A DNA stretch of 64,000 nucleotides from Bradyrhizobium sp. CIAT3101. GTDB taxonomy: Bacteria > Pseudomonadota > Alphaproteobacteria > Rhizobiales > Xanthobacteraceae. Both the position numbers and the translations under genes were made by a program. The DNA is taken from assembly GCF_029714945.1 (NCBI RefSeq), contig NZ_CP121634.1, forward strand, positions 4,113,001-4,177,000. Direction: 5' to 3'. The notes beneath the pieces are model-generated. The model made no database searches and was not told where the DNA came from. It worked only from the letters and a program-made list of their open reading frames with translations. This document shows, one piece after another, positions 1 to 64,000 of this stretch (within the stretch, counting starts at the first letter, position 1; the number at the start of each line of letters is the position of its first letter).

Positions 1-117
1 GGCTCCCCTGCCGCGCCGGCCGGCCCCAGCGCGCTGGACCGGGAGCGGCTGGAACGGGTGCTTGCCGACCTCGTCGCCTGCAAGGACATGCTCGATCAGG
101 CGATGAAGGACGCCTGA
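1..117 (+). CDS. C-terminal end of an unidentified protein
   Basis: Frame 1 is open from the window edge to a TGA at 115-117 and gives the last 38 residues of a protein. The tail is Ala/Pro-rich and then predicted helical (it contains LDRERLERVLADLVACKDML). The start lies outside the window, so length and family are unknown. It reads toward the tRNA gene that begins 110 bases later and is chromosomal, lying outside the integrated element. I do not recognise the family. Confidence 0.55.
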   Translation, partial: GSPAAPAGPSALDRERLERVLADLVACKDMLDQAMKDA

Positions 118-227
118 CCGGCCTTTTGGTCCACTTGGTGGTCCATTCCGGGGGCTTTCGGCGAAGACACCAAAATGGTGCCGGTCGCCTTGCGCAAAGC
201 AGCGATCCTAGCTAATGGAACGACGTT

Positions 228-305
228 CGGAGCGTGGCGCAGCCCGGTTAGCGCACTAGTCTGGGAGACTAGGGGTCGGAGGTTCAAATCCTCTCGCTCC
301 GACCA
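228..305 (+). tRNA. tRNA-Pro (anticodon GGG)
   Basis: The sequence folds as a complete cloverleaf. The acceptor arm is CGGAGCG (228-234) paired with CGCTCCG (295-301), followed by discriminator A and an encoded CCA (303-305). The anticodon stem CTAGT/ACTAG encloses the loop CTGGGAG, giving anticodon GGG at 263-265. The T-loop is GTTCAAATC. The gene is the integration target of the element: its 3' part from 259 onward is repeated at 37943, so the intact copy is chromosomal at its 5' end and element-derived at its 3' end. Confidence 0.97.
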
Positions 306-312
306 TTTTACT
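259..312 (+). repeat. attL, 54-bp direct repeat copy 1
   Basis: These 54 bases recur exactly at 37943-37996. The identity begins in the 5' strand of the anticodon stem of tRNA-Pro and runs through the CCA end plus seven bases (TTTTACT). Left of 259 the two copies differ at once (ACTA against TGCG), and after 312 they diverge again. Crossover near the anticodon loop is usual for many tyrosine recombinases that target tRNA genes. Confidence 0.95.
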
Positions 313-316
313 CAAT

Positions 317-379
317 GTTTACAATGTCGCTTGGAGGCGGTCGGTTTACATCGGACCACCCGTTTACAAGCGGTTTACA
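317..379 (+). promoter_or_regulatory. Four GTTTACA arm-type sites inside attL
   Basis: The heptamer GTTTACA occurs at 317-323, 344-350, 362-368 and 373-379, all in one orientation, immediately inside the attL core. A fifth copy lies at 37851-37857, inside attR. Short direct repeats flanking an att core are the expected arm-binding sites of a lambda-type integrase. The assignment is inferred from position and repetition. Confidence 0.6.
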
Positions 380-533
380 ATTCTGTTCTGTGATCGTTTC
401 TAGACAGCGCGCGTTGCTCCAGTGTTGTGGGCGGCTACTGTTGGCGCGGTATCAACGCGAATCATTGCCCTTCACTTGATCGCGTGCATCGCTGTCCGCG
501 TGGTCCTGCGCACACGACGATGTCAGGAGTCCC

Positions 534-1313
534 GTGAAGTCCGAGCTGAAACCAGCCTTGCGGCGCGAATGGCGGCCTCTGTCGAAGACGGAAGCCGCGC
601 CGTCACCGGAGCCCCGTCCCGATCCCATGGGCCGCTGGGTCGCATGGTCCACCATCGCCAATACGGTCCTGACGTCGCTGATCGGCGGCGCGGCAGCCTA
701 CGTCGCCTACCAGGCTTATCTCGCGACGCAGGGGCAATTCGCCGAGGCGCGCTTGGCCAATCGACCGTGGATCACGGCAGAGCCGTCCGCAAAATCGTTC
801 GAGCTGTCGTTTGGTTATGATGGCAACAACACAGTCCTTCGCGTCCCGCTGAAGCTGCGCAACATCGGCCATTCCCCGGCACAATTCGCATGGATATCCA
901 AGGAGCTTTACGACACCCGGCAAGTCTCCGGCGGCTCACGCACGGCGCCGATGGTTGCGCAGCAACGGTCGCTTTGCCGCGACGATCCGACGTCTTGGAC
1001 GCCCTATTTAAGCCTGTTTCCCGATCAGGAGACGGTGCAGAACTCGGAATTCTTCGTGCTCAACCAATATCTTGATGAGCATCCGAGACCGGGCTGGAAG
1101 AAGACCGACGACGTTGTCGTGACGCTGATCGGCTGTGTGCGATATCTCGACAGCAGCGGGACCGCGCATCACACCTATTTCGCCTACGATCTCCTTCCGG
1201 CGAACAAGGACGGGTCACCGGTCAGTTTTCAAGGCCGCGGCATCGACATCTTCAAGACGAAGCTCGTCACCTATACGGCCGCGCAGGAAGCCGGCCTGTT
1301 CTTTGCCGATTGA
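534..1313 (+). CDS. Membrane-anchored hypothetical protein
   Basis: 259 residues from a GTG start; AGGAG lies 4 bases upstream (525-529), which supports this start. A hydrophilic N-terminus of about 35 residues is followed by one transmembrane segment at about 38-60 (ANTVLTSLIGGAAAYVAYQA) and a soluble domain of about 200 residues. The soluble part contains RPWITAE and a beta-rich region (VPLKLRNIGHSPA) of the kind seen in many small single-span rhizobial proteins of unknown role. It lies between the attL core and the integrase and is convergent with it. I cannot assign a function. Confidence 0.75.
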   Translation: MKSELKPALRREWRPLSKTEAAPSPEPRPDPMGRWVAWSTIANTVLTSLIGGAAAYVAYQAYLATQGQFAEARLANRPWITAEPSAKSFELSFGYDGNNTVLRVPLKLRNIGHSPAQFAWISKELYDTRQVSGGSRTAPMVAQQRSLCRDDPTSWTPYLSLFPDQETVQNSEFFVLNQYLDEHPRPGWKKTDDVVVTLIGCVRYLDSSGTAHHTYFAYDLLPANKDGSPVSFQGRGIDIFKTKLVTYTAAQEAGLFFAD

Positions 1314-1326
1314 TGGCAAAGCAACT

Positions 1327-2433
1327 TCAACGGCGCTTATCGCGATATTCCTCGAGCTTCGCGATCGCATTCGCCGCTAGCACTCCGCGGCGCGCGAGAT
1401 AAAGATCAATCACCTTCTGCGCCTTGTCGACGCTCCAGCACAACGCCTCGGCAATCTCGGGAGCCGTCGCGCCAGCCTCGGCGAGTAGCGTCGCGGCCGT
1501 GCCGCGGTTGTCGTGAAAGTTGAGATCGGCGGTTTTGACGAAGTCCGGGTCGGCGGCGATCGCTTCGGCATTGATGACGTCGAGCTTGTTGCAGTCCTCG
1601 CGCCAGTGCTCGTTGAAATAACGCTTCGCGTAGGCCTTGCCGGTCGGCGTCAGCATGACCAAAGCGCCGGCCTTGGTTTCCTTCAGCGCGTCCAGATGTG
1701 CCTTTAGCTCGCGGGTGGCCGGAATCCAGAGAAGCTTGCCGGTCTTAGTTGAGCGGATCTGCACGCGCTGCCCGTCATAGCGTGTCCAGGGAAACTTGCG
1801 AACATCGCTCGCGCGCATCGCAGTGTTGCGAACCATGATCATCGCTGTTGCCATGGCCGGCCGCGCGGTTTGGATGAACTGCTGCTGCAACTGCTCCGGC
1901 CAAGTCAGATCCGATCGGTGGCTCTTGTAGAGCCGCCCGAACGTGTCGAGTGGGTTAAACTTGATAACTGCCTTTTCCTTCGCATAGGACAGCACGCGCG
2001 CGAGAGCTGCGACCAGATTGTCGGCCGATCGCGGCGAGTCCTTGCCCAGTTCGTTGTGCCAGGCCAGCGCGTCCTTGCGAAACGCCAGCGCATCGTCGGC
2101 GTCGTTGAACGTGGCTGCGGGACAGCTGCCCCAGCGCGCCTCGATCCGCTTCAGCTTCCAGACATACTGGCGCCGATGCTCTTCGCTCAGGTTATCGAAG
2201 TAGGCGGATTGGTCGAAGTGGCGGATCAGCTGCACCACGGTGTCTGCGCCGCGTGTGCGCATCGCCTTCTCGGCCGTGGCATAGCTCTCGGCGAGCCGGG
2301 CTTCATCAAGCGGCAGGCCAGTCGCCCGGTGGTAGAGGTGGACCTTGATCGATCCATCCTTCTGCCGCTTCTTGACGCGATGGACGCCCTTCAGCTTCAG
2401 GGGCTTGTCAGGCGGCTTGGGTCTTCCGCGCAT
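1327..2433 (-). CDS. Tyrosine-type integrase (element integrase)
   Basis: 368 residues. The C-terminal catalytic domain (about 185-350) carries the tyrosine recombinase residues: R207 (MRASDV), K230 (STKTGK), H307 and R310 (HDNR), W333 in the usual H/W place and nucleophile Y345 (DLYLAR). An N-terminal SAM-like core-binding domain covers about 65-165. It would catalyse strand exchange between attP and the tRNA-Pro attB. Its start overlaps the 3' end of the excisionase-like gene by 26 bp, so the two are translationally coupled. It lies about 1.1 kb from attL, as is usual for an element's own integrase. Confidence 0.93.
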   Translation of the reverse strand: MRGRPKPPDKPLKLKGVHRVKKRQKDGSIKVHLYHRATGLPLDEARLAESYATAEKAMRTRGADTVVQLIRHFDQSAYFDNLSEEHRRQYVWKLKRIEARWGSCPAATFNDADDALAFRKDALAWHNELGKDSPRSADNLVAALARVLSYAKEKAVIKFNPLDTFGRLYKSHRSDLTWPEQLQQQFIQTARPAMATAMIMVRNTAMRASDVRKFPWTRYDGQRVQIRSTKTGKLLWIPATRELKAHLDALKETKAGALVMLTPTGKAYAKRYFNEHWREDCNKLDVINAEAIAADPDFVKTADLNFHDNRGTAATLLAEAGATAPEIAEALCWSVDKAQKVIDLYLARRGVLAANAIAKLEEYRDKRR

Positions 2434-2659
2434 TCTCGGCCTTCCAGCGCTGGTAGGGGGTAAGCTCGGTCTCGAAATCTGTCACAAGCCCGGAGGCGCG
2501 GTCCAGAGCGGCATCGAGAGCCTTCCGGTCCCATCTGTTGGTACCCTGGATCGCCTTTGGAACGATTCCCTTCTGAAGCCAGCTATCGAACGCAGCCAAC
2601 GTCTTACAGCCGCAATAATCAGCGGCCTCTTGTTTTGTGAGACAGCGCTTTTCTGTCAC
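2408..2659 (-). CDS. Excisionase-like small HTH protein
   Basis: 83 residues from a GTG start at 2659; GAGG seven bases upstream supports it. The sequence TKQEAADYCGCKTLAAFDSW resembles the winged-helix MerR/Xis-type DNA-binding motif, followed by a recognition segment (RWDRKALDAALD). Such proteins bend att DNA and favour excision. It is directly upstream of the integrase gene and overlaps it by 26 bp, the usual xis-int arrangement. Longer in-frame openings upstream overlap the second recombinase gene and lack coding character, so I reject them. Confidence 0.82.
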   Translation of the reverse strand: MTEKRCLTKQEAADYCGCKTLAAFDSWLQKGIVPKAIQGTNRWDRKALDAALDRASGLVTDFETELTPYQRWKAENARKTQAA

Positions 2660-2826
2660 GAGAGTGCCTCGATACAGTTCAAATGCTGCTTGGGAGGTGA
2701 TCCCTTGCAACCGCGAACAACCGCGGTCGCTCCTGACTACGAGAAGGCGGCTAGATCGCAAAAATGCGTAAGTCGTGGCCGGAACTCGTACGACATTGAC
2801 ATAGCATAAGCGGGGGCAATGCCGAG

Positions 2827-3849
2827 CTAAACCAGAGCGAAACTTGCCGCGTTGCCCTCGAAGAGCGAGCCGATACGGATGTATTCGAGCGTCGTCGTGA
2901 AAGACTTGTGGCGCAGTTGCCGCTGTATCGCGTGTCCGGGCGCGCCGTTCTTGGCCGCCGATGTTGCCAGTCCGGATCTGAGCGAATGGCCGGAGAAGGT
3001 GTTGGCTAGAGCATAAGCCTTTTCGGCGCTCAGCCCCTCGGCCAAAGCCGTGTTTCCGACCACTCGCTTCACAACAAGGGCTACGCCCGCGCCGGTGATC
3101 GCGTTGGCAGCCATCCTGCCATGCCGACTGATCGGTCGGAAGATCGGCCCTTGCGTGATGCCTGAGACGGCGAGCCATGCTCTATAGGCTCGTACGGGGC
3201 AAACGGCCTCGTCTCTACCGAAAGGAATACCGATCGCTTCCTCTTCGCCCTCCTGGTTCGTCTTCGAGGTTGCCAACTGCACTACGAGGCCGTCAGGCGT
3301 CTCCTCTATCCAACCGGGGGCCTCCGCACATTGAGCAATCCACAGCCCGGCCAGTTCAGATCGACGGAGGCCAGCGGCAAAGCCGACCAACAAGAGAGCG
3401 CGGTCTCGATGGCCCTGCAGCGTCGTGGGCAGCGCTTGGATGGCCCTTCGCAAATCAGGTGACATCAAAGGCGCCTTCTTCGTCGCCCGCACGCGATGCT
3501 TATTGCGCAGCCCCTGCCAGAAGACGCGAAATCGCTCGTCCGAGGTCTCGATCTGGGAGCCGCGGGCCCTGTGGATGACCCGGATGGCGGTCAAGCGCCG
3601 GAGCAGCGTCGACACCTTGAGCGCGCCAGCATGGGCAGTGAGGTAAGGTACGATCGTCTCGAAGAGGGCGGCCGGAAAGGAAGCGCGGTCGTGCGCCGCG
3701 CACCAGGCTTCAAAATGCTCCCAGTCGGTCTTGTAGGCGCGTTGCGTGTTCTTCGAGTGAGCGTTTTTGACGTACTCGCCGGCACGCTCGCGCAACTCTT
3801 CCATGACAGTAGGCAGACTCATGGTCTGCACGATGAGCTCGGTAGTCAT
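2827..3849 (-). CDS. Second tyrosine recombinase, XerC/D-like
   Basis: 340 residues with a SAM-like N-terminal domain (about 15-110) and a full catalytic set: R162 (GLRRSEL), K196 (TSKTNQ), H288 and R291 (GHSLRSG), H314 (LRHKS) and Y323 (LEYIR). It differs clearly from the first integrase and looks like the XerC/D or phage-integrase class that acts on short symmetric sites. A 22-bp site of the element-wide repeated family lies 16 bp upstream of its start codon. That pairing suggests this enzyme acts on the repeated sites, which is inference. It could instead share att recombination with the first enzyme. Confidence 0.9.
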   Translation of the reverse strand: MTTELIVQTMSLPTVMEELRERAGEYVKNAHSKNTQRAYKTDWEHFEAWCAAHDRASFPAALFETIVPYLTAHAGALKVSTLLRRLTAIRVIHRARGSQIETSDERFRVFWQGLRNKHRVRATKKAPLMSPDLRRAIQALPTTLQGHRDRALLLVGFAAGLRRSELAGLWIAQCAEAPGWIEETPDGLVVQLATSKTNQEGEEEAIGIPFGRDEAVCPVRAYRAWLAVSGITQGPIFRPISRHGRMAANAITGAGVALVVKRVVGNTALAEGLSAEKAYALANTFSGHSLRSGLATSAAKNGAPGHAIQRQLRHKSFTTTLEYIRIGSLFEGNAASFALV

Positions 3850-3864
3850 CGCGTTGTCCGTTCT

Positions 3865-3886
3865 GATAATTGAGGGTTATCGAAAG
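3865..3886 (+). repeat. Repeated GATAA-N7-TTATC site, copy 1
   Basis: GATAA (3865-3869), TTGAGGG, TTATC (3877-3881), GAAAG (3882-3886), then TCAG. It sits just upstream of the second recombinase gene, whose start is at 3849 on the minus strand. One of seven copies, all inside the element and in the same orientation. Confidence 0.8.
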
Positions 3887-3924
3887 TCAGAGGGGGCCGC
3901 CGTACTTGACGGCGGCCGTCGTCT

Positions 3925-4749
3925 CTAGTCGAAGCTGTAATTGGAATGGTAATAGCCGACCACGTCGGGGACCGGCCGCCTCGAGAGCCTGGTCAGCGCC
4001 CTGAGGAGATTGTTGCAGTGGGAGGCGCCGAGTGTGTCGTCCTCAACGCCTCCTTCCGTGATGATCGAAAGGAGGAAACTCGCCAGAGCGGCGCACCCTT
4101 CTACAGTGATAGGCACCGCCCGTTCGATCTCTTGCAAGGTTTCGTGCTCAGCGGCTTGCGCGGCAGCATATTCATCGCGCGCCTGCTCGTAAGAAAGAGA
4201 GGACCACACGCGTTGGAAACCTTCGACATCTAGTTGAAGCTGTTTGTGATGCTCTTCTCGCGAGTTTGCGCCAATCCAAGTATCCGCAATGTGCTGGGCG
4301 AATTCAGGGGTTTCGTCGAAGAAGGCGTCGATTTCGGCGGCGCTGATCGCAAATTTGTCTAGCGCCAGCGTGACGCGGGGTTGACGATGGTGTGGTGCGG
4401 GAAGGCTTTCATCAAAACAGTCGATGGCATACCTAGCCCGACCTTCGGCGACGGCCTGCTTTCCGTAGAGCTCGAGCAAACCGAAGATCGGGTCGATTGT
4501 TGTCGTGGCTCTCTTCATGATCTGTCGCCTGCCGACAAGTGGCTGCGACGATTGCAGGGCGAGGGCGGTCGGGTTGGCCTTGGCCGTGGCTGTCTTACTC
4601 ATTGAACTATGCTCCGTCTGGTTGGCCGGCTTTCGCTTGCCGGTGGCTTCATTCGGAGGCGTCTTGCGTGAGCTGGCAACCTTCTTCTTCTTGGAAGAAG
4701 CAGTGTCTCCAGACGGAGTCGTGCTATCGTCGGAATCAGCCTTCGGCAT
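3925..4749 (-). CDS. Hypothetical protein with basic Ser/Lys/Thr-rich N-terminus
   Basis: 274 residues. The first about 75 residues are low-complexity and rich in Lys, Ser, Thr and Pro, and look disordered. The rest is predicted alpha-helical with acidic stretches (FFDETPEFAQHIAD, REEHHKQLQLDVEGF). No catalytic motif or membrane segment is visible. It is divergent from the RHH gene at 4832, and the 82 bp between them contain a perfect 22-bp palindrome. I do not recognise the family; similar proteins are often seen in rhizobial accessory regions. Confidence 0.72.
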   Translation of the reverse strand: MPKADSDDSTTPSGDTASSKKKKVASSRKTPPNEATGKRKPANQTEHSSMSKTATAKANPTALALQSSQPLVGRRQIMKRATTTIDPIFGLLELYGKQAVAEGRARYAIDCFDESLPAPHHRQPRVTLALDKFAISAAEIDAFFDETPEFAQHIADTWIGANSREEHHKQLQLDVEGFQRVWSSLSYEQARDEYAAAQAAEHETLQEIERAVPITVEGCAALASFLLSIITEGGVEDDTLGASHCNNLLRALTRLSRRPVPDVVGYYHSNYSFD

Positions 4750-4809
4750 GACTTACCTCGTGCTCGATGGTTAGAGTCGAGCAGGTGTTCCAGCACTTGT
4801 TCGACTCGC

Positions 4810-4831
4810 GATTTTATGGCACCATAAAATC
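4810..4831. promoter_or_regulatory. Perfect palindromic operator abutting the RHH gene
   Basis: GATTTTATGG and CCATAAAATC form a perfect 10-bp inverted repeat with a 2-bp spacer (CA). Its last base directly precedes the ATG at 4832. The position between divergent genes suggests an operator for the RHH protein itself. Binding there would cover its start codon, and it could also affect the divergent gene at 4749. Confidence 0.7.
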
Positions 4832-5023
4832 ATGAAGTCAACAATAAGTAGCGCTAAAAAATCAAAAAGAGGCCGGCCGCCGGTCGAGAGCGAGGCTATC
4901 AACGTGCGGATGTCTGCCATTGCGCTTAAGGCAATCGATGACTGGCGCCGCAAACAAGCTGATTTGCCTGGACGTCCGGAGGCTATTCGACGGCTCGTCG
5001 AGATTGCGCTGGGCAAAAAGTGA
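4832..5023 (+). CDS. Small ribbon-helix-helix DNA-binding protein
   Basis: 63 residues. A basic N-terminus (KKSKRGRPPV) precedes the ribbon strand INVRMS and two helices (AIALKAIDDWRRKQ, GRPEAIRRLVEIAL), the layout of Arc/MetJ-type ribbon-helix-helix proteins. It probably acts as an autorepressor through the palindrome at 4810-4831. The operator overlaps the place where a ribosome-binding site would be, and I see no good Shine-Dalgarno sequence. No toxin partner is adjacent on the same strand. Confidence 0.82.
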   Translation: MKSTISSAKKSKRGRPPVESEAINVRMSAIALKAIDDWRRKQADLPGRPEAIRRLVEIALGKK

Positions 5024-5109
5024 ATCGGGCAGGTGTCTGCCCGAGATGGCACATCGCCTCTCCTAGGAGGTCGTACCAGTCGGGGCGATAGCACCCCGAG
5101 GCGGCTTGA

Positions 5110-5502
5110 TCAGGCCGCAATCGCTTTCTTGGCGGCTTGTGCAAGAAAGCCGGATCGAGTGAAGCCGTGCTGTTCGGCATAGTGATCGATCTCGCTCAGA
5201 ACGTCGGCCGGAAGAGTGATGTTTACTCGCACGCTCTTCACATCTTCTGCAGGCGCGGGAATGAGCACTGCAACGCCGTCTCTGTTCTCAGTGTTCGCCA
5301 TTATCTCCTCGAGAGAGGAGGGCTCAGGTACAGCTTCGCCGTCTGCTGCCATACCTTCCAGATGAAGGGCCAGGGCTTCTGCGGCCATAGCGCGCGCATC
5401 GTCCAGATCCGTGCCGGCGGTGATCACGCCGGGAAGATCAGGAAACGAAACACCATAGTCGCTGTCCGCGTCTTTATGGATCAGTGCAATATAGTATCGC
5501 AT
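5110..5502 (-). CDS. hicB: HicB-family antitoxin
   Basis: 130 residues. The N-terminal HicB partial RNase H-like fold (YYIALIHKDADSDYGVSFPD, then LPGVITAGTDLDDA) is followed by a C-terminal ribbon-helix-helix domain (VRVNITLPADVLSEIDHYAE, SGFLAQAAKKAI). It neutralises HicA and represses the operon. It follows hicA by 46 bp on the minus strand, the usual toxin-first order. The palindrome covering the hicA start is its likely operator. Confidence 0.93.
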   Translation of the reverse strand: MRYYIALIHKDADSDYGVSFPDLPGVITAGTDLDDARAMAAEALALHLEGMAADGEAVPEPSSLEEIMANTENRDGVAVLIPAPAEDVKSVRVNITLPADVLSEIDHYAEQHGFTRSGFLAQAAKKAIAA

Positions 5503-5548
5503 GTGAGTTCCCCTCCTTGGGTGGGCCGGTGGCCCTCTCTATGCGGTG

Positions 5549-5737
5549 TCATTTCAGTTTCAGGTTGGCTTGCTTCTCGATGTTCTTCAGCGTCCCAATC
5601 GGAATGTCCCGCTTCGGATGAGGGACCGTGACGCGGCCCTTCTTGGTCGGGTGTTTGAATTGAATGTGGCTGCCTTTCTGGGCAACCTGTTCCCATCCGT
5701 CGGCGTTCAGAGCTTTGATAAGGTCAGCCGATTTCAT
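5549..5737 (-). CDS. hicA: HicA-family mRNA interferase toxin
   Basis: 62 residues, the usual HicA length. It has the dsRBD-like fold with catalytic His24 in GSHIQFKHP and the conserved end VPHPKRDIPIGTLKNI. It cleaves mRNA in a ribosome-independent manner. No Shine-Dalgarno sequence is seen. A TTGACC/TACAAA pair upstream on the minus strand would put the transcript start at or next to the ATG, so the transcript may be leaderless. First gene of hicAB. Confidence 0.93.
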   Translation of the reverse strand: MKSADLIKALNADGWEQVAQKGSHIQFKHPTKKGRVTVPHPKRDIPIGTLKNIEKQANLKLK

Positions 5738-5758
5738 ACGTATTTGTACACACGTATG
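5735..5758. promoter_or_regulatory. Candidate hicAB operator
   Basis: CATACGT (5735-5741) and ACGTATG (5752-5758) form a perfect 7-bp inverted repeat with a 10-bp spacer that overlaps the hicA start codon and the likely -10 element. HicB RHH domains bind such dyads, so it is the likely autoregulatory site. Confidence 0.65.
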
Positions 5759-5990
5759 GAGCGGGTGGTCAACGCATTAATACACACCGTCTCTCCAATC
5801 GTTCCGTCCTACGTCGTGGGGAGGCCCTGATTCGCCCGCTTTGGAATGACGCGCGGGTAATCGGATGAACCTCGTTTCTCGGTAACGTCCTGATATCGCT
5901 TAGATATAACGTTATAGGCACGTTCATACTTGATTTTTTATAGAAAAAGGACGATGCACTTCAGTAGCGTAGCCACCTAAGGGGCAGGCA

Positions 5991-6683
5991 TTGGATCAGC
6001 CGTCTATTGAGCGAGCGCGGAATATTCTCCTTCGCGATCTCGATCCTGACTTTGTGGAGAAAATTGCTGTCGAGTTGGGATGGCAATACGACGGGCTTTA
6101 CGAGGAACTCGCGAACGATTCCGCCCAGCTCGACCATTCTAGAGAGGAAGAGTTCAATCGACGCAGAGCTGATTGTGCAAAACGCGCGATTGCTCGAGCA
6201 TGTCAGCAACACGGGATTCCGTTCGAAGAACGTCGCCTTGCGTGCAATGGTCAATACAAGCTGCTCGCGAAGATTGGCCGGGTAATCTTGATCCAGGAGC
6301 CGATCTTGACCTTGGATGATCATCCCGCCGTTGCTGACTATAAGATCGAACTGTCGGACGTGCACGGTTTTGTTCGACAACTCGAGCTCGATCTTGGAGA
6401 TCAGCCGCATCGGATCCGTGATTGGAGTGGTTGCGTGCTCGCAGTCCTTTTGCATGGAGCCGCAGGCCCGAGGTTTAGCCGGCAGGACAAAGCGCTCGGC
6501 AGGGCGATGCTTGCTATTCCCGATGCCGCATACTCGCACTGGACCACGCGATTGGACCTTCAGACAATCGCAATGTTTGGTCGCGTCTTGCCAAATGAAG
6601 CCGATCGGGACATTGAGATCGCCCAGGAAGACCATGTGAGAGTTACGCCGAAGCGGCGCAACGATAAAGCGGAATTCGGTTAA
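5991..6683 (+). CDS. Unknown partner of the XRE-ImmA/IrrE protein
   Basis: 230 residues from a TTG start at 5991, chosen because AAGGGG lies a few bases upstream; the stop overlaps the next start (TAATG at 6681-6685), so the two genes are coupled. The protein is acidic to neutral and soluble, with a helical N-terminus (ERARNILLRDLDPDFVEKIA) and a central beta region (YKLLAKIGRVILIQEPI). No catalytic motif is recognised. By analogy with XRE-COG2856 pairs it may be the regulated or toxic half of a two-gene module; this is inference. The approximately 250-bp gap upstream is AT-richer and likely holds the promoter. Confidence 0.72.
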   Translation: MDQPSIERARNILLRDLDPDFVEKIAVELGWQYDGLYEELANDSAQLDHSREEEFNRRRADCAKRAIARACQQHGIPFEERRLACNGQYKLLAKIGRVILIQEPILTLDDHPAVADYKIELSDVHGFVRQLELDLGDQPHRIRDWSGCVLAVLLHGAAGPRFSRQDKALGRAMLAIPDAAYSHWTTRLDLQTIAMFGRVLPNEADRDIEIAQEDHVRVTPKRRNDKAEFG

Positions 6684-7900
6684 TGCCTGTTGGACTGCAA
6701 GCTTTCAGAGGAAAACGCCTTCGTGAGGCGAGGCTTGCTCGAGGCCTCTTCATGAATGCACTTGGAGATATGCTCGGTGTTACCGGGACTGCGATCTCGC
6801 GCTATGAGGATGACATCGACAAGCCTCAACACGATCGGGCGGTCGCGATTGCTAGGCATCTGAATTTTCCTCTTGAGTTCTTTCTCCAGCCGGAGTGGGC
6901 AGAACGGCCGCAAATTGTCCATTGGCGCTCGCGTTCGGCGGAAACCAAATACGCGCGCGAAATGACTGAGCAGCGCATGATTTGGATGTGCGAGCTCTTC
7001 TCATATCTTGAGCGGGAAGTGAATTTTCCCGTCTTGGACCTGCCCGATTTGAAGTTGCCAGACTTCCGAGCGATCACGTCTGCAACGATCGAAGCGGCGG
7101 CCGAGACGCTAAGGAAGCATTGGAAGCTTCGGGATCTGCCGATCCCCGATGCATGCCTGGCCTTGGAGAACGCGGGAATTCCTGTCGTAAATCTAGAAAT
7201 TACTTCTGAAAAGCAGGACGGCTTTTGTTTTCATTCGGAGTCCTTGGGGCGACCGTTCGTCGGCATCAACTCGCTGCACATCAGTGCCGCTCGGGCTCGG
7301 TATGACGTTGCTCACGAGCTCGGCCACATTGTGCTTCACCGAGGCGTGACTTTCCAGCAATTGCGGGATCCACTCCTAAATAAGCAGATCGAACAGCAGG
7401 CTCACCGTTTCGCAGGTGCCTTCTTGTTCCCGAGAGAGGCGTTTCGTTTTGAGGTGAGTCGCCCGACCCTCGATTATTTTTGCGCACTTAAGAAGCGGTG
7501 GGGAATTTCAATTGCCGCCATGATTTACCGTGCGTTTGATCTCGGAATGATTGATGGAGAAGAACGGAGCATTCTCTATCGAAATTTGGCCAGGCGTGGA
7601 TGGCGTGGACCGCTGCAAGAGCCTTTCGATGGTCCCTCTGAGATGCCAATCGAACGGCCGAGGATGATCCGCCGCGGCATGCGGGTTGTTGTTGAACTCG
7701 GCACTAGCAAGGCGGCCATCAAAGCTGCACTGAATCTTCCCGAAAAAGAGATTGAGCAGATCGCGGGCCTGGAGCCAGGCTTCTTTCGTCCTGTTGCAGA
7801 GCTCCACAACCTTGCAGTGGCAAAGCGGCCAGCCCTTAAGGCCGTCGACGTCGAAAGTGGCGAGGTGATCGAATTTCCGCACGCTACAAAGCGATCATAG
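6683..7900 (+). CDS. XRE-family regulator with ImmA/IrrE metallopeptidase domain
   Basis: 405 residues. The N-terminal helix-turn-helix (about 8-65) contains RLREARLARGL and GVTGTAISRYE. The zinc peptidase domain carries H211-E212-L-G-H215 followed by downstream residues (QAHRFAGAFLFPREAF) typical of COG2856/DUF955. In ImmA and IrrE this domain cleaves or controls a repressor. Here both parts are fused, as in many mobile-element regulators and COG2856-type toxin-antitoxin units. A TAATG overlap couples it to the gene before it. It may be the element's lysogeny or stress switch. A copy of the repeated site lies 11 bp after its stop. Confidence 0.9.
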   Translation: MPVGLQAFRGKRLREARLARGLFMNALGDMLGVTGTAISRYEDDIDKPQHDRAVAIARHLNFPLEFFLQPEWAERPQIVHWRSRSAETKYAREMTEQRMIWMCELFSYLEREVNFPVLDLPDLKLPDFRAITSATIEAAAETLRKHWKLRDLPIPDACLALENAGIPVVNLEITSEKQDGFCFHSESLGRPFVGINSLHISAARARYDVAHELGHIVLHRGVTFQQLRDPLLNKQIEQQAHRFAGAFLFPREAFRFEVSRPTLDYFCALKKRWGISIAAMIYRAFDLGMIDGEERSILYRNLARRGWRGPLQEPFDGPSEMPIERPRMIRRGMRVVVELGTSKAAIKAALNLPEKEIEQIAGLEPGFFRPVAELHNLAVAKRPALKAVDVESGEVIEFPHATKRS

Positions 7901-8390
7901 CTTGGGTGCCGGTAAGCCCAAATTATCGAAAGCTTGCAGAGTCGGCTGAACGCTGGCGCGAGAAGGCTCAATTGAGCCTTGGATCGATAGCCACACACTC
8001 CCCCGTCAGAAGTGATTTTAGGGTGCGCTCAACCGGAGCGGGATCGCAAAGCCAATTCCCGCTGTTGAAAGCGAATGGCTTTGTGAAGAATTCTCCCGTA
8101 TGATGTCCCCTATGCACGGTGCGGGTGCTCGGCTCGAGCATTCAGAGGCGCGCGTGATGAGAGCGATGGCTCTCGTGTAGCGAGGCGCTGCCTCAATTGG
8201 TCCGCGGCGGTGCGGACAGACCGGGATGTTTTCCCAAACAGCGTACGATGCGTTTCCAATTGGAAAGTGCGTGGGCGAGGCGATGCAGTTGCGTCGCCTT
8301 TATCCGCGGGGCTAGGCCGGCCAGCCGACAAGCCGAGCACCACACTCGGTTGCCTCGCGTTACCATGTGGTCCGCCATGTGGAGGCAGAC
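7901..8390. other. Non-coding gap with AATT-centred palindromes
   Basis: No convincing gene is visible in these 490 bases on either strand. The region holds one copy of the repeated site (7911-7932), an 18-bp perfect palindrome AAGGCTCAATTGAGCCTT (7963-7980) and a 14-bp one, TTTCCAATTGGAAA (8253-8266). A strong ribosome-binding site, GGAGG, near the end belongs to the gene at 8391. Confidence 0.6.
7911..7932 (+). repeat. Repeated GATAA-N7-TTATC site, copy 2 (left arm GGTAA)
   Basis: GGTAA (7911-7915), GCCCAAA, TTATC (7923-7927), GAAAG (7928-7932). The left arm has one change from the consensus. It begins 11 bp after the XRE-ImmA/IrrE stop codon. Confidence 0.7.
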
Positions 8391-9179
8391 ATGTTGAGCG
8401 AGCAAGCGCAGGCAAAAGGTAACGATCAATCTGAGTTGGCTTGGGGGATTGGCACGGCATTGGACTACCTCGGGGCGGCCATCGGCCCGGGCGCGCCGAT
8501 GAGCTTTGTGGAAGGCCTATTCTTGAACATCATGAGATCAGGCTGCGTGCGGTGGCGGTCTTGCAAAGGCCTTCTACGAAGCGACGGAGATGAATCATTT
8601 TGGAGGCGAGCAAGGCTCGAAAACAATCAGGTAGTTCACTGGAATCCGCAGAAAACACGCTTGCTTGGCACCGCTGTCAGTGCTGACGATCTGATGTTCT
8701 ATTGCCGGTATCAACTCAATCTTCTTGGAGTGGTAGCGCCTACCGTCAGATCAAATATGGGGGGCGCCTCGAGCGGTCTTTCCACGTTGCCAGTTGTTGC
8801 GGCGATGAGCTCAAATGAGTGCTCTGAATCGGAATCGCTTCTTCAGCCATCGATTGCTGGCCAGCACGAGATTGACGACCTCGAAAGGATCGCGGGTCGA
8901 AAGGTGCCGGACAACGACGACGACCGACGTGCCATCGCGATGGCGAATATTCTGGTCGCCAGCGTCTCCGGGGGGCGCGTAGAGAAGGGGCTCGGAAAGG
9001 ACGGCGTGATTAAACGAGCTCTCGATCTTGACGTTGCGGGTGAGCTTGGTGGGCAGATTGCCTTTAGGAGCACATACGATCGTTACTGGGGTGTGCCAGC
9101 CAAAGGAAAGCCAACCAGACAGGCCGAGGTCGAACGTCTTCAAACCGCTCGAGCAATCAAGGCCCGGTTTGCCGCCTGA
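8391..9179 (+). CDS. Hypothetical protein of the replication block
   Basis: 262 residues from ATG 8391; GGAGG five bases upstream (GGAGGCAGACATG) decides this start over one 24 bases earlier. The protein is soluble. A central section is Ser-rich and low in conservation signals (about 120-160); the C-terminal part is helical and charged (DDLERIAGRKVPDNDDD, RALDLDVAGELGG). No motif is recognised. It precedes the HTH protein and primase genes in the same direction, so a role in replication control is possible but not shown. Confidence 0.65.
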   Translation: MLSEQAQAKGNDQSELAWGIGTALDYLGAAIGPGAPMSFVEGLFLNIMRSGCVRWRSCKGLLRSDGDESFWRRARLENNQVVHWNPQKTRLLGTAVSADDLMFYCRYQLNLLGVVAPTVRSNMGGASSGLSTLPVVAAMSSNECSESESLLQPSIAGQHEIDDLERIAGRKVPDNDDDRRAIAMANILVASVSGGRVEKGLGKDGVIKRALDLDVAGELGGQIAFRSTYDRYWGVPAKGKPTRQAEVERLQTARAIKARFAA

Positions 9180-9294
9180 ATTGTTTATCGTGCGCTTTTC
9201 TGTACGACTTACGGATTTTTGAGTTTTGCGAAGCTTCCCGTAGTTCGTTCCTCGTTGCCCGCTGTCGTCAGCGGTCGTCAGGAAGGAACGATTC

Positions 9295-9519
9295 ATGTCA
9301 GGACAAGCAGAGATACCGTTCGCGCAGCGACCCGTGTGCACGGTCCAGGAGGCCTGTCGTGCAACTGGATTGAGCCGAACGACTTTGTACGCGCATATGG
9401 CTGCTGGTCGGCTGCAAACGAAGTCCGTTGGCCGGCGACGCGTTGTGAACGTTCGATCCTTGCTCTGTTTAGTTGGAGGCGATCCCGAGGCCGGATCCTG
9501 GCCTCAGCCGAACGCCTGA
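9295..9519 (+). CDS. Small helix-turn-helix (AlpA/MerR-like) protein
   Basis: 74 residues. The segment CTVQEACRATGLSRTTLYAH followed by MAAGRLQTKSVGRRRVV fits the MerR/excisionase-type HTH with its short wing, as in AlpA-like regulators. GGAAGG upstream is a fair ribosome-binding site. It ends 7 bp before the next gene, so it is the first gene of the primase transcription unit. Such proteins often control primase or excision genes in phage satellites. Confidence 0.78.
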   Translation: MSGQAEIPFAQRPVCTVQEACRATGLSRTTLYAHMAAGRLQTKSVGRRRVVNVRSLLCLVGGDPEAGSWPQPNA

Positions 9520-9526
9520 GAATCCG

Positions 9527-9847
9527 ATGCCGGGCAAGACAACGCGCAAGATAGCGTTCGACCGTATTGCGGAAGCCGCCGTGTCGAACTGCGGACGGAT
9601 CGTCGAGCGGTGGCTACCCGACGGACGGAGAGAGGGCCGCGAGTGGGTTGCTATCAACCCCACCCGATTGGACGCCAAGAAAGGGTCGTTCAAGGTCAAC
9701 CTTCAAACCGGTCGCTGGTCGGACTTCGCGACGGGCGATGGTGGCGGCGATTTAATCAGCCTGGCGGCCTACATCCACAAGCTCAAGCAAGGCGATGCGG
9801 CGGTCCGCGTGGCTGCAATGCTCGGGATCGATCCGTATGAACGATAA
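9527..9847 (+). CDS. Primase-associated N-terminal-type domain protein
   Basis: 106 residues from ATG 9527. The middle part (KGSFKVNLQTGRWSDFATGDGGGDLISLAAYI) matches the end of a CHC2-type primase zinc-ribbon domain, in which a short polypeptide is read and the phrase '..W..F..G..GGD' recurs. The zinc-binding cysteines and histidines are not in their usual place, so it may be a degenerate or zinc-free form. It overlaps the next gene by 11 bp. Together the two genes form a split primase-helicase. Confidence 0.72.
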   Translation: MPGKTTRKIAFDRIAEAAVSNCGRIVERWLPDGRREGREWVAINPTRLDAKKGSFKVNLQTGRWSDFATGDGGGDLISLAAYIHKLKQGDAAVRVAAMLGIDPYER

Positions 9848-12020
9848 CGACGCATTTGCTCCGCTTGGAGAAGGGCAATCGTCGTCGCGGCGGTCTCGAT
9901 CCGAATGGCATTCGATCGTGCCAGTGCCCGACGATGCGCCGCGGCCGCCGGCATCTCATTCCCGCTTTGGCAAGCCGGCCGGCACCTGGACGTATCGTGA
10001 TGAGGCGGGGCGGCTTCTCGGCTTTGTACGACGCTTCAATACCGCGGACGGAAAGCAATTCCTCCCCCTTACATTCGGTCGCGTCACGGAGGACGCAAAG
10101 CCCGAGTGGAAGTTCAAGAGCTGGCCCGGCAAACGGCCGCTGTATGGGTTGGATCGGTTGGCCGAGCGGCTACAGGCGCCGGTGCTGGTAACCGAGGGCG
10201 AGAAAGCTGCAGATGCTGCAGCACAGCTTCTGCTCGACATGGTGGTCGTCACCTCTCCGAACGGATCGAAGAGCGCGTCGAAAGCAGACTGGTCGACGCT
10301 GCGCGGGCGAGCAGTGACGATCTGGCCGGATAGTGACGCCGCCGGACTCCAATATGCTGAGGACGTGGCGAAGCTGGCGCGAGCCGCCGGTGCTGAACCC
10401 ATCACCATCATTTCGCCTCCGCCTGGCGTGGTCACAGGCTGGGATGCTGACGATGCGCTGACCGCTGGGTGGACATCGGCGCAAGCCGCTCAGCTCGTTG
10501 CCGATGCGCGACTTGCTCCCAATGGTGGCGGCGCCGGAGATGCTGGCGATAGCGGCCGGCGTCGGTCAACGCAGAGGGATGTCGTTATCGACCTGACCGA
10601 CTGCTGTGAGTTTTGGCACGACGCGAACCGGCTGGCATATGCGACGTTTCCTGTGAACTCGCATCAGGAAAACTGGCCGCTCAAATCCCGCGAATTCCGA
10701 ATGTGGCTGTCGGGTCGATATTATCAGGCTACCGGGCGGGCGATCGGCGGGCAGTCTCTGGAGGACGCGATCAGAATTCTCGAAGCGCGCGCCGTGCATG
10801 ATGGACGCCAGTACAAACCTTTCACCCGGGTAGGGGAGCACGCTGGCAAGATTTACCTCGATTTATGCGACGCGAGATGGCGGTCCGTTGAGATCAACAG
10901 AAGCGACTGGCGAACAGTCGTTGCGGCGCCCGTCAAATTTATGCGGCCGGCTTCGCTGCGGCCGATGCAAGAGCCCGAAGCAGGTGGAATGATCGAAGAG
11001 CTGCGCTCCTACCTGAACGTGCCTGAAGATCAGTGGATGCTGATTGTAGGCTGGCTTGTGGCCACGCTTCGCCCGAAGGGCCCGTACCCGATCCTGGTGC
11101 TGAACGGAGAACAGGGCTCGGGTAAGTCGATGGCCTCGCGAATGCTGCGCGAACTCGTCGACCCGAGTGCTGCGGCAATCCGGTCGGTGCCGAAGGACGA
11201 CCATAATCTGATCGTCTCGGCTTCGAATAGCCACATCCTCGGCTTCGACAACCTATCGAATGTGCCTCCCTGGCTGGCAGATGCTCTGTGCCGGCTCTCG
11301 ACCGGAGGTGGATATGCTACGCGAACGCTCCACACGGATCGGGATGAGACGATCTTTGAAGGGCAGCGCCCCATCATGCTGAATGGCATTCCGCTTCTGA
11401 CAGATCGGGCCGACTTGGCTGACCGTGCCTTGACGGTGCACCTGCGCGCCATACCGGAGGGCGAGCGTCAGCCCGAGGACGAGATCTGGGCAAACTTCGC
11501 GCGTGCCCGCCCGCGGTTGCTGGGTGCCCTTTTGAGCGCGATGTCGGCGGCGTTGCGCAACCTGCCACAGACGAAGTTAGAGCGGTCGGGCCGGATGGCC
11601 GACTTTGAGAAGCTCGTGACAGCAGCGGAATCCGGTTTGGGATGGGACGCGGGCAGCTTCCAAAAGGTCGTGCGAGCGAATAGGGAAGAGATAACAGAAT
11701 CTGCATATGAGGCCGACTCGGTCGCCGTGGCGATCGGCAAGGTCGTCCGGAGGGACTTCCCTGATGGGCTGACGTGCACGGCTACCGAGCTGCTGACCAG
11801 GCTGAACGCCTCGGATCTGGTCTCGGATGGGGTTCGAAAGCAGCGGAGTTGGCCGACAACTGCGCAAGGGCTCGGCAACCGCATTGATCGCATCTCGCCG
11901 CTGTTGAAGTCTCGAGGCTTCAAGGTTGAACGCCGGCACTCTGGATCGAGAACGATTACGATCGTGCCGCCGCCGGAGCCCGCCACCAACGAGGAGGAGG
12001 AGAGCGATGTCGAAAGATGA
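9837..12020 (+). CDS. TOPRIM primase-helicase
   Basis: 727 residues from ATG 9837, which overlaps the preceding stop; an opening 42 bases further upstream is less likely. The N-terminal half has a TOPRIM fold: E120 in VTEGEKAA and D165/D167 in WPDSDAAG. The C-terminal half is a P-loop helicase-like ATPase with Walker A GEQGSGKS at 424-431 and a probable Walker B/sensor region (SHILGFDNLSNV). It probably primes and opens the element's origin, for which the iteron region at 13078-13298 is a candidate. Such proteins are common in phages and satellites that replicate on their own. Confidence 0.88.
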   Translation: MNDNDAFAPLGEGQSSSRRSRSEWHSIVPVPDDAPRPPASHSRFGKPAGTWTYRDEAGRLLGFVRRFNTADGKQFLPLTFGRVTEDAKPEWKFKSWPGKRPLYGLDRLAERLQAPVLVTEGEKAADAAAQLLLDMVVVTSPNGSKSASKADWSTLRGRAVTIWPDSDAAGLQYAEDVAKLARAAGAEPITIISPPPGVVTGWDADDALTAGWTSAQAAQLVADARLAPNGGGAGDAGDSGRRRSTQRDVVIDLTDCCEFWHDANRLAYATFPVNSHQENWPLKSREFRMWLSGRYYQATGRAIGGQSLEDAIRILEARAVHDGRQYKPFTRVGEHAGKIYLDLCDARWRSVEINRSDWRTVVAAPVKFMRPASLRPMQEPEAGGMIEELRSYLNVPEDQWMLIVGWLVATLRPKGPYPILVLNGEQGSGKSMASRMLRELVDPSAAAIRSVPKDDHNLIVSASNSHILGFDNLSNVPPWLADALCRLSTGGGYATRTLHTDRDETIFEGQRPIMLNGIPLLTDRADLADRALTVHLRAIPEGERQPEDEIWANFARARPRLLGALLSAMSAALRNLPQTKLERSGRMADFEKLVTAAESGLGWDAGSFQKVVRANREEITESAYEADSVAVAIGKVVRRDFPDGLTCTATELLTRLNASDLVSDGVRKQRSWPTTAQGLGNRIDRISPLLKSRGFKVERRHSGSRTITIVPPPEPATNEEEESDVER

Positions 12021-12363
12021 GCGAGCATCGGGCGGGCCCGCTGAAGCGGAACTGAGGATGCTCGACAGCCTGGATGCGCCGGCGCCTCAGCGCCCTGTCG
12101 CTCAATACCCCGAAGTAGAAGCATGGCTTGCCAGCTTATCCGACAAAGACGTGCGGCGGGTCGTGTGCTCTCGCGAGCTCAGCGAGGCAGTTGCCGGCGA
12201 TGTACTCGCCATTCGCAGCAAAGCCGCATTGCGTCACATCATGATCCTGCTTGGGATCGCCCCAGCCACGTTGTCGCCAGCGTTGCAGCCGCCCAATTCG
12301 CGATCGCGCGAAGGTATTTGCGGTGCCAATGTGATCCTTTTTTCTCCGCGGCCCAAGCTATGA
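12007..12363 (+). CDS. Small hypothetical protein following the primase gene
   Basis: 118 residues from ATG 12007, overlapping the end of the primase gene by 14 bp. Residues 1-30 are acidic and flexible; the middle is helical (VEAWLASLSDKDVRRVVCSR, EAVAGDVLAIRSKAALRHI). The last about 25 residues look unlike a folded domain, and the stop falls at the edge of the palindrome field. No function can be assigned. The overlap suggests co-translation with the primase. Confidence 0.6.
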   Translation: MSKDERASGGPAEAELRMLDSLDAPAPQRPVAQYPEVEAWLASLSDKDVRRVVCSRELSEAVAGDVLAIRSKAALRHIMILLGIAPATLSPALQPPNSRSREGICGANVILFSPRPKL

Positions 12364-12710
12364 GCAAGGCGCAAATTTGCGCTTTGCTGCCTGCGCGGAA
12401 ACTCCGCCAATTGGCGGAGGATGGCTCGGCGTAGCTCAAAAAGTCCCGCTGTACCCACTTGGAACAGCGGGAGCATTCGGCACCCTGTACGAAAAAAACG
12501 GTGCGCTCGAACGAGCAAGTGCTCAATTTAGCACATGCTCGAAGTCGTACGACGCCACTCGTCACACCATTTGTTGCACCCGCCACAATTCGTCGACCCG
12601 ACCAGAGGCTCAATTGAGCCTCTGGCGGAAGTGCGGGTTGACGCTGTGGCTCGTCGACGCCTCATGGCTGTGTTCTATCTCCGAGCGAGGGGCCAATTGG
12701 CCTCTTGATC
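12364..12710. repeat. Field of AATT-centred palindromes and hairpins
   Basis: Within 350 bp there are: GCGCAAATTTGCGC (12369-12382); an 18-bp perfect palindrome with half CTCCGCCAA (12402-12419); a 9-bp stem TCCCGCTGT/ACAGCGGGA (12444-12452, 12464-12472); a long stem CGAGCA-a-GTGCT with its complement (12512-12541); a 24-bp perfect palindrome with half CCAGAGGCTCAA (12602-12625); and GGCCAATTGGCC (12691-12702). No gene is supported here. The density is far above chance and suggests structured DNA or RNA tied to replication. Confidence 0.75.
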
Positions 12711-13077
12711 TTCGTCGCTGGCTGCGATGGTAACTTTGGCTTTCCCCGCGCCCCTTGATCTCAGTTTTCCGACACGTTGTCCGAGGGCGTCTTCTGCACC
12801 CTGTTGTCGAGCAGCGCGAAACTAGGGCAGCAATTCGACTTTTCGTACTCATAAGGACTCCCCCAGTTCGCAGAACCGTCTTTGAGGGGCGCGCTCTGCA
12901 TGAACTGCAGGGGTGCAGTGATGCCGCGCGCCTGAACCGATCACTGAGAGAAATGTGGCGTCGGCGGAATCAAATTGAATCGCCTGGATTGGCGAGTGCG
13001 ATCAACGGTCGAATTCGGCAGCAGTGTGTCGCGATGATTCCGAATGAGCGGGTTGGGCGGTCGGCGACTGGTCAACA

Positions 13078-13298
13078 TTGGACGGCGTCGGACGGCTCAA
13101 CGACTTCACCGATCCCACTACCAAACAAAGGGTTTTGGACGGCTTGGACGGCTTGGACGGCTCTATTCTTTAAAAAGAGAGGGGTGTCAGAGAGAGCGTG
13201 CAGAGTTGGCAGAACGTCCCGTGAATGCATCGCACTGCGAGTGTGATGATGTGGCCGAGTGTGGAAAGAGACACGCAAAAGCCGTCCAAGCCGTCCAA
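13078..13298. repeat. TTGGACGGC iterons, candidate replication origin
   Basis: The nonamer TTGGACGGC occurs at 13078-13086 and as three perfect tandem copies at 13135-13161. It recurs inverted as two tandem copies at 13281-13298. The inverted sets could form an 18-bp stem around a 119-bp centre that holds an AT-rich stretch (TATTCTTTAAAAA). Tandem iterons with an AT-rich patch downstream of a primase-helicase gene are the hallmark of a phage or satellite origin. The role is inferred. Confidence 0.7.
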
Positions 13299-13618
13299 GC
13301 CGTAGATTGTCACGCTTCCTCAAGAGGTTGGCCGGACGACCCATGTTGTCCAACACCGTCCGGCCGAATCTCAGCTGTCCAAGTCGCGGCTGACCATAGC
13401 GGTCTCTTGATCGCCCCGAGCCATGCGCGCCCCTCATTGGTGCGTCACTGGTCGGCCGCCGTCGATGCGTGTGGAAAATTTGAGGAAGGGGGACGGGGGC
13501 TCTGAAAGCCAAAATTGTTGAGGACTTCGGCTCAGATGATGCGAAGCACGGGGCGAAACGATTGCCGTTGAACACAAAGGGTGTGCCGCGAGGCGAGCGA
13601 TGCCGACAGTAATTTTTA

Positions 13619-13638
13619 TCGTACGAATTTTCCCACGA
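13619..13638 (+). promoter_or_regulatory. Shared TCGTACGAATT dyad, copy 1
   Basis: TCGT-ACGAATTTTCCC-ACGA lies about 130 bp upstream of the first virion-block gene. A close relative lies at 25593-25614, upstream of the tail-spike gene. A shared motif before two late transcription units could be a promoter or an activator site. Confidence 0.4.
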
Positions 13639-13713
13639 CATTGAGCGGTTCGCCTCGCGATGTGCGCGGTCTAGAAAGGCATCGACGCGACTAGAAGTGC
13701 CGGCCGAGCATCC

Positions 13714-13735
13714 GATAATCGGGTGTTATCGAAGG
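13714..13735 (+). repeat. Repeated GATAA-N7-TTATC site, copy 3
   Basis: GATAA (13714-13718), TCGGGTG, TTATC (13726-13730), GAAGG, then TCAG. It sits 36 bp upstream of the first virion-block gene, at the junction with the replication block. Confidence 0.8.
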
Positions 13736-13771
13736 TCAGCCGGCGCGGTCCGTAGAGGGTACTTCTAGACG

Positions 13772-16237
13772 ATGGGGCATCCGCTCGAATACACGCCGTA
13801 TCCGCTCAATAATCCGGGCGTCGGAGGCACTGGAGCGCGTGAGCGAATCTCCGCCGACGCTGGCATGTTCGGTGGTGGGATCGCCCAGGGGCTCGAGACA
13901 TTCGGCGCAGGATTGGAGAAAGCCGCCGACGTCGGGCTGAACATCGCCACGGATGCGGCGCGTCAGCAAAATGAGGTCCATTCAGCGGAGCTGGGCACTT
14001 GGCTCGCCGACAAAGTTACGGATCGGCATGAGAAATTTGCGAGCTTGGAAGGCAAGGCCGCGTCGATGGCGCTGCCGGAATACAAGAAGGATCTAGACGA
14101 CTATTTCAAGCAAGCAATGGAGCAGGCTCCGAGCCCATACGAAAAAGCTCAAGTCGCAAAGCAGGGGCAGTACCTAGTCGGGAAGTACTATGGATACGCC
14201 GCGCAGCACGCTGCTCGTCAAGAGCGAGGATGGGCCGACAAGACGGAAGCTGATCGTGCCGCGAGCCTAGGTGGTGTGGCGTCTTCTGCGGCCCAGAACA
14301 ACGATTCCAGTGGAATGGAAGTTGCTCTGAACGGATCGGACGAAGCCGTTCGCAATCTGTTTGCGCGAAAGGGCTATGACGCCGAGGCGATCGATGCTGA
14401 GGTCCAGAAGAACCGTGGCCGAAATCTTTTGCGCATCATCAAAGAGGCGGCTGGCGAAAATCCTGACGCAGCAATTGCGATGTTCGCTAGATACCGCAAT
14501 CAGATGGATGCACAAAGCGCTGCGGACACGGGTGCATTCCTTAAGCCCATTCGAACGCAACAGGTCGGACGGGAAATCGGCGACAAGGCTCTTGGACAAT
14601 CTCCAATGCCGTCGCTTCTCAATGATGAGATTGACCGTGCGGCGTCTATAGCCGGCCTCGATCCAGCAATTCTACGCGGAGTCATTCGGATCGAGAGCTC
14701 GGGAGATCCAAGAGCCGTCAAGGGCAGCTATAAAGGACTCGGGCAGCTTTCCGACGAGCAGTTTCAGAAATACGGCAGTGGGGACATCTTCAACGCGCGC
14801 GACAATCTTCGTGCGACCGCTCGCAAGCTTTCAGATGAAGCCGGCGAATTCGGTTTGAAATACGGACGCATGCCGACAGCAGCGGAGATGTATCTCGTGC
14901 ATCAGCAGGGCGCGGGTGGCTTCGCCGCTCACATGGCAAATCCCGATCGGGCGGCCTGGCAGAGCATGCTCTCGACGAAGGAGGGCCAGCAAAAGGGGGA
15001 AGCGTGGGCAAAGGCTGCGATCTGGGGAAATATCCCGGACCGTGACAAAGCGCGGTTTGGCAGCGTGGAGAACGTCACCAGTCGTCAATTCTCTCAGCTG
15101 TGGGAACAGAAAGTCGATGCCGCAACGGGCCGCGCCCTCCCAGAGAAGTCGGAGGCCTTTTCTCGTGCCCGAGATCTTCTGCAAGGCGGAAACGCTGGTC
15201 CAGCGCTCGAGGCCGCGACGCTGACGTATCTTGGGCGACGGTATTCCCACGAGGAGGCTGAAACCGCGCTTGAGACCCAGCGGGTCGACGGGCTTGTGAA
15301 GAGCGACCTGACGTCCATGCTGACCACGGGGCGTGGCGTCGACGATCTCAATCCTTATCGTGTGCAGCGTGCGCTTGGCTCAGCCGCGGCCCAGAAATGG
15401 GCAGATGACCGGGACGATGCGCTGGCGACATGGTCAGCCACGCATGATCTTCCGTCGCTGAGCGATAGGCAGATCGATGAGCGGCTGCTCTCGATTGAAC
15501 CCAAGCCGGGCGATATTGATTTCGACCGAAAGCAAGCCGTGTACACGGCTGCGAGCGCGGCGGCGGCGAAGCTTCGGAAGCAGCGCGACGTGGACCCGGC
15601 GGAATCTGTCAAAACGGATCCGATGGTGAAGGCCGCCGAAATTGCGCCGGCAGACCCAGGCTCGGTCAAAGCGATAGTCGAGGCGCGCCTCGCTGCCCAG
15701 ACAAGGGCAGGCATTCCCAAGGAAAATCAATCGCCGATTACGCAGGCCGAGGCACTCACGTTGACGAAGCCTCTGCGGACGATGCTGCTGGGTCAGGAGC
15801 GCGATGTGCTAACCGCCATGGCAACCAAGTTCCAAGACATCTACGGCGACCATGCCGATCAGGCATTTGCCTATGCATTGCGTGTGCATAAGGTCGATAA
15901 CGAGGTGGCGCAGGTCGCTGCTAGGCTCGTGAAGAAGCTGGGGCTCGGGCAGTTGCCTGACGAGGGAGAAGCGAGAGCGTCGAACGCAATCGCCGAGGTG
16001 AGTGCCGCCGAGCGTGCTGTATCAGCTGCGGCGCCATTCGATCCCAACTATTCCGTGCCGGGGTATGGCATGGGTCCGATGCAAGCGACGCAGCCGGCGC
16101 CGCGGGCGGATGGTTTGACGATTCCGACGCGAGCCATCATCGACCTTCGTGCGAACCCAAGGCTGTCGGCCGACTTTGATCGAAAATACGGCTCGGGCGA
16201 GGCAAAGAAGATCCTCGACAACTATCCGGTGCGATGA
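13772..16237 (+). CDS. Virion-type protein with lytic transglycosylase domain
   Basis: 821 residues. A lytic transglycosylase (SLT) domain lies at about 283-380, with catalytic E308 in VIRIESSGDP, then KGLGQLSDEQF and the helical NARDNLRATARKL. The long helical arms on both sides fit an internal virion or tail-tip protein that opens peptidoglycan during DNA entry, as gp16 does in T7-like phages. No signal peptide is seen, as expected for a virion protein. Its stop overlaps the start of the next gene (ATGA), so the two are made together. Confidence 0.85.
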   Translation: MGHPLEYTPYPLNNPGVGGTGARERISADAGMFGGGIAQGLETFGAGLEKAADVGLNIATDAARQQNEVHSAELGTWLADKVTDRHEKFASLEGKAASMALPEYKKDLDDYFKQAMEQAPSPYEKAQVAKQGQYLVGKYYGYAAQHAARQERGWADKTEADRAASLGGVASSAAQNNDSSGMEVALNGSDEAVRNLFARKGYDAEAIDAEVQKNRGRNLLRIIKEAAGENPDAAIAMFARYRNQMDAQSAADTGAFLKPIRTQQVGREIGDKALGQSPMPSLLNDEIDRAASIAGLDPAILRGVIRIESSGDPRAVKGSYKGLGQLSDEQFQKYGSGDIFNARDNLRATARKLSDEAGEFGLKYGRMPTAAEMYLVHQQGAGGFAAHMANPDRAAWQSMLSTKEGQQKGEAWAKAAIWGNIPDRDKARFGSVENVTSRQFSQLWEQKVDAATGRALPEKSEAFSRARDLLQGGNAGPALEAATLTYLGRRYSHEEAETALETQRVDGLVKSDLTSMLTTGRGVDDLNPYRVQRALGSAAAQKWADDRDDALATWSATHDLPSLSDRQIDERLLSIEPKPGDIDFDRKQAVYTAASAAAAKLRKQRDVDPAESVKTDPMVKAAEIAPADPGSVKAIVEARLAAQTRAGIPKENQSPITQAEALTLTKPLRTMLLGQERDVLTAMATKFQDIYGDHADQAFAYALRVHKVDNEVAQVAARLVKKLGLGQLPDEGEARASNAIAEVSAAERAVSAAAPFDPNYSVPGYGMGPMQATQPAPRADGLTIPTRAIIDLRANPRLSADFDRKYGSGEAKKILDNYPVR

Positions 16238-19200
16238 TGGCTGATGATGTCGCTGGTTTGTTGGAGACCGGGAATATCGATCTCAATAGTCGTCCTGTCG
16301 TTAAAAACGACGACGGTACGATCTCAACGGTGCGCTCGATCGGCGTGAATGTCGATGGAAAGGAAACGTTGATCCCGACCGTGAGCGACGATGGTCGCAT
16401 CATGTCGAATGACGAGGCTGTCGCACAGTTTAGGAGCACTGGTAAGCACCTGGGCAAATTCGATAACCCCGAGAGTGCCACGCGCTATGCGGAGAGCCTT
16501 CACACTCAACAGGCGGCGCGCTACGCGCCGGCGCCGAACCCGACTGTGCCGAACGAGGAAGGACCATCGTCGAGTAATCACTTTGACCAGTTCGATACGG
16601 ACCCGGACGCGGGCGAGGCTGGACTGATAGAACGGGCCAGGCTCAACGCGGTCCATTCGTTCTATCGCGGCACGCTGAACGGCTCGACGACGTTGGCTGG
16701 GCTCGCGAAGGTCGTTGGTGCTGGAGAAAAGATCACGGAGGAACTCCGACAGTCGGCCGCTATGGCTCAAGGCCGAAACGCATCTGCGCCGAGCTCTGCA
16801 ATGGTGGACTTGCCGGCACTTTCCGACGGAGAGGTTGCCAAATGGCGGGACGAACAAAGATCGAAATACGCGGCCATTATCGCTGATCTGGCTCGATACG
16901 ACGCCATCCGTCCCTGGGACACAACCGTCGAAGGTATGGCCGCATTCGGTGGACAACTCGCCGGCGGCCTGCTTAGCCCTGAGAACTTGCTTGGCGGCGC
17001 GGGAAAGGGAGTCAACCTAGCCGTTCGGACGCTCTCGGCGGCCGTTAAGCAGGGCGTCATTACGGGCATCTTCAATCCTATCGTCCAGGGTTTCGAGATT
17101 GCCGGTGGAGTGCGGAAAAACTACAGCCTGTCGGATACCGGTTGGGCGATCGGAACAGGCGCCGTAATCGGCGGAGGTCTGCACGTTGGAGGCGAGCTGC
17201 TATCCTCGACGCGCATCAAGATTATCCATGCCGGCCTGGCGAGCGAAGATCCGCAGTTCGCGAGCGCAGTTACTGAGAGCGTGCAACCTACAACCTTTGA
17301 AAGTGGGCTGGAGACCGGTGCAGGTGGCGCCGTGTCGGAGCAGGCTGCCACGAGCGAGACCGCGACCGGAGGAGTGGCGAGCGACGCGGCATCGGTTGGT
17401 CAGGCTCGGGATCAGTCCGCGGGGGCTGCCGGCATCCAGCCTGAGGGTCAAACTTCTGATAAACCCCCATTATCGAAAGTGTCAGATGGATCAGCTCGGC
17501 CAGTTGATCTGCCTAGCGGAGGTGCAGGGAAGAGCGAACCTACGGCGCATCGGCCGCCGCCGGAAGCTCCTGATCCTCTCGATCTCGCGATGGGCGGGGA
17601 ATTGTCCGCGGAGCGAGCTCGCCAAGTTGCAGTTGATCTCGAGCAGCAGCAGCGTCGTGTTGAGGACGAGATCTTCGGCGATCGAGCTGACGAGTGGCGC
17701 AAGCTTCACAAGCAGTCTGATCGTGCCTGGGATAACGCCCGAGACGACGAAGCGCGGACGCTGGACGCTCAGATCGACAAGCTGGAACGTGAGGTCGGGC
17801 TCTCGGACGCAGACGAAAATTGGCTGAACGGGCAGGGGTGGTCCGAACACTCGGTCGCCGAAAATTGGCACGATCTCGCTCACAATCTTCAGGATGTCGA
17901 GAACGGTCGGGAAGATGCCATTGCCGCCGTTGCGTCGGCAGTGCGCGAAATTCCCAAGGCGCACGATTGGTCGAGCATGAATTCGCGGCAGCGTGAGTCC
18001 GTGCTGACGATCTTGACCGCGCTAAATGAGGAAAAGAAGGCCGGTCGCGATCCGCAAGAATTTCTCAAGGAAGCATTTCGAGAGCGGGTCCGGCGCTACG
18101 GTGGCGGGCATGACGCCAGAGAAATCGTCGACGCGCAGATGCGCGAGCTCGCCGATTTTCTGTCGGCCCCGATGGAGCGCTCGGGTGCTCCCCAATCACC
18201 TGTTGCTCGCTCGGCTCCCGCGCCAGTAGCTCGCATCGGAGCAGCTGGGCTGCCTGGTGATGCGGTTCCCAATCTGATCCGCCATAGGGTGGCAGTAGCC
18301 GACGGGCGCTCGATTGACGTCGAGCCGCGGGTGATCGAGGCCTCGGACCTGAAGGCATCGTCGGATGCAGGTTTCGAGCAAACTCTGCAGCCGCGCGACC
18401 GTGACCGGGCAGCGAGCCAAGCGCAGATCGCCGATATTGCCAACCGCCTCGATCCTGAACGTTTAGGCCTGTCGTCTGAGGCGGATCGCGGCGCCCCCAT
18501 CGTTGGGCCCGATACAATGGTGGAAAGCGGTAACGGCCGCGTCATGGCCATCCGCCGCGCCTACCAGGAGGGAGGGGAAGCCGCGCAGCGATACCGCGAA
18601 TGGCTGTCCCAGCAGGGTGTTGACCTTTCCCACTTCCGGGAGCCTGTGCTGGTTCGCGTCCGCCTCACTGAGTTGTCGCCGGAAGAACGGCAAGCCTTCA
18701 CGGTTGCGGCAAACCAGTCAGCTTCCCTTGGCCTCTCCGCGCCGGAACGCGCACTGGCCGACGCTCGCCTGCTTCCGACCGAAATCCTCGATCTGATCCG
18801 CAACGCCGACGACCTGGGCGCGCTGGCGAACCGCGATTTCACTCGCGCGTTCGTGGCGAAGCTGCCGCCGACCGAGCGCGCTGCCATGCTTGATGCTGGT
18901 GGAGGGCTGTCCGCCGAAGGGCTCACCCGGATTCGAAACGCCGTGCTGGCCCGCGCCTACGGCAATGCGCATGTGCTCACGCGCATTGCCGAGTCCCTGA
19001 CCGACGACAGCAGGAGCATTTCGAACGCCCTCGTCTCGGCTGCGCCGCACTGGGCGAAGATGCGGGCCGAAATCGAGGCGGGCCTCGTCCGCGCCGACAT
19101 GGACCTGACGCCCGAGCTCCTGGAGGCGGTACAGCGCACAGCGGATCTGCGAGCGAAGGGCACGAAGCTCCAATCGCACTTTGATCAACAGGATGCTTTC

Positions 19201-22200
19201 GATCGGCTCAGCGAACCGGTGGAAGCGTTCATGCGGATGTTCTACGATCCGTCTGGCCGACGCGCTGCCGCTGGCCAGCGGATCTCCGATGCTCTGCGGT
19301 TCTACGCCGAAGAGGCGCGCAAAGTGACCGCCGATGCTGGACTCGATCTTGGCCTCGTGCCGGTGACTGCCCGCGACGTGCAGAAGCTAGCAGCGGGCAA
19401 AGGAGCAGAGGGTTATGTCAAACGAAGCGATGAGAGTGGGCTTTTCCTCACCAGCGGCCCTGGTTATGGCGCGCACGGCACGGCGCGTGGCAGACGCATA
19501 CAACGACAAGACGCTGCGATCCGCGGCCGCGGACCTCGAGAGCCGCTCGCTGGAAGCGATCAAGGAGCACCAGGTCGAATTGAGTCCGCCGACCTGACCA
19601 AGCGCGGCGGCGCGACCAGCGAAGGCGCCGCGGCTCCGAGGCAAGGTTCCGATAACAGGCAAATATCGGCGGCTTCGCCAGCCGAGCTAGCGGCGCTCAG
19701 CAGCCGCCAAAGCGGTGGTCGTCTCCCGATGGAGAAGGCGAGGCCGAGTGAAGGGGTTTCCGCGGAAAGTGATACGGGGACAGCGCTGGCGACGGTCCCA
19801 GAGATGCAGGCCCCGCAGCGTCAATTCGCTATTCGGAGCCTGCAACAGCAGGCAATGGATCTAGCCAAGCACCTGGACTTTCCGTTGCGAGAGGGCCGCG
19901 TGAGGCCGCGGGCCGCACTCGGAGTGTTCACTCCGGGCACGGGGGTTGTCCGTGTGCGGGAAGTGCCGGATTTCGAGGTGGTCGCGCACGAAGCTGGACA
20001 CGCGATCGAATATAAGATCGGTCAGGACCTCACCGACTTGACCGAGCGGTTCGGCGGCGAACTCCGGCCCATGGTAACCGATCCCAGGGCGTATGACCCT
20101 TCGGTCTACGTGAAAGAAGGATTTGCTGAGTTCGTTCGCCGCTACATCGGCAACCCGGCCTGGGCCGAGCAGAACGCCCCGCAATTTACCAATGCCTTCC
20201 GCGACTTTATGCGGAAGCGAGCGCCCGACCTGCTGGCCACACTTGATCGGGCCGGCGAGGCATACAGGGCCTATCTTGACGCCCCGTCCGTGAACGCGAT
20301 CGGCACGGTGGTGCGCAGCGTCGACGAGGAGCCACATGGTCTGATTGCGAAGGGTATCGCGGCCGTGCGCGAGGACGGCTTGCCCGTCGTCGTCAAGTCG
20401 GTCCTGCAGAACGCGTACCGCGCGATCCTCGACGAGCGCGCACCTGTGGCCACGGCCGTACGCGATTTGGCGCGAGCGATCAGCGAACAAACTGGAAAGC
20501 CCCTCGATCTCAAGGCGGCGGACAATCCCGACATCCTGATGCGCCTGGCAGGGCGATCGCAGCAAGCCGCAATCGGTGACATGATGGAGGGGGTGCGCCC
20601 TTATCATGCGACCACCCCAGAAGGGCCGTCGTTGTCGGCTGCGCTCGAGACAGCGACAGGCGGTCGGAATTCCGGAGGCTGGGGCAAATGGGATCCGGTC
20701 AAGAAGGACGAATTCAGCACGTACTTGGTTGCGCGGCGTGCGGAGGTGCTGTGGCGCAAGTTCAAGAACGGCCAGCTTCTGAACCCGCCGGCGGCCTTCT
20801 CCGTCGGAGACGCGGCGCGAGCTATGGCGGATCTCGAGGCGGCTAATCCGGCGTTTCGTCAGGCCTCCGAGATGGTGCACGCGTATACGCGCGAGCTGCT
20901 GCGTAAGGCCTATGAGGGCGGCCTGATCCCGGCCGATCTATTCGAAAAGCTTGGCAGGGAGGAATTTTACGTCCCGTTCATGCGGGACCTTTCGGACAAG
21001 CCGCTGGCTGGATCGGGCTTCGAATCCTCATCCGAGGGCCCCGGCATGACGCAGGTGGTTAAGCGGATGACGGGCTCCTCGCGGGACATCAAAGACCCGA
21101 TCGAGTCCATCATGCTCCAAACATTTCTGGTGAACCGGACGCTGCAGCACAATGATGTCATTCGATCGTTTGTACGGTTGGCCGAACAGGCCAAGCTTGC
21201 GGGTGGCAAATATGTCGAGCGCGTGCCAGCCCAGGAAGCTCGGCAATACAAGTTCGACCTGGCCGAGGCGGTCGAGCGGCTCGCCAGGAAGCACGGGATT
21301 GATGCCGACGACACCGCCTTCATCACGGGCGCCCTCACGGATGTTTTCGGCCAAGACCCGGTCGTCGGCTCCTTTTTCAAGATGGAGCCGACCGGCAAAC
21401 GGGGTGAGCCGATCGTCTTCTACAAGGAAGGCGGCGAGCTGCGCGCTGCGCGCTTCATGTCGGAAACCGAGGGACTGCCGCTCTATGAGCTGGTAACGGC
21501 GCTGCCTGCCAAGATGACCGACCTGTTTTCCGAGGTGATTGCAGCCTCGTCATCGGTTGTGCGGACGGGCATCGTGACCAATCCGACCTTTGCTCTGTCG
21601 AACTATGTGAGGGACCAGTTCGCGACAGCACTTCTGCGCAGCGACTACGTTCCAATCGCGAGCGGACTGAAGGGCATCCATGGCGAGTTCACGCAAAGCG
21701 AAGCGGCGCGCCTCTACGGTGTCGGAGGCGGCGTCTCGCCTGGCTCATCGATCGCCCCGGTCGAGCGTGCGATCGAAGCGGACGTCGATGCGCTCGCTAA
21801 GAAGGGCTACCTGGTCAACCGCGTGACCACGCTGAAGGGCGCCATGGAGCTGGCGTCCTTCACGGAGGCGGGTACCCGAAACTCGGTTTTCGGCAAGGTG
21901 TTCGAGGCCAAGAAGCTGGAAGGCTTGTCCGACTATGAGGCAATGATCGAAGCGGCCTTTCAGGCGACGGACCTTCTCGACTTCTCCCGACATGGATCAC
22001 GCACGGAGGCGGTCCGGCGCTATGTCCCATTCATCAATGCGCATTTGCAAGGCCTCGACAAGGCCTATCGGACCATGGTGCAGCCAGTTGTCGACCGAGC
22101 CCGGGGCGACCAGGTGCTTGCGACTGACGCGCCTGCATTCCGGAATGCGCTGGCCTCGTGGGGGAAGGTGTTCGGTGTCGGCGCCGTGCTAGGCGCTGGA

Positions 22201-23472
22201 TGGGCCGCCCTCAATGCCGACAGCGAAGCTTACCGAGACGCCAGCCCTCAACTGAGGGGCACGCACCTGGTGATCCCCGTCGGCGGGAAGGTCCTGCTAG
22301 TGCCGAAGCCCTTCGAGCTCAGTCTCGGCTTCACGGCCGGCGAGTACGCCTATCAGCGGTTCGTGCAGGACGATCCGCGTGCGGCCTCGCAGTTTGTGCA
22401 GGCTGCGTGGGACGTCCTGGCGCCGCCGAATCCCCTGACCGACATTCCGATCATCAGGACGCCGATCGAACTGGCGACGGGCAAGAGCCTATTCACGGGC
22501 CGCGATATCGTTCCCGATACGATCGCGCGTCGAACGCCGGCCGAGCAGTACACGGACCGAACCAGCGCCCTCGCCAAGTACATCGGCCGCACGATCGGGG
22601 TGTCGCCGATCAAAGTCGACTACGCCATCGGAGCCGGCTTCGGCACCTGGGGCCGGGACGCCATGGCGCTATCACAGGGGGTCGACCAGGACGCACCGGC
22701 CGCTAACTGGGACGATAGCGTCTTCTTTCGTCGCTTCATCAAGGATCCAACACGGACTTCGGATGTGACCACGAAGTTCTGGGACTTCATGGGCCAGAGC
22801 AACGGTAGATATAATCAGGACGTCGCTAGCTACGACAATCTGGTGAAGACCTTCCGGGATGCGGATGCACAGCTGTTTCTGTCCAAGTTGCCCTCGAGCG
22901 AGAAAGCTTTCGTGACACTCAAATCGGCTGCGAAGGAGGACGGCAAGCCGGCCTTCAATGCCGATCAGAAGCGGCTTCACCCCTTGATCCGGGCGGCTGA
23001 CGCGGTCGGTCTGCTCAATAGCCTTCGTCTGGATCTGGTTAGGAACACCTTTAATACCTTCGAGTCGGGACAGCAGATAACGATCGATCCGACGACGCGC
23101 CGGGATCTGATCGATAACGTCCGCGAGCTTGCGCAGCTCGAGATGCGCAACGCCTTCGTGATCATGAAAGAGCCGGGTTATGCCGGCAGGCCGATGATTA
23201 GCCCGGAGACGGCAATGGAGAAAATTCGCGCTCTGTCGCCTATCGTCGCTGACGAGATCGCGGCTCGGTATGCGACCGCGAAGATTTACACCACGGACGC
23301 CGTCGCCGCGACGTACCCACGACTGCGGCAGGCTCTCGTGCGGGACGGGTCGGAAGCCGACGTGGGCGCACTCGCCTTCGATGCGAAGGCCGATGGTTAC
23401 GAGTTCGGCGGTGAGCGCGTAAGAAAGCCCGCAAAGCGACGACTACAGATCGTGCCGACGGTGCACCAATAA
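16234..23472 (+). CDS. Giant polyvalent protein: ParB-like and zincin-like domains
   Basis: 2412 residues. Residues 1-100 form a small domain seen at the N-terminus of some phage proteins (SRPVVKNDDGTISTV, TLIPTVSDDGRI). A long flexible linker follows (about 350-450). Residues about 675-860 resemble the ddrB-like ParB domain, including ESGNGRVMAIRRA. Residues 1250-1256 carry the zincin motif HEAGH (H1252, E1253, H1256). The part from about 1580 to 2100 resembles the large polyvalent-protein-associated regions (LPD38-like). Polyvalent proteins are injected with phage or conjugative DNA to protect it. The start overlaps the previous stop. A repeated site lies in the linker at codon 409. Confidence 0.82.
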   Translation: MMADDVAGLLETGNIDLNSRPVVKNDDGTISTVRSIGVNVDGKETLIPTVSDDGRIMSNDEAVAQFRSTGKHLGKFDNPESATRYAESLHTQQAARYAPAPNPTVPNEEGPSSSNHFDQFDTDPDAGEAGLIERARLNAVHSFYRGTLNGSTTLAGLAKVVGAGEKITEELRQSAAMAQGRNASAPSSAMVDLPALSDGEVAKWRDEQRSKYAAIIADLARYDAIRPWDTTVEGMAAFGGQLAGGLLSPENLLGGAGKGVNLAVRTLSAAVKQGVITGIFNPIVQGFEIAGGVRKNYSLSDTGWAIGTGAVIGGGLHVGGELLSSTRIKIIHAGLASEDPQFASAVTESVQPTTFESGLETGAGGAVSEQAATSETATGGVASDAASVGQARDQSAGAAGIQPEGQTSDKPPLSKVSDGSARPVDLPSGGAGKSEPTAHRPPPEAPDPLDLAMGGELSAERARQVAVDLEQQQRRVEDEIFGDRADEWRKLHKQSDRAWDNARDDEARTLDAQIDKLEREVGLSDADENWLNGQGWSEHSVAENWHDLAHNLQDVENGREDAIAAVASAVREIPKAHDWSSMNSRQRESVLTILTALNEEKKAGRDPQEFLKEAFRERVRRYGGGHDAREIVDAQMRELADFLSAPMERSGAPQSPVARSAPAPVARIGAAGLPGDAVPNLIRHRVAVADGRSIDVEPRVIEASDLKASSDAGFEQTLQPRDRDRAASQAQIADIANRLDPERLGLSSEADRGAPIVGPDTMVESGNGRVMAIRRAYQEGGEAAQRYREWLSQQGVDLSHFREPVLVRVRLTELSPEERQAFTVAANQSASLGLSAPERALADARLLPTEILDLIRNADDLGALANRDFTRAFVAKLPPTERAAMLDAGGGLSAEGLTRIRNAVLARAYGNAHVLTRIAESLTDDSRSISNALVSAAPHWAKMRAEIEAGLVRADMDLTPELLEAVQRTADLRAKGTKLQSHFDQQDAFDRLSEPVEAFMRMFYDPSGRRAAAGQRISDALRFYAEEARKVTADAGLDLGLVPVTARDVQKLAAGKGAEGYVKRSDESGLFLTSGPGYGAHGTARGRRIQRQDAAIRGRGPREPLAGSDQGAPGRIESADLTKRGGATSEGAAAPRQGSDNRQISAASPAELAALSSRQSGGRLPMEKARPSEGVSAESDTGTALATVPEMQAPQRQFAIRSLQQQAMDLAKHLDFPLREGRVRPRAALGVFTPGTGVVRVREVPDFEVVAHEAGHAIEYKIGQDLTDLTERFGGELRPMVTDPRAYDPSVYVKEGFAEFVRRYIGNPAWAEQNAPQFTNAFRDFMRKRAPDLLATLDRAGEAYRAYLDAPSVNAIGTVVRSVDEEPHGLIAKGIAAVREDGLPVVVKSVLQNAYRAILDERAPVATAVRDLARAISEQTGKPLDLKAADNPDILMRLAGRSQQAAIGDMMEGVRPYHATTPEGPSLSAALETATGGRNSGGWGKWDPVKKDEFSTYLVARRAEVLWRKFKNGQLLNPPAAFSVGDAARAMADLEAANPAFRQASEMVHAYTRELLRKAYEGGLIPADLFEKLGREEFYVPFMRDLSDKPLAGSGFESSSEGPGMTQVVKRMTGSSRDIKDPIESIMLQTFLVNRTLQHNDVIRSFVRLAEQAKLAGGKYVERVPAQEARQYKFDLAEAVERLARKHGIDADDTAFITGALTDVFGQDPVVGSFFKMEPTGKRGEPIVFYKEGGELRAARFMSETEGLPLYELVTALPAKMTDLFSEVIAASSSVVRTGIVTNPTFALSNYVRDQFATALLRSDYVPIASGLKGIHGEFTQSEAARLYGVGGGVSPGSSIAPVERAIEADVDALAKKGYLVNRVTTLKGAMELASFTEAGTRNSVFGKVFEAKKLEGLSDYEAMIEAAFQATDLLDFSRHGSRTEAVRRYVPFINAHLQGLDKAYRTMVQPVVDRARGDQVLATDAPAFRNALASWGKVFGVGAVLGAGWAALNADSEAYRDASPQLRGTHLVIPVGGKVLLVPKPFELSLGFTAGEYAYQRFVQDDPRAASQFVQAAWDVLAPPNPLTDIPIIRTPIELATGKSLFTGRDIVPDTIARRTPAEQYTDRTSALAKYIGRTIGVSPIKVDYAIGAGFGTWGRDAMALSQGVDQDAPAANWDDSVFFRRFIKDPTRTSDVTTKFWDFMGQSNGRYNQDVASYDNLVKTFRDADAQLFLSKLPSSEKAFVTLKSAAKEDGKPAFNADQKRLHPLIRAADAVGLLNSLRLDLVRNTFNTFESGQQITIDPTTRRDLIDNVRELAQLEMRNAFVIMKEPGYAGRPMISPETAMEKIRALSPIVADEIAARYATAKIYTTDAVAATYPRLRQALVRDGSEADVGALAFDAKADGYEFGGERVRKPAKRRLQIVPTVHQ
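17458..17479 (+). repeat. Repeated GATAA-N7-TTATC site, copy 4 (inside a gene)
   Basis: GATAA (17458-17462), ACCCCCA, TTATC (17470-17474), GAAAG, then TGTCAG. It is read as SDKPPLSKV within the low-complexity linker of the polyvalent protein. This is the only copy inside a coding sequence. Confidence 0.75.
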
Positions 23473-23486
23473 AGGACGGATCGCCG

Positions 23487-23855
23487 ATGCCAGCACCAGA
23501 TTACCTTAAAAACTCGTCCGGCTATGACACGAATTTCGCCGACTCTCGCTTCTACGGCTTCGGCGCCGCCCTGACACGTGTGACCGGGGACGTTACGCTC
23601 GATCGAAGCTATCGCGGCGGCATCATCCTGTTCGACAGCGCCGTGGGTGGCGCAATCACGGTACCGGCCAGCTTGCCAGCTGGCTTTAATGTATCGGTCC
23701 TGCAGATCGCTGCTGGACAAGCCACGATTGTCGCGGGTGCCGGCGCTACACTCCAGTGCCAACAGGGGTTCACCAGAACGGCTGGCCAATGGGCTATGGT
23801 TGGCATAGTCGCCCACGATAATGGCTCGTTCACGCTGGTCGGAAACGGGGCATAG
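23487..23855 (+). CDS. Small beta-rich structural-type protein
   Basis: 122 residues beginning 14 bp after the polyvalent gene; GGACGG and GATCG precede the ATG without a strong Shine-Dalgarno sequence. The sequence is rich in Gly, Val, Thr and Ala with alternating hydrophobic residues (GAITVPASLPAGFNVSVLQI, GAGATLQCQQGFT), similar to small phage head-fibre or decoration proteins. It has no signal peptide or membrane segment. The virion role rests on composition and location. Confidence 0.65.
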   Translation: MPAPDYLKNSSGYDTNFADSRFYGFGAALTRVTGDVTLDRSYRGGIILFDSAVGGAITVPASLPAGFNVSVLQIAAGQATIVAGAGATLQCQQGFTRTAGQWAMVGIVAHDNGSFTLVGNGA

Positions 23856-23859
23856 TTGG

Positions 23860-24381
23860 ATGGCAAAGCTTCGTAACCGTCGCCACGAACTCGTCGCGCA
23901 GGCCCTCGCTGGCGGAAAATCCCGGGCGGACGCCATGACCGCGGCCGGATACACCTGGCATCGTGGAAATCAAAATCGATTGGCCCAGTCGCCTGACGTC
24001 GTTGCGCGCGTGGAGGAGCTACGAAGGGCCAGCGATCATATCGTCGATATTCGGAAGATGGACCGCGGGCGCATCATGATCGAGCTGGCGCGTATTGCCT
24101 GCGCTGAACCGCCTCTGCGGGCAGCAGTCGCCGCCCGTGGGCCCGAAGCTCTTTCTCCAGATCAAGCCGTGCTGCAGGTCGAAATTCGTCTGGACGGAGT
24201 TTTGGCCAAGCACATTGAGATGCGCCTTCTCGATGATAGGCAGGTTATCAGCGCTCTGCTCCGTTACGACAACGGGCCCGACTCTGCTTCGAGCAGCATC
24301 TTTAGCCCCTCGACACGCCCTGATTTCGAATACCTGGAGCAAGCGCTGCGCGAGCTCTTAAGCAACCGTGAATCATCCTAA
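23860..24381 (+). CDS. Small-terminase-like DNA-binding protein
   Basis: 173 residues from ATG 23860, five bases after the previous stop. The N-terminus (KLRNRRHELVAQALAGGKSR then AMTAAGYTWHRGNQNRLAQS) is the helix-turn-helix type found in many rhizobial phage small terminase subunits and related proteins. In such phages the protein recognises pac or cos DNA and works with a large terminase ATPase. No large subunit is found in this element, so packaging, if any, would need a helper phage. The assignment is tentative. Confidence 0.62.
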   Translation: MAKLRNRRHELVAQALAGGKSRADAMTAAGYTWHRGNQNRLAQSPDVVARVEELRRASDHIVDIRKMDRGRIMIELARIACAEPPLRAAVAARGPEALSPDQAVLQVEIRLDGVLAKHIEMRLLDDRQVISALLRYDNGPDSASSSIFSPSTRPDFEYLEQALRELLSNRESS

Positions 24382-24392
24382 AGGAGCAATCC

Positions 24393-25010
24393 GTGAGAAA
24401 CATGAACCGAGACGTACCGCGCTTGAGCAATCCCAACTTTGGGTCGCTCAATATCCGACCCGAGGGCGCGGGAGGCGACCCTGGGTTTGCTCGAGTTGTC
24501 GCCGAGAACCAGCTCGCTCGATGGCAGGTGGTTGTTGATCAGATTCGGGAGTTGACGCCGAGGTATGAGGCTGCTCGGGAGAAAATACTGGCTCTAAGGC
24601 CCACGGAAGCTGTGCGAACGCTGTGCCGGACCCCTGGCCTGGATGCCAGCGCCGTCGCCCTTGAGGCGATGGTCGACGAGAACCTAAAGCTCGTGCTGGG
24701 GCTGGAGGCGCAAGCTGAGGACCTTGAACACGAGCGCGTCGCCAAAATGTCAGAGACCGAAAGGCTTCGCCTCGAGGTGGATGAGTTGAAGGGATTGGCT
24801 CGCGCCATGATGGCCCGGATTTCGATCCTTGAAGGACGGTCCCCGGACGCGTCGACGGTACTGTCGACTCGTGAGTCACGGACCGCCGCGCCAATGATCG
24901 TTCCACCTGGCGGCGCTCCTGGTCTTGGCGGGGTTTCGGCCTCGTTCGCTGTTCCGCCGGCGGGACCCGGCGGCGGGGACGTCCGCCGCGTAGGCAGCAA
25001 GCCGGGATAG
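24393..25010 (+). CDS. Coiled-coil hypothetical protein
   Basis: 205 residues with AGGAG just upstream. Residues about 40-150 are heptad-rich and likely coiled coil (LVLGLEAQAEDLEHERVAKM, SETERLRLEVDELKGLARAM). The tail from about 155 is rich in Gly, Pro and Ala and looks unfolded. No enzyme motif is seen. It belongs to the same transcription unit as the terminase-like gene before it and the repeat protein after it. Confidence 0.65.
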   Translation: MRNMNRDVPRLSNPNFGSLNIRPEGAGGDPGFARVVAENQLARWQVVVDQIRELTPRYEAAREKILALRPTEAVRTLCRTPGLDASAVALEAMVDENLKLVLGLEAQAEDLEHERVAKMSETERLRLEVDELKGLARAMMARISILEGRSPDASTVLSTRESRTAAPMIVPPGGAPGLGGVSASFAVPPAGPGGGDVRRVGSKPG

Positions 25011-25023
25011 GAGGGAGTTGCAC

Positions 25024-25482
25024 GTGAAACGTCAATCCCGCAGCGAAGCATCGAGAGAGCGATCTCGAGCGAAAGCCAATGAGTACTGGGCCGATCCGGC
25101 CGCTCGCGCCGCGCATAGTGAGAAAACGAAGGTGCGCATGGCCGACCCCGAGGTCCGCGCAACCATCAGCGAGCGCACACGGGCCGCGATGGTCCGCCCG
25201 GAGGTAAGGGGGCGGGTGATCGACCGCAGTTCGGATCCCAACTGGCGTCAGCGGGTCAGCGAGAACACAAGAGCCGCCATGGCGGACTCCGAAGTGCGGA
25301 AGCGCATCAGCGATCGAACGAAGGCGGGTATCGCGGCCAAAGCCATGCAGGAGAAGGACCAGCTCCGGCTTTTGGAAGACGCGTGGGGGACCAGCTCGAC
25401 GTCTGTCAAGCGCCGTTTCTTAGAAATGTGTTTATCCGGATCGGATGCCGGCGACGCCGCGGTCGGTCCAAAGTTGCGGTAA
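25024..25482 (+). CDS. Repeat protein resembling NUMOD3-type DNA-binding modules
   Basis: 152 residues from GTG 25024; AGGAGG nine bases upstream favours this start over a TTG at 25018, which would be too close. A motif of about 20 residues repeats: ADPEVRATISERTRAAM, then RPEVRGRVIDRSSDP, then ADSEVRKRISDRTKAGI. Such arrays resemble the NUMOD3 modules of homing endonucleases, which bind DNA. The C-terminal 40 residues have no repeat. Its stop codon forms part of a repeated site (25478-25499). Confidence 0.65.
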   Translation: MKRQSRSEASRERSRAKANEYWADPAARAAHSEKTKVRMADPEVRATISERTRAAMVRPEVRGRVIDRSSDPNWRQRVSENTRAAMADSEVRKRISDRTKAGIAAKAMQEKDQLRLLEDAWGTSSTSVKRRFLEMCLSGSDAGDAAVGPKLR

Positions 25483-25499
25483 AGCCTGATTATCACGAG
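25478..25499 (+). repeat. Repeated site, copy 5 (divergent: GGTAA, ACGAG)
   Basis: GGTAA (25478-25482), AGCCTGA, TTATC (25490-25494), ACGAG. The arms and the 7-base centre fit, but the GAAAG extension is replaced. The left arm contains the stop codon of the preceding gene. This is the least certain member. Confidence 0.5.
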
Positions 25500-25845
25500 T
25501 GAGATGCCGGCCGCGACGGGCTTTTAAAGCATTCAACGAACTTCGTGCTTTCGGCATTTCAACTGCTGCTTTCCGAAGGTGGCAGACTTTAAGTCGTACG
25601 AATTCCCACACGACTTTCGCCTATTCTTTCGAGCCTCGAAGGCTCTTAGGACTTGCAGTCAGGAAGAACCTCACTGCGGGTAAAGGATTTTGTTGGTGGG
25701 CAACGTCGCCTGCACAAGCTGGATTGACAGCAACATTTAGTTTCACCGCGTTCGCCTAAACCCTATCGCCCAGATATCGCAAGTCAGAGCCAAATCCCGC
25801 GCGGCTACGCGGATCAAAGCGCGACTCTCTTCGGAGTCGCAGGAA
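25483..25845. other. Intergenic region with hairpins before the tail-spike gene
   Basis: No gene is seen in these 363 bases. They contain the second copy of the TCGTACGAATT dyad (25593-25614), a GAGCCT/AGGCTC hairpin near 25630, and a perfect 7-bp stem GCGACTC/GAGTCGC (25821-25840) with a TCTTCG loop. The last directly abuts the AGGA before the ATG at 25846 and could limit ribosome access. Confidence 0.5.
25593..25614 (+). promoter_or_regulatory. Shared TCGTACGAATT dyad, copy 2
   Basis: GTCGT-ACGAATTCCCAC-ACGAC, a perfect 5-bp dyad with the same inner sequence as the element at 13619-13638. It lies 230 bp upstream of the tail-spike-like gene. Confidence 0.4.
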
Positions 25846-27747
25846 ATGCCTAAAGTCCTTTGTTCGAATTTTCGTCAGCTAAATCGCCTCCTCGTCGCCG
25901 CGCCGCGCCGCGGTTTGCAGCTCGCGGCTGCCTTGCTGCTTTTGGCCTACGCTCCAGGCCCCGCATCATTGCGCGCGCAAAATCACGTCTGCCCGACAGC
26001 GGCGCTCGGCGACAGCAGCAACAAATGCGCATCGACCGAATTCGTGCAGGACGCCATTGCGTCGCCCGGAAGCCCTGCGACGGTGCCGCACGGGGGGACC
26101 GGGCAATCGAGCTTCACCCCGAACCTCCCGATCATCGGCAACGGTACGGGGCCGCTGCAGCAGGGCACGCGCTCGGGCAACACCACCAGCTATGGAACGA
26201 CGTCCGGCACGTTTAGCCCGAACAATTGCATCAAGGCCGATGCGAGTGGCAATTTGGTCGACGCTGGTATCACGTGCGGGGCGCTGCCCGGGATGGTGCC
26301 GACGGCGCTAGGTGGCACTGGCGCCAACAATTCGACGAACAATGCCGGCGATCTGTTGGCATCGAACGGAGCCAATGGCACCTTCGCCGCGACGGCGCTA
26401 AACGCGGTTTGCTCGCTGGCGCCGTCCGCCTGCAACCTCGCGCTCGGATACACCAGCATCTATTGGTACGGTGCTAAGTGCGACGGCATCTTTCAGTCCA
26501 ATCAGAATTTTGACCAGCCCGCCACGAACATTTCGATCGCTGCAACGCAGACGTTGCTGACATCATCGGGCAGCACGTTCACGTCGGCGGATGTCGGGAA
26601 ACGCATCTTCATTCCGTTCGCAGGCGCTGCCGGCGCGGATTACGCGACCACGATTTCGAGTTTTGTCAGTGCGACGCAAGTCAATGTCGCGCTTGCCGCG
26701 AGCACAACCGTCACAGTGCAGGCCGCAACAAATACGCATCCTTTCGTCTACGGCACGGACGACACGACGGCGATCCAGAATGCGATGAACGGCACGCCTA
26801 CCGGCGGCACGCTATTCATCCCGGGAAAAACGACGGGCTGTGTCATCCGCCAGCAGGGTGCCAATCCGTATGCGCTGCTGCAGCAGCGTCCTTTTAACAT
26901 CATCGGCGTGGGTCACTTCTCCACGTTAATGACCTTTCCCGACATGGCGGGCAGCGTCGATAACCTCCTAGTTTCTAACACCGCGGGAGGTGATTGGGTC
27001 GGGATTACGTGGGCGAGCTTCGCCATCAGCGCCACGCCGTCGTTTGTGCCGCCGACCTTTCTGATGGAGCCTCGCTACGGTCGACGTGGCATCGCCTTCG
27101 TTGATGTGACTGCCGCTACCAACTTCCCTTGGATCAATATCGAAAAAGTAACCCTTGGCGAAAGCGGAAACGACTACTCGCTTTATGTGGGCAATCCGAC
27201 GAGCTCTGGCTCGCAGTCAATCAACATTCTGCGCAACAATATCTACGGCGGTATCCATCTCGACCACGTCTCTGACACGTTCCGGATTCAGAGCAACCAA
27301 CTGCTCGGGAAAACACTGTTCGGAGGATTGTTTGAGTTCACTGCCGGCGCCGGTGCCTTCAACTTCTCGAACAATAATGTCACCTGGGCCGGGTGCACGA
27401 TCATCGAGAGCGGCACGAAGCCGATGGTCATCAACAACTACTTCGAAGAAGTTGTTAACGGGTCGTCCTGTGCCCGTGCCGCGATGGTGGATTTCAATGG
27501 CGGTGTTGGCACAATCTTGATGCCGACATTTACCGGCAACATCCTAAACGCGAGCGTCAGCACAGCAACGCTCGTGCGCTATAGCAATGTCACCGGCGGA
27601 AATTTCGGCGATAATCTTCTAGTGGAAGGGACATCGAGAACCTTTGTCACCAGCATCACCACGTTGAGTTGCGTGGCGCCCAACTCCTGGAACGGTGGCG
27701 GGACGCACTTCAGCACGGCACTGGCCAACACTTACGGTGGGTGTTGA
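25846..27747 (+). CDS. Tail-spike-like beta-helix protein
   Basis: 633 residues. An N-terminal hydrophobic stretch (about 25-42, LQLAAALLLLAYAPG) with a possible cleavage at ASLRAQ suggests a signal peptide, odd for a phage tail protein. GGTGQSS and GGTGANN motifs at about 82 and 157 are typical of tail-fibre repeats. From about 205 the sequence turns into parallel beta-helix (ADVGKRIFIPFAG, DDTTAIQNAMN, FNIIGVGHF), as in pectate-lyase-fold tail spikes that cut surface polysaccharide. A polysaccharide depolymerase role is plausible; catalytic residues are not identified. A hairpin abuts the ribosome-binding site. Confidence 0.75.
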   Translation: MPKVLCSNFRQLNRLLVAAPRRGLQLAAALLLLAYAPGPASLRAQNHVCPTAALGDSSNKCASTEFVQDAIASPGSPATVPHGGTGQSSFTPNLPIIGNGTGPLQQGTRSGNTTSYGTTSGTFSPNNCIKADASGNLVDAGITCGALPGMVPTALGGTGANNSTNNAGDLLASNGANGTFAATALNAVCSLAPSACNLALGYTSIYWYGAKCDGIFQSNQNFDQPATNISIAATQTLLTSSGSTFTSADVGKRIFIPFAGAAGADYATTISSFVSATQVNVALAASTTVTVQAATNTHPFVYGTDDTTAIQNAMNGTPTGGTLFIPGKTTGCVIRQQGANPYALLQQRPFNIIGVGHFSTLMTFPDMAGSVDNLLVSNTAGGDWVGITWASFAISATPSFVPPTFLMEPRYGRRGIAFVDVTAATNFPWINIEKVTLGESGNDYSLYVGNPTSSGSQSINILRNNIYGGIHLDHVSDTFRIQSNQLLGKTLFGGLFEFTAGAGAFNFSNNNVTWAGCTIIESGTKPMVINNYFEEVVNGSSCARAAMVDFNGGVGTILMPTFTGNILNASVSTATLVRYSNVTGGNFGDNLLVEGTSRTFVTSITTLSCVAPNSWNGGGTHFSTALANTYGGC

Positions 27748-27854
27748 GGCCTGTCGTTGCGAAATCGGGTGCGGTTCGAAATACGTACAGCACCCGAAAT
27801 CGCATATCCAACAAGAACAACGATCGGGAATTCGGGCGACGGCGGCCGCATTTG

Positions 27855-28130
27855 CTACAGGAAGTACAAGGGGGCACCGAACAGCGCGGCAAGAGAGGCG
27901 CAGAGTGACGCCCAGCCGTTCCAGTAGCTTTGTCGCGCGGCGGTCGCCAACACGTCCGACATCTCTCCATTGAAATTGGGGAGATTGAACAGGATGTCCG
28001 GATTAGCGAATTTCGATTTGTCGGTTGGCCTCACGTTTTGCAGAGAGGCAAAGAGCCATAGAACTCCGGCCAACAAGCTGAACGCGATGGTCACGATCTT
28101 GAGCGCGAGCTTGATCTCTTCCTGTGTCAC
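27855..28130 (-). CDS. Small two-span membrane protein
   Basis: 91 residues with two predicted transmembrane segments, about 8-28 (LALKIVTIAFSLLAGVLWLF) and about 70-90 (WASLCASLAALFGAPLYFL), joined by a polar loop. No charged catalytic residues stand out. It is convergent with the tail-spike gene, and its start is about 480 bp from the end of the PIN gene. I do not recognise the family; a holin role is possible by size, but nothing supports it specifically. Confidence 0.65.
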   Translation of the reverse strand: MTQEEIKLALKIVTIAFSLLAGVLWLFASLQNVRPTDKSKFANPDILFNLPNFNGEMSDVLATAARQSYWNGWASLCASLAALFGAPLYFL

Positions 28131-28612
28131 GTCAAATTCCCCTTTTTGTCGGGATGCGAGGTGGGCTGCTGACGGTGCTCGCGGCGCTAAAGGTCCTGAG
28201 TAGTCTCCCTTTCGACTTGTTTGATCAGTGGTGGAGTGTCAATCGTGATAATTACTGTTCGTGACCAGTCCGCTCTGTCGGTTGCCATCATTCGGATCGA
28301 TGGAGGCCCGTCCTAATTGGGTTCTCGGGGTATCGGGCGGCTCGTCGGGCGCGTCGAAATTTTTTCTGTATAAGCCGCAATCATCCTCCGGAAATGACGG
28401 CGTTGGCCGGCATTGTGCCTATTGGGCGGCTGCGGAATCAACTGCTTGCCAGTGGAGGGCATATTACAATCCGCGTGAGCAGAGCATGAGGTCAGATGGA
28501 GAAGCGGGCCAGTTGCCTCAAGGTACGGCCTCTTACGGACCCAGCCGCCAGCATCCGGTAACGTCCGATTATCGGGGCCCAGGGAGCGGTTGGACCGTGG
28601 CGAAGGTGAAGT
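28131..28612. other. Intergenic region without a supported gene
   Basis: A plus-strand open frame (28261-28686) runs through part of this stretch and into the PIN gene on the other strand, but its composition is unlike a protein family and it has no ribosome-binding site. Nothing else clear was found. Confidence 0.5.
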
Positions 28613-31600
28613 TCAAGCTGCGCCGTTTCGCTTCCGGGGCCTTCGCGTATCCGGCCCTTCCGGAGAGGCTAAAAGGTCTCTCGTAATGAAATGGCCGCGT
28701 AGCCAGACGACAAGATACTCAGACAGTTCGCCGCTGCTCCGACCGATGATGTCGTAAAGCAGTGGTCGCCAATCCCGGATTCGATGGGCGAGGTACGCCT
28801 CGAGCGCGAGACCTGTGGCCGCCCGGGTCTTGTGCCGGGGCAACATCGCTTGAGGTCGCCAAGCAGCGTCCGGTGACCACAGCCTGTCAAGGAACTCGCG
28901 GAGTACCGCGCGATGGGAGCGCATCTCCGCTGTCGGACCGGCGAGGAATTCTAGCGCGCAGCGCAGGCCAGGGAAGTCCTCGCCGTCGTGACACGCGATG
29001 GCGTAAAGGAGCGGGGCGCTCAGCGCGATGTGCTCGTGCGCTCGCTCGGAAAGTCCCGCCATGGCAAGCGCGTAGCTCGCAAAGGACAGATGCTGCGCTC
29101 GGACCGTCTCGAACAGAGCGACCTGCAACCAGATCCCGTGACATCCGACCACCTCAGCGGACACATCGCGGTAACGCTTGTCGTCGGACAGCAAAATCGC
29201 ACCAGTCTCGCGCGCGAGAAAGGCAGCATCGAGGAAACGGCTTCCACCGACACCGAGGACCGTCTCCGCCGGCTCGGATATGATGTCGGGAACGAGGACC
29301 GGGACGATGTCGCAGTTTGCAAGGATGGTCTCACGCACGCGGGTGAGGGCTGCGATCTGACGGTCGCGGAACTCGTCAGTGACCTTACTCCGGTAGAACT
29401 GACCATCGTGAAAGCCGATGGTCATCTGCTCGCGCCCCCGCCCCTCATTCTCGCGCACGATCATGCGGTCGATCATCGCGAGCGTCGAGGCGGGCGTGCG
29501 CAATGTGCCGAAATAGGCCTTAAGCACCGGCAGGACGTCGATGTCGGCGGCGACCCATGCGGTGTATGGATCGAGGACTGCGCCCCGGTCACGATATCGT
29601 TGTGCCAGGGTGGCGGCACGAGCTCGTTCTCCCGCGGACCCGGCGCAGGTAATGATCCGACCGCCAAGTCGCCGGACGAATTGGGCGAAGCCCACCACGT
29701 CAGCGCCGCCCCCGCGCGCGACGGCGGCGAGTGGCAGGGCCTCTTCCATGTAGAGCCGCGCGATGCTTGCATTCTGCTCGGCACTGCGACGCACGATGTC
29801 GAGCACCTTGTCGACATTGTCCTGTCCGACCGTGAAGCGCGCTAGCCCTGGTGTGCCCGGGAAGCGTGTCTCGAACTCCTCGAGCACGCGGTGGTACAGA
29901 TGCAAATACTTGCTGGCGACCTCGGTGACGGTCCAGGTCTCGTCCTCCATGCCGAGCTTGGGCAGCTGGAAAGTCTGCCCACGGCGAAGGCCGCTCACAC
30001 GCGCTGCCATGCCGGAGGCGGGGGACAGGACGCGCAAGCCGAAAAAGTCGCCGCCTTCGTCAATGATGAAGCTCTGTTGCAGGCCGTCCGGTCCCTGGAT
30101 CGAGACGTATGCGCCGATGCCCGCCGCCGACATTACGAACATCGGGTTGTGGTCCTGGAGCAACAGGCCGAGGCCCGCATAGCCGAGCACGGCGCGCGGG
30201 TTATCGGCATGGCGCCGGACCAGGTCGTAGGCGACCGGATAGGCTCGCTCGGGATGTCCCTCCCGCATGACAGATTGTGCGAGCGCCATGATGAGCTCGG
30301 GTGGGCCGCTTGAGCGCTCAAGATCGAACCCGCGCAGCACGGCGCCGGCGCCCGCCGCGTCGTCGGAACGCCGGAGCGCCTCGACGAGACGCAAGGTGAC
30401 AAAGGCATCGGTGGGATCTTCGCCATGGAGGCGACGCAGCAGGTGGACGGCCTCAGGCCGCCTGTCGAGGTCGAGCAGAAGACTGGCGTGAGCGCGCGCG
30501 ATCCCGTGCAGGTGCCGCAATCTGTCCGGCAGGCCGTCAAAATAGGCGAGATTTCTCGGACGATGCGGATGCTCGTTCGCGTGGGCGATCGCCAGTCGCT
30601 CGTGCTCGGAGTCAAAGCCATCGAATGGTAGATGGCTGTCAAGTAGCCGGATCACGGTCGCCGGCGAGCCAGCCCGCGCCGCCTCGTGCGCGACCATCAG
30701 CCGGGTTGCAAGGTGGCTGTCGTCCGGCACTGCTTCGACGGCCGCAGAAAGGGCCTGTTCGGACACCTGGTCCAGTCCGAGCATGGTTGCGACTTGCGCG
30801 ATCAGGATGAGCCCCCGCGGGCTGTCGCGCGTGGCCGCAAGGAGCGCTTCGAGCGGCACTGGATCCGCGGCGCTGCCGTCGGCGGGCCTGCCCGCCGCCT
30901 TGATCGGCGCCAGGGCCATCGCCGTCTCGGCGACCCGCTTCTCGCTGTCCGGGACGTTGGCCTTGCTGAACTCGGTCGCTGCTTTGGCCCAGTCGCCGTC
31001 GTGAAGCGCGATGACGCCGGCATGGAAAGCGAGGTCGGGATCATCAGGCGAGAGCGCGATCAAACGGCGCCCAAGGTCATCCTGATTGAAGCTGAGGGCG
31101 ACCATCACGGCGTTGAGAAGGATGGCCGGATCGGTGATCGCCTCGTCGGCGATGCGCGCGGCGCGGGCGAGCGCGGCATCGCGATCATGCAGCATCCGAT
31201 AGGCGATCATTGCGTTGGCGAGCGTCTGGGCGGCATCGTCGAAGCTACTCTTCAACAGCCATGGCCGGGCCCGCCAGCTGGCATCGAGGACCGCAGCCGC
31301 AGCAGCCAGGCGCTCGCGCTGATCCGTCGTGAAGATCTGGCTGCGCTGGACCTCCTCGTCGTGCGTGATCGCGTCGACCTCGGCGAATGCCACGAGCAGC
31401 TTAAGGTGTTCGGACGCGGGGAATCGCGCGAGCGCCGATTTGACGAAGTTCCACCATTGCGGGCCGAGGTTGCGGCCGCGCAGGAACACCGCCTGGCCAA
31501 CGATCACGGCTTCCTTGTCGCGAAGCGCCTCCGGAACGTCGTCGAGCCCGTCGGTGACGCTGGCGACCCGGGCGGCGATCTGGGGCAGATAGGAGGCCAG

Positions 31601-32077
31601 CACCTCGTTGGTCGGATCCGCCGCAAGTCGCTCGCATCCGAAGCGATAGGCCTCCTCGGAGTCGCCGCGCAAGTGCAACGCCAGGGCACGGTTGGCGACG
31701 GCGCGCGGATCGTCGGGCGCTTCGTCAAAGGCCTCGATCAGCCAGCGGACCGCTTCCGCTCCATCTCCGCGCGCGAGGTGCTGCAGGCCGATATTGGCCT
31801 TGGCCCGGTAGCGAATCGTGGCGCTCGCGCCCGCGGGAAGCTTGTCGAGGAAGCTGTGAAACAGCTTGAGACTGGTGTCGGGGTCGATCTCTTTGGCATC
31901 GTCCCGCAGTCGGTCGAGCTGGTCGGAAAGATATTGGTCGTGCGGCGCGACATTTGCGGTCTCCGGGCCAATCAAGACTTGGCGCAGCAACCCGAGGTTA
32001 CGCTGGAACACCAAGTCGAGCTGCGTTTCGTCAAGACCGTAATTGTTGACGAAAACGTTGTTGCCGGCGTTCGCCAT
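28613..32077 (-). CDS. TPR-GreAB-C-like-PIN conflict protein
   Basis: 1154 residues. Residues 1-12 are Asn/Gly-rich (ANAGNNVFVNNYG). About 50-620 are helical repeats of TPR type (YRAKANIGLQHLARGDGAEA, ALALHLRGDSEEAYRFG, IALHDGDWAKAATEF). About 640-730 resemble the GreA/GreB C-terminal domain (GLQQSFIIDEGGDF, FQLPKLGMEDETWTVTEVAS). About 780-980 look like a PIN nuclease fold with acidic residues in VLDPYTAW, RFLDAAFL and ILLSDDKRYRD. This architecture matches the described TPR-GreAB-C-PIN group of bacterial conflict systems. The PIN domain would be the RNA-cutting effector. It follows the gene at 32149 by 71 bp in one operon. Confidence 0.75.
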   Translation of the reverse strand: MANAGNNVFVNNYGLDETQLDLVFQRNLGLLRQVLIGPETANVAPHDQYLSDQLDRLRDDAKEIDPDTSLKLFHSFLDKLPAGASATIRYRAKANIGLQHLARGDGAEAVRWLIEAFDEAPDDPRAVANRALALHLRGDSEEAYRFGCERLAADPTNEVLASYLPQIAARVASVTDGLDDVPEALRDKEAVIVGQAVFLRGRNLGPQWWNFVKSALARFPASEHLKLLVAFAEVDAITHDEEVQRSQIFTTDQRERLAAAAAVLDASWRARPWLLKSSFDDAAQTLANAMIAYRMLHDRDAALARAARIADEAITDPAILLNAVMVALSFNQDDLGRRLIALSPDDPDLAFHAGVIALHDGDWAKAATEFSKANVPDSEKRVAETAMALAPIKAAGRPADGSAADPVPLEALLAATRDSPRGLILIAQVATMLGLDQVSEQALSAAVEAVPDDSHLATRLMVAHEAARAGSPATVIRLLDSHLPFDGFDSEHERLAIAHANEHPHRPRNLAYFDGLPDRLRHLHGIARAHASLLLDLDRRPEAVHLLRRLHGEDPTDAFVTLRLVEALRRSDDAAGAGAVLRGFDLERSSGPPELIMALAQSVMREGHPERAYPVAYDLVRRHADNPRAVLGYAGLGLLLQDHNPMFVMSAAGIGAYVSIQGPDGLQQSFIIDEGGDFFGLRVLSPASGMAARVSGLRRGQTFQLPKLGMEDETWTVTEVASKYLHLYHRVLEEFETRFPGTPGLARFTVGQDNVDKVLDIVRRSAEQNASIARLYMEEALPLAAVARGGGADVVGFAQFVRRLGGRIITCAGSAGERARAATLAQRYRDRGAVLDPYTAWVAADIDVLPVLKAYFGTLRTPASTLAMIDRMIVRENEGRGREQMTIGFHDGQFYRSKVTDEFRDRQIAALTRVRETILANCDIVPVLVPDIISEPAETVLGVGGSRFLDAAFLARETGAILLSDDKRYRDVSAEVVGCHGIWLQVALFETVRAQHLSFASYALAMAGLSERAHEHIALSAPLLYAIACHDGEDFPGLRCALEFLAGPTAEMRSHRAVLREFLDRLWSPDAAWRPQAMLPRHKTRAATGLALEAYLAHRIRDWRPLLYDIIGRSSGELSEYLVVWLRGHFITRDLLASPEGPDTRRPRKRNGAA

Positions 32078-32148
32078 GATGACGACGCCGGGAGCAGCTC
32101 GATCCGTGTTGGTGACCGGCGCGCTGTTTGGACCTGCGAGCGCGCCAG

Positions 32149-32610
32149 CTATTTTCCCGGATCTCGCCCGGTATCCATGCGGAGGCCGTCAATGGTGACG
32201 TCTTGCCCCGCCTTCACCTTGGCAACGACCTCGCGGGCGCCTTCAATGTTGCGGATCAGCGCGTTGCCGCCGGCCTCGATGTCCAGCCCGACGCGGGCGT
32301 GGGCGGCGCTCCGCCCCACGGTGTCGTCCTTCAATGCCTGGACGAGCGCGTCGACCAACGGCTGGATCTGGGTCGCCTCGTCGGGATCGAGGTTGTCCCC
32401 GACATAGCGCTCTAGCTCCTTGCTGCCTTCGGTCTGGGTACCGGCATCCTCGAGTTTCACAAGGGCCTTGGCCGCCTTGGGACCGAACAGTTCGCCGACT
32501 TTGTCCTTCAGTTTGCGATAAGCGTCCTTCGTGCCTTCCTTGACGGCCTCCGTGCCAGCCGCGGCGGCACCGGCCAGCAGCAGCGTGGTGAGCGTGAACG
32601 GTTCCGGCAT
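32149..32610 (-). CDS. Small partner of the TPR-PIN protein
   Basis: 153 residues from ATG 32610; GGAGG five bases upstream (GGAGGATTCATG) decides the start. The N-terminus (EPFTLTTLLLAGAAAAGTEA) is hydrophobic and helical, then amphipathic (KDAYRKLKDKVGELFG). The C-terminal third has repeated Gly-Xaa and Ile/Val patterns (IEAGGNALIRNIEGA, VKAGQDVTIDGL) like the 'AG-D-V' motifs of proteins paired with large conflict ATPases and nucleases. It likely signals to or regulates the TPR-PIN protein as first gene of the operon. The family is not recognised with certainty. Confidence 0.65.
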   Translation of the reverse strand: MPEPFTLTTLLLAGAAAAGTEAVKEGTKDAYRKLKDKVGELFGPKAAKALVKLEDAGTQTEGSKELERYVGDNLDPDEATQIQPLVDALVQALKDDTVGRSAAHARVGLDIEAGGNALIRNIEGAREVVAKVKAGQDVTIDGLRMDTGRDPGK

Positions 32611-32768
32611 GAATCCTCCCTGGGTTGAAGGGCAGATAGTGGCAACCGAGAGTGAATGGAAGGACTTTTGAGTTCTCGTCAACAACACCTTAGATCGAGG
32701 CGCTGTTGACGCGAACCGAGGAGTTGGTACTGGGCCTTACTTGTGTGTGATGATCTCTGATGGCATTC

Positions 32769-32790
32769 GATAATGCCTAATTATCGAAAG
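32769..32790 (+). repeat. Repeated GATAA-N7-TTATC site, copy 6
   Basis: GATAA (32769-32773), TGCCTAA, TTATC (32781-32785), GAAAG, then TTTCGG. It lies between the start of the conflict operon (32610, minus strand) and the gene at 33077, again at a module border. Confidence 0.8.
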
Positions 32791-33076
32791 TTTCGGGCAC
32801 GCCTTGAGATCATCCGGATCGTGCTGCTGGACTTTCCTCGTTGGTGCTTTCGCGGCTTGCGCCGGGGCCACATCGCAGCGCTGCTGCTAGATGACAAAGT
32901 CCTGCGCAATCTAGCGGTTGGTCGCGCGCCGACACCGTCATCGTCCGCGGCTTACAGATCGTGATGATCGTCCAGCCGCCTGCTTGACCGGGCCCGGCCG
33001 CGGTGGGAAACCGCCGAGGGGCGCCTGGAAGAGAGGAAGGCGCCAGCTCGCCGCGGCAGATCAGCAGTCGCCTCTT

Positions 33077-33349
33077 ATGGCTTTCGATCAAGTGGCACCT
33101 GGAAACTCCGCCACCGGTCGGCCGCTGCAGTCGGAAAAAATGGCCGACTACTGCAAGCTGCGTCACATCAGCTTCGACTGGATGCTCACCGGTTGCCTGA
33201 AGGGCCTGAACCAGATGATGGATGAGCGCCGCGGTCGTGTGAAGGCGGCTATGCAGGCTGCCAACCTTGTGACGAAATATGCGCAGCTTAAGCCCGAGGA
33301 CCAAGCTATGTTTACGGCCGAGCTCTATCGCATCATGGCGCAGCCATGA
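33077..33349 (+). CDS. Small helical hypothetical protein
   Basis: 90 residues from ATG 33077; an earlier start would add an Arg-rich stretch without coding character. The sequence is helical with CKLRHISFDWML, LKGLNQMMDERRGR and VKAAMQAANLVTKYAQLKPE. No motif is recognised. A strong bidirectional terminator follows at 33444. Confidence 0.55.
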   Translation: MAFDQVAPGNSATGRPLQSEKMADYCKLRHISFDWMLTGCLKGLNQMMDERRGRVKAAMQAANLVTKYAQLKPEDQAMFTAELYRIMAQP

Positions 33350-33443
33350 CGAATGAAGCGCCTGGCGCTGCTAAGGAACCGTAAACCTGATCCTGTTCGT
33401 ATTCCGCGGTCGCAATGGTGAACTCACTGCGACGCATTGGCGG

Positions 33444-33476
33444 GAAGCCCGCTAGCTGACGCACCTGGCGGGCTTC
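33444..33476. terminator. Rho-independent terminator
   Basis: GAAGCCCGC (33444-33452) and GCGGGCTTC (33468-33476) form a perfect 9-bp stem between two converging genes; the following TTCTA is only partly T-rich. Confidence 0.7.
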
Positions 33477-33501
33477 TTCTATTCCAGGCCGAAGCGCCGG
33501 T

Positions 33502-33600
33502 TCACGCTGGCGGGCCTCGCATCACGATTATCGATAGGACGATAATCAAGCCGGCAACGGTCAGCGCCCAAGCCGCAGCGCGCAACAACCACGGCCGCAT
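33502..33600 (-). CDS. 32-residue membrane peptide
   Basis: A short frame from ATG 33600 with a very good Shine-Dalgarno sequence (AGGAGGGATCTATG). It encodes one hydrophobic span (WALTVAGLIIVLSIIVM) after a short basic N-terminus (MRPWLLRAA). The peptide looks like a toxin-like or membrane-regulatory peptide. An inverted repeat (GATTATCG, ATAGGA, CGATAATC) overlaps the span codons. It is easily missed by gene finders because of its size. Confidence 0.55.
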   Translation of the reverse strand: MRPWLLRAAAWALTVAGLIIVLSIIVMRGPPA

Positions 33601-33831
33601 AGATCCCTCCTGAGCTCGAATCCCTCCTACCCACAGGAGTGTCTTCGACGTCCGCGGAATGGTTCAATCGCAACAAAACAGGGCGCCGCCGGCCTGTCTT
33701 CATCCCGGCTACTTTCGACGTCAGATAAATTCAGGCCGGCTGAGCGGGCAGGGCTGCCGGCATCGTTTTAATTCCATTCCGAGCACCCATCTCTTGACTC
33801 TACTAGGAGCTGCAATGCTATCAGTGTCCGG

Positions 33832-34263
33832 ATGGGAGTGGGGGATGTTAAGATTGCCGACCGAGCCAGCAAGGCAGCGCGGATGGTTCGCCGCGCCAAG
33901 ATAGCTATTGGTGCAGCTCTCCTCCTTCCGGTGATCCTGGTCTCGGTCAAGCCGACCACGTTTGATCTCACACCGCGTCCTTACTTTGCGCCGCAGCCCG
34001 GCTACAAGCCCATGAAAGACCTTCTGAGCTGGCCTCCGAGCTCGCCAGAGTTCAGCTATTTCGTCGAGGACGGTTTCAGGTTCATAGGGTCTCGGTCGCC
34101 GGAGGAGTCTGGCTTCATCCGGGGGCAAGTTGACCGAGATCGAGCAGCTTGGTCGGGTTGGCGCGAGAGACTGGGCCTCGTCCTGGTTTTGGAGGTGTGC
34201 CTGCTTTGGGTGGCCGGCGCGCTATGGTTTGTTTTCAGGCTGTTTGACCGCCGCCATGGTTGA
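33832..34263 (+). CDS. Two-span membrane hypothetical protein
   Basis: 143 residues. One transmembrane segment lies at about 22-40 (AKIAIGAALLLPVILVSV) and another at about 113-137 (LVLVLEVCLLWVAGALWFVF). The loop contains PRPYFAPQPGYKPMKDLLSW. There are no catalytic motifs. The start is uncertain; several in-frame GTG codons are nearby. I do not recognise the family. Confidence 0.55.
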   Translation: MGVGDVKIADRASKAARMVRRAKIAIGAALLLPVILVSVKPTTFDLTPRPYFAPQPGYKPMKDLLSWPPSSPEFSYFVEDGFRFIGSRSPEESGFIRGQVDRDRAAWSGWRERLGLVLVLEVCLLWVAGALWFVFRLFDRRHG

Positions 34264-34281
34264 CCCTCCCGGCTCGGGGAA

Positions 34282-34506
34282 TCATGCCTGCGTGCCTCTT
34301 TCTCCAAACCAGCCTTCGATCAGGCCGCTCATGATCCGCGCGAACATCCTCGCGCAATCGAGCGCTTCTTTCCCGACCATCTGCTGGCGCAGCCGACGGG
34401 ACGGAAGATCCTCGAAATAGAAAAAGGCGCTTCGGCGATCGTCAGCGAAGCGCACCTCGAAACTGCCCGTTCCGGGAACGCGTTCGTGCTTGATGAGACG
34501 GATCAT
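34282..34506 (-). CDS. Conserved small hypothetical protein
   Basis: 74 residues, typical of a small rhizobial family that begins MIRLIKHERVPGTGSFEVRF and continues with FFYFEDLPSRRLR. It is soluble, with a beta-hairpin start followed by helices. The role is unknown. It lies in the cargo block with other small genes. Confidence 0.72.
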   Translation of the reverse strand: MIRLIKHERVPGTGSFEVRFADDRRSAFFYFEDLPSRRLRQQMVGKEALDCARMFARIMSGLIEGWFGERGTQA

Positions 34507-34609
34507 TCCGTCATCGAAACGCAGCGCCGGCGAGAGTCAAATTGTCGATTCCTAGCGGCTCGAACGAGAATGAGCTACTGCCAGTCGTGGGTGCCGAAGG
34601 CTTAAACTG

Positions 34610-34647
34610 AAAAAGCCCCAGCCTCACAAAGGACAGTGAGCTGGGGC
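34610..34647 (-). terminator. Rho-independent terminator
   Basis: On the minus strand GCCCCAGCTCAC pairs with GTGAGgCTGGGGC and is followed by five T residues. It ends the transcript of the gene at 34739-35158. Confidence 0.8.
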
Positions 34648-34738
34648 AAGTCACCTTCCGGCCCGGCATCACCCCCGGGCCATCGGGAAAACTTGGCAAT
34701 GCAGCCGGCGTTCCTAAACCACGGAGCGCTCCGGACGC

Positions 34739-35158
34739 TCATCGCCATGTCACCGAATAGGTTCGCCCATTGGTGTTTGGGTCGCTGTTGTCGCTGGCCG
34801 AGAAGATGATGCCCGAGCCGCTGAAATGTGAATAGCTTCCGCTCGCGATTTTTGTGGGGCTGTGCGCCGGTCCAAGCTGTCGTCCATCTTCAAACAGTAT
34901 GATGGTTGATCGGGTCGTCCCCCAACCAGTATCGGCGTATCCGTCGAGCGTTGGCATCAGAATTTGATAGGCAGTGTCGTCGAGCTTGCGGAAAGGTCCG
35001 GCGAGCTGCGCAGCCTTCGGCGGGTCGGGTTTCGGGACGTAGCTGTAATGCAGATATACCGCGCCCGGGAAATAGAGGGCTAGCAGTGCTGCGACTATTA
35101 TGGTGGCCTGCGAAAATGTCAGTACCCCCCAACGCGACGAAACCATAGCGTCCCTCAA
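34739..35158 (-). CDS. Single-span membrane hypothetical protein
   Basis: 139 residues with an N-terminal transmembrane segment at about 17-37 (QATIIVAALLALYFPGAVYL) and an outer domain rich in Gly, Ser and Thr (DDTAYQILMPTLDGYADTGW, GSYSHFSGSGIIFSASDN). There is no lipobox and no enzyme motif. The in-frame Met at 5 is an alternative start. A terminator follows at 34610. Confidence 0.6.
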   Translation of the reverse strand: MRDAMVSSRWGVLTFSQATIIVAALLALYFPGAVYLHYSYVPKPDPPKAAQLAGPFRKLDDTAYQILMPTLDGYADTGWGTTRSTIILFEDGRQLGPAHSPTKIASGSYSHFSGSGIIFSASDNSDPNTNGRTYSVTWR

Positions 35159-35266
35159 CCTTTAAGTTTCGCCAGTCCTACCATCACAACCAGACCGCGA
35201 ACAACGGCGACTTTCGGCTCGTGATGCTGGATGATTTAGTCGCGCGTACGGAGCGCATCTGCCCTC

Positions 35267-35288
35267 GATAATCCCCAATTATCGAAAG
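35267..35288 (+). repeat. Repeated GATAA-N7-TTATC site, copy 7
   Basis: GATAA (35267-35271), TCCCCAA, TTATC (35279-35283), GAAAG, then CGTCAG. The nearest genes are on the minus strand (35158 and 35316). The core is a nearly perfect dyad and among the cleanest of the seven copies. Confidence 0.82.
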
Positions 35289-35315
35289 CGTCAGGGTAGA
35301 AAGGCCTTAGGCGGT

Positions 35316-35486
35316 TTACTGCTTCTCGCTGCTAAGCCAGCACTCTTCCCAGACGGAGCAGACGGCTCCGGTAAATCGGTTTCTGTGGTCGAGATTGTTG
35401 TAACCGTAGTTCTCATACCTGAGCATCCATGCCGCCACTAACGTGGCGAACACGATTGCTCCCGCTAAGGCTACTCTGCCGTCCAT
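35316..35486 (-). CDS. 56-residue membrane protein
   Basis: A short frame from ATG 35486 with AGGGGG upstream. It has one hydrophobic span (VALAGAIVFATLVAAWML) and the C-terminal motif RYENYGYNNLDHRNRFTG followed by a Cys/Trp-rich end (CSVWEECW). Similar small proteins with an 'RFTG..C..W' tail occur widely in rhizobia. The two cysteines could lie in the periplasm. The function is unknown. Confidence 0.65.
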   Translation of the reverse strand: MDGRVALAGAIVFATLVAAWMLRYENYGYNNLDHRNRFTGAVCSVWEECWLSSEKQ

Positions 35487-35903
35487 TTTCGCCCCCTGCG
35501 CGAATTAGGACACGTACCAAATCAGCTTAGGACACCCAGGGTCAAATACGGCAGCCATAAATTCCGAAACTCGCGATCTCGGATCGTTCTCGTTCCCCAG
35601 GACTTCCGTTCGAAGCCGACACTGCTGTTTTGCCGGTTTCAGTTCGTTTGTGGGATTGTGTAAACGGACTCGCGCCATGAGGAACGAAATGTGACCCACC
35701 GGGCGCGAGCTGACAGGTCCGCACCACATTCGTTCTTAAGAGGTGGGTCACAGAGCGATTGTTTCGCGGTAAAATCAATGCTGGTTTGGGAGGGGTGGAG
35801 ATCCCAATCGGGATACGAACCCCAAAAACTTATTAGAAGAACAGAGACTGGACCAAGTGTCAGGGCGCCGGCTGAGGCGATCTTACTTCACTCTGCGGGC
35901 CTT
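35487..35903. other. Intergenic region with a 10-bp inverted repeat
   Basis: GTGACCCACC (35691-35700) and GGTGGGTCAC (35742-35751) form a perfect inverted repeat around 41 bases. No convincing gene is present; a minus-strand frame of 74 codons here lacks a ribosome-binding site. TTAGGACAC occurs at 35508 and 35528, and TTAGGACA again near 37745. The region may be the decayed end of an older mobile element. Confidence 0.45.
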
Positions 35904-36013
35904 TTAGGCTTTTTTGTCGATTTCCCGGGCGCAATTCTCCATCCGGTCCGCAAACCTCAGTACGATGCGGGCCGCTTGCAGAGGCAAATCGCGAGCTATC
36001 TTCCGTAACTCTG

Positions 36014-37436
36014 GGTCGTGCCCCCGGTGGTGGTGTAGCTCGGTAGAGCAAAGCCGCCCGGACGCGCGCCTCAACTAGCGCCGTAGCGGGCGGGCGGCTT
36101 TACGGTGGTCACCGGCAGTTCTCCGGTAGGATCGGGTTGCGACACGCCAACGCAACCGAGGAACCACCGATGACCGACGATATGATGAACCTGCGCACGC
36201 TCGTGGAGAAGACCCCTGATGCCGATCTCTTGCGCGAGATGATCGGCTTTGCCGCCCAGCGGCTGATGGAGCTGGAAGTCGAAGGCCAAACCGGTGCAGC
36301 CTACGGCGAGAAGAACCCCGAGCGTCTGGCCCAGCGCAACGGCTACCGCGACCGGACCTGGGAGACCCGGGCCGGCACAGTCGAGCTGCGCATCCCCAAG
36401 CTGCGCAAAGGCTCCTATTTCCCGGGCTTCCTGGAGCCACGCCGGATGGCCGAGAAGGCGCTCACTGCCGTGGTTCAGGAAGCCTATGTGCAAGGCGTTT
36501 CGACCCGCTCGGTCGACGATCTGGTGCAGGCGATGGGGATGAGCGGCATCTCCAAGAGCCAGGTAAGCCGGCTCTGCGCGGAGATCGACGACAAGGTGAA
36601 GGCCTTTCTCGCCCGTCCGATCGAGGGCGACTGGCCGTATCTGTGGATCGATGCCACCTACGTGAAGGTGCGCCAGAACGGGCGCATCGTCTCGGTCGCG
36701 GTGATCATCGCGGTCGGCGTCAACAGCGATGGCCGGCGCGAGGTGCTCGGCATGGATATCGGCCCGTCCGAGGCCGAGACGTTCTGGACCGCGTTCCTGC
36801 GCAAACTCGCCCGCCGGGGCCTGCGCGGCGTCAAGCTGGTCGTCTCCGATGCCCATGAGGGCATCAAGGCCACCGTGACCAAGGTGCTCAATGCCAGCTG
36901 GCAACGCTGCCGCGTGCACTTCATGCGCAATGCATTGGCCCATGCCGGCAAGAGCGGCCGCCGCGTCGTCTCCGCCTTCATTGCCACGGCATTCGCCCAG
37001 GACGATGCCGAGGCCGCACAAGTACAGTGGCGGAAGGTCGCCGACCAGCTTCGCCCCAAGCTTCCCAAGCTTGCCGGTTTCCTCGACGAGGCCGAGACCG
37101 ATGTGCTCGCCTATATGACGTTCCCGCCGCAACACCGGACCAAGCTGCACTCGACCAACCCGATCGAGCGCCTCAACGGCGAGATCAAGCGCCGCACCGA
37201 GGTCGTCGGCATCTTCCCCAATGAAGACGCCATCGTCCGCCTCATCGGCGCGATCCTGCTCGAGCAAAATGATGAATGGGCCGTCCAGCGCGCCCGCTAT
37301 ATGACGCTGGAAACCATCGCGCCGTTGAGCGATGATCCCACTGTCAGCCTTCCGGCGATCGCCAGCTGACCTGCCCGGCTCTTGCCGGCGAACGCGGTCT
37401 CCCGCCGCCAGCTACACCACGCAACGGGACACGATC
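36014..37436 (+). mobile_element. IS256-family insertion sequence
   Basis: 1423 bp. The ends are imperfect inverted repeats: the left begins GGTCGTGCCC, the right end read inward begins GATCGTGTCCC, and both run to GTGGTGTAGCT. It is flanked by the 8-bp direct repeat TAACTCTG (36006-36013 and 37437-37444), the usual duplication length for this family. Inside lies one transposase gene. An inverted repeat (AAAGCCGCCCG at 36050-36060, CGGGCGGCTTT at 36091-36101) before the gene could stop readthrough. Intact TSD and ORF point to recent insertion. Confidence 0.95.
36170..37369 (+). CDS. IS256-family transposase
   Basis: 399 residues from ATG 36170 (an earlier in-frame start adds 11 residues that lack support). 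The DDE triad is D161 (WIDATYVK), D227 (VVSDAHEG) and E333 ([11 protein letters not shown]), with the family's RVHFMRNAL stretch between the last two. N-terminal DNA-binding helices cover about 1-80. It moves the IS by a copy-out pathway using a circular intermediate, as known for the family. It appears intact and full length. Confidence 0.96.
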
Positions 37437-37489
37437 TAACTCTGCAAGGTCGCCTTGTATTTCGATGAGTTGTTGCAAGGCGGATTCCG

Positions 37490-37693
37490 TCATTCGGGAG
37501 GCCGTAAGCCGGGCGATTGAAGCCAGTCGCTCAGATGCGCGCCGGTCTCAGCGATCCTGGCTCGCTTCAGCAACGCCTCTCGCTCTGCGCCAGCGGGGAG
37601 GTGGTCGGCCTGATCTTTGAGCTTGGTGGCCTGATCGGCCATTCGATCTTCAAGGGAGCGTGTTTGCTTCACTCGGCTGCGGGTGACTGTCAT
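37490..37693 (-). CDS. Small conserved rhizobial protein
   Basis: 67 residues from ATG 37693 (TVTRSRVKQTRSLEDRMADQ). The sequence is helical and charged, ending LSDWLQSPGLRPPE. Proteins of this type are common in Bradyrhizobium, usually in pairs with small helical proteins. Its stop overlaps the start of the split gene at 37493, giving a two-gene operon now broken by the IS. The function is unknown. Confidence 0.72.
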   Translation of the reverse strand: MTVTRSRVKQTRSLEDRMADQATKLKDQADHLPAGAEREALLKRARIAETGAHLSDWLQSPGLRPPE

Positions 37694-37942
37694 TGCGGTA
37701 CTCCAGTGCCCTTCCGGCAACGTTCCTCAACTAGAACGGTTGCTAATTAGGACACTGCAAATTCAACTTTGAACACCGGCGGTTAAATACGGACAGTACC
37801 AAACCGGCCACCGCGGGCGAAAACAGGCCAGCGCGAGGCATCCGGATCGCGTTTACAACAGAAACAAAAAAGCGTGTGTTTTCAATAAGACTGTAATGGC
37901 TTCGTTTCCAATAATTTCTAGCAATATCAATAATTTGCCTGC

Positions 37943-37996
37943 GTCTGGGAGACTAGGGGTCGGAGGTTCAAATCCTCTCGCTCCGACCATTTTACT
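37943..37996 (+). repeat. attR, 54-bp direct repeat copy 2
   Basis: Exact copy of 259-312. It contains the 3' part of tRNA-Pro from the anticodon stem on and ends with the CCA region plus TTTTACT. It is a truncated tRNA remnant with no 5' half. One GTTTACA heptamer lies at 37851-37857 just inside. Confidence 0.95.
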
Positions 37997-38081
37997 TCTG
38001 AAATCGACCATCGGTTTGCACGATCACGGATCGGCAGGCGATGTCCTGTCTTCCGAGTGATCGGGTGTCAGTGGCCGGCGG

Positions 38082-38324
38082 TCAGCACCGACTTTCCTGA
38101 CAGTTCTCCTCTGCGCGGGACTTGTCGCGGGCCCATGTCGGAATGGCGAAGGCAAGTTGGTGCTGCCCCATCGTGTCGACGAACGAGGCTTGCGCGCTCT
38201 CCAGGCGTTTGGCCAACCCGTTGACGTTCAGGTCCAGCGCCGCGTCGACTGCCAACAGGGATATCGACACGAACGCAACCGTCACTGCGATGGCGATCGC
38301 CTTCCATTCTGGTGAATTAGTCAT
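38082..38324 (-). CDS. Small single-span protein beside attR
   Basis: 80 residues with a transmembrane segment at about 10-28 (IAIAVTVAFVSISLLAVDAA) and a soluble helical tail ending in a Cys-containing stretch (EENCQESRC). It lies outside attR, so it is chromosomal. Small proteins of this kind are common in rhizobia. The function is unknown. Confidence 0.6.
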   Translation of the reverse strand: MTNSPEWKAIAIAVTVAFVSISLLAVDAALDLNVNGLAKRLESAQASFVDTMGQHQLAFAIPTWARDKSRAEENCQESRC

Positions 38325-38502
38325 TTGACTTACTAAAGTATGTACTGCTGCGTACGATTCAACCCCTCGGACGGTTTGTGCACGCCTTCTTGAAGCACGA
38401 CGGTTTTGTAGCGAGGTGACGCGTGTCGTACTGATCGCCGCGACCTGATTGCGGCTTTGATTCGATCAAGTCCAGCGCCGGAGCGGCGTCCAACAACGAG
38501 TG

Positions 38503-39132
38503 CTACGTGGCTGGCCTCAAAAACCCCACCACCATCCGCGTCGTCTCATCCACCAGCGTCCTCACCATCTTCTCCGACAGCAACTCGGCCTGGTTCAGCA
38601 CCGTGTTGTGCGCGACGGCTTCGATCGTGCTGACGCAGATGAAGGTTGCGACGTCGAGGTCGATCTTGCGCATTTCCTTGCGGTGGCTCTCGAAATAGGC
38701 GCGGACGAGACTGTGGACCTCGCGGTTGAAGGCTTCGACGTCGAGCTTTCCTGCGCGCGGGATCTGCTCGGCGAGAACGCGATGCAGTTCAGGGTTGATG
38801 CGGTGCGCGTCGATCGCGACGGTGACGAGGCGGCGCACGGCTTTCTCGAGCGGCATGTCCATGACCTCGGTGAGCGTGGTGCGGACGATGCCCATGATCT
38901 CCTCGTTGTGGCGCGCGATCACAGCGGCCACGAGCGCCTCCTTGCTCGGGAAATACTGATAGAGCGAGCCGACGCTGACGCCGGCGATTTCGGCGATGCG
39001 GTTGGTGCTCGTCTTCTCAAAACCTTCGCGAACCAGAATGCGAGCAGTTGCCTCGACCAGCGCGTCGACGGTGGCGCGGGATCGCTCCTGCAGGGCGTTT
39101 TTCCGGGGTTTTGTCGGTGGCTTGCGCGCCAT
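38503..39132 (-). CDS. TetR/AcrR-family regulator
   Basis: 209 residues. The N-terminal HTH (about 17-63: RATVDALVEATARILVREGF, TSTNRIAEIAGVSVGSLYQY, FPSKEALVAAV) is typical of TetR. The rest is the helical ligand-binding and dimerisation domain. It is divergent from the hydrolase gene at 39255, with 122 bp between them, so it likely represses that gene. The 5' gap contains ATGCTCGCATT/AATGCGAG-type sequences (GAATGCGAG, GAATGCTCGCAT near 39148-39180) that may be its operator. Confidence 0.9.
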   Translation of the reverse strand: MARKPPTKPRKNALQERSRATVDALVEATARILVREGFEKTSTNRIAEIAGVSVGSLYQYFPSKEALVAAVIARHNEEIMGIVRTTLTEVMDMPLEKAVRRLVTVAIDAHRINPELHRVLAEQIPRAGKLDVEAFNREVHSLVRAYFESHRKEMRKIDLDVATFICVSTIEAVAHNTVLNQAELLSEKMVRTLVDETTRMVVGFLRPAT

Positions 39133-39254
39133 GATACCTGCATTCCGAATGCGAGTAGGAAAAGCGAGTGAATGCTCGCATTATAGGCAGGGTCGGCAGC
39201 CGATGGATAGAAGCAAGTTGGGGCCGGCCGGGCGCAGCAAATGAGGGCAGGAGC

Positions 39255-40226
39255 ATGAGCGTTGCGAAGATGCTGTCGGTCGGGCGGCTGTGCGAATGCC
39301 CTTTTGCGTGGGCCAAGTCCTCGAGCGATCCCGCGCCGAGCTTGCAGAGCCGCGCCTTCAACCTGCTGCTCGGGCTGCTTCCCTACAAGCGGCAGCTCGC
39401 CTCGGCCGAAGCCGTGCAGGCGCATGTGCAGAAGCTTGCGTTGGAGCCGGTCTCGTTCGAGCCCCCGGATCTGGGCCGCATTGTCGAGGTGACGCTGACG
39501 AAGATGGGCGGCTGGCCGGTCTATTACACGGCGCCGTCATCGGGACACGAAGGCTGCAATCACGTGATGTTCCTGCATGGCGGCGGCTATATCAACGAGA
39601 TCGTGCCGGCGCATTGGCGCTTCGTCGGCCAGATGACGCGCAAGGCGGGCGTGGTCTGCGTCGTGCCGATCTATCCGCTGGCGCCGCGCGCGACCGCGAA
39701 GGATGTCGTGCCGCGGACGGCCGAGCTGCTGCGGATGCTGCTGGAGGATGCGGGGTCCGCGAAGGTCACCGTGGTCGGCAATTCGGCCGGCGCGGGCCTC
39801 GCGCTCGCCGCATGCCAGTGGCTGCGCGATCGCGGACATCGGCAGCCGAGCCGGCTGATCCTGATCTCGCCGGCGGCCGATGCGTCGATCAGCCGTCCGG
39901 AGCAGGTCGAGATCGCGGCGCGCGATCCGATCCAGGACATTCCGGGAATCATCGAAGTCGGGCGGCTCTATGCCGGCGAGCTCGATGTCGGCCATCCCTT
40001 CGTCAGCCCGTTGAACGGTGCGTTCCGTTCGCTCGCGCCGATGACGATCTTTTCGGGCACGCGCGATCTGCTCTACCCCGATAGCGTCGATCTTGCCGCG
40101 CGGGCGAGGGCGGCCGGCGTGGCGGTCGAGCTGCATCTGCTGCGTGACCAGCCGCACAATTATGCGCTGATGCCGACGCCCGAGGGGCGACAGGCGCGTG
40201 CGGATATTCTGCGTGCGGTGGCTTGA
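39255..40226 (+). CDS. Alpha/beta hydrolase of the HSL (carboxylesterase) type
   Basis: 323 residues from ATG 39255, where GCAGGAGC gives a ribosome-binding site. The HSL-family oxyanion motif HGGGY is present, with catalytic S177 in GNSAG, an aspartate in TRDLLYPD and a histidine in QPHNYAL near the C-terminus. It should hydrolyse short acyl esters. The divergent TetR gene suggests induction by a lipophilic substrate. There is no signal peptide; it is cytosolic. Confidence 0.88.
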   Translation: MSVAKMLSVGRLCECPFAWAKSSSDPAPSLQSRAFNLLLGLLPYKRQLASAEAVQAHVQKLALEPVSFEPPDLGRIVEVTLTKMGGWPVYYTAPSSGHEGCNHVMFLHGGGYINEIVPAHWRFVGQMTRKAGVVCVVPIYPLAPRATAKDVVPRTAELLRMLLEDAGSAKVTVVGNSAGAGLALAACQWLRDRGHRQPSRLILISPAADASISRPEQVEIAARDPIQDIPGIIEVGRLYAGELDVGHPFVSPLNGAFRSLAPMTIFSGTRDLLYPDSVDLAARARAAGVAVELHLLRDQPHNYALMPTPEGRQARADILRAVA

Positions 40227-40342
40227 GGGGAAGGCGTGATCGTTGTCACGCAGGCGCCGCCGTGACGGGTCTGGCGCTGCAAATTCGCGCGGGGAAGGGC
40301 GGCCCCCGGGCGTTTCCTCGGTATCAGTAGTTTTGCGGGGCC

Positions 40343-40582
40343 TTAGGCGTGGCCCTTGATCTCGTAGTGACCCGGCACGCATTTGTAGCGGTCGAGGCGC
40401 CAGTTGGTGTGATAGATCGGATGCTCGCCCATCCATTTTGCAAGCGGTGCCTGCGCACCGACCGCACACGCCATCATCGACATATCGGGCGTCATGTTGC
40501 TGTCGGTCACGATTTCCTCGACGCAGCTGCCCGAAGCAGCAGCGCCAAGCCGGCAGAGCACGGCAACGACGGTTATGAACAT
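40343..40582 (-). CDS. Small conserved Cys-containing rhizobial protein
   Basis: 79 residues from ATG 40582; GAGGTGA precedes it. The hydrophobic N-terminus (FITVVAVLCRLGAAASGS) could be a short signal peptide, then CVEEIVTDS, ACAVGAQAPLAKWMGEHP and HTNWRLDRYKCVPGHYE. This pattern (an EIVTD start, a 'W..HP' region and a 'KC..G' end) recurs among small Bradyrhizobium proteins, probably periplasmic with a disulphide. The function is unknown. Confidence 0.72.
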   Translation of the reverse strand: MFITVVAVLCRLGAAASGSCVEEIVTDSNMTPDMSMMACAVGAQAPLAKWMGEHPIYHTNWRLDRYKCVPGHYEIKGHA

Positions 40583-40906
40583 TCCAGTCACCTCATCGGT
40601 AGTTTCGACCACGAGGAGGATGCAAGCCGAGTGCCACAGCCTGTGTCGGAAACGACACGCCGGCTGGGCCTGCTCGCCCCAGCGTTCCTCATTTGACGAT
40701 TCGGATTGTAAAAAAATTGCCCCTAAACCGAAGCCGGACAACTACGGGAACCCCCAACAAATACGCGCAGGAATGAGCGATTGTGGGGGCTGCGCCGCGT
40801 GATCCGCCCTTCACAAGGCCGGCGCAGCCGATACGCTTCGACGCGTGCGGATACTCGTCAAAAGAGCGAGACCGCCGCAGGACCAAAGGAAACGCGAGGG
40901 CAGACC

Positions 40907-41815
40907 ATGAAGGTACGACCGACCGGCGTGATTCCGCCGATGACGACGCCGTTCCGGAAAGACGGCGAGATCGACACCAAGCTCGTGGCGCCGCAGGTCG
41001 ACTGGATGATTGGCGCCGGCGCGCACGGCGTCGCGGCCGGCGGCTCGACCGGCGAGGGCCACACGCTCGACCATGAGGAATATCGCGACCTGATGGCGGC
41101 GACGGTGGAGGCGGTGAAGGGACGCATTCCCGTCATCGCCGGCATCATCGTCGATTCCACGCGCGATGCGATCCGCCGCGGCAAGCTGGTGCGCGACATG
41201 AATGTCGCAGCCCTCCAGGTCACGCCGGTGCATTACCTGTTCAAGCCCGATGACGAGGCGATGGTGGCGCATTTTCGCGCCATGGCGGATGAGACCGGCA
41301 TGCCCATCATCATCTACAACGTGGTGCCCTGGTCGTATCTGTCGCCGGCATTGCTGACGCGGATCATGACCGAGGTGCCGCTGGTCGTCGGTGTCAAGCA
41401 AAGCGCCGGCGATCTGAAACTGTTCGCGGACCTCATGATGATGGCGCCGGACAAGCTGATCTACAGCGCAGTCGATGCGCTGATGTATCCGTCCTACACG
41501 TTGGGGGCGCACGGCTCGATCGCCGCGATCCTGACCGCGGCACCGCACGCCTCCGTCGCGTTGTGGGATGCGGTGAAGGCTGGCGATCACCCGCGTGCGC
41601 TCGACCTGCACAAGAAGCTGCTGACGCTGTGGAACGCCGTCATCGCCGACAATCTGCCGGCCTGTACGCGCTACGCGCAGACCCTCCAGGGCCTGCCCAA
41701 AACCTATCCGCGTGCGCCGATGCCGGAGGCCTCGCCGGCGCAGCAGGCCGCGACACGCAAGGCGCTGGAGGCCCTCGGCGCGTTGAAGGGCGTGCGCGTC
41801 GAGGCGGCTGAATAG
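40907..41815 (+). CDS. DapA-family aldolase (class I, NAL subfamily)
   Basis: 302 residues. The TIM-barrel aldolase signature includes GGSTGEGHTL, Schiff-base K164 (VGVKQSAGD) and Y137 (IIIYNVVPW). The family includes dihydrodipicolinate synthase, N-acetylneuraminate lyase and 2-keto-3-deoxy sugar acid enzymes. There is no lysine-pathway context here, so a catabolic keto-acid aldolase or dehydratase is more likely. It precedes the SDR gene by 143 bp in the same direction. Confidence 0.85.
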   Translation: MKVRPTGVIPPMTTPFRKDGEIDTKLVAPQVDWMIGAGAHGVAAGGSTGEGHTLDHEEYRDLMAATVEAVKGRIPVIAGIIVDSTRDAIRRGKLVRDMNVAALQVTPVHYLFKPDDEAMVAHFRAMADETGMPIIIYNVVPWSYLSPALLTRIMTEVPLVVGVKQSAGDLKLFADLMMMAPDKLIYSAVDALMYPSYTLGAHGSIAAILTAAPHASVALWDAVKAGDHPRALDLHKKLLTLWNAVIADNLPACTRYAQTLQGLPKTYPRAPMPEASPAQQAATRKALEALGALKGVRVEAAE

Positions 41816-41958
41816 TCCGTAGCCCGAAATAATTGACGTCGAACAGCAGCGCCGATCCGCTTTTACCTGCGGATGCGGCGCTGCTACATTTTGCGCGCCG
41901 CACGCGCGGCGCGCCAACGACGAAGAAACATGCCGACAAGGGGAGGGGCCGAAGTCCC

Positions 41959-42930
41959 ATGAAGGAATTTGCTGGAAAGATCGCCGTCATCACCGGTGGT
42001 GGCACGGGCATGGGGCGCGAGCTCGCCCGGCAGCTTGTTGCCGAAGGCTGCAACGTCGCCATGTGCGACGTCTCGGAAGCCGCGATGACGGAGACCAAGC
42101 GGCTCTGCGAGGTCGAGAAGCTGCCGCAGGGCCTGCGCGTCACGACCCATGTCGCCGACGTGTCGATCGAAGATCATCTCAAGCGTTTTCGCGACGAGCT
42201 CGCCGAGCAGCAGAAGACGGACAAGATCCATCTGCTGTTCAACAACGCCGGTATCGGCGGCGGCGGCAGCCTGTTCACCAACACGCGCGAGCAGTGGGAG
42301 CGCACCTTCAACATCTGCTGGGGCGGTGTCTATCTCGGCGTCCGCACCTTCCTGCCGATGCTGGTCAAGGCCGACGAAGCCCACATCATCAACACCGCCA
42401 GCGTCAACGGCTTCTGGGCCTCGATCGGCATGGGCCAGGCGCACACCGCCTACAGCTCGGCGAAGTTCGCGGTGAAGGGATTCAGCGAAGCGCTGATCAA
42501 CGACCTGCGCTTGCACGCCCCGCACGTCAAATGCTCGGTGGTGATGCCCGGCCATATCGGCACCTCCATCGTCTCCAACTCACGCAAGGTGCAGAGCGGC
42601 GACGGATCGGAGCGTCTCAATGCCGAGGAGGTGGACCTGACGCGCAAGCGCATGGTTGCGGCGGGCGTGCCAGATGCTGACAAAAAATCGGACGAGGAGA
42701 TCCAGGCGGCTTTCGCCGAACGCGCCCGCACCTTCCTCGAGGATGCCCCGACGACGGCGGCGCAGGCCGCCCGGATCATCCTCGACGGCGTGAAGGCGGA
42801 GCGCTGGCGCATCCTGGTCGGCGAGGATGCCCAGCGGCTCGACGAACGCGTGCGCGCGGCGCCCGAGCAGGCCTATGACCGCGCCTTCTACGAAAGTTTC
42901 ACCCAGGAAGTCGGCTGGCGGCTCGGCTGA
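41959..42930 (+). CDS. Short-chain dehydrogenase/reductase
   Basis: 323 residues from ATG 41959 (GGGAGGGG upstream). The NAD(P) Rossmann motif TGGGTGMG, the NNAGIGGG segment, the catalytic Ser in NTASVNG and the YSSAK motif (catalytic Tyr and Lys) are all present. The C-terminal about 80 residues are longer than in the minimal SDR and are helical (ADKKSDEEIQAAFAERA). It probably oxidises or reduces a hydroxy or keto substrate; the substrate is unknown. Confidence 0.9.
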   Translation: MKEFAGKIAVITGGGTGMGRELARQLVAEGCNVAMCDVSEAAMTETKRLCEVEKLPQGLRVTTHVADVSIEDHLKRFRDELAEQQKTDKIHLLFNNAGIGGGGSLFTNTREQWERTFNICWGGVYLGVRTFLPMLVKADEAHIINTASVNGFWASIGMGQAHTAYSSAKFAVKGFSEALINDLRLHAPHVKCSVVMPGHIGTSIVSNSRKVQSGDGSERLNAEEVDLTRKRMVAAGVPDADKKSDEEIQAAFAERARTFLEDAPTTAAQAARIILDGVKAERWRILVGEDAQRLDERVRAAPEQAYDRAFYESFTQEVGWRLG

Positions 42931-43202
42931 TTCCATTTGGCTGAGACCGTCAACGAGCGCCCGCAAAAATGGGTATGATGATCATCATTGCAAGAGGTGC
43001 GCAGGCAATTTTACCCAAGTAATTTGCCTGCCCACGCGCGCGTTCGCCTTCTCATGACGATACGGCATGTCACGCATGCGACTTATCACGTGCGTTCAAG
43101 CGATGGTGATCTCGAACGGGTCTCATTCGGCGCGCGGCTGCTTGGTTAGTGAACTGAAATAGTTTACTGAATCAAGCTAGCGCCACATAAAGCGTAGCTC
43201 CG

Positions 43203-44318
43203 ATGATACCCGCATGCCTCTCCGACGACTTCATCCTCTGCCCGGAGAGAGAGGATATCTCTGCTGAATTCACGCGGTTGCTGACAGCGGCTCAAGAGGG
43301 CGGCGCCACCATCGCTGAATGCCTCATGATCGCGCGGCAACTGAAGCGCGACGATGAGCAGTCCTGGCATCGCGAGTGGAAGAAGCTGGCCCAGGCCAAC
43401 CGGCATCGTGCCGAGGCCGCCTTCGCGGAAGGCCATATGGCAACGGCACAACGCAACTGGCTGCGCGCGATGAACTACTACGGTGCGGCTGCGATGCCAC
43501 TCGACCCCGCCGACGAGCGCCGCTGGGTCGCGGTATTGGCGATGCAGGAATGCGCCCGCCGTTTCCTCACCGCGCGCGGGTCGGCCGGCGAGGTCGTGAC
43601 GATCCCGTGGGTCGAAGGACATTCGTTGCAGGGGTACTTCCTGCCTGCGCCTGCGGGGAACGGTCGCGCGCCGACGGTGATCTGCATCGGCGAGCCCGGC
43701 CACCGCAAGGAAGAGTTCCTGTTCAAGCTCGCGCCCCATGCGCGCGAGCGTGGGCTGTCGATGCTCGCGCTGGACCTGCTCGGCGACCAGCGCGACGATT
43801 ACGCCGACGTGCTGATGCAGCGGCGGGATCTCGAAAGCTCGGTTGGCTGCGCGATGGATTATCTGGAGCAGCGCGACGACGTCGATTTCGATCGCGTTGC
43901 GATCGTGGCGGACGGGTGGGGCTCTTCGTTCGTGGCGCGTGCGGTGTTGCAGGAGCCGCGTCTTGCTGCGGCCGTCTGCGACGGCGGCCTGTGGGACCTG
44001 CACGAGCGGTCGTTCTTCGCAAGCCGTTTCGCCGTGAGCGACCTCGGCATCGTGCCGGTGCCGCATGCGCCGCTGATGGCCTCCGGCGCCGAATGTCCGG
44101 TGTTGATCACGCTCGGCGAGGACGGCTGGCTCAAGGCCGACCGGGCGCGCCAGATCGTGCAGAAATCCAAGCTCGGCAGCTCGGATATCGTGCTGAAAGT
44201 GTTCACCGCGGCAGAGACCGGCGCGGCCCAGGCTCATGCCGACAATCCGAGCCTTGCCAACGAATTCATCTTCGATTGGCTCGAATCGCGACTCGGGGCC
44301 GTCGGCAAACGGATCTGA
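43203..44318 (+). CDS. Alpha/beta hydrolase-like protein lacking the nucleophile motif
   Basis: 371 residues. The N-terminal helical cap (WHREWKKLAQANRHRAEAAF, NWLRAMNYYGAAAMPLDPAD) matches the FrsA/DUF1100-type and 2,6-dihydroxypseudooxynicotine hydrolase family. The alpha/beta core follows (PTVICIGEPGHRKEEF, RGLSMLALDLLGDQRDDYAD). At the nucleophile elbow the sequence is VADGWGSSF where G-x-S-x-G is expected, so the catalytic Ser is missing or displaced. It may be inactive or use a shifted Ser. Confidence 0.8.
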   Translation: MIPACLSDDFILCPEREDISAEFTRLLTAAQEGGATIAECLMIARQLKRDDEQSWHREWKKLAQANRHRAEAAFAEGHMATAQRNWLRAMNYYGAAAMPLDPADERRWVAVLAMQECARRFLTARGSAGEVVTIPWVEGHSLQGYFLPAPAGNGRAPTVICIGEPGHRKEEFLFKLAPHARERGLSMLALDLLGDQRDDYADVLMQRRDLESSVGCAMDYLEQRDDVDFDRVAIVADGWGSSFVARAVLQEPRLAAAVCDGGLWDLHERSFFASRFAVSDLGIVPVPHAPLMASGAECPVLITLGEDGWLKADRARQIVQKSKLGSSDIVLKVFTAAETGAAQAHADNPSLANEFIFDWLESRLGAVGKRI

Positions 44319-44353
44319 GCGCGGCGGCCACCTGGCTCAGATACGGATGCGCC

Positions 44354-44923
44354 TCAGAAGTCGAGGGAGATCCTGACGCAGGCCTTTTCCAGCCGGGTCT
44401 TCAGCGTCGCGAGCTTGGCGGTGAATTCGGTCAGCTCGTTCTCATCGAACTCCTGGAAGACGAATTCGCGAATCGTCTTGTACTGCTCGTTGAGGCTCGC
44501 GATGTGCTTCTGCGTCTTTTCCACCAGCGACAGCCGCACCACGCGGGCGTCGGTCGGTGAGGGGCGGCGGCGCAGTAGGCCCTTCTTCTCCAGCAGCTTG
44601 GACTGGGTGGTGACGAAGGACGGGTCGACGTGAAGCAGCTTGGAGACCACGTTGACGGGGACGCCGTCGTCCTTGTCGAGGTCGGAAATCGCCATCAGAA
44701 TCAGCCATTGCGGGCCACTGATGCCCAGCGTCCTCGCCCAGAACTGACGCAGCTCCTCCAGATACATGTTGATCGACGATATCTCCCAGGTGAATCGCCT
44801 GATGAGATCCAGATTGCCGATGGAGCGGAGGCGCGCTCCTTCTTTCCTCGTCGCTGACACAGCGTCACTCCCGCAAGCTGGTTTCTTTCTGGCCGGTGTT
44901 CGCGGCGGCGATAGTCCACGCAA
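44354..44923 (-). CDS. MarR-family regulator
   Basis: 189 residues; about 30 N-terminal residues may belong to an over-long start, with a more typical start near ATG 44844-44770. The winged HTH covers about 75-150 (ISGPQWLILMAI, VSKLLHVDPSFVTTQSKLLE, KKGLLRRRPSPTDARVVRLS). It is the only regulator next to the porin gene, from which it is divergent with a 345-bp gap. A control role is possible but unproven. Confidence 0.85.
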   Translation of the reverse strand: MRGLSPPRTPARKKPACGSDAVSATRKEGARLRSIGNLDLIRRFTWEISSINMYLEELRQFWARTLGISGPQWLILMAISDLDKDDGVPVNVVSKLLHVDPSFVTTQSKLLEKKGLLRRRPSPTDARVVRLSLVEKTQKHIASLNEQYKTIREFVFQEFDENELTEFTAKLATLKTRLEKACVRISLDF

Positions 44924-45268
44924 GTCTGCCCTGACGCAAGTGCAGAGCAGGGTAATTGTGTCACGGAAATTACAAATATGATCCGGTCAGCATTTTGGCT
45001 CAGGTCCGGTGTTGCGCTACGGACACAGAGTTATTGAAACAACAAAGCTGAGCTAATAAACTATTTTGATTAAGGGAACGGCGCAGGCATATTGATCCGT
45101 GACGGTGGGGGGTTCTCGATCGTCCCGTTGCAGGTGGTTCGCTCACGTCCCTCGCGTCGAATGCGGGTGTGTCCGAAAGCGCTAAGCGGCCGAGCGGATT
45201 TGAAGAGACGGGGATCTGGGGGGCCTCACGGTCCGGTCTCCGCTAAATGAGCAACTTGGAGGTTTTAT
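44924..45268. promoter_or_regulatory. Upstream region of the major porin gene
   Basis: 345 bp with no gene. The central part is AT-rich (GCTAATAAACTATTTTGATT near 45052-45071) and would hold the porin promoter, leaving a long untranslated leader of roughly 190 bp. GGAGG lies six bases before the porin ATG. No clear palindrome was seen. Confidence 0.45.
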
Positions 45269-46813
45269 ATGAAAGTGGTGAAGAGCCTTTTGCTCGGCAC
45301 TGCGGCGGGTCTGATCGCCGTCGGTGGAGCTCAGGCGGCTGATCTTCCGGTCAAGGCCAAGGCGGTCGAATACGTGAAGATCTGCTCGCTGTACGGTGCG
45401 GGTTTCTACTACATCCCGGGCACCGACACCTGCATCAAGCTGGGTGGCTACCTGCGCGCTGACGCGATTCTTGGCGGCGCCGGCGACTATGGTTTCAATA
45501 ACAGCACGAGCTCCGTGAACGGTGGGTCAAACAACCGCGTCACCAACTACTACTACAGCCGCGCCCGTTTCGACCTGAACGTCGACACCCGCACGGCGAC
45601 CGAGTACGGCGTTGTTCGCACCTACGCCGACATGGTTTTCACCTATGATACGTCCAACGTCACCGGCAGCAGCCCGTCGACGATCTCGTCCAGCACGCCT
45701 GCGCTCGGTCTCTACCATGCGTTCATCCAGTTCGCTGGGTTCACCATGGGCCGCACGGTCTCGATCTTCGACGCCCCGTGGCAGAGCTATCCGGCTGGCG
45801 GTCCCGATTCCATTCCGGGCGGCTCCAACCACGTCAACGGCGTGAACCAGTTCGCTTATACGGCTGACTTCGGCCAGGGCATCACCGGTTCGCTGGCGTT
45901 GGAAGAAGAAACGACGGCGTCGAACGGCCAGTCGAACCTGTGGAACGTCACCGGTTTCACGGCCTCCAGCGCTGTTAACGGCGCGGGTGCCATCGTCACC
46001 ACCTCTGCTGCTGCAAACGCTGCCGCTGCTCTGATCCAGGGCAACTATGGCGTCCAGGCCTGGGGTGGTACGCGCACGCCGGATATCATTGGTCAGGTTC
46101 GTGTCGACCAGGCTTGGGGTCTTGCCCAGCTGTCGGTTGCTGCGAAGGATCTGCATCCCGGCTACTACGGCACCACGGAATCCAGCGGTCATCCGTCGGA
46201 CAAGTGGGGCTGGGCTGTCCAGGGTTCGTTGTCGATCAAGAACATCCCGACTGGTGCTGGCGACGTTATCAACTTGCAGGCCGTCTACACCGACGGTGCA
46301 ACGCGCTACAACTTCCAGAGCCTGTTCCCGCAGAGCTTCTTCATGTTCAGCGGCAGCAGCGCGGCGTACCAGAGCATCGGCTTTGCCGGTCTTGCTGACG
46401 GCGTGTTCGGCGCTGGCGGCAGCATCGATACCGTCAAGACCTGGGGCGTCCGTGGTGGCTATACCCACAACTGGAGCCCGAACTGGTCGAGCGCCGTCTA
46501 CGGCGGTTATGCCCAGCTGAAGTACGGTACCACGGGCAAGGCCCTGATCTGCGCCAACTTCGCTTCGATCGCAGGGGCCGGTGCGACCTGTAACCCGGAC
46601 TTCAACTTCGGCGTCGTCGGCGTCAACACCGTCTGGACCCCGGTCAAGAACCTGGCGTTCACGGCCGACCTGAGCTGGTCGCGTCTGGACCAGAAGTACT
46701 CCGGCACGATCACTGCCCCGGCCATTTCGACTGCCGCCAAGCCGGGCGCCGTGTACGAGCTGAAGGACCAGAACTCGGTGACCATGATGCTGCGCGCTCA
46801 GCGCAACTTCTAA
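45269..46813 (+). CDS. Major outer-membrane porin (Omp2b/porin_2 type)
   Basis: 514 residues. A clear signal peptide (VKSLLLGTAAGLIAVGGAQA, cleaved before ADLPVKAK) is followed by the family opening YVKICSLYGAGFYYIPGTDT and CIKLGGYLRADA. The protein ends in aromatic Phe (QRNF) as needed for BAM insertion. The middle alternates short beta strands. It is a trimeric 16-stranded general porin. A strong terminator follows at 46839, and it appears monocistronic. Confidence 0.96.
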   Translation: MKVVKSLLLGTAAGLIAVGGAQAADLPVKAKAVEYVKICSLYGAGFYYIPGTDTCIKLGGYLRADAILGGAGDYGFNNSTSSVNGGSNNRVTNYYYSRARFDLNVDTRTATEYGVVRTYADMVFTYDTSNVTGSSPSTISSSTPALGLYHAFIQFAGFTMGRTVSIFDAPWQSYPAGGPDSIPGGSNHVNGVNQFAYTADFGQGITGSLALEEETTASNGQSNLWNVTGFTASSAVNGAGAIVTTSAAANAAAALIQGNYGVQAWGGTRTPDIIGQVRVDQAWGLAQLSVAAKDLHPGYYGTTESSGHPSDKWGWAVQGSLSIKNIPTGAGDVINLQAVYTDGATRYNFQSLFPQSFFMFSGSSAAYQSIGFAGLADGVFGAGGSIDTVKTWGVRGGYTHNWSPNWSSAVYGGYAQLKYGTTGKALICANFASIAGAGATCNPDFNFGVVGVNTVWTPVKNLAFTADLSWSRLDQKYSGTITAPAISTAAKPGAVYELKDQNSVTMMLRAQRNF

Positions 46814-46838
46814 GATTGGTCGCGTCAATCGATCAGAG

Positions 46839-46869
46839 AGCCCCGGCGGGAAACCGCCGGGGCTTTTTT
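46839..46869 (+). terminator. Rho-independent terminator of the porin gene
   Basis: AGCCCCGGCGG (46839-46849) and CCGCCGGGGCT (46854-46864) with a GAAA loop and a T-run, 25 bp after the porin stop codon. Confidence 0.95.
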
Positions 46870-47038
46870 CTGCCGTGATGGCGGTTTCGAAAAACCGAAC
46901 TCTCCTGCACGCGCGGCGAAGACGAGCTATGCGTATCGATCGCTACCAAACTTATTTACTTACCTGAGCTGCTCAGCTATATAGCTGTCAGCCGGTTTCA
47001 AAAGATCACGGCTCTTAGCTTCACGCTAAGCCTCCAGA

Positions 47039-47069
47039 GACCTCCGGTAGTGCCCTGCCGGAGGTTTTT
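47039..47069 (+). terminator. Rho-independent terminator, possibly of a small RNA
   Basis: ACCTCCGG and CCGGAGGT form the stem, followed by TTTTTC, with no plus-strand gene between it and the porin terminator 170 bp earlier. A terminator without a gene may mark a small RNA starting near 46920-46980 (AT-rich, TTACTTACCTGAGC). Confidence 0.6.
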
Positions 47070-47109
47070 CGTTGTGGGGCCGGGTTATGGGTCCAAGGGA
47101 TGGCGCGTG

Positions 47110-47589
47110 TCAGCCGCGCATGACACGCGCACGCGAGTTCGGCCGGTAGGCGAGGCGGCTGTGGCCAGCGCAATAGGGCTGTCCGTCGTGGGCGGCGTTG
47201 CCGCAGAAGCAGAAATCCTCTGCACCGGGCGTCGAGATCGGCCAGCGGCAGCGGTTTTCGCCGAGCTCCATCAGCGAGCAGCGATTGGCGTCATCAATTG
47301 GACCTGCCACCACAGGCGCATCGGTCTCGCCGTAGATCGTTGCGAGCATTTCGTATTGCAGCCGCGGCACGGTTCGCGTCGCGCGCGCTGGCGGTGCGAG
47401 GCTGCGCTCGAGCCTGCGGTCTTCGACCGCGCGGCTGCGCGTCAGATTGAGCCGCGACAGCTTGCCGATCACCGCATTGCGGCTGACGCCGATATCGGCG
47501 GCGATCTCGCGGCAGGAGAGGCCGGCTTCGAAATGCAGCTTCAGAAGTTCAATTCGTTCGTTGGTCCAGGTTGGTGAGAGAACAGGCAT
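47110..47589 (-). CDS. GcrA-family cell-cycle regulator
   Basis: 159 residues. The N-terminal helix-turn-helix (WTNERIELLKLHFEAG, LSCREIAADIGVSRNAVIGK) and C-terminal zinc-like tail (CSLMELGENRCRWPI, FCFCGNAAHDGQPYCAGH) are characteristic of GcrA. In Caulobacter it binds sigma-70 and CcrM-methylated DNA to drive cell-cycle genes. A divergent N-terminus compared with typical family members suggests a paralogue. It is separated from the porin by two terminators. Confidence 0.88.
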   Translation of the reverse strand: MPVLSPTWTNERIELLKLHFEAGLSCREIAADIGVSRNAVIGKLSRLNLTRSRAVEDRRLERSLAPPARATRTVPRLQYEMLATIYGETDAPVVAGPIDDANRCSLMELGENRCRWPISTPGAEDFCFCGNAAHDGQPYCAGHSRLAYRPNSRARVMRG

Positions 47590-47661
47590 TGTAACGGTCC
47601 CAGGTTGCAGATGTCGGCCATCCGCTTCGCGAGATCCGTCCGCTTCACGTACTTGGCGTGC

Positions 47662-47859
47662 TCACGTCCTGCCATTGTCGCGAATCGACAAAAGCCCGTC
47701 CTTGATGGCGAGACGGATGCCTTCCTCGATCAAGGTACGTGCGACGCCGGGAACGCTGGTGCCGTGGGTGCCCTGTCTCACCAACTTCTCCAGGTAGGTG
47801 ATGGTCGAGAGCGCCAAGGTTACGGGAATGCGGTCAGTCTCGGCTTTTTCGGTGGCCAT
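47662..47859 (-). CDS. Small ribbon-helix-helix-like protein
   Basis: 65 residues. The segment IPVTLALSTITYLEKLVRQG and VARTLIEEGIRLAI fit an RHH-type DNA-binding domain with a hydrophobic core. It may act as an autorepressor. No toxin partner is adjacent. It is close to the GcrA-family gene (73 bp) and in the same direction. Confidence 0.7.
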   Translation of the reverse strand: MATEKAETDRIPVTLALSTITYLEKLVRQGTHGTSVPGVARTLIEEGIRLAIKDGLLSIRDNGRT

Positions 47860-48060
47860 GGCCCGAACGCTAGCCTCTTACTCAGGTACATAAAAGTAAC
47901 GATTAAGACTCTATTTAGGTTCAGGGGCAGAAGTCAAATGCCGGCTGAGGTCATCGCCTAGCCTGTTGGAATCGTGAAGGAAATCAGGTGTGATTCAGCG
48001 CGCCGCCCGGAGTGTCCGGGCGGTGGGGAAGCGTGGAGCGGTCAGGAGGTGCCGGCGCGA

Positions 48061-49002
48061 TCAGCCGTGCACGATCGCCTTTTCGATCATGCAATGGATG
48101 CCCTTGGAGCCGTTGACGGTCTGGGTCACCCGCAGATCGGCCGCAAGACTGCACAGTGTATAGGAGTCCTCGCGCGACAGGTTTCGCGTCTCGCCAAGCA
48201 GCACGATCATGTCGCGCAGTGCTCGCACCGCGCATTGGTCGAGGTCGGGGTCCATCGCCATGGTCATGTAGTGGGTCGGCGTTTCAGCGCGCGGATATTC
48301 GAATCTCAAATCCTTGCGCAGCGTCAGCCGGAAGCGGCCCTGCAACGCCGTCTCGATCGCGGTGACGCAGACCTCGCCGTCGCCCTGAACGCCGTGACCG
48401 TCTCCGCAGGAGAACATCGCGCCCGGGACAAACACCGGCAGATACAATGTCGCGCCGGCGCCGAGCTCCTTGTTGTCGAGATTGCCGCCCATGGCGCGCG
48501 GAACGAGCGAGGAGATTCGGCCCCAGGCCGGCGGCGGCGAAACGCCCATCACGCCGAAGAACGGCTTGAGCGGCAAATCGAGGCCCCACGGCATCCGGCC
48601 GACCATCCGCGACCGGTCCAGGGGAATGTTGAGGATCCGCGTCTCGTGGAAATCGTCGGGCAGGGTGCCGGACAGCGGCTTGATCATGTTCCAGCCCCAG
48701 TCCTGGCGAAGCTGGACGTCGAGGATCTCGACTGCGAGCACATCGCCGGGCTCGGCCCCTTCGACCGCGATCGGGCCGGTCAGGATGTGGCCGGGGAGCA
48801 TGCGCTCGTTCTTGGCATGAACCTCGAACATCTCCGGCGGAATGTGAAACTTGCTGCGGTCGGGCAGCATGTCCGGGCCGCCGCTGATGGTGTCGACGGT
48901 CACCTCATCGCCACTGGCGACGGTGAGCACGGGCTTGAGCGCGGCTTCAAAGAAGCCCCAATGGCAGGTTTCGGGACTTGAATGCAGGTGATGATGGGTC
49001 AT
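48061..49002 (-). CDS. Acetamidase/formamidase family protein
   Basis: 313 residues from ATG 49002 (THHHLHSSPETCHWGFF); an in-frame ATG at 49038 is less likely. The family beta-sandwich features are seen (HILTGPIAVEGAEPGD, RRAMGGNLDNKELGAG-type region, and GDGHGVQGDGEVCVTAIE). It should hydrolyse short amides to ammonia and acid, a nitrogen-scavenging role. A short repeat separates it from the YdcF-like gene. Confidence 0.9.
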   Translation of the reverse strand: MTHHHLHSSPETCHWGFFEAALKPVLTVASGDEVTVDTISGGPDMLPDRSKFHIPPEMFEVHAKNERMLPGHILTGPIAVEGAEPGDVLAVEILDVQLRQDWGWNMIKPLSGTLPDDFHETRILNIPLDRSRMVGRMPWGLDLPLKPFFGVMGVSPPPAWGRISSLVPRAMGGNLDNKELGAGATLYLPVFVPGAMFSCGDGHGVQGDGEVCVTAIETALQGRFRLTLRKDLRFEYPRAETPTHYMTMAMDPDLDQCAVRALRDMIVLLGETRNLSREDSYTLCSLAADLRVTQTVNGSKGIHCMIEKAIVHG

Positions 49003-49049
49003 TTGCCGCGTCCAATCGGTTTCATCAGAACTTGTCATGGGATCTGTTA

Positions 49050-49131
49050 TGCCCGGGCTTGACCCGGCAATCGATCCACTCCCAAGAAGATTTCTGAAGA
49101 TGGGCGGGCGGGTCAAGCCCGGGCACCACGA
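49050..49131. repeat. Palindromic intergenic repeat
   Basis: ATGCCCGGGCTTGACCCGGC (left) is repeated in inverted form on the right (GCGGGTCAAGCCCGGGCAC). Such rhizobial intergenic elements are multi-copy and form long hairpins; this one sits between the divergent acetamidase and YdcF-like genes. Confidence 0.75.
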
Positions 49132-49151
49132 GCATTTCAGCGAGGCTTCCC

Positions 49152-49955
49152 CTGTACTTCTTTCTTTCCAAGACGTTCGGCGCCGCAGTGGTGCCGATCA
49201 ATTTTCTGGTCGAGCTCGGGATCATCTCGGTCGTGCTGATGGCAACGCGCTTTGCCGGGCTCGGCCGGAAACTGGCCGCGACCACGCTGATCCTGCTCGC
49301 GCTCGCCGCGTTTTCGCCGCTCAACAATCTGCTGCTCTATCCACTGGAGGCACGCTTTCCCGCGTGGGATCCATCGCGGGGCGCGCCTGACGGCATCATC
49401 GTGCTGGGCGGCTCGGTTGATACCGACCTGTCGGCCGCACATCACACGCCGGTGGTCTTGCACGCGGCCGATCGTTTTTTCGCGCCGGCCGAGCTTGCAC
49501 GTCGCTATCCGAATGCGCGCGTCGTCTTCACCGGCGGCACGTCGAACCTGATCTCGACCGACGCCAAGGAGGCCGACTATTCCGCGCCGATCCTGGAAAA
49601 CCTCGGCATACCCAAGGAGCGCCTGATCCTTGAGCGCGATTCCCGCAACACCTGGGAGAATGCGATCTTCACGAAGAAGCTGGTTGCGCCAAAACCGGGC
49701 GAGCGGTGGCTTTTGGTCACGTCCGCCTTCCACATGCCGCGCTCGATGGGAATCTTCCGCAAGGCGGGCTTCGACGTCGAGGCCTATCCCGTAGACTGGC
49801 GGACCGGCGGGCCTGATGATGTTCTCTCCTTCACGAACAATGGCGCAGACGGGCTCGAAAGGACCAACGTGGCTGTGCGCGAATGGATCGGCCTCGTGGC
49901 CTACCGCCTCATGGGCAGGACCAGCGAGTTGCTTCCCGGGCCGGCCAAGGACTAG
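49152..49955 (+). CDS. YdcF-like (DUF218) membrane protein with a likely CTG start
   Basis: 268 residues if read from CTG 49152; from the GTG at 49188 it would be 255. The upstream CTG gives LYFFLSKTFGAAVVPINFLV, matching the family's usual M-Y-F-F-L-S-K opening, and GCGAGG eight bases before the CTG supports it. One or two membrane segments lie near the start (ELGIISVVLMATRF, TTLILLALAAFSP). The DUF218 motifs IIVLGGSVD, RVVFTGGTS and TSAFHMPRSMGI are present. The role is likely in envelope or vancomycin-tolerance-type functions. Confidence 0.82.
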   Translation: MYFFLSKTFGAAVVPINFLVELGIISVVLMATRFAGLGRKLAATTLILLALAAFSPLNNLLLYPLEARFPAWDPSRGAPDGIIVLGGSVDTDLSAAHHTPVVLHAADRFFAPAELARRYPNARVVFTGGTSNLISTDAKEADYSAPILENLGIPKERLILERDSRNTWENAIFTKKLVAPKPGERWLLVTSAFHMPRSMGIFRKAGFDVEAYPVDWRTGGPDDVLSFTNNGADGLERTNVAVREWIGLVAYRLMGRTSELLPGPAKD

Positions 49956-50011
49956 AACAGGCCTCGGAAGCCCAACAATAGGCGTCGGTAACGACGCGCC
50001 GGGAGGACGCC

Positions 50012-50794
50012 ATGCAGCAGCCAGCCGCTGATAAGATCGATCTTGCCGGCCTCGTGGCCGATCTCAACAGCCTGTTGCGGCTGAAGACCACGGTGATCGG
50101 CATGAAGCTGTTCGCCCATGCCGCGGACATGGAGGCGATCCCGAAGATCCGGCGGCCGAATGCAGTCCACACCACCGACCAGATCGTCAGCATGGCCTCG
50201 CGCCTGGGATGGACCGTCGGCATTACCGGCGATGATCTCGTCGGCGCGCAGTGCCGCGCGGTGATCGGGCTCGCGCCGCAGGACGAGAAATGGCTCGCCG
50301 GCGAAAATTATGTCGGCGTCTGGCACGGCACTGCCGAAGACGCGCGCAAGCGCCAGGAGGCGCTGGACGTGGTTCCGTTCGGGCAATATCAGGCACTCGC
50401 GGCCAGCCCGCTGGCGAGCGGGCGGCTTGATCCGCCCGACATCTGCCTCGTTTATGCGACGCCCGGGCAGATGATCATCCTGATCAACGGGCTGCAATAT
50501 ACCGGCTACAAGAAGTTCGAATGGGGCGTGGTCGGCGAGACCGCGTGCGCGGATTCCTGGGGGCGGGCGCTCAAAAGCGGCGAGCCCAGCCTGTCCTTGC
50601 CATGCTATGCCGAACGGCGCTATGGCGGCGTGCCGGACGAGGAGATGCTGATGGCCTTGAAGCCTGCGCATCTCGCCAAGGCGATCGAGGGCATGAAGGC
50701 GCTGGCCAAGAACGGCCTGCGCTATCCGATCCCGCCCTATGGTATTCAAAGCGACGTCCGTGCCGGCATGGGCGTGAGTTACGCGAAGAAGTAA
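50012..50794 (+). CDS. DUF169-family protein
   Basis: 260 residues with GGGAGG upstream. The start IDLAGLVADLNSLLRLKTTVIGMKLF and the segment CADSWGRALKSGEPSLSLPC, YGGVPDEEMLMAL are typical of DUF169 proteins, soluble and often near redox or C1 genes. The function is unknown. It precedes the saccharopine-dehydrogenase-like pair by 11 bp, so it is probably in one operon with them. Confidence 0.85.
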   Translation: MQQPAADKIDLAGLVADLNSLLRLKTTVIGMKLFAHAADMEAIPKIRRPNAVHTTDQIVSMASRLGWTVGITGDDLVGAQCRAVIGLAPQDEKWLAGENYVGVWHGTAEDARKRQEALDVVPFGQYQALAASPLASGRLDPPDICLVYATPGQMIILINGLQYTGYKKFEWGVVGETACADSWGRALKSGEPSLSLPCYAERRYGGVPDEEMLMALKPAHLAKAIEGMKALAKNGLRYPIPPYGIQSDVRAGMGVSYAKK

Positions 50795-50805
50795 AAAGGC
50801 CAGTC

Positions 50806-51984
50806 ATGAGCTCTGCGAAATTCGACATCGTCGTCTACGGCGCGACCGGTTTCACCGGTCAGCTCGTCGCCGAATATCTGGCGGCGCATTACAAGAACGA
50901 CAAGCAGCTCAAATGGGCGATGGCGGGTCGCAGCCTCGACAAGCTGAAATCCGTGCGCGACGCGATCGGCGCATCCGCGGACACACCGCTGATCGTCGCC
51001 GATGCCTCCGATGCGGCCTCGCTGAAAGCGATGGCGGAGCGGACGATGTCGGTGATCACGACGGTCGGCCCGTACCAGCTCTACGGCGAGGAACTGCTGG
51101 CGGCCTGCGTCGCCACCGGCACGGATTATTTCGATCTCTGTGGCGAGCCGATCTGGATGCGGCAGATGATCGATAAGTACGACGCGGCTGCAAAGGAAAG
51201 CGGCGCGCGTATCGTGTTCTCCTGCGGCTTCGATTCCGTGCCGTTCGAGCTCGGTGCGTTCTTCGTGCAGGAAGAGGCCAGGCGCGTGTTCGGCGCGCCC
51301 GCCGCGCGCGTGAAGGGCCGTGTGCGCGACATGCGCGGCACGCTCTCGGGCGGCACCGCGGCAAGCGCGAAGGCAACTTTCGACGCCGTCGCCAAGGACA
51401 TGAGCCTCGTCGCGATCCTGAGCGATCCGTTCGCGCTCACGCCGGGCTTCACCGGCCCGAAGCAGCCGAAGGGCAACAGGCCGCTGCTCGAGGAGGATCT
51501 GCAATCCTGGGCCGCGCCGTTCATGATGGCGCTGATCAACACCCGCAATGTCCATCGCTCCAACCTGCTGATGGGCTTCCCCTACGGTCAGGACTTCGTC
51601 TACGACGAGATGGTTTTGACCGGCCCCGGCGAGAAGGGCGAGGCCAATGCCAAGCGCGTGATGGCGGCCAACGCCGAGAAGACCGGTCCGAGTGCGCCGA
51701 AGCCGGGTGAGGGCCCCTCGAAGGAGGAGCGCGAGAACGGGCTCTTCAATCTGCTCTATGTCGCGATCGCGCCCGACGGCCGTGCGGTCCGGGCCGGTGT
51801 CACCGGCGACCGCGATCCCGGCTACGGTTCGACCTCGAAGATGATCTCCGAATGCGCGATCTGCATGCTGCGCGACGTCACCGACGTCGCCGCCGGCTTC
51901 TGGACGCCGGGCGCAGCGATGCAGCACAAGCTGATCAAGCGGCTTCAAGACAATGCGGGGCTGACGTTCGCCGTGGAAGCATGA
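50806..51984 (+). CDS. Saccharopine dehydrogenase-like oxidoreductase, copy 1
   Basis: 392 residues from ATG 50806. The Rossmann start FDIVVYGATGFTGQLVAEYL fits the trans-acting enoyl-reductase/saccharopine dehydrogenase-like family. The cysteine motif CGEPIWMRQMIDKY and FSCGFDSVPFELGAFF are conserved in both copies. Substrates in this family range from lysine-pathway intermediates to lipids; none is implied here. It is 70-75 percent identical by eye to the next gene. Confidence 0.88.
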   Translation: MSSAKFDIVVYGATGFTGQLVAEYLAAHYKNDKQLKWAMAGRSLDKLKSVRDAIGASADTPLIVADASDAASLKAMAERTMSVITTVGPYQLYGEELLAACVATGTDYFDLCGEPIWMRQMIDKYDAAAKESGARIVFSCGFDSVPFELGAFFVQEEARRVFGAPAARVKGRVRDMRGTLSGGTAASAKATFDAVAKDMSLVAILSDPFALTPGFTGPKQPKGNRPLLEEDLQSWAAPFMMALINTRNVHRSNLLMGFPYGQDFVYDEMVLTGPGEKGEANAKRVMAANAEKTGPSAPKPGEGPSKEERENGLFNLLYVAIAPDGRAVRAGVTGDRDPGYGSTSKMISECAICMLRDVTDVAAGFWTPGAAMQHKLIKRLQDNAGLTFAVEA

Positions 51985-52013
51985 GGCCTGCGACGCCTGA
52001 GTGAGCGTGATCC

Positions 52014-53195
52014 ATGTCGGCGACGTTCGATATCGTCCTCTATGGCGCAACGGGCTACACCGGCCAGCTCGTGGCCGAGTACCTCGCTGCGCACTATGCC
52101 GGTCAGGGGGCGCCGACATGGGCGATGGCCGGGCGCGGCAGAGACAAGCTCGCATCTGTTCGCGACGCGATCGGCGCACCCAAGGACACGCCGCTCATCG
52201 TGGCCGACGCCGCCGATCCTGCATCGTTACGCGCGATGGTCGATCAGGCGAAACTGATCGTCACCACCGTCGGTCCGTACCAGCTTTACGGGTCCGATCT
52301 GCTTGCCGCCTGCGTCGCATCTGGCACCGACTACATCGATCTCTGCGGCGAGCCGATCTGGCTGAAGCAGATGATCGACAGGCATGAGGCGGCCGCCAAG
52401 GCGAGCGGCGCGCGCATCATATTCTCATGCGGCTTCGATTCCATTCCGTTCGAACTGGGTGCGTTCTTTGTCCAGGAGGAAGCCAGGCGCGTGTTCGGAA
52501 CGCCGGCGCCGCGCGTCAAGGGGCGGGTCCGCGCTCTCAGCTGGAAGTTCTCCGGCGGCACCTCGGCGAGCGCACGGGTCACCTTCGCAGCGGTGGCGCA
52601 GGATCTCAGCCTGGTGTCGATCCTCAAGAACCCCTTCGCCTTCACGCCCGGCTTCGAAGGACCCAAGCAACCACGCGGCAACAAGCCTGTTTTTGAGGAA
52701 GACCTGCAGTCCTGGTCCGCTCCGTTCGCGATGGCGACGCTCAATACGCGCAACGTCCATCGCTCCAACATGCTGATGGGATTTCCGTATGGCAGGGACT
52801 TTGTCTACGACGAGATGGTGCTGACGGGACCGGGAGATGAAGGCCAGGCCAACGCCAGGCTCGTGATGGCCGCCAACAGCGAAAAGACCGGCCCCGAGGC
52901 GCTCAAGCCCGGCGAGGGGCCGTCGAAGGAGGAGCGGGAGAACGGTCATTACGACCTGCTCTACGTCGCGATCGCACCCGATGGCCGTCAGGTTCGCGCG
53001 GCCGTGAAGGGCGATCTCGATCCCGGCTATGCGTCAACGGCGAAGATGATTTCCGAATGCGCGATCTGCCTGCTGCGCGACGCGCAGGACGTGCCGGCCG
53101 GACTCTGGACGCCGGGCGCAGCGATGCAGGGCAAGCTGATCAAGCGGTTGGTCGATCACGCCGGGCTGAGGTTTGAGGTCGAAGCCCAGGCATAG
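52014..53195 (+). CDS. Saccharopine dehydrogenase-like oxidoreductase, copy 2
   Basis: 393 residues. A tandem paralogue of the previous gene with the same Rossmann start (FDIVLYGATGYTGQLVAEYL), FSCGFDSIPFELGAFF and DFVYDEMVLTGPG. It starts 29 bp after the preceding stop. The duplication is recent enough for alignment without gaps. A palindromic repeat follows. Confidence 0.88.
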   Translation: MSATFDIVLYGATGYTGQLVAEYLAAHYAGQGAPTWAMAGRGRDKLASVRDAIGAPKDTPLIVADAADPASLRAMVDQAKLIVTTVGPYQLYGSDLLAACVASGTDYIDLCGEPIWLKQMIDRHEAAAKASGARIIFSCGFDSIPFELGAFFVQEEARRVFGTPAPRVKGRVRALSWKFSGGTSASARVTFAAVAQDLSLVSILKNPFAFTPGFEGPKQPRGNKPVFEEDLQSWSAPFAMATLNTRNVHRSNMLMGFPYGRDFVYDEMVLTGPGDEGQANARLVMAANSEKTGPEALKPGEGPSKEERENGHYDLLYVAIAPDGRQVRAAVKGDLDPGYASTAKMISECAICLLRDAQDVPAGLWTPGAAMQGKLIKRLVDHAGLRFEVEAQA

Positions 53196-53197
53196 CT

Positions 53198-53305
53198 TCC
53201 GTAGGGTGGGCAAAGCGAAGCGTGCCCACCATTGTCGCGATTCGAGAGAGATGGTGGGCACGACGCGCGAAGAACGCGCCTTTGCCCACCCTACGGCACT
53301 GCTCG
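53198..53305. repeat. Palindromic intergenic repeat
   Basis: CCGTAGGGTGGGCAAAGCG at the left end is mirrored by CGCCTTTGCCCACCCTACGG at the right, with an internal GTGCCCACCA/TGGTGGGCAC pair. It is of a type that is multi-copy in Bradyrhizobium genomes and lies between convergent genes. Confidence 0.9.
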
Positions 53306-53310
53306 TGTCG

Positions 53311-54507
53311 CTACGCCGCCCGCGCGTCATACGCGTACATGAAATCCATGCTCTTCGAGCCCAGCGGCAACAGCCATTTCATCATCTGATTGCGGACCCA
53401 GGCACCGGTGGCGCTGAATTCGCGCTTGTTGTTGCCGTTGCGGCGGGCGATCGCGACGATCTTCTCGGCGCGGGGGCGCCGCTCGGCCTCGAAGGCCTGG
53501 AAGGTGGCGGTCAGTTCCTGGCCCTCCTGCATCAATCGCGCGAGCCGCATCGCATCCTCCAGCGCGAGCGAGGCGCCCTGGCCGGCATGGGGGCTGGTTG
53601 CATGCGCGGCATCGCCGATCAGCAGCGAGCGCTTGCGTGACCAGGTCGGCAAGGTCGCGACATCGAGCGTGTCGGTGATTACGATGTTCTCGGCCGCCTC
53701 GATGATATCAGGGATCGGATCATGCCAGCCGTGATGGAAGCCGCGCAGATGCTGCTTCAGCGTCTGCTGGTCGAGCGCGCGGAACATCGCGGCATCCATG
53801 CCGTGTGCCGGCTGCGTGCTCCACCACATCACGCCGTCCTTCGGGTCGGGGCTGCAATAGCCATATCCGAAGAAGCCGCTCTGTCCGAACGTCGTTTCGA
53901 CATGCCGGCCGATCGTTCGGCCGTCGAGGATCGCGTGGGGCACGAAACCGCCGAATCCGAGCAGGCCCGTGTTGAAGGGCGTTGGCCCGTCAGGCACCAC
54001 CTGGCGTCGCGTGATCGAGTGCACGCCGTCGGCGCCGATCAGGAAATCGCCCTCGGCGGTGGTGCCGTCGGCGAAATAGGCGATGATCGGCTGGTCGCCG
54101 CGATCCTCGATCTTGATCAGGCGCTTGTCGAAATAGAGCGAGACGCAGGCGCACCAGGCCTTGTCGATCAGCATCTCGTTCAGCGTGGCGCGGCAGACAT
54201 TGACCGCGGGCTGGCCGAAGCGGCGCGCCATGTCGCGGTTGATCGAGCCGAGCCTGTCGCCCCCTTGCGAATAGAAGTCGAAGGACTCCGCGATCGAGCC
54301 ACGGCTGATCAGCTCTCCCGCAAGCCCGATCTCGTCCATCACCTGCATGCCGTTCGGCGCGATCTGGAGGCCGCCGCCGATGCCTTTGGAGTAGGGCCAG
54401 GCTTCGTAGATCGCGGATTCGATGCCGGCTCGGCGCAGCAGGATCGCGGCAACGGGCCCGGCGATGCCGGCGCCGATGATGAGGGCTTTGCGGGGACGAT
54501 GAGGCAT
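53311..54507 (-). CDS. FAD-dependent monooxygenase (UbiH/PHBH type)
   Basis: 398 residues. The dinucleotide-binding GAGIAGPVAAILL, the DG motif (FLIGADGVHS) and the FAD motif (LLIGDAAHATSPHAGQGASL) are all present. It should hydroxylate an aromatic substrate. It is divergent from the MarR gene, with a 97-bp region that holds a CTAAGATAT repeat and dyad. That points to control by the MarR protein and a phenolic ligand. Confidence 0.92.
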   Translation of the reverse strand: MPHRPRKALIIGAGIAGPVAAILLRRAGIESAIYEAWPYSKGIGGGLQIAPNGMQVMDEIGLAGELISRGSIAESFDFYSQGGDRLGSINRDMARRFGQPAVNVCRATLNEMLIDKAWCACVSLYFDKRLIKIEDRGDQPIIAYFADGTTAEGDFLIGADGVHSITRRQVVPDGPTPFNTGLLGFGGFVPHAILDGRTIGRHVETTFGQSGFFGYGYCSPDPKDGVMWWSTQPAHGMDAAMFRALDQQTLKQHLRGFHHGWHDPIPDIIEAAENIVITDTLDVATLPTWSRKRSLLIGDAAHATSPHAGQGASLALEDAMRLARLMQEGQELTATFQAFEAERRPRAEKIVAIARRNGNNKREFSATGAWVRNQMMKWLLPLGSKSMDFMYAYDARAA

Positions 54508-54560
54508 TGGCTTGCTCCCGACGTTTCCGTGGTGCTAGGAGAAATTACGGTCACTAAATC

Positions 54561-54594
54561 TCTTAGTGGCTAAGATATATATCGACTAAGATAT
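54561..54594. promoter_or_regulatory. Candidate MarR operator
   Basis: TCTTAG (54561-54566) and CTAAGA (54570-54575) form a perfect dyad with a 3-bp spacer. The half CTAAGATAT is repeated directly at 54570-54578 and 54586-54594. It lies between the divergent monooxygenase and MarR genes. Confidence 0.7.
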
Positions 54595-54604
54595 GAGGTG
54601 AGCC

Positions 54605-55126
54605 TTGTCAAGGGCGAAGGCGCGCGCGGCGCTGCTGGGAGAATTGGAAGAGGCGATGCGGCGGTCGTCGGCGCAGGGCGTGCTCTATGGGCAAGCCGTT
54701 GCGAACGTGGCCGGAATTGCCAACTCCGACCTCGAATGCATGGACATCCTCTATCTCGAGGGGCGCGTGACCGCGGGCCGGCTCGCCGAGGTGACGGGGC
54801 TCACGACCGGCGCCATCACCGGCGTGGTCGATCGGCTCGAGAAAGCCGGCCTCGTGCGCCGTGAGCGGGACGAGGCCGATCGGCGCAAGGTCTTCATCGC
54901 CGTCGTGCCGGAGACGGCCATGAAAATCGGCGAGCTTTATGTGCCGATGCAGCAGGCTATGGAGAAGGTCTGGAGCGCCTATTCCGACGACGAACTGCGC
55001 CTACTGCTGCGTTTTGCCAATGAGGGTTACAAGGGCGTGCTCGCGGCGACCGCGGCGCTGAAGGGCCTGCTCGATACGCCGCCGGAGAAGCGGCCCGCGC
55101 TCAAGCTGAAGAAGCATCCTCGCTAA
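54605..55126 (+). CDS. MarR-family regulator
   Basis: 173 residues from TTG 54605; GAGGTG five bases upstream (ending 54600) decides the start. The winged HTH (about 45-125) contains SDLECMDILYLEGRVTAGRL, GLTTGAITGVVDRLEKAGLV and RRERDEADRRKVFIAVV. It probably represses the divergent monooxygenase and itself from the dyad at 54561. Confidence 0.9.
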   Translation: MSRAKARAALLGELEEAMRRSSAQGVLYGQAVANVAGIANSDLECMDILYLEGRVTAGRLAEVTGLTTGAITGVVDRLEKAGLVRRERDEADRRKVFIAVVPETAMKIGELYVPMQQAMEKVWSAYSDDELRLLLRFANEGYKGVLAATAALKGLLDTPPEKRPALKLKKHPR

Positions 55127-55129
55127 AGC

Positions 55130-55175
55130 GTTTTCGAGCGAAGTGGATACCAGTTCGCGTCAAGAAAACGCGTCA
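55130..55175. repeat. Hairpin-forming intergenic repeat
   Basis: AGCGTTTTCGAGCGAAGTGG and the complement GTCAAGAAAACGCG (55130-55175) form a hairpin typical of a repeat family in Bradyrhizobium. It may also serve as a bidirectional terminator between convergent genes. Confidence 0.7.
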
Positions 55176-55191
55176 GAATGGAATCAGGACA

Positions 55192-56454
55192 TTACCGTTC
55201 CGATTCCATCGGAACGGTCATGTCCCTGATCTTGTAGGCCTGTGCGGCCGCGATCATGCCCCACATCGCGCCCAGCATCATCCAGAAGTGCCGCCAGTGG
55301 TCGGTGTCGATCACGAAACTTTCGCCGACCGTGCCGACGAAGGCCGAGAACACCGCCAGATAGGCGCGCTGCCAGGGCACGCGGACGAAGATGTGGCGGA
55401 AGCCCGTGATGACGGTGGTGAAGACCAGCGCGGGATAGCACACGCCGGAGAGCCAGCCGCCGGACATGAAGGCGTTCAGATAGGAATTGTGGGTGTCTTC
55501 GGGGAAGAAGCGGTGGAACTGCAGAGGACCGATGCCGAACGGCAGGTCGAGCGCCATCTCCGCGCCGAGAATGTGCCGGCCAAACCGGCCGAAGCGGCCT
55601 TCGTCGTAGCTCTGGTCGAAGCTCGCGCGCTGCTTGAACATCTCGGCGACGGAGTCGAACGACAGCAGCACCGCGATCAGGGCGAGGCCCAGCACCACTG
55701 CAACGATGGCCATGATGATGATGCGCGAGCGCTGCGCATTGGTGCGGCTGGTCAGCACCATCAGCGCCAGCATGAAGGCCGAGGTCAGGACCAGCCCGCC
55801 CCAGGCGGCGCGGGAGAAGGCGAGCAGGATCGCCAGCGACATGATGCCGAAGGCTATGACGTTGCGGAGCGCCTTGGCGAACTTGTCGGAGACCACGCTC
55901 TGGAGCGCAAACAGCGCCGGCAGGATCAGGAATGCGCCAAGCACGTTCGGGTCCTTGAAGGTGCCGCGTGCGCGCTCGTAAAGCGTCAGGAGATCGTGAC
56001 CGCCGGGAACGAGGTTGAAATAGCCGGCGATCGCCGAAAGCGAGGCGATCATCGCGCCGACCACGAGGCCGCGGCGCAGCATGTCCAGCCGCGCCGCGGT
56101 GTCCTCGGAGGTCACCATGGCGAAGAACACCACGGTCACCGCCATGTACCAGGAGGTCGCGATCCAGCTTGCGACCTCGGACTGGTCGAGCAGCGGAATC
56201 GCACTGATGGTGTAGCCGACATTGAGCAGGACCAGGGCCAGCACCAGCGGCATCAGCACGAGCTTGAGCCGCAGGCCGGTGGCGAAGAAGGCGACGGTGG
56301 CGAGCAGTGTCGCGATCTCGTAGGGGCTCGGCTCGATGAAGACGATCGCACCGGACGCGCCGACCAGCCACACCAGCGCGCGCTGCAGCGCCAGCACGCC
56401 GGGCGCGGCCGGTGCGGCCAATTTCATTCCACCGGCTGTCGCCGCATAGGCCAT
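55192..56454 (-). CDS. O-antigen ligase/polymerase-like membrane protein
   Basis: 420 residues with about 10-12 membrane spans. The periplasmic loop carries the Wzy/ligase-type GPLQFHRFFPEDTHNSYLNA (about 300-335), including a His and Asn typical of this family. It is an exopolysaccharide polymerase or ligase. It opens the cluster that continues with the sugar transferase. Confidence 0.88.
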   Translation of the reverse strand: MAYAATAGGMKLAAPAAPGVLALQRALVWLVGASGAIVFIEPSPYEIATLLATVAFFATGLRLKLVLMPLVLALVLLNVGYTISAIPLLDQSEVASWIATSWYMAVTVVFFAMVTSEDTAARLDMLRRGLVVGAMIASLSAIAGYFNLVPGGHDLLTLYERARGTFKDPNVLGAFLILPALFALQSVVSDKFAKALRNVIAFGIMSLAILLAFSRAAWGGLVLTSAFMLALMVLTSRTNAQRSRIIIMAIVAVVLGLALIAVLLSFDSVAEMFKQRASFDQSYDEGRFGRFGRHILGAEMALDLPFGIGPLQFHRFFPEDTHNSYLNAFMSGGWLSGVCYPALVFTTVITGFRHIFVRVPWQRAYLAVFSAFVGTVGESFVIDTDHWRHFWMMLGAMWGMIAAAQAYKIRDMTVPMESER

Positions 56455-56494
56455 TATACGCTCACGCTACTCGCACACACACAACTTCCGCCGT

Positions 56495-56600
56495 CATGCC
56501 CCGCGAAGGCGGGGCATCCAGTACTCCGCGCTGTCAGTGGCGACGTTTGCCGCCGGCGTTTACTGGATCGCCCGGTCAAGCCGGGCGATGACAGCGCGTT
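56495..56600. repeat. Palindromic intergenic repeat
   Basis: CATGCCCCGCGAAGGCGGGG and GCCCGGTCAAGCCGGGCGAT flank an inner CCAGTA/TACTGG pair. A multi-copy type in rhizobia. It separates the polymerase and sugar transferase genes. Confidence 0.85.
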
Positions 56601-56615
56601 CTTGAAACGACCAAC

Positions 56616-58163
56616 TCAATACGCGTTCTCGTTCTTGGTCAGCAGCGAGAGCGGCGTCTTCAGGAGAATGGCGAGGTCGAACAGCACTGACCAGTTCTCG
56701 ATGTAATAGAGGTCGAATTCGACGCGCTTCTGGATCTTTTCTTCGTTGTCGATCTCGCCGCGCCAGCCGTTGATCTGAGCCCAGCCGGTGATGCCGGGCT
56801 TGACGCGGTGGCGGGCGAAATAGCCGTCGACGGCCTCGTCGAACAGGCGGCTCTGGAGCTTGCCCTGCACCGCATGCGGGCGCGGGCCGACGAGCGAGAG
56901 ATTGCCGGAGAACACCACGTTGAACAGCTGCGGCAGTTCGTCGAGGCTGGTCTTGCGGATGAAGCGGCCGACGCGGGTGACGCGCGGATCGTTCTTGGTC
57001 ACGACCTTTGAAGCCGTCGGGTCGGCCTGGTGATGATACATCGAGCGGAATTTATAGACGTCGATGCGCTCGTTGTTGAAGCCGAACCGCTTCTGGCGAA
57101 ACAGGACGGGGCCGGGGCTGTCGAGCCTTACGGCCAATGCCACCAGCGCCATCACCGGGAGCGCCACGAGCAGCGCGAGGCTGCCCACGACGCGGTCGAA
57201 CAGCCATTTCATCACCAGATCCCAGTCGGTGATCGGCGCCTCGAACACGTCGAGCGTCGGCACCTCGCCGAGATAGGAATAGGAGCGGGGGCGGAAGCGC
57301 AGCTTGTTGGTGTGCGCGGAGAGGCGGATGTCCACCGGCAGCACCCAGAGCTTCTTCAACATCTCCAGGATGCGCGTCTCCGCCGAGATCGGCAGTGCGA
57401 ACAGCACCAGATCGACCCGGGTACGGCGGGCGAATTCGACGATGTCGTCGACCTTGCCGAGCTTGCGCGCGCCGGCGCAGGTGTCGAGCGCACGGCTGTC
57501 GTTGCGGTCGTCGAACACGCCGAGCACGTGGATGTCGGAATCTTCCTGTGCCTTCAGCGCCTCGACGAGCTGCTCGCCATTGCTGTCGGAGCCGACGATG
57601 ATGGTGCGGCGGTCGAGCCGGCCCTCGCGCGCCCAGGCACGCACCAGCGAGCGCAGCACCAGCCGTTCGGCGATGAGCGCTGCGAGCCCGAGAAAGTAGA
57701 AGGCGGCGAGCCAGAGCCGCGACATCTCGCTGCCGAACTTGGCGAAGAAGGAAATGCCGATGAACACCAGGAAGACGAACGACCAGGACGAGATCATCCG
57801 TGTCATCTGCCGGAGCTGTCCGCGGAACAGTTGGACCTGATAGATGTCGGCGGCCTGGAAGCAGACCACGGCGGCGACCGCGATGGCGATGATCTCTGCG
57901 GGATAGACCCAGCTGAAGCCGACGACCGGCATGACGTAGCCGACATACACGGCGATGCCGACCACGCTCAGCAGCACGAAATCGATCGCGCGCGCAAAGC
58001 CGGCGATCACGATCGGCGAATAGGCGCGTGCGACCTTCTGGTTCACGACGTCGAGTGCGGCCGGCGTCAGGCGGCGGCGGCGTTCGATAAAGGGCTGGTC
58101 AGCCGGCTTGGCCGCGGCGCTGGCCGCGGCATCGAGCATCGAGCGTGCGTTGAGCGGTTCCAC
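56616..58163 (-). CDS. Undecaprenyl-phosphate sugar-1-phosphate transferase (WcaJ type)
   Basis: 515 residues from GTG 58163; the frame is open to 58247 upstream, and an ATG lies at 58139. Five membrane spans cover about 40-310, followed by the C-terminal transferase domain with [39 protein letters not shown] and [14 protein letters not shown]. It transfers a sugar phosphate to undecaprenyl phosphate, the first step of exopolysaccharide repeat-unit assembly. Confidence 0.93.
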
Positions 58164-58281
58164 GGGCGTCCACGTCCATTCCAAAGACCCGTGGACGCGA
58201 CTTTGCGCCCCGGGCAAGCATCCCCTGGCGCTTCGATTATCGGACAAATCGGAAGATTCTCTAAAGCGGCCCTAAGGATGG

Positions 58282-59415
58282 TTAATGATTTGCAAATGCG
58301 TCGCGGTAACCCGCGAGCACGCCGTCGACCATCGCCTGCTGGGAGAAATGCGCCGAGATGCGCTCGCGCAGGGAGGTCGCGCGTTGCGCGGTTCCTTGCG
58401 GATTGTCGAGCGCGGCCGCGATCGCTTCGGCCATGGCTTCGGCGTTGCTCGCCGCGAACAGGGCCGGACTCTCGGATCCGAAGATCTCGGGAATGCCGCC
58501 GACGCGCGCCGCGATCATGGGGATGCCGGCCGCGCCCGCCTCGATCACGACATAGGGCATGGAATCGCCGCGCGAGGGAACGACCAGCAGCCGTCCCTTG
58601 GAAAAGCCGTAACGCGCCTTGACGTGGCCGATGAAGCGGATCGCGTCCGTCAGGCCGAGCCGCTCGACCTGGGCCTTCAACGCCGCCGTCTCCTCGCCGT
58701 CGCCGCCGAGCGTCAGCGTGACTTTCTTGCCGCCTTCATGCAGCCGGGCCACCGCATCGATCAGCAGGTCGGCGCCCTTGATGTGCCGGAACTCGCCGAC
58801 ATAGGCGAGATCGGTGGCGTCGTCCGTGATGGCGACGGGCTCGAACTCCTCCGGCGTCACGCCGTTGAAGACGCAATGCACCACGCCCTTGGGCGTGCCG
58901 ACGATGCGCTGATAGGTGTCGCGGGCAAAGGCACTCTCGAACAGGAACAGATCCGTCGCTTCCATCAGCGTACGTTCGAGCCGCGCGTAGAACTCGCCCT
59001 TCAGGGTGTTGAGGGGATAGTGCAGCGAGCCGCCGTGCGGGGTGTAGATGCGGATGGTATCGTCCGCGCGTCGCCGCATGCGCACGAAGGCGCCGGCCTT
59101 GGCGCCGTGGCCATGCATGATGTCGGGCTTGAGTGCGGCGATCAGGCGGCGCATCCGCAGCCACACCAGAAAATCCTCCGGCGAGGGCTCGCGGCGGATC
59201 GCCAGCCGATGCACGCCGAGCTTCAGCCGCGGCGCGAGTTCGGCCAGCGCTTTGTCCGCACGGTCGCCGCCGGTGAGGCTGTCGGCCAGAATCCCGACAT
59301 GATGGCCACGATCGACCTGACCGTTGGCGAGGTCGAGGATGTGCCGGAAAATGCCACCGACGGGCGCGCGCACGGCGTGCAGGATGCGAAGCGGCTGGTC
59401 GGGAGAGGGGGGCAT
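58282..59415 (-). CDS. Glycosyltransferase family 4
   Basis: 377 residues from ATG 59415 (PPSPDQPLRILHAVRAPVGG). The GT-B fold motifs are present: GGIFRHILDLANG near the start, HGHGAKAGAF, and the C-terminal domain with LAYVGEFRHIKGADLLIDAV, GDGEETAALKAQVER and VIEAGAAGIPMIAARVGGIPE (the conserved Glu-containing EX7E-like region). It adds a sugar to the lipid-linked exopolysaccharide. Confidence 0.92.
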   Translation of the reverse strand: MPPSPDQPLRILHAVRAPVGGIFRHILDLANGQVDRGHHVGILADSLTGGDRADKALAELAPRLKLGVHRLAIRREPSPEDFLVWLRMRRLIAALKPDIMHGHGAKAGAFVRMRRRADDTIRIYTPHGGSLHYPLNTLKGEFYARLERTLMEATDLFLFESAFARDTYQRIVGTPKGVVHCVFNGVTPEEFEPVAITDDATDLAYVGEFRHIKGADLLIDAVARLHEGGKKVTLTLGGDGEETAALKAQVERLGLTDAIRFIGHVKARYGFSKGRLLVVPSRGDSMPYVVIEAGAAGIPMIAARVGGIPEIFGSESPALFAASNAEAMAEAIAAALDNPQGTAQRATSLRERISAHFSQQAMVDGVLAGYRDAFANH

Positions 59416-59617
59416 GATCACAACCAGCGCTCGACGGCGAATGCCGAACAATGTTCTCGAAATATCGAGAGGGATTAAGGGGCCTCGTGGTTAACAAACG
59501 GTGACGAGCGCGCGTGCGCTGCCCGGGGGACGGTGCGATTAACCCAGCGGCAACCTTAATGGAGTGTAATCGGCCCCATTGAGGTACACGAGTGGCGTTG
59601 CCCTGCGGGAGTGTTCG

Positions 59618-61852
59618 ATGCGTTTAGCGTTCTGGCGTGCCGGCAAGGACAGGGCCGTCATCGAGCGGGCCGTTTCGAAGGCCAAGCACGAAGCCAAGCC
59701 TGAGACTAAGCCCAGGGTTGAAGCCAGGCCCGCGCCGGTTGTTGCGCAACCAGCACCAGCCGAATCCGGTGACATCGATCTGCACGCGCTTGGCGGCGCG
59801 CTCGCGCGCAAGCGTGGCTGGATCATCGTGCCGACGGTGCTGGCGCTCGTCGCATCCGTCGCCATCGTCAATCTCATCACGCCGCGCTTCAAGTCCGAAT
59901 CGCGCATCCTGATCGACGGTCGCGAGAACGTCTTCCTGCGGCCGAGCAGCGACCGCAGCACCGAGGAGCGGCAGGCACTCGACCCCGAGGCCGTCACCAG
60001 CCAGGTGCAACTCGTGCTGTCGCGCGACCTCGCGCGCGAGATCATCAAGAAGAACAAGCTGGCTGAGCGTCCCGAGTTCGATCCGGTGCTGCAGGGCGTT
60101 TCGCCGCTGAAATCGCTGGCGGCGATGTTCGGCATCGGTCGCGACCCGTTCTCGATGACGCCGGAAGAGCGGGTGTTGGACGCCTATTACGATCGCCTGC
60201 AGGCCTACGCCGTCGACAAGTCGCGCGTGATCGTCGTCGAATTCCAGTCGCAGGATCCCGAGCTCGCCGTGCGCGTCGCCAATTCGATCGCCGACGGCTA
60301 TCTCGTGCTGCAGCAGAACGCGCGGCAGGACCAGGCCCGCAACGCCAGCCAGTGGCTTTCGGGCGAGATCGAGAACCTGCGCAAGAAGGTCTCTGACGCC
60401 GAAGCCAAGGTCGAGGACTTCCGTTCCAAGTCGTCGCTGTTCGTCGGGACCAACAACACCACGCTGTCGAACCAGCAGATGGGCGAGGTCAACACCCAGC
60501 TCAACAATGCGCGCGCCATGAAGGCTGACGCCGAGTCCAGGGCGCGGCTGATCCGCGAGATGCTCCAGAGCGGCAAGCCGATCGAGGCCTCGGAGGTCGT
60601 GAACTCGGAGCTGATGCGGCGCTTGTCGGAGCAGCGGGTGACGCTGCGCGCCCAGCTCGCCGAACAGTCGTCCACGCTGCTCGGCAATCACCCGCGCATC
60701 AAGGAATTGAAGGCGCAGCTCGGCGACCTCGATGGTCAGATTCGCGACGAGGCGGCCAAGATCTCGCGCTCGCTCGAGAACGACGCGCGGATCGCGGGCG
60801 GCCGGGTCGATGGTCTGACCGCCAGCCTCGAGCAGCTCAAGAAGCAGGCGACCTCGACCAACGGTCAGGACGTCCAGCTCCGTGCGCTCGAGCGCGAGGC
60901 CAAGGCGCAGCGCGACCTGCTCGAGACCTATCTCGGCAAATATCGCGAGGCCAGCACCCGCGAGAGCATCGATTCCGCGCCGGCGGAAGGCCGCATCATC
61001 TCGCGTGCCATCGTTTCCAACACGCCGGCCTATCCGAAGAAGCTGCCGATCGTGCTGATCGCGACGCTGGCAACGTTGCTGCTCTCGTCCGGCCTCGTCG
61101 TCACCGGTGAGCTCTTGCGCCAAACCGCGCCGCGCGCCATCGCCACGCTCGCGCCGGCGGTGGTTCGTCAGGAGCCGGTTGTCGATCAGGTCGAGATCGA
61201 GCCGGCGCCGCTCCAGCCATCGATGACGGCCAATGCCGATGTCAGCGAGTTCGCCGAGATCGGGCAGCTGGCCGAAAGCCTGATTGCCGCAGGAGCGGGG
61301 GCGAAGAAGGTCACCGTGCTCGGCACCGCATCGGGCGATGCCATCACGCTGTCGACGCTGACGCTCGCCCGCCATCTGGCGCGCGACGCGCGCGTCGTCG
61401 TGGTCGATCTTGCCGCATCCTCACCGACGATTGCCGCGGTGTCCGTCGATCCGACGGCGCCCGGTCTTGCCGAGTTGATGCAGGGGCAGGCCTCGTTCGC
61501 CCAAATCATCACGCGCGACAAGCTCTCGCGGCTGCACCTGGTCATGGCCGGCCGGCCCGGTTTCGATCGCAGCCTGCTTCAGTCACCGCGTGTGACGCTG
61601 GCGATCGATGCCTTGCTTCGCGCCTACGACCACGTGCTCGTGGACGCCGGCAGTGCCGAAGACTTGCCTGCAGAGCTGCTGACGGCGAATGCCCGCGCCG
61701 TCGTTGTGCCGGATCCGTCGATGGAGGCGGATGCTCGCGCGCTGATGTGCGAGCAGCTCAAGGCCGTCGGCTTCAGCGAGGTGACAATGCTGAGCCGGCC
61801 GGTGCAGCCGTCCGATGCCGGCGAGACGCCGCCGCGCGTGGTGGCGGCTTGA
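59618..61852 (+). CDS. Wzz/ExoP-like polysaccharide co-polymerase with degenerate ATPase
   Basis: 744 residues from ATG 59618. Two membrane spans lie at about 66-90 and about 475-495, with a long coiled periplasmic part between them (about 235-450). The C-terminal region looks like the BY-kinase domain: VVVVDLA matches Walker A' and GLAELMQGQASF is family-like. The Walker A site reads LGTASGDAITLST with no GK[ST], and a C-terminal Tyr cluster is missing. It likely acts as a scaffold for chain-length control without kinase activity. Confidence 0.85.
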   Translation: MRLAFWRAGKDRAVIERAVSKAKHEAKPETKPRVEARPAPVVAQPAPAESGDIDLHALGGALARKRGWIIVPTVLALVASVAIVNLITPRFKSESRILIDGRENVFLRPSSDRSTEERQALDPEAVTSQVQLVLSRDLAREIIKKNKLAERPEFDPVLQGVSPLKSLAAMFGIGRDPFSMTPEERVLDAYYDRLQAYAVDKSRVIVVEFQSQDPELAVRVANSIADGYLVLQQNARQDQARNASQWLSGEIENLRKKVSDAEAKVEDFRSKSSLFVGTNNTTLSNQQMGEVNTQLNNARAMKADAESRARLIREMLQSGKPIEASEVVNSELMRRLSEQRVTLRAQLAEQSSTLLGNHPRIKELKAQLGDLDGQIRDEAAKISRSLENDARIAGGRVDGLTASLEQLKKQATSTNGQDVQLRALEREAKAQRDLLETYLGKYREASTRESIDSAPAEGRIISRAIVSNTPAYPKKLPIVLIATLATLLLSSGLVVTGELLRQTAPRAIATLAPAVVRQEPVVDQVEIEPAPLQPSMTANADVSEFAEIGQLAESLIAAGAGAKKVTVLGTASGDAITLSTLTLARHLARDARVVVVDLAASSPTIAAVSVDPTAPGLAELMQGQASFAQIITRDKLSRLHLVMAGRPGFDRSLLQSPRVTLAIDALLRAYDHVLVDAGSAEDLPAELLTANARAVVVPDPSMEADARALMCEQLKAVGFSEVTMLSRPVQPSDAGETPPRVVAA

Positions 61853-61860
61853 CGTTTCTT

Positions 61861-62013
61861 ACCCTCTCCCCTTGTGGGAGAGGGTGGCTCGCCGCGGTAG
61901 CGGCGAGACGGGTGAGGGGTTCTCTCCGCGAGTCCCATTCGCCATTGGTGCGTGCGGAGAGATACCCCTCATCCGGCGCTTCGCGCCACCTTCTCCCACA
62001 AGGGGAGAAGGAA
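61861..62013. repeat. RIME-type palindromic repeat
   Basis: ACCCTCTCCCCTTGTGGGAG starts the left hairpin, and CTTCTCCCACAAGGGGAGAA the right. Inner sequence has GGTGAGGGGTTCTCTCC with its partner. A very common rhizobial intergenic mosaic element between convergent genes. Confidence 0.92.
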
Positions 62014-62053
62014 AGGGCAGCAGGTCGATAGAGTCTAAGAAGGCTTGAGCCTG

Positions 62054-63235
62054 CTAACCGAACGCCTGCCGTAGCCGTCGTGCCAGGTCGAACAGCATCT
62101 GGTTCTGCTTGACCAGGCGCTTGCCGTGGTTGAGCGAAGACATTGCCATGGCTGCGAGCTTGCCGCGCGAGGTCAGGGGCACGAAGCTGTCAAAAATGTC
62201 CTCGTCGTCCTTGCAGAACATGCGCTTGTACTCGTCCGTGCCGATGCCGAGGTCGAGCGAGCGATAGCCGCGCTCGGCGTAGCGGTCGATGATGTAGCGC
62301 ATCAGGATCAGGCCCGGGCTGTAGCGGGCGTGCTCCGACATCGTGTAGGTGTTGAACATCGTCGAGAAGCGCTGGCCGTCGGCGACGCCGGCGAAGATCG
62401 CGATCACCTCGTCGTCGCATTCGAGCGCGTGGATGTCGATGACACGGCCTTCGCCGCGCGGCGCGAGGCAAGCGCTGCGGATGAACTGTTCGACGCCCGG
62501 CTCGGCGAAGACGTTCGGCAGCTTCTGCTCCGCCATCCGGACCGGCTTGACGCGGAAGAACCAGTCGAGCAGGCGCGTGACGTCCGCGTCCGTCGTGGCA
62601 AGGTGGTAGCGATAGCCGGCGAGCGTCTGGAGTTTCTTTTCCTTGCTCTTCAGCCGGCGGCGGAAGGAGTTGCTGATGCGGGATGCGGGCGCGCCGCCCG
62701 GCTCCATCGCCAGCAGCGGGCAGCCATTGATCGCGCTTTGCTGCGGCAGCAGTGCGAACGGGTTCTGCTGGTCGTGCCAGCGCTTCGGCTGCTGCGTCAG
62801 CGCGAGCACGTCGACCTGATCGTGCAAGGGCGTGAACAGCGCGTCGAGATCGGCGGTCACTGCCTGTGCTGCGAACTCGGCGTTCCACAGCCCCATGTTG
62901 AAGGTCGTGTGCTTGCCGCCCATGAAGCAGGCCGTGCGCACACCGTGGGCCTGGCGCAGCGCGAGCGGAAGCAGCACGAGCGGTGCCTGTTCGGCGTCGC
63001 GGGCGATCACGACGAAGGGGCGGGCGCCTTCGCGTTCCCCGACCCATCGTGCCCATGAGCCCAAAAGATCGAACCGCTGATAGGGCGTGAAGAGATGACC
63101 GGGCTCCTCGAAGGCGCGCCAGACCGCCTCGATCTCTGCGATATCGTTGATGAGGTCGACATGCGCGATACGGCTCGCTTTCGACCGCGCTGGCGATTCT
63201 GCCGTCCGGCTTTGCATCGCCGCAGCCATGGTCAT
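62054..63235 (-). CDS. FemAB/CelD-type N-acyltransferase
   Basis: 393 residues from ATG 63235. Two GNAT-like halves of the FemAB/BioF2-like fold are seen (LPLALRQAHGVRTACFMGGK, SNSFRRRLKSKEKKLQTLAG, GLILMRYIIDRYAERGYRSL). The last region (LDLGIGTDEYKRMFC) is the family's acyl-CoA-binding area. CelD-type enzymes modify exopolysaccharide or cellulose with acyl groups. Its place next to the deacetylase supports this. Confidence 0.85.
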   Translation of the reverse strand: MTMAAAMQSRTAESPARSKASRIAHVDLINDIAEIEAVWRAFEEPGHLFTPYQRFDLLGSWARWVGEREGARPFVVIARDAEQAPLVLLPLALRQAHGVRTACFMGGKHTTFNMGLWNAEFAAQAVTADLDALFTPLHDQVDVLALTQQPKRWHDQQNPFALLPQQSAINGCPLLAMEPGGAPASRISNSFRRRLKSKEKKLQTLAGYRYHLATTDADVTRLLDWFFRVKPVRMAEQKLPNVFAEPGVEQFIRSACLAPRGEGRVIDIHALECDDEVIAIFAGVADGQRFSTMFNTYTMSEHARYSPGLILMRYIIDRYAERGYRSLDLGIGTDEYKRMFCKDDEDIFDSFVPLTSRGKLAAMAMSSLNHGKRLVKQNQMLFDLARRLRQAFG

Positions 63236-63364
63236 TCGCGAAACCTGTCGAGAAAACGAAAAATACGTATTTCGGCCCGTGGCCGACCTTTGCAAATAAA
63301 TGTCAACAAAGGGTAATGACTATAGCTGAGGGAACAGGCCGCCGGCGAACGCGAAGGTGGGATA

Positions 63365-64000
63365 TTGGCATCCGACGACAGATGGCTGGGGCGGTTGCGG
63401 CTCGAACTGGCCTGGTTCACGGGGCAGCCCTTGCTGCGCAGCCGTGGCGCAGGCGCGATCCTGCGTTTCGAACGTGTGCGACCGCGGCGGAGCGGCGCGT
63501 TCCAGCCGCTGCGCCGGGACGAGATCACGCCGCAATTTCTCGATCGCGCCATTCGCGCGCTGAAGCGATGGAATTATGATTTTCTCGGCATGGACGAGGT
63601 CTGCCGGCGCGCGGTGACGCTGCCGGAGAAGCGGCGCTTCGTCGCGCTCACCTTCGACGGTGTGTCGAAGGACTTCATCAGCTTTGCCTATCCGGTGTTG
63701 GCGCGCCACGCCGTACCGTTCACGCTCTATGTTCCCACCGCCTTTCCCGATGGCGTCGGCGAGGCGTGGTGGCTCGGGCTCGAGCAGGTGATCGCGCGCG
63801 AGAGCCGCATCAATCTGATGATGGGTGACAAGGAGCAGCGCTTCACCGTCACGGATCGTGCCGGCAAGCAGGCGCTGTTTTCACATCTCGAGACTTGGTT
63901 GCGCTCGCTGGCGCCGGCGGATCTATCTGCCGCGATCGCCGATCTCTGCACGCGCCACCGGATCGATCTCGCTGCACTCTCGCGCGAGGCGTCGATGGAT
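63365..64000 (+). CDS. Polysaccharide deacetylase (NodB-type), 3'-truncated by the window
   Basis: 212 residues are visible; the end is outside the window. The TTG start at 63365 is chosen because GGTGG lies five bases upstream. The NodB-fold motif at about 90-110 reads FVALTFDGVSKDFISFAYPV where TFDDGYxD is usual; the second Asp is Gly here. PFTLYVPTAFPDG and AWWLGLEQVI are typical of the rhizobial family. It probably removes acetyl groups from exopolysaccharide. Confidence 0.88.
   Translation, partial: MASDDRWLGRLRLELAWFTGQPLLRSRGAGAILRFERVRPRRSGAFQPLRRDEITPQFLDRAIRALKRWNYDFLGMDEVCRRAVTLPEKRRFVALTFDGVSKDFISFAYPVLARHAVPFTLYVPTAFPDGVGEAWWLGLEQVIARESRINLMMGDKEQRFTVTDRAGKQALFSHLETWLRSLAPADLSAAIADLCTRHRIDLAALSREASMD

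Follow-up and report, generated by a model that had tools for sequence, protein, structure and literature searches.

The nine GATAA-N7-TTATC sites in the stretch of Bradyrhizobium sp. CIAT3101 DNA analyzed here (the window, 64,000 nucleotides) are, as far as can be read from the sequence, probably binding and crossover sites of the recombinase P0001, and they would be used in a spacer-specific way between copies or relatives of one phage-like element. Comparison shows that the recombinase family and the site type go together, that the catalytic residues are present, and that one relative keeps position-specific spacers; binding by P0001, strand exchange, a spacer rule, and block exchange we infer. 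All nine sites fall inside a 37.7-kb element integrated at tRNA-Pro between 54-bp exact direct repeats, 259-312 and 37943-37996 (Table 1), which makes the extent originally proposed, 3865-35288, too small. The empty integration site is present in a genome of the same species, G198, and the integrase presumably acts at this tRNA-Pro. Neither the XRE protein nor the replication protein had a relative in viral contigs, and element DNA 3000-27000 had no match in phage records. A promoter scan of 3600-14000 found 2 promoters, versus 3.4 in shuffles.

Table 1. Sites and genes of the element (positions in the window)
Feature	Positions	Strand	Spacer	Remarks
attL	259..312	+		54-bp repeat over 3' part of tRNA-Pro(ggg) 228-305; empty site in G198
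Integrase, tyrosine recombinase-like, 368 aa	1327..2433	-		PF00589 26.9 bits, just below curated cut-off 27.1
Small excisionase/HTH-like protein (weak)	2408..2659	-		PHROG matches E 2.6e-4 to 8.5e-3
P0001, Cre/IntA-like tyrosine recombinase, 340 aa	2827..3849	-		R162, K196, H288, R291, H314, Y323 present
Site 1	3860..3886		TTGAGGG	17-bp core 3865-3881 starts 15 bp upstream of P0001 start codon; spacer identical in G116
XRE + M78 regulator	6683..7900	+
Site 2	7906..7932		GCCCAAA	G116 counterpart GCCCCAA
Primase/helicase-like replication protein	9924..12020	+		phrog_239 E 1.4e-19
Site 3	13709..13735		TCGGGTG	Upstream of gene 13772; G116 without site at equivalent place
Giant phage-type protein, 2412 aa	16234..23472	+		ddrB-ParB and LPD38 domains; contains sites 4 and 5
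Site 4	17453..17479		ACCCCCA	Within ORF 16234-23472; core 17/17 bases identical in G116
Site 5	19646..19672		CAGGCAA	Weaker, right arm ATATC; within ORF 16234-23472; at top fourfold-site changepoint
Site 6	25473..25499		AGCCTGA	G116 GGCGTGA; overlaps stop codon of ORF ending 25482
Site 7	28552..28578		CGTCCGA	Overlooked in earlier reading
TPR-PIN cargo gene	28613..32077	-		PF20698 E 3.7e-25; between sites 7 and 8
Site 8	32764..32790		TGCCTAA
Site 9	35262..35288		TCCCCAA	Spacer and ~23 bp of left flank same in G116 and G209
attR	37943..37996	+		Second copy of the 54-bp tRNA-Pro repeat

The seven sites of the original prediction (3865, 7911, 13714, 17458, 25478, 32769, and 35267) are all present as placed, but the count rises to nine with 28557 and the weaker 19651. 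Allowing up to one mismatch, GATAA-N7-TTATC has nine matches in the window, versus a mean of 0.33 in 100 shuffles, none of which reached nine. When GRTAA/TTAYC arms were tested with N3 to N11, eight places were found, with N7 only. Across the 9.37-Mb genome, the exact pattern GRTAA-N7-TTATC-GAARG has six matches, all six within the element. One mismatch adds two, which are opposite-strand readings of two known sites; the control, the pattern read backward, gave 2 + 1 matches. A profile derived from the sites gave no match at score 18 in 37997-64000, and on 200 shuffled elements it averaged 0.035 matches (largest, 2). The claim that no site lies outside the element is thus borne out by the exact matches genome-wide and by the profile in 37997-64000, and unrelated chromosomal DNA does not carry the sites at a similar density, the rest of the genome having none by the exact pattern.

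The same searches bear on whether these are pdif-type sites, recombined by the host XerC and XerD. Acinetobacter plasmids with pdif/dif modules (xrs) likewise have several sites each, whose central regions differ, and the inner ATAA/TTAT motif is common to Xer sites (in the portion of PMC11705084 consulted). However, pdif sites have 6-base centers and use host XerCD, whereas here the center is 7 bp, no GRTAA/TTAYC site occurs at N6, and the element encodes its own recombinase. The arms track this recombinase family, and the exact site occurs nowhere else in the genome, nor in 11 stretches that have relatives of the replication protein but lack the recombinase. We therefore regard the use of these sites by XerCD as very improbable. 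The earlier idea of recombination sites around exchangeable cargo survives in that the sites are of recombinase type and P0001 is their likely owner, but given the N7 spacer, host XerCD does not fit as the user.

P0001 itself looks like an active enzyme. Residues R162, K196, H288, R291, H314, and Y323 are invariant across 16 aligned sequences, and from alignment to Cre and the signature R, K, HxxR, H/W, Y we take their roles to be catalytic. The core is found upstream of recombinase homologs at 56 of 177 loci, compared to 78 of 3,540 control windows; the other 121 loci lacked an upstream core as searched, and site arrays occur in few. This core-motif test superseded a search for inverted repeats in general in front of 160 homologs, which gave a modest excess over control. 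The close relatives checked have one site per recombinase gene, versus nine here and seven in the element of G116, another Bradyrhizobium. The recombinase of a Rhizobium array found itself alone at E 1e-60 in 26 genomes of the same genus. In 265 genomes of the present genus, the site pattern occurs at 17 places in 11 genomes, the present one included; isolated places mostly say little because the backward-read control also matched many genomes. In viral contigs, the exact pattern occurs in at least 120 stretches, with one match each among the 80 matches listed, as expected by chance. On this sequence evidence, the sites very probably belong to P0001, and it is quite likely that they are competent for recombination.

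The best-studied comparison is IntA, which acts at attA and attD of the Rhizobium etli plasmids p42a and p42d. IntA belongs to the same recombinase family as P0001 (28% identity), the core of its sites is also GATAA-N7-TTATC, and in both systems a site lies upstream of the recombinase gene. IntA is a proven recombinase that joins two replicons; for P0001 we infer use between replicons. The arrangement is different, as attA and attD are on separate plasmids, whereas here nine sites with differing spacers are found in one integrated phage-like element. Cre/loxP also differs: phage P1 has one loxP per genome, with 13-bp arms and an 8-bp spacer, compared to nine sites with 7-bp spacers here.

The spacing of the sites is more even than expected by chance (coefficient of variation [CV], 0.33; P = 0.002), as it is in G116 (CV, 0.26; P = 0.004), although the two elements have part of their sites in common, and in the Rhizobium array (P = 0.03). 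Crossover sites do not need even spacing. This regularity leaves room for a reading in which P0001 would mainly bind DNA to silence the integrated element, with the sites as operators and recombination as no more than a minor activity at a single site. Such a protein is MrpR of SPbeta, which has a recombinase fold and, like P0001, goes with a dispersed multicopy prophage motif (SPBRE). However, MrpR has lost the catalytic residues (residue table in PMC10516654) that P0001 keeps, IntA, the family member that has been studied, works as a recombinase, and a gene start closely follows only some of the nine sites. We consider silencing unlikely, but it is the rival that should be taken most seriously.

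Even spacing would also suit dispersed partition sites, for which the centromeres of phage N15 are a model, or other DNA-organizing sites. Possibly in line with this, the giant protein has a ddrB-like domain of the ParB superfamily, and on two of three small plasmids examined the recombinase gene is located ~1 kb or less from a ParA gene. On the other hand, the scanned element proteins, a subset of the ORFs, had no partition ParA/ParB match, and the site type follows the recombinase, so that partition appears improbable. The same holds, slightly more strongly, for the original alternative that the sites are operators or stoperators of the XRE-M78 regulator. The element does encode this protein, and L5-type repressors use many dispersed sites in temperate phages (PMC9283540), but L5 stoperators are, according to the part of that source used here, asymmetric 13-mers oriented along transcription. 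The present sites are nearly palindromic with mixed spacer polarity, some adjoin minus-strand genes, and the same site type adjoins recombinase genes in other genomes. Moreover, the G116 element has its seven sites without a match of the regulator (tblastn, E 1e-3) in the 60-kb stretch, and we rejected the XRE protein as the binder.

The sites were also said to face all the same way, with seven variable bases. The length N7 is correct, but because the arms are nearly palindromic and the spacers have a hidden polarity, a uniform orientation is unsupported. Among the eight stronger sites, the spacers have a common polarity worth 6.9 bits (3.84 ± 0.59 in 2,000 random sets, none of which reached it), which means that the seven bases in the middle do not vary freely. 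By this polarity, 3865 and 13714 are opposite to the remaining six. Assigning one orientation to all sites gives less information than another assignment (28.89 versus 29.60 bits); leave-one-out scores preferred the plus reading at eight of nine sites by small margins, only 0.3 at 19651, and the opposite at 35267. Every pair of the nine spacers differs at two or more positions. Their mutual difference is weakly above expectation (P = 0.065), and we dropped a claim of significance.

Close relatives at E 1e-120 occur in 2 of 265 genus genomes, the present genome counted; the other is G116. Its element retains six of the sites, and in four of these the spacer is identical. Homology breaks at 2717 and 4781 lie off the sites, and the idea of a site at every homology break was rejected. 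The G116 counterpart of 25138-25482, read in a frame with three stops, was left out of the comparison. Homologs at 83-88% include those of B. zhanjiangense, Bradyrhizobium sp. SSUT18, and CCH5-F6. A weak G116 site at 23903 of the reversed G116 stretch is away from the position of site 3. Neither the integrase (tblastn) nor the TPR-PIN gene had a match in the G116 stretch. Seven of eight window sizes place the strongest jump in fourfold-site divergence over 9 kb at 19651; alignment is poor to the left of 17458, which confounds the changepoint there. With third positions of identical residues, the top changepoint was 17835 (two windows) or 17285 (one), and 19620-19670 ranked second, fourth, and second. 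The P values of these changepoints were obtained post hoc, with no correction for scanning. The description of the sites as module borders is right in part, as ORF 16234-23472 contains both 17458 and 19651, and 25478 shares bases with the stop codon of an ORF (end, 25482). The presence of two sites within one gene speaks against the crossover reading.

If the nine sites are crossover sites of P0001, each arm would be bound by one of two monomers, and strand exchange would take place across the 7-bp spacer. As the spacers differ pairwise at two or more positions, sites of one copy would be expected to recombine poorly with each other, and piecemeal deletion of the element would be avoided. Each site would instead recombine with the counterpart of the same spacer in a second copy or a relative. 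For pdif, recombination between molecules required closely related central regions, at least in the experiments described in the part of PMC11705084 used here. Likely uses would be dimer resolution after replication, fusion of coresident elements, and exchange of a block between two matching sites. Block exchange may be a use of these sites, but we hold this with some reservation. More tentatively still, the element could be a satellite-like phage element with a private Cre/IntA-type recombinase in which the spacers are position addresses, so that coresident relatives swap blocks in register, even parts of the giant virion gene, while self-deletion is prevented.

Mosaicism of phage and satellite genomes is usually put down to random or homologous recombination. 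Should the sites function as their form suggests, matching gene blocks could be traded between related elements without loss, and virus mosaicism would gain a dedicated site-specific route. A private recombinase with addressed sites at or inside genes would make part of this mosaicism programmed and directly testable. It would carry the pdif idea over from the Xer enzymes of the host to an enzyme that the element encodes, link the rhizobial plasmid IntA/attA system to phage-like elements, and provide, for one recombinase, a naturally occurring series of crossover sites that differ in their spacers.

The region lies at 4113001-4177000 of the single 9.37-Mb contig that makes up the Bradyrhizobium sp. 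CIAT3101 genome. The element within it ends in an exact 54-bp repeat of the 3' part of tRNA-Pro (259-312 and 37943-37996). In G198, a genome of the same species, the left flank (1-312) aligns at 99% and the right flank (37943-39000) at 98%. Because these flanks overlap by exactly 54 bp and the element ends tested have no match there, G198 carries the empty integration site. The integrase, the excisionase-like gene, the primase/helicase, the weak match to a terminase small subunit and the two large phage-type proteins make the element look like a phage satellite or a reduced prophage; the ORFs scanned, a subset of all, gave no hit to a portal, major capsid or large terminase. The TPR-PIN gene, located where GC content reaches up to 66-67%, is likely a cargo gene, and the DNA of the transposase is 91% identical to a copy in another genome, G240. 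The nearest named homologs of the recombinase P0001 are Bradyrhizobium proteins.

Genes of the element (259-37996) found in the ORF scan
Feature	Location	Strand	Remark
Integrase	element		recognised
Small HTH/excisionase-like gene	element		recognised
Recombinase P0001	2827-3849	-	recognised
HicB-like antitoxin	element		recognised
XRE-M78 regulator	element		recognised
Primase/helicase	element		recognised
SLT protein	element		recognised
2412-aa ddrB-ParB/LPD38 protein	16234-23472		recognised
Terminase small subunit	element		weak match
Pectin-lyase	element		weak match
TPR-PIN gene (TPR-GreABC-PIN family)	28613-32077	opposite	between sites 7 and 8
Mutator-family transposase	36022-37436		near right end

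The original prediction gave seven GATAA-N7-TTATC sites; at up to one mismatch there are nine (3865, 7911, 13714, 17458, 19651, 25478, 28557, 32769 and 35267), against 0.33 expected. Eight have GRTAA and TTATC arms, and no spacers of 3-6 or 8-11 occur between such arms in the window. The ninth (19651) carries a single change in its right arm, but all 17 of its bases recur unaltered in the related element of G116, another Bradyrhizobium genome. A profile built from eight of the sites gives the nine scores of 18.9-31.8; elsewhere in the window no place scores above 11.2. As claimed, none lies outside the element, and the exact 22-bp form has six occurrences genome-wide, each of them within it. 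The middle bases, said to be variable, are not freely so: when each of the eight stronger spacers is set to its own polarity, all have T as first base on one strand, and most read TYNGGNN (6.9 bits against a null of 3.84 +/- 0.59, reached in 0 of 2000). By this polarity 3865 and 13714 are opposed to the other stronger sites, so that a single direction shared by all sites is not supported. Every pair of spacers within the element differs by at least two bases (pairs at one or no difference: 3.0 expected from column frequencies, 0 observed; P 0.065).

The G116 element, on contig C4, is apparently integrated in tRNA-Gln, judging by a 22-bp repeat and the tRNA. Identity over aligned residues is 88% for P0001, 86% for the replication protein and 82% for the giant 2412-aa protein; within the 60-kb stretch nothing matches the integrase or the excisionase-like, HicB, XRE, pectin-lyase-like and TPR-PIN proteins. 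Seven places there score at least 17 (next, 14.0), and six pair by place with window sites, their spacers agreeing at 7, 6, 7, 7, 5 and 7 of 7 bases. In several pairs, by contrast, flank identity comes close to the baseline for unrelated DNA (0.67). Two of the six sites are within coding sequence, and there the spacer could be conserved through constraint on the protein. Site 13714 is without a counterpart at the same position, and 28557 and 32769 sit in DNA without homology in G116. The counterpart of 25478-35267 (9.8 kb) in G116 is 3.3 kb of other DNA, in which site 35267 and 23 bp of flank to its left are the sole homology. The homology breaks at 2717 and 4781 are away from sites. Fourfold-site agreement within the giant gene is 33/122 (16234-17458), 207/371 (17458-19651) and 295/642 (19651-23472), the middle block differing from the right (P 0.003) and the left (P 4e-8; both post hoc, uncorrected). 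Of eight window sizes, seven put the top fourfold changepoint in 14200-23200 at 19590-19670, and with the largest this place ranks second. A Fisher test at 19659 (500 bp on either side) gives P 8e-6; at 17466, where the left side is poorly aligned, P is 0.01 (both post hoc, uncorrected). At third positions of identical residues, the top changepoint is 17835 (two windows) or 17285 (one), and 19620-19670 ranks second, fourth and second. These tests, all of them post hoc and uncorrected, suggest exchange at 19651, for this one pair of elements.

To the left of site 9, some 23-27 bp (35240-35266) are nearly identical in G116 and a further genome, G209, where the DNA further out differs; both copies hold the direct repeat GCGCAT-GGA-GCGCAT, and this flank could serve as an accessory site. 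Also close to site 9, a short sequence (34282-34593) recurs near isolated sites of G198 and G240 (L050 19658-19743, L051 3925-3970, L053 19191-19361), a hint that a small module may accompany the sites.

Site arrays recur, as Rhizobium sp. 32-5/1 and the loci L379, L249 (three sites each) and L257 (two) carry several sites; more than one site is present in few of the loci examined. At up to three mismatches (control, 3 + 3), the Rhizobium sp. 32-5/1 chromosome has seven N6 sites (253035-264657) around a recombinase homolog, with all spacers different and mixed orientation, and one further site elsewhere in 5.6 Mb. This array is independent of that in the window. In seven loci with Pelagibacteraceae homologs (L273, L279, L286, L289, L294, L297 and L304), a near-perfect palindrome, ACTAATGATAA-TTAATTG-TTATCAATAGT, with small variations, lies 45 bp upstream of the match; its spacer is identical in 7/7, in contrast to the variable spacers elsewhere.

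Rhizobium etli IntA recombines attA and attD, 23-bp sites in which a central region is combined with two palindrome arms; the two sites differ by one base, to no effect (portions of PMC4928290). The sequence records give their cores as GATAA-GCAGTAC-TTATC (p42a) and GATAA-GCATTAC-TTATC (p42d), so that the difference falls in the spacer; attA as printed in those portions is the p42d copy. From its position next to the attA primers of the publication, we infer that IntA is the integrase at 1339-2487 of p42a, which shares 28% identity with P0001. The element sites share the GATAA-N7-TTATC core with the IntA sites. Among the titles and abstract openings in the capped listings surveyed, none dealt with a site array belonging to a recombinase of the P0001 family that is encoded by an element, and as most subscription literature is outside this survey, absence from print is not implied.

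The sites are also spaced more evenly than random, with a CV of 0.33 here (3865-35267) and 0.26 in the G116 element. Recombination leaves this unexplained, and it is the main point for a silencing role like that of MrpR, the recombinase-fold silencer of SPbeta (excerpts of PMC10516654). The two roles could hold together. We propose that the sites are lox-like with differing spacers. For Xer sites of Acinetobacter plasmids, fusion was observed only via closely related central regions (parts of PMC11705084), and we infer a spacer-matching rule at the element sites; IntA tolerates one spacer mismatch. Within one copy of the element there would then be little recombination between sites, and like sites of two copies would recombine.
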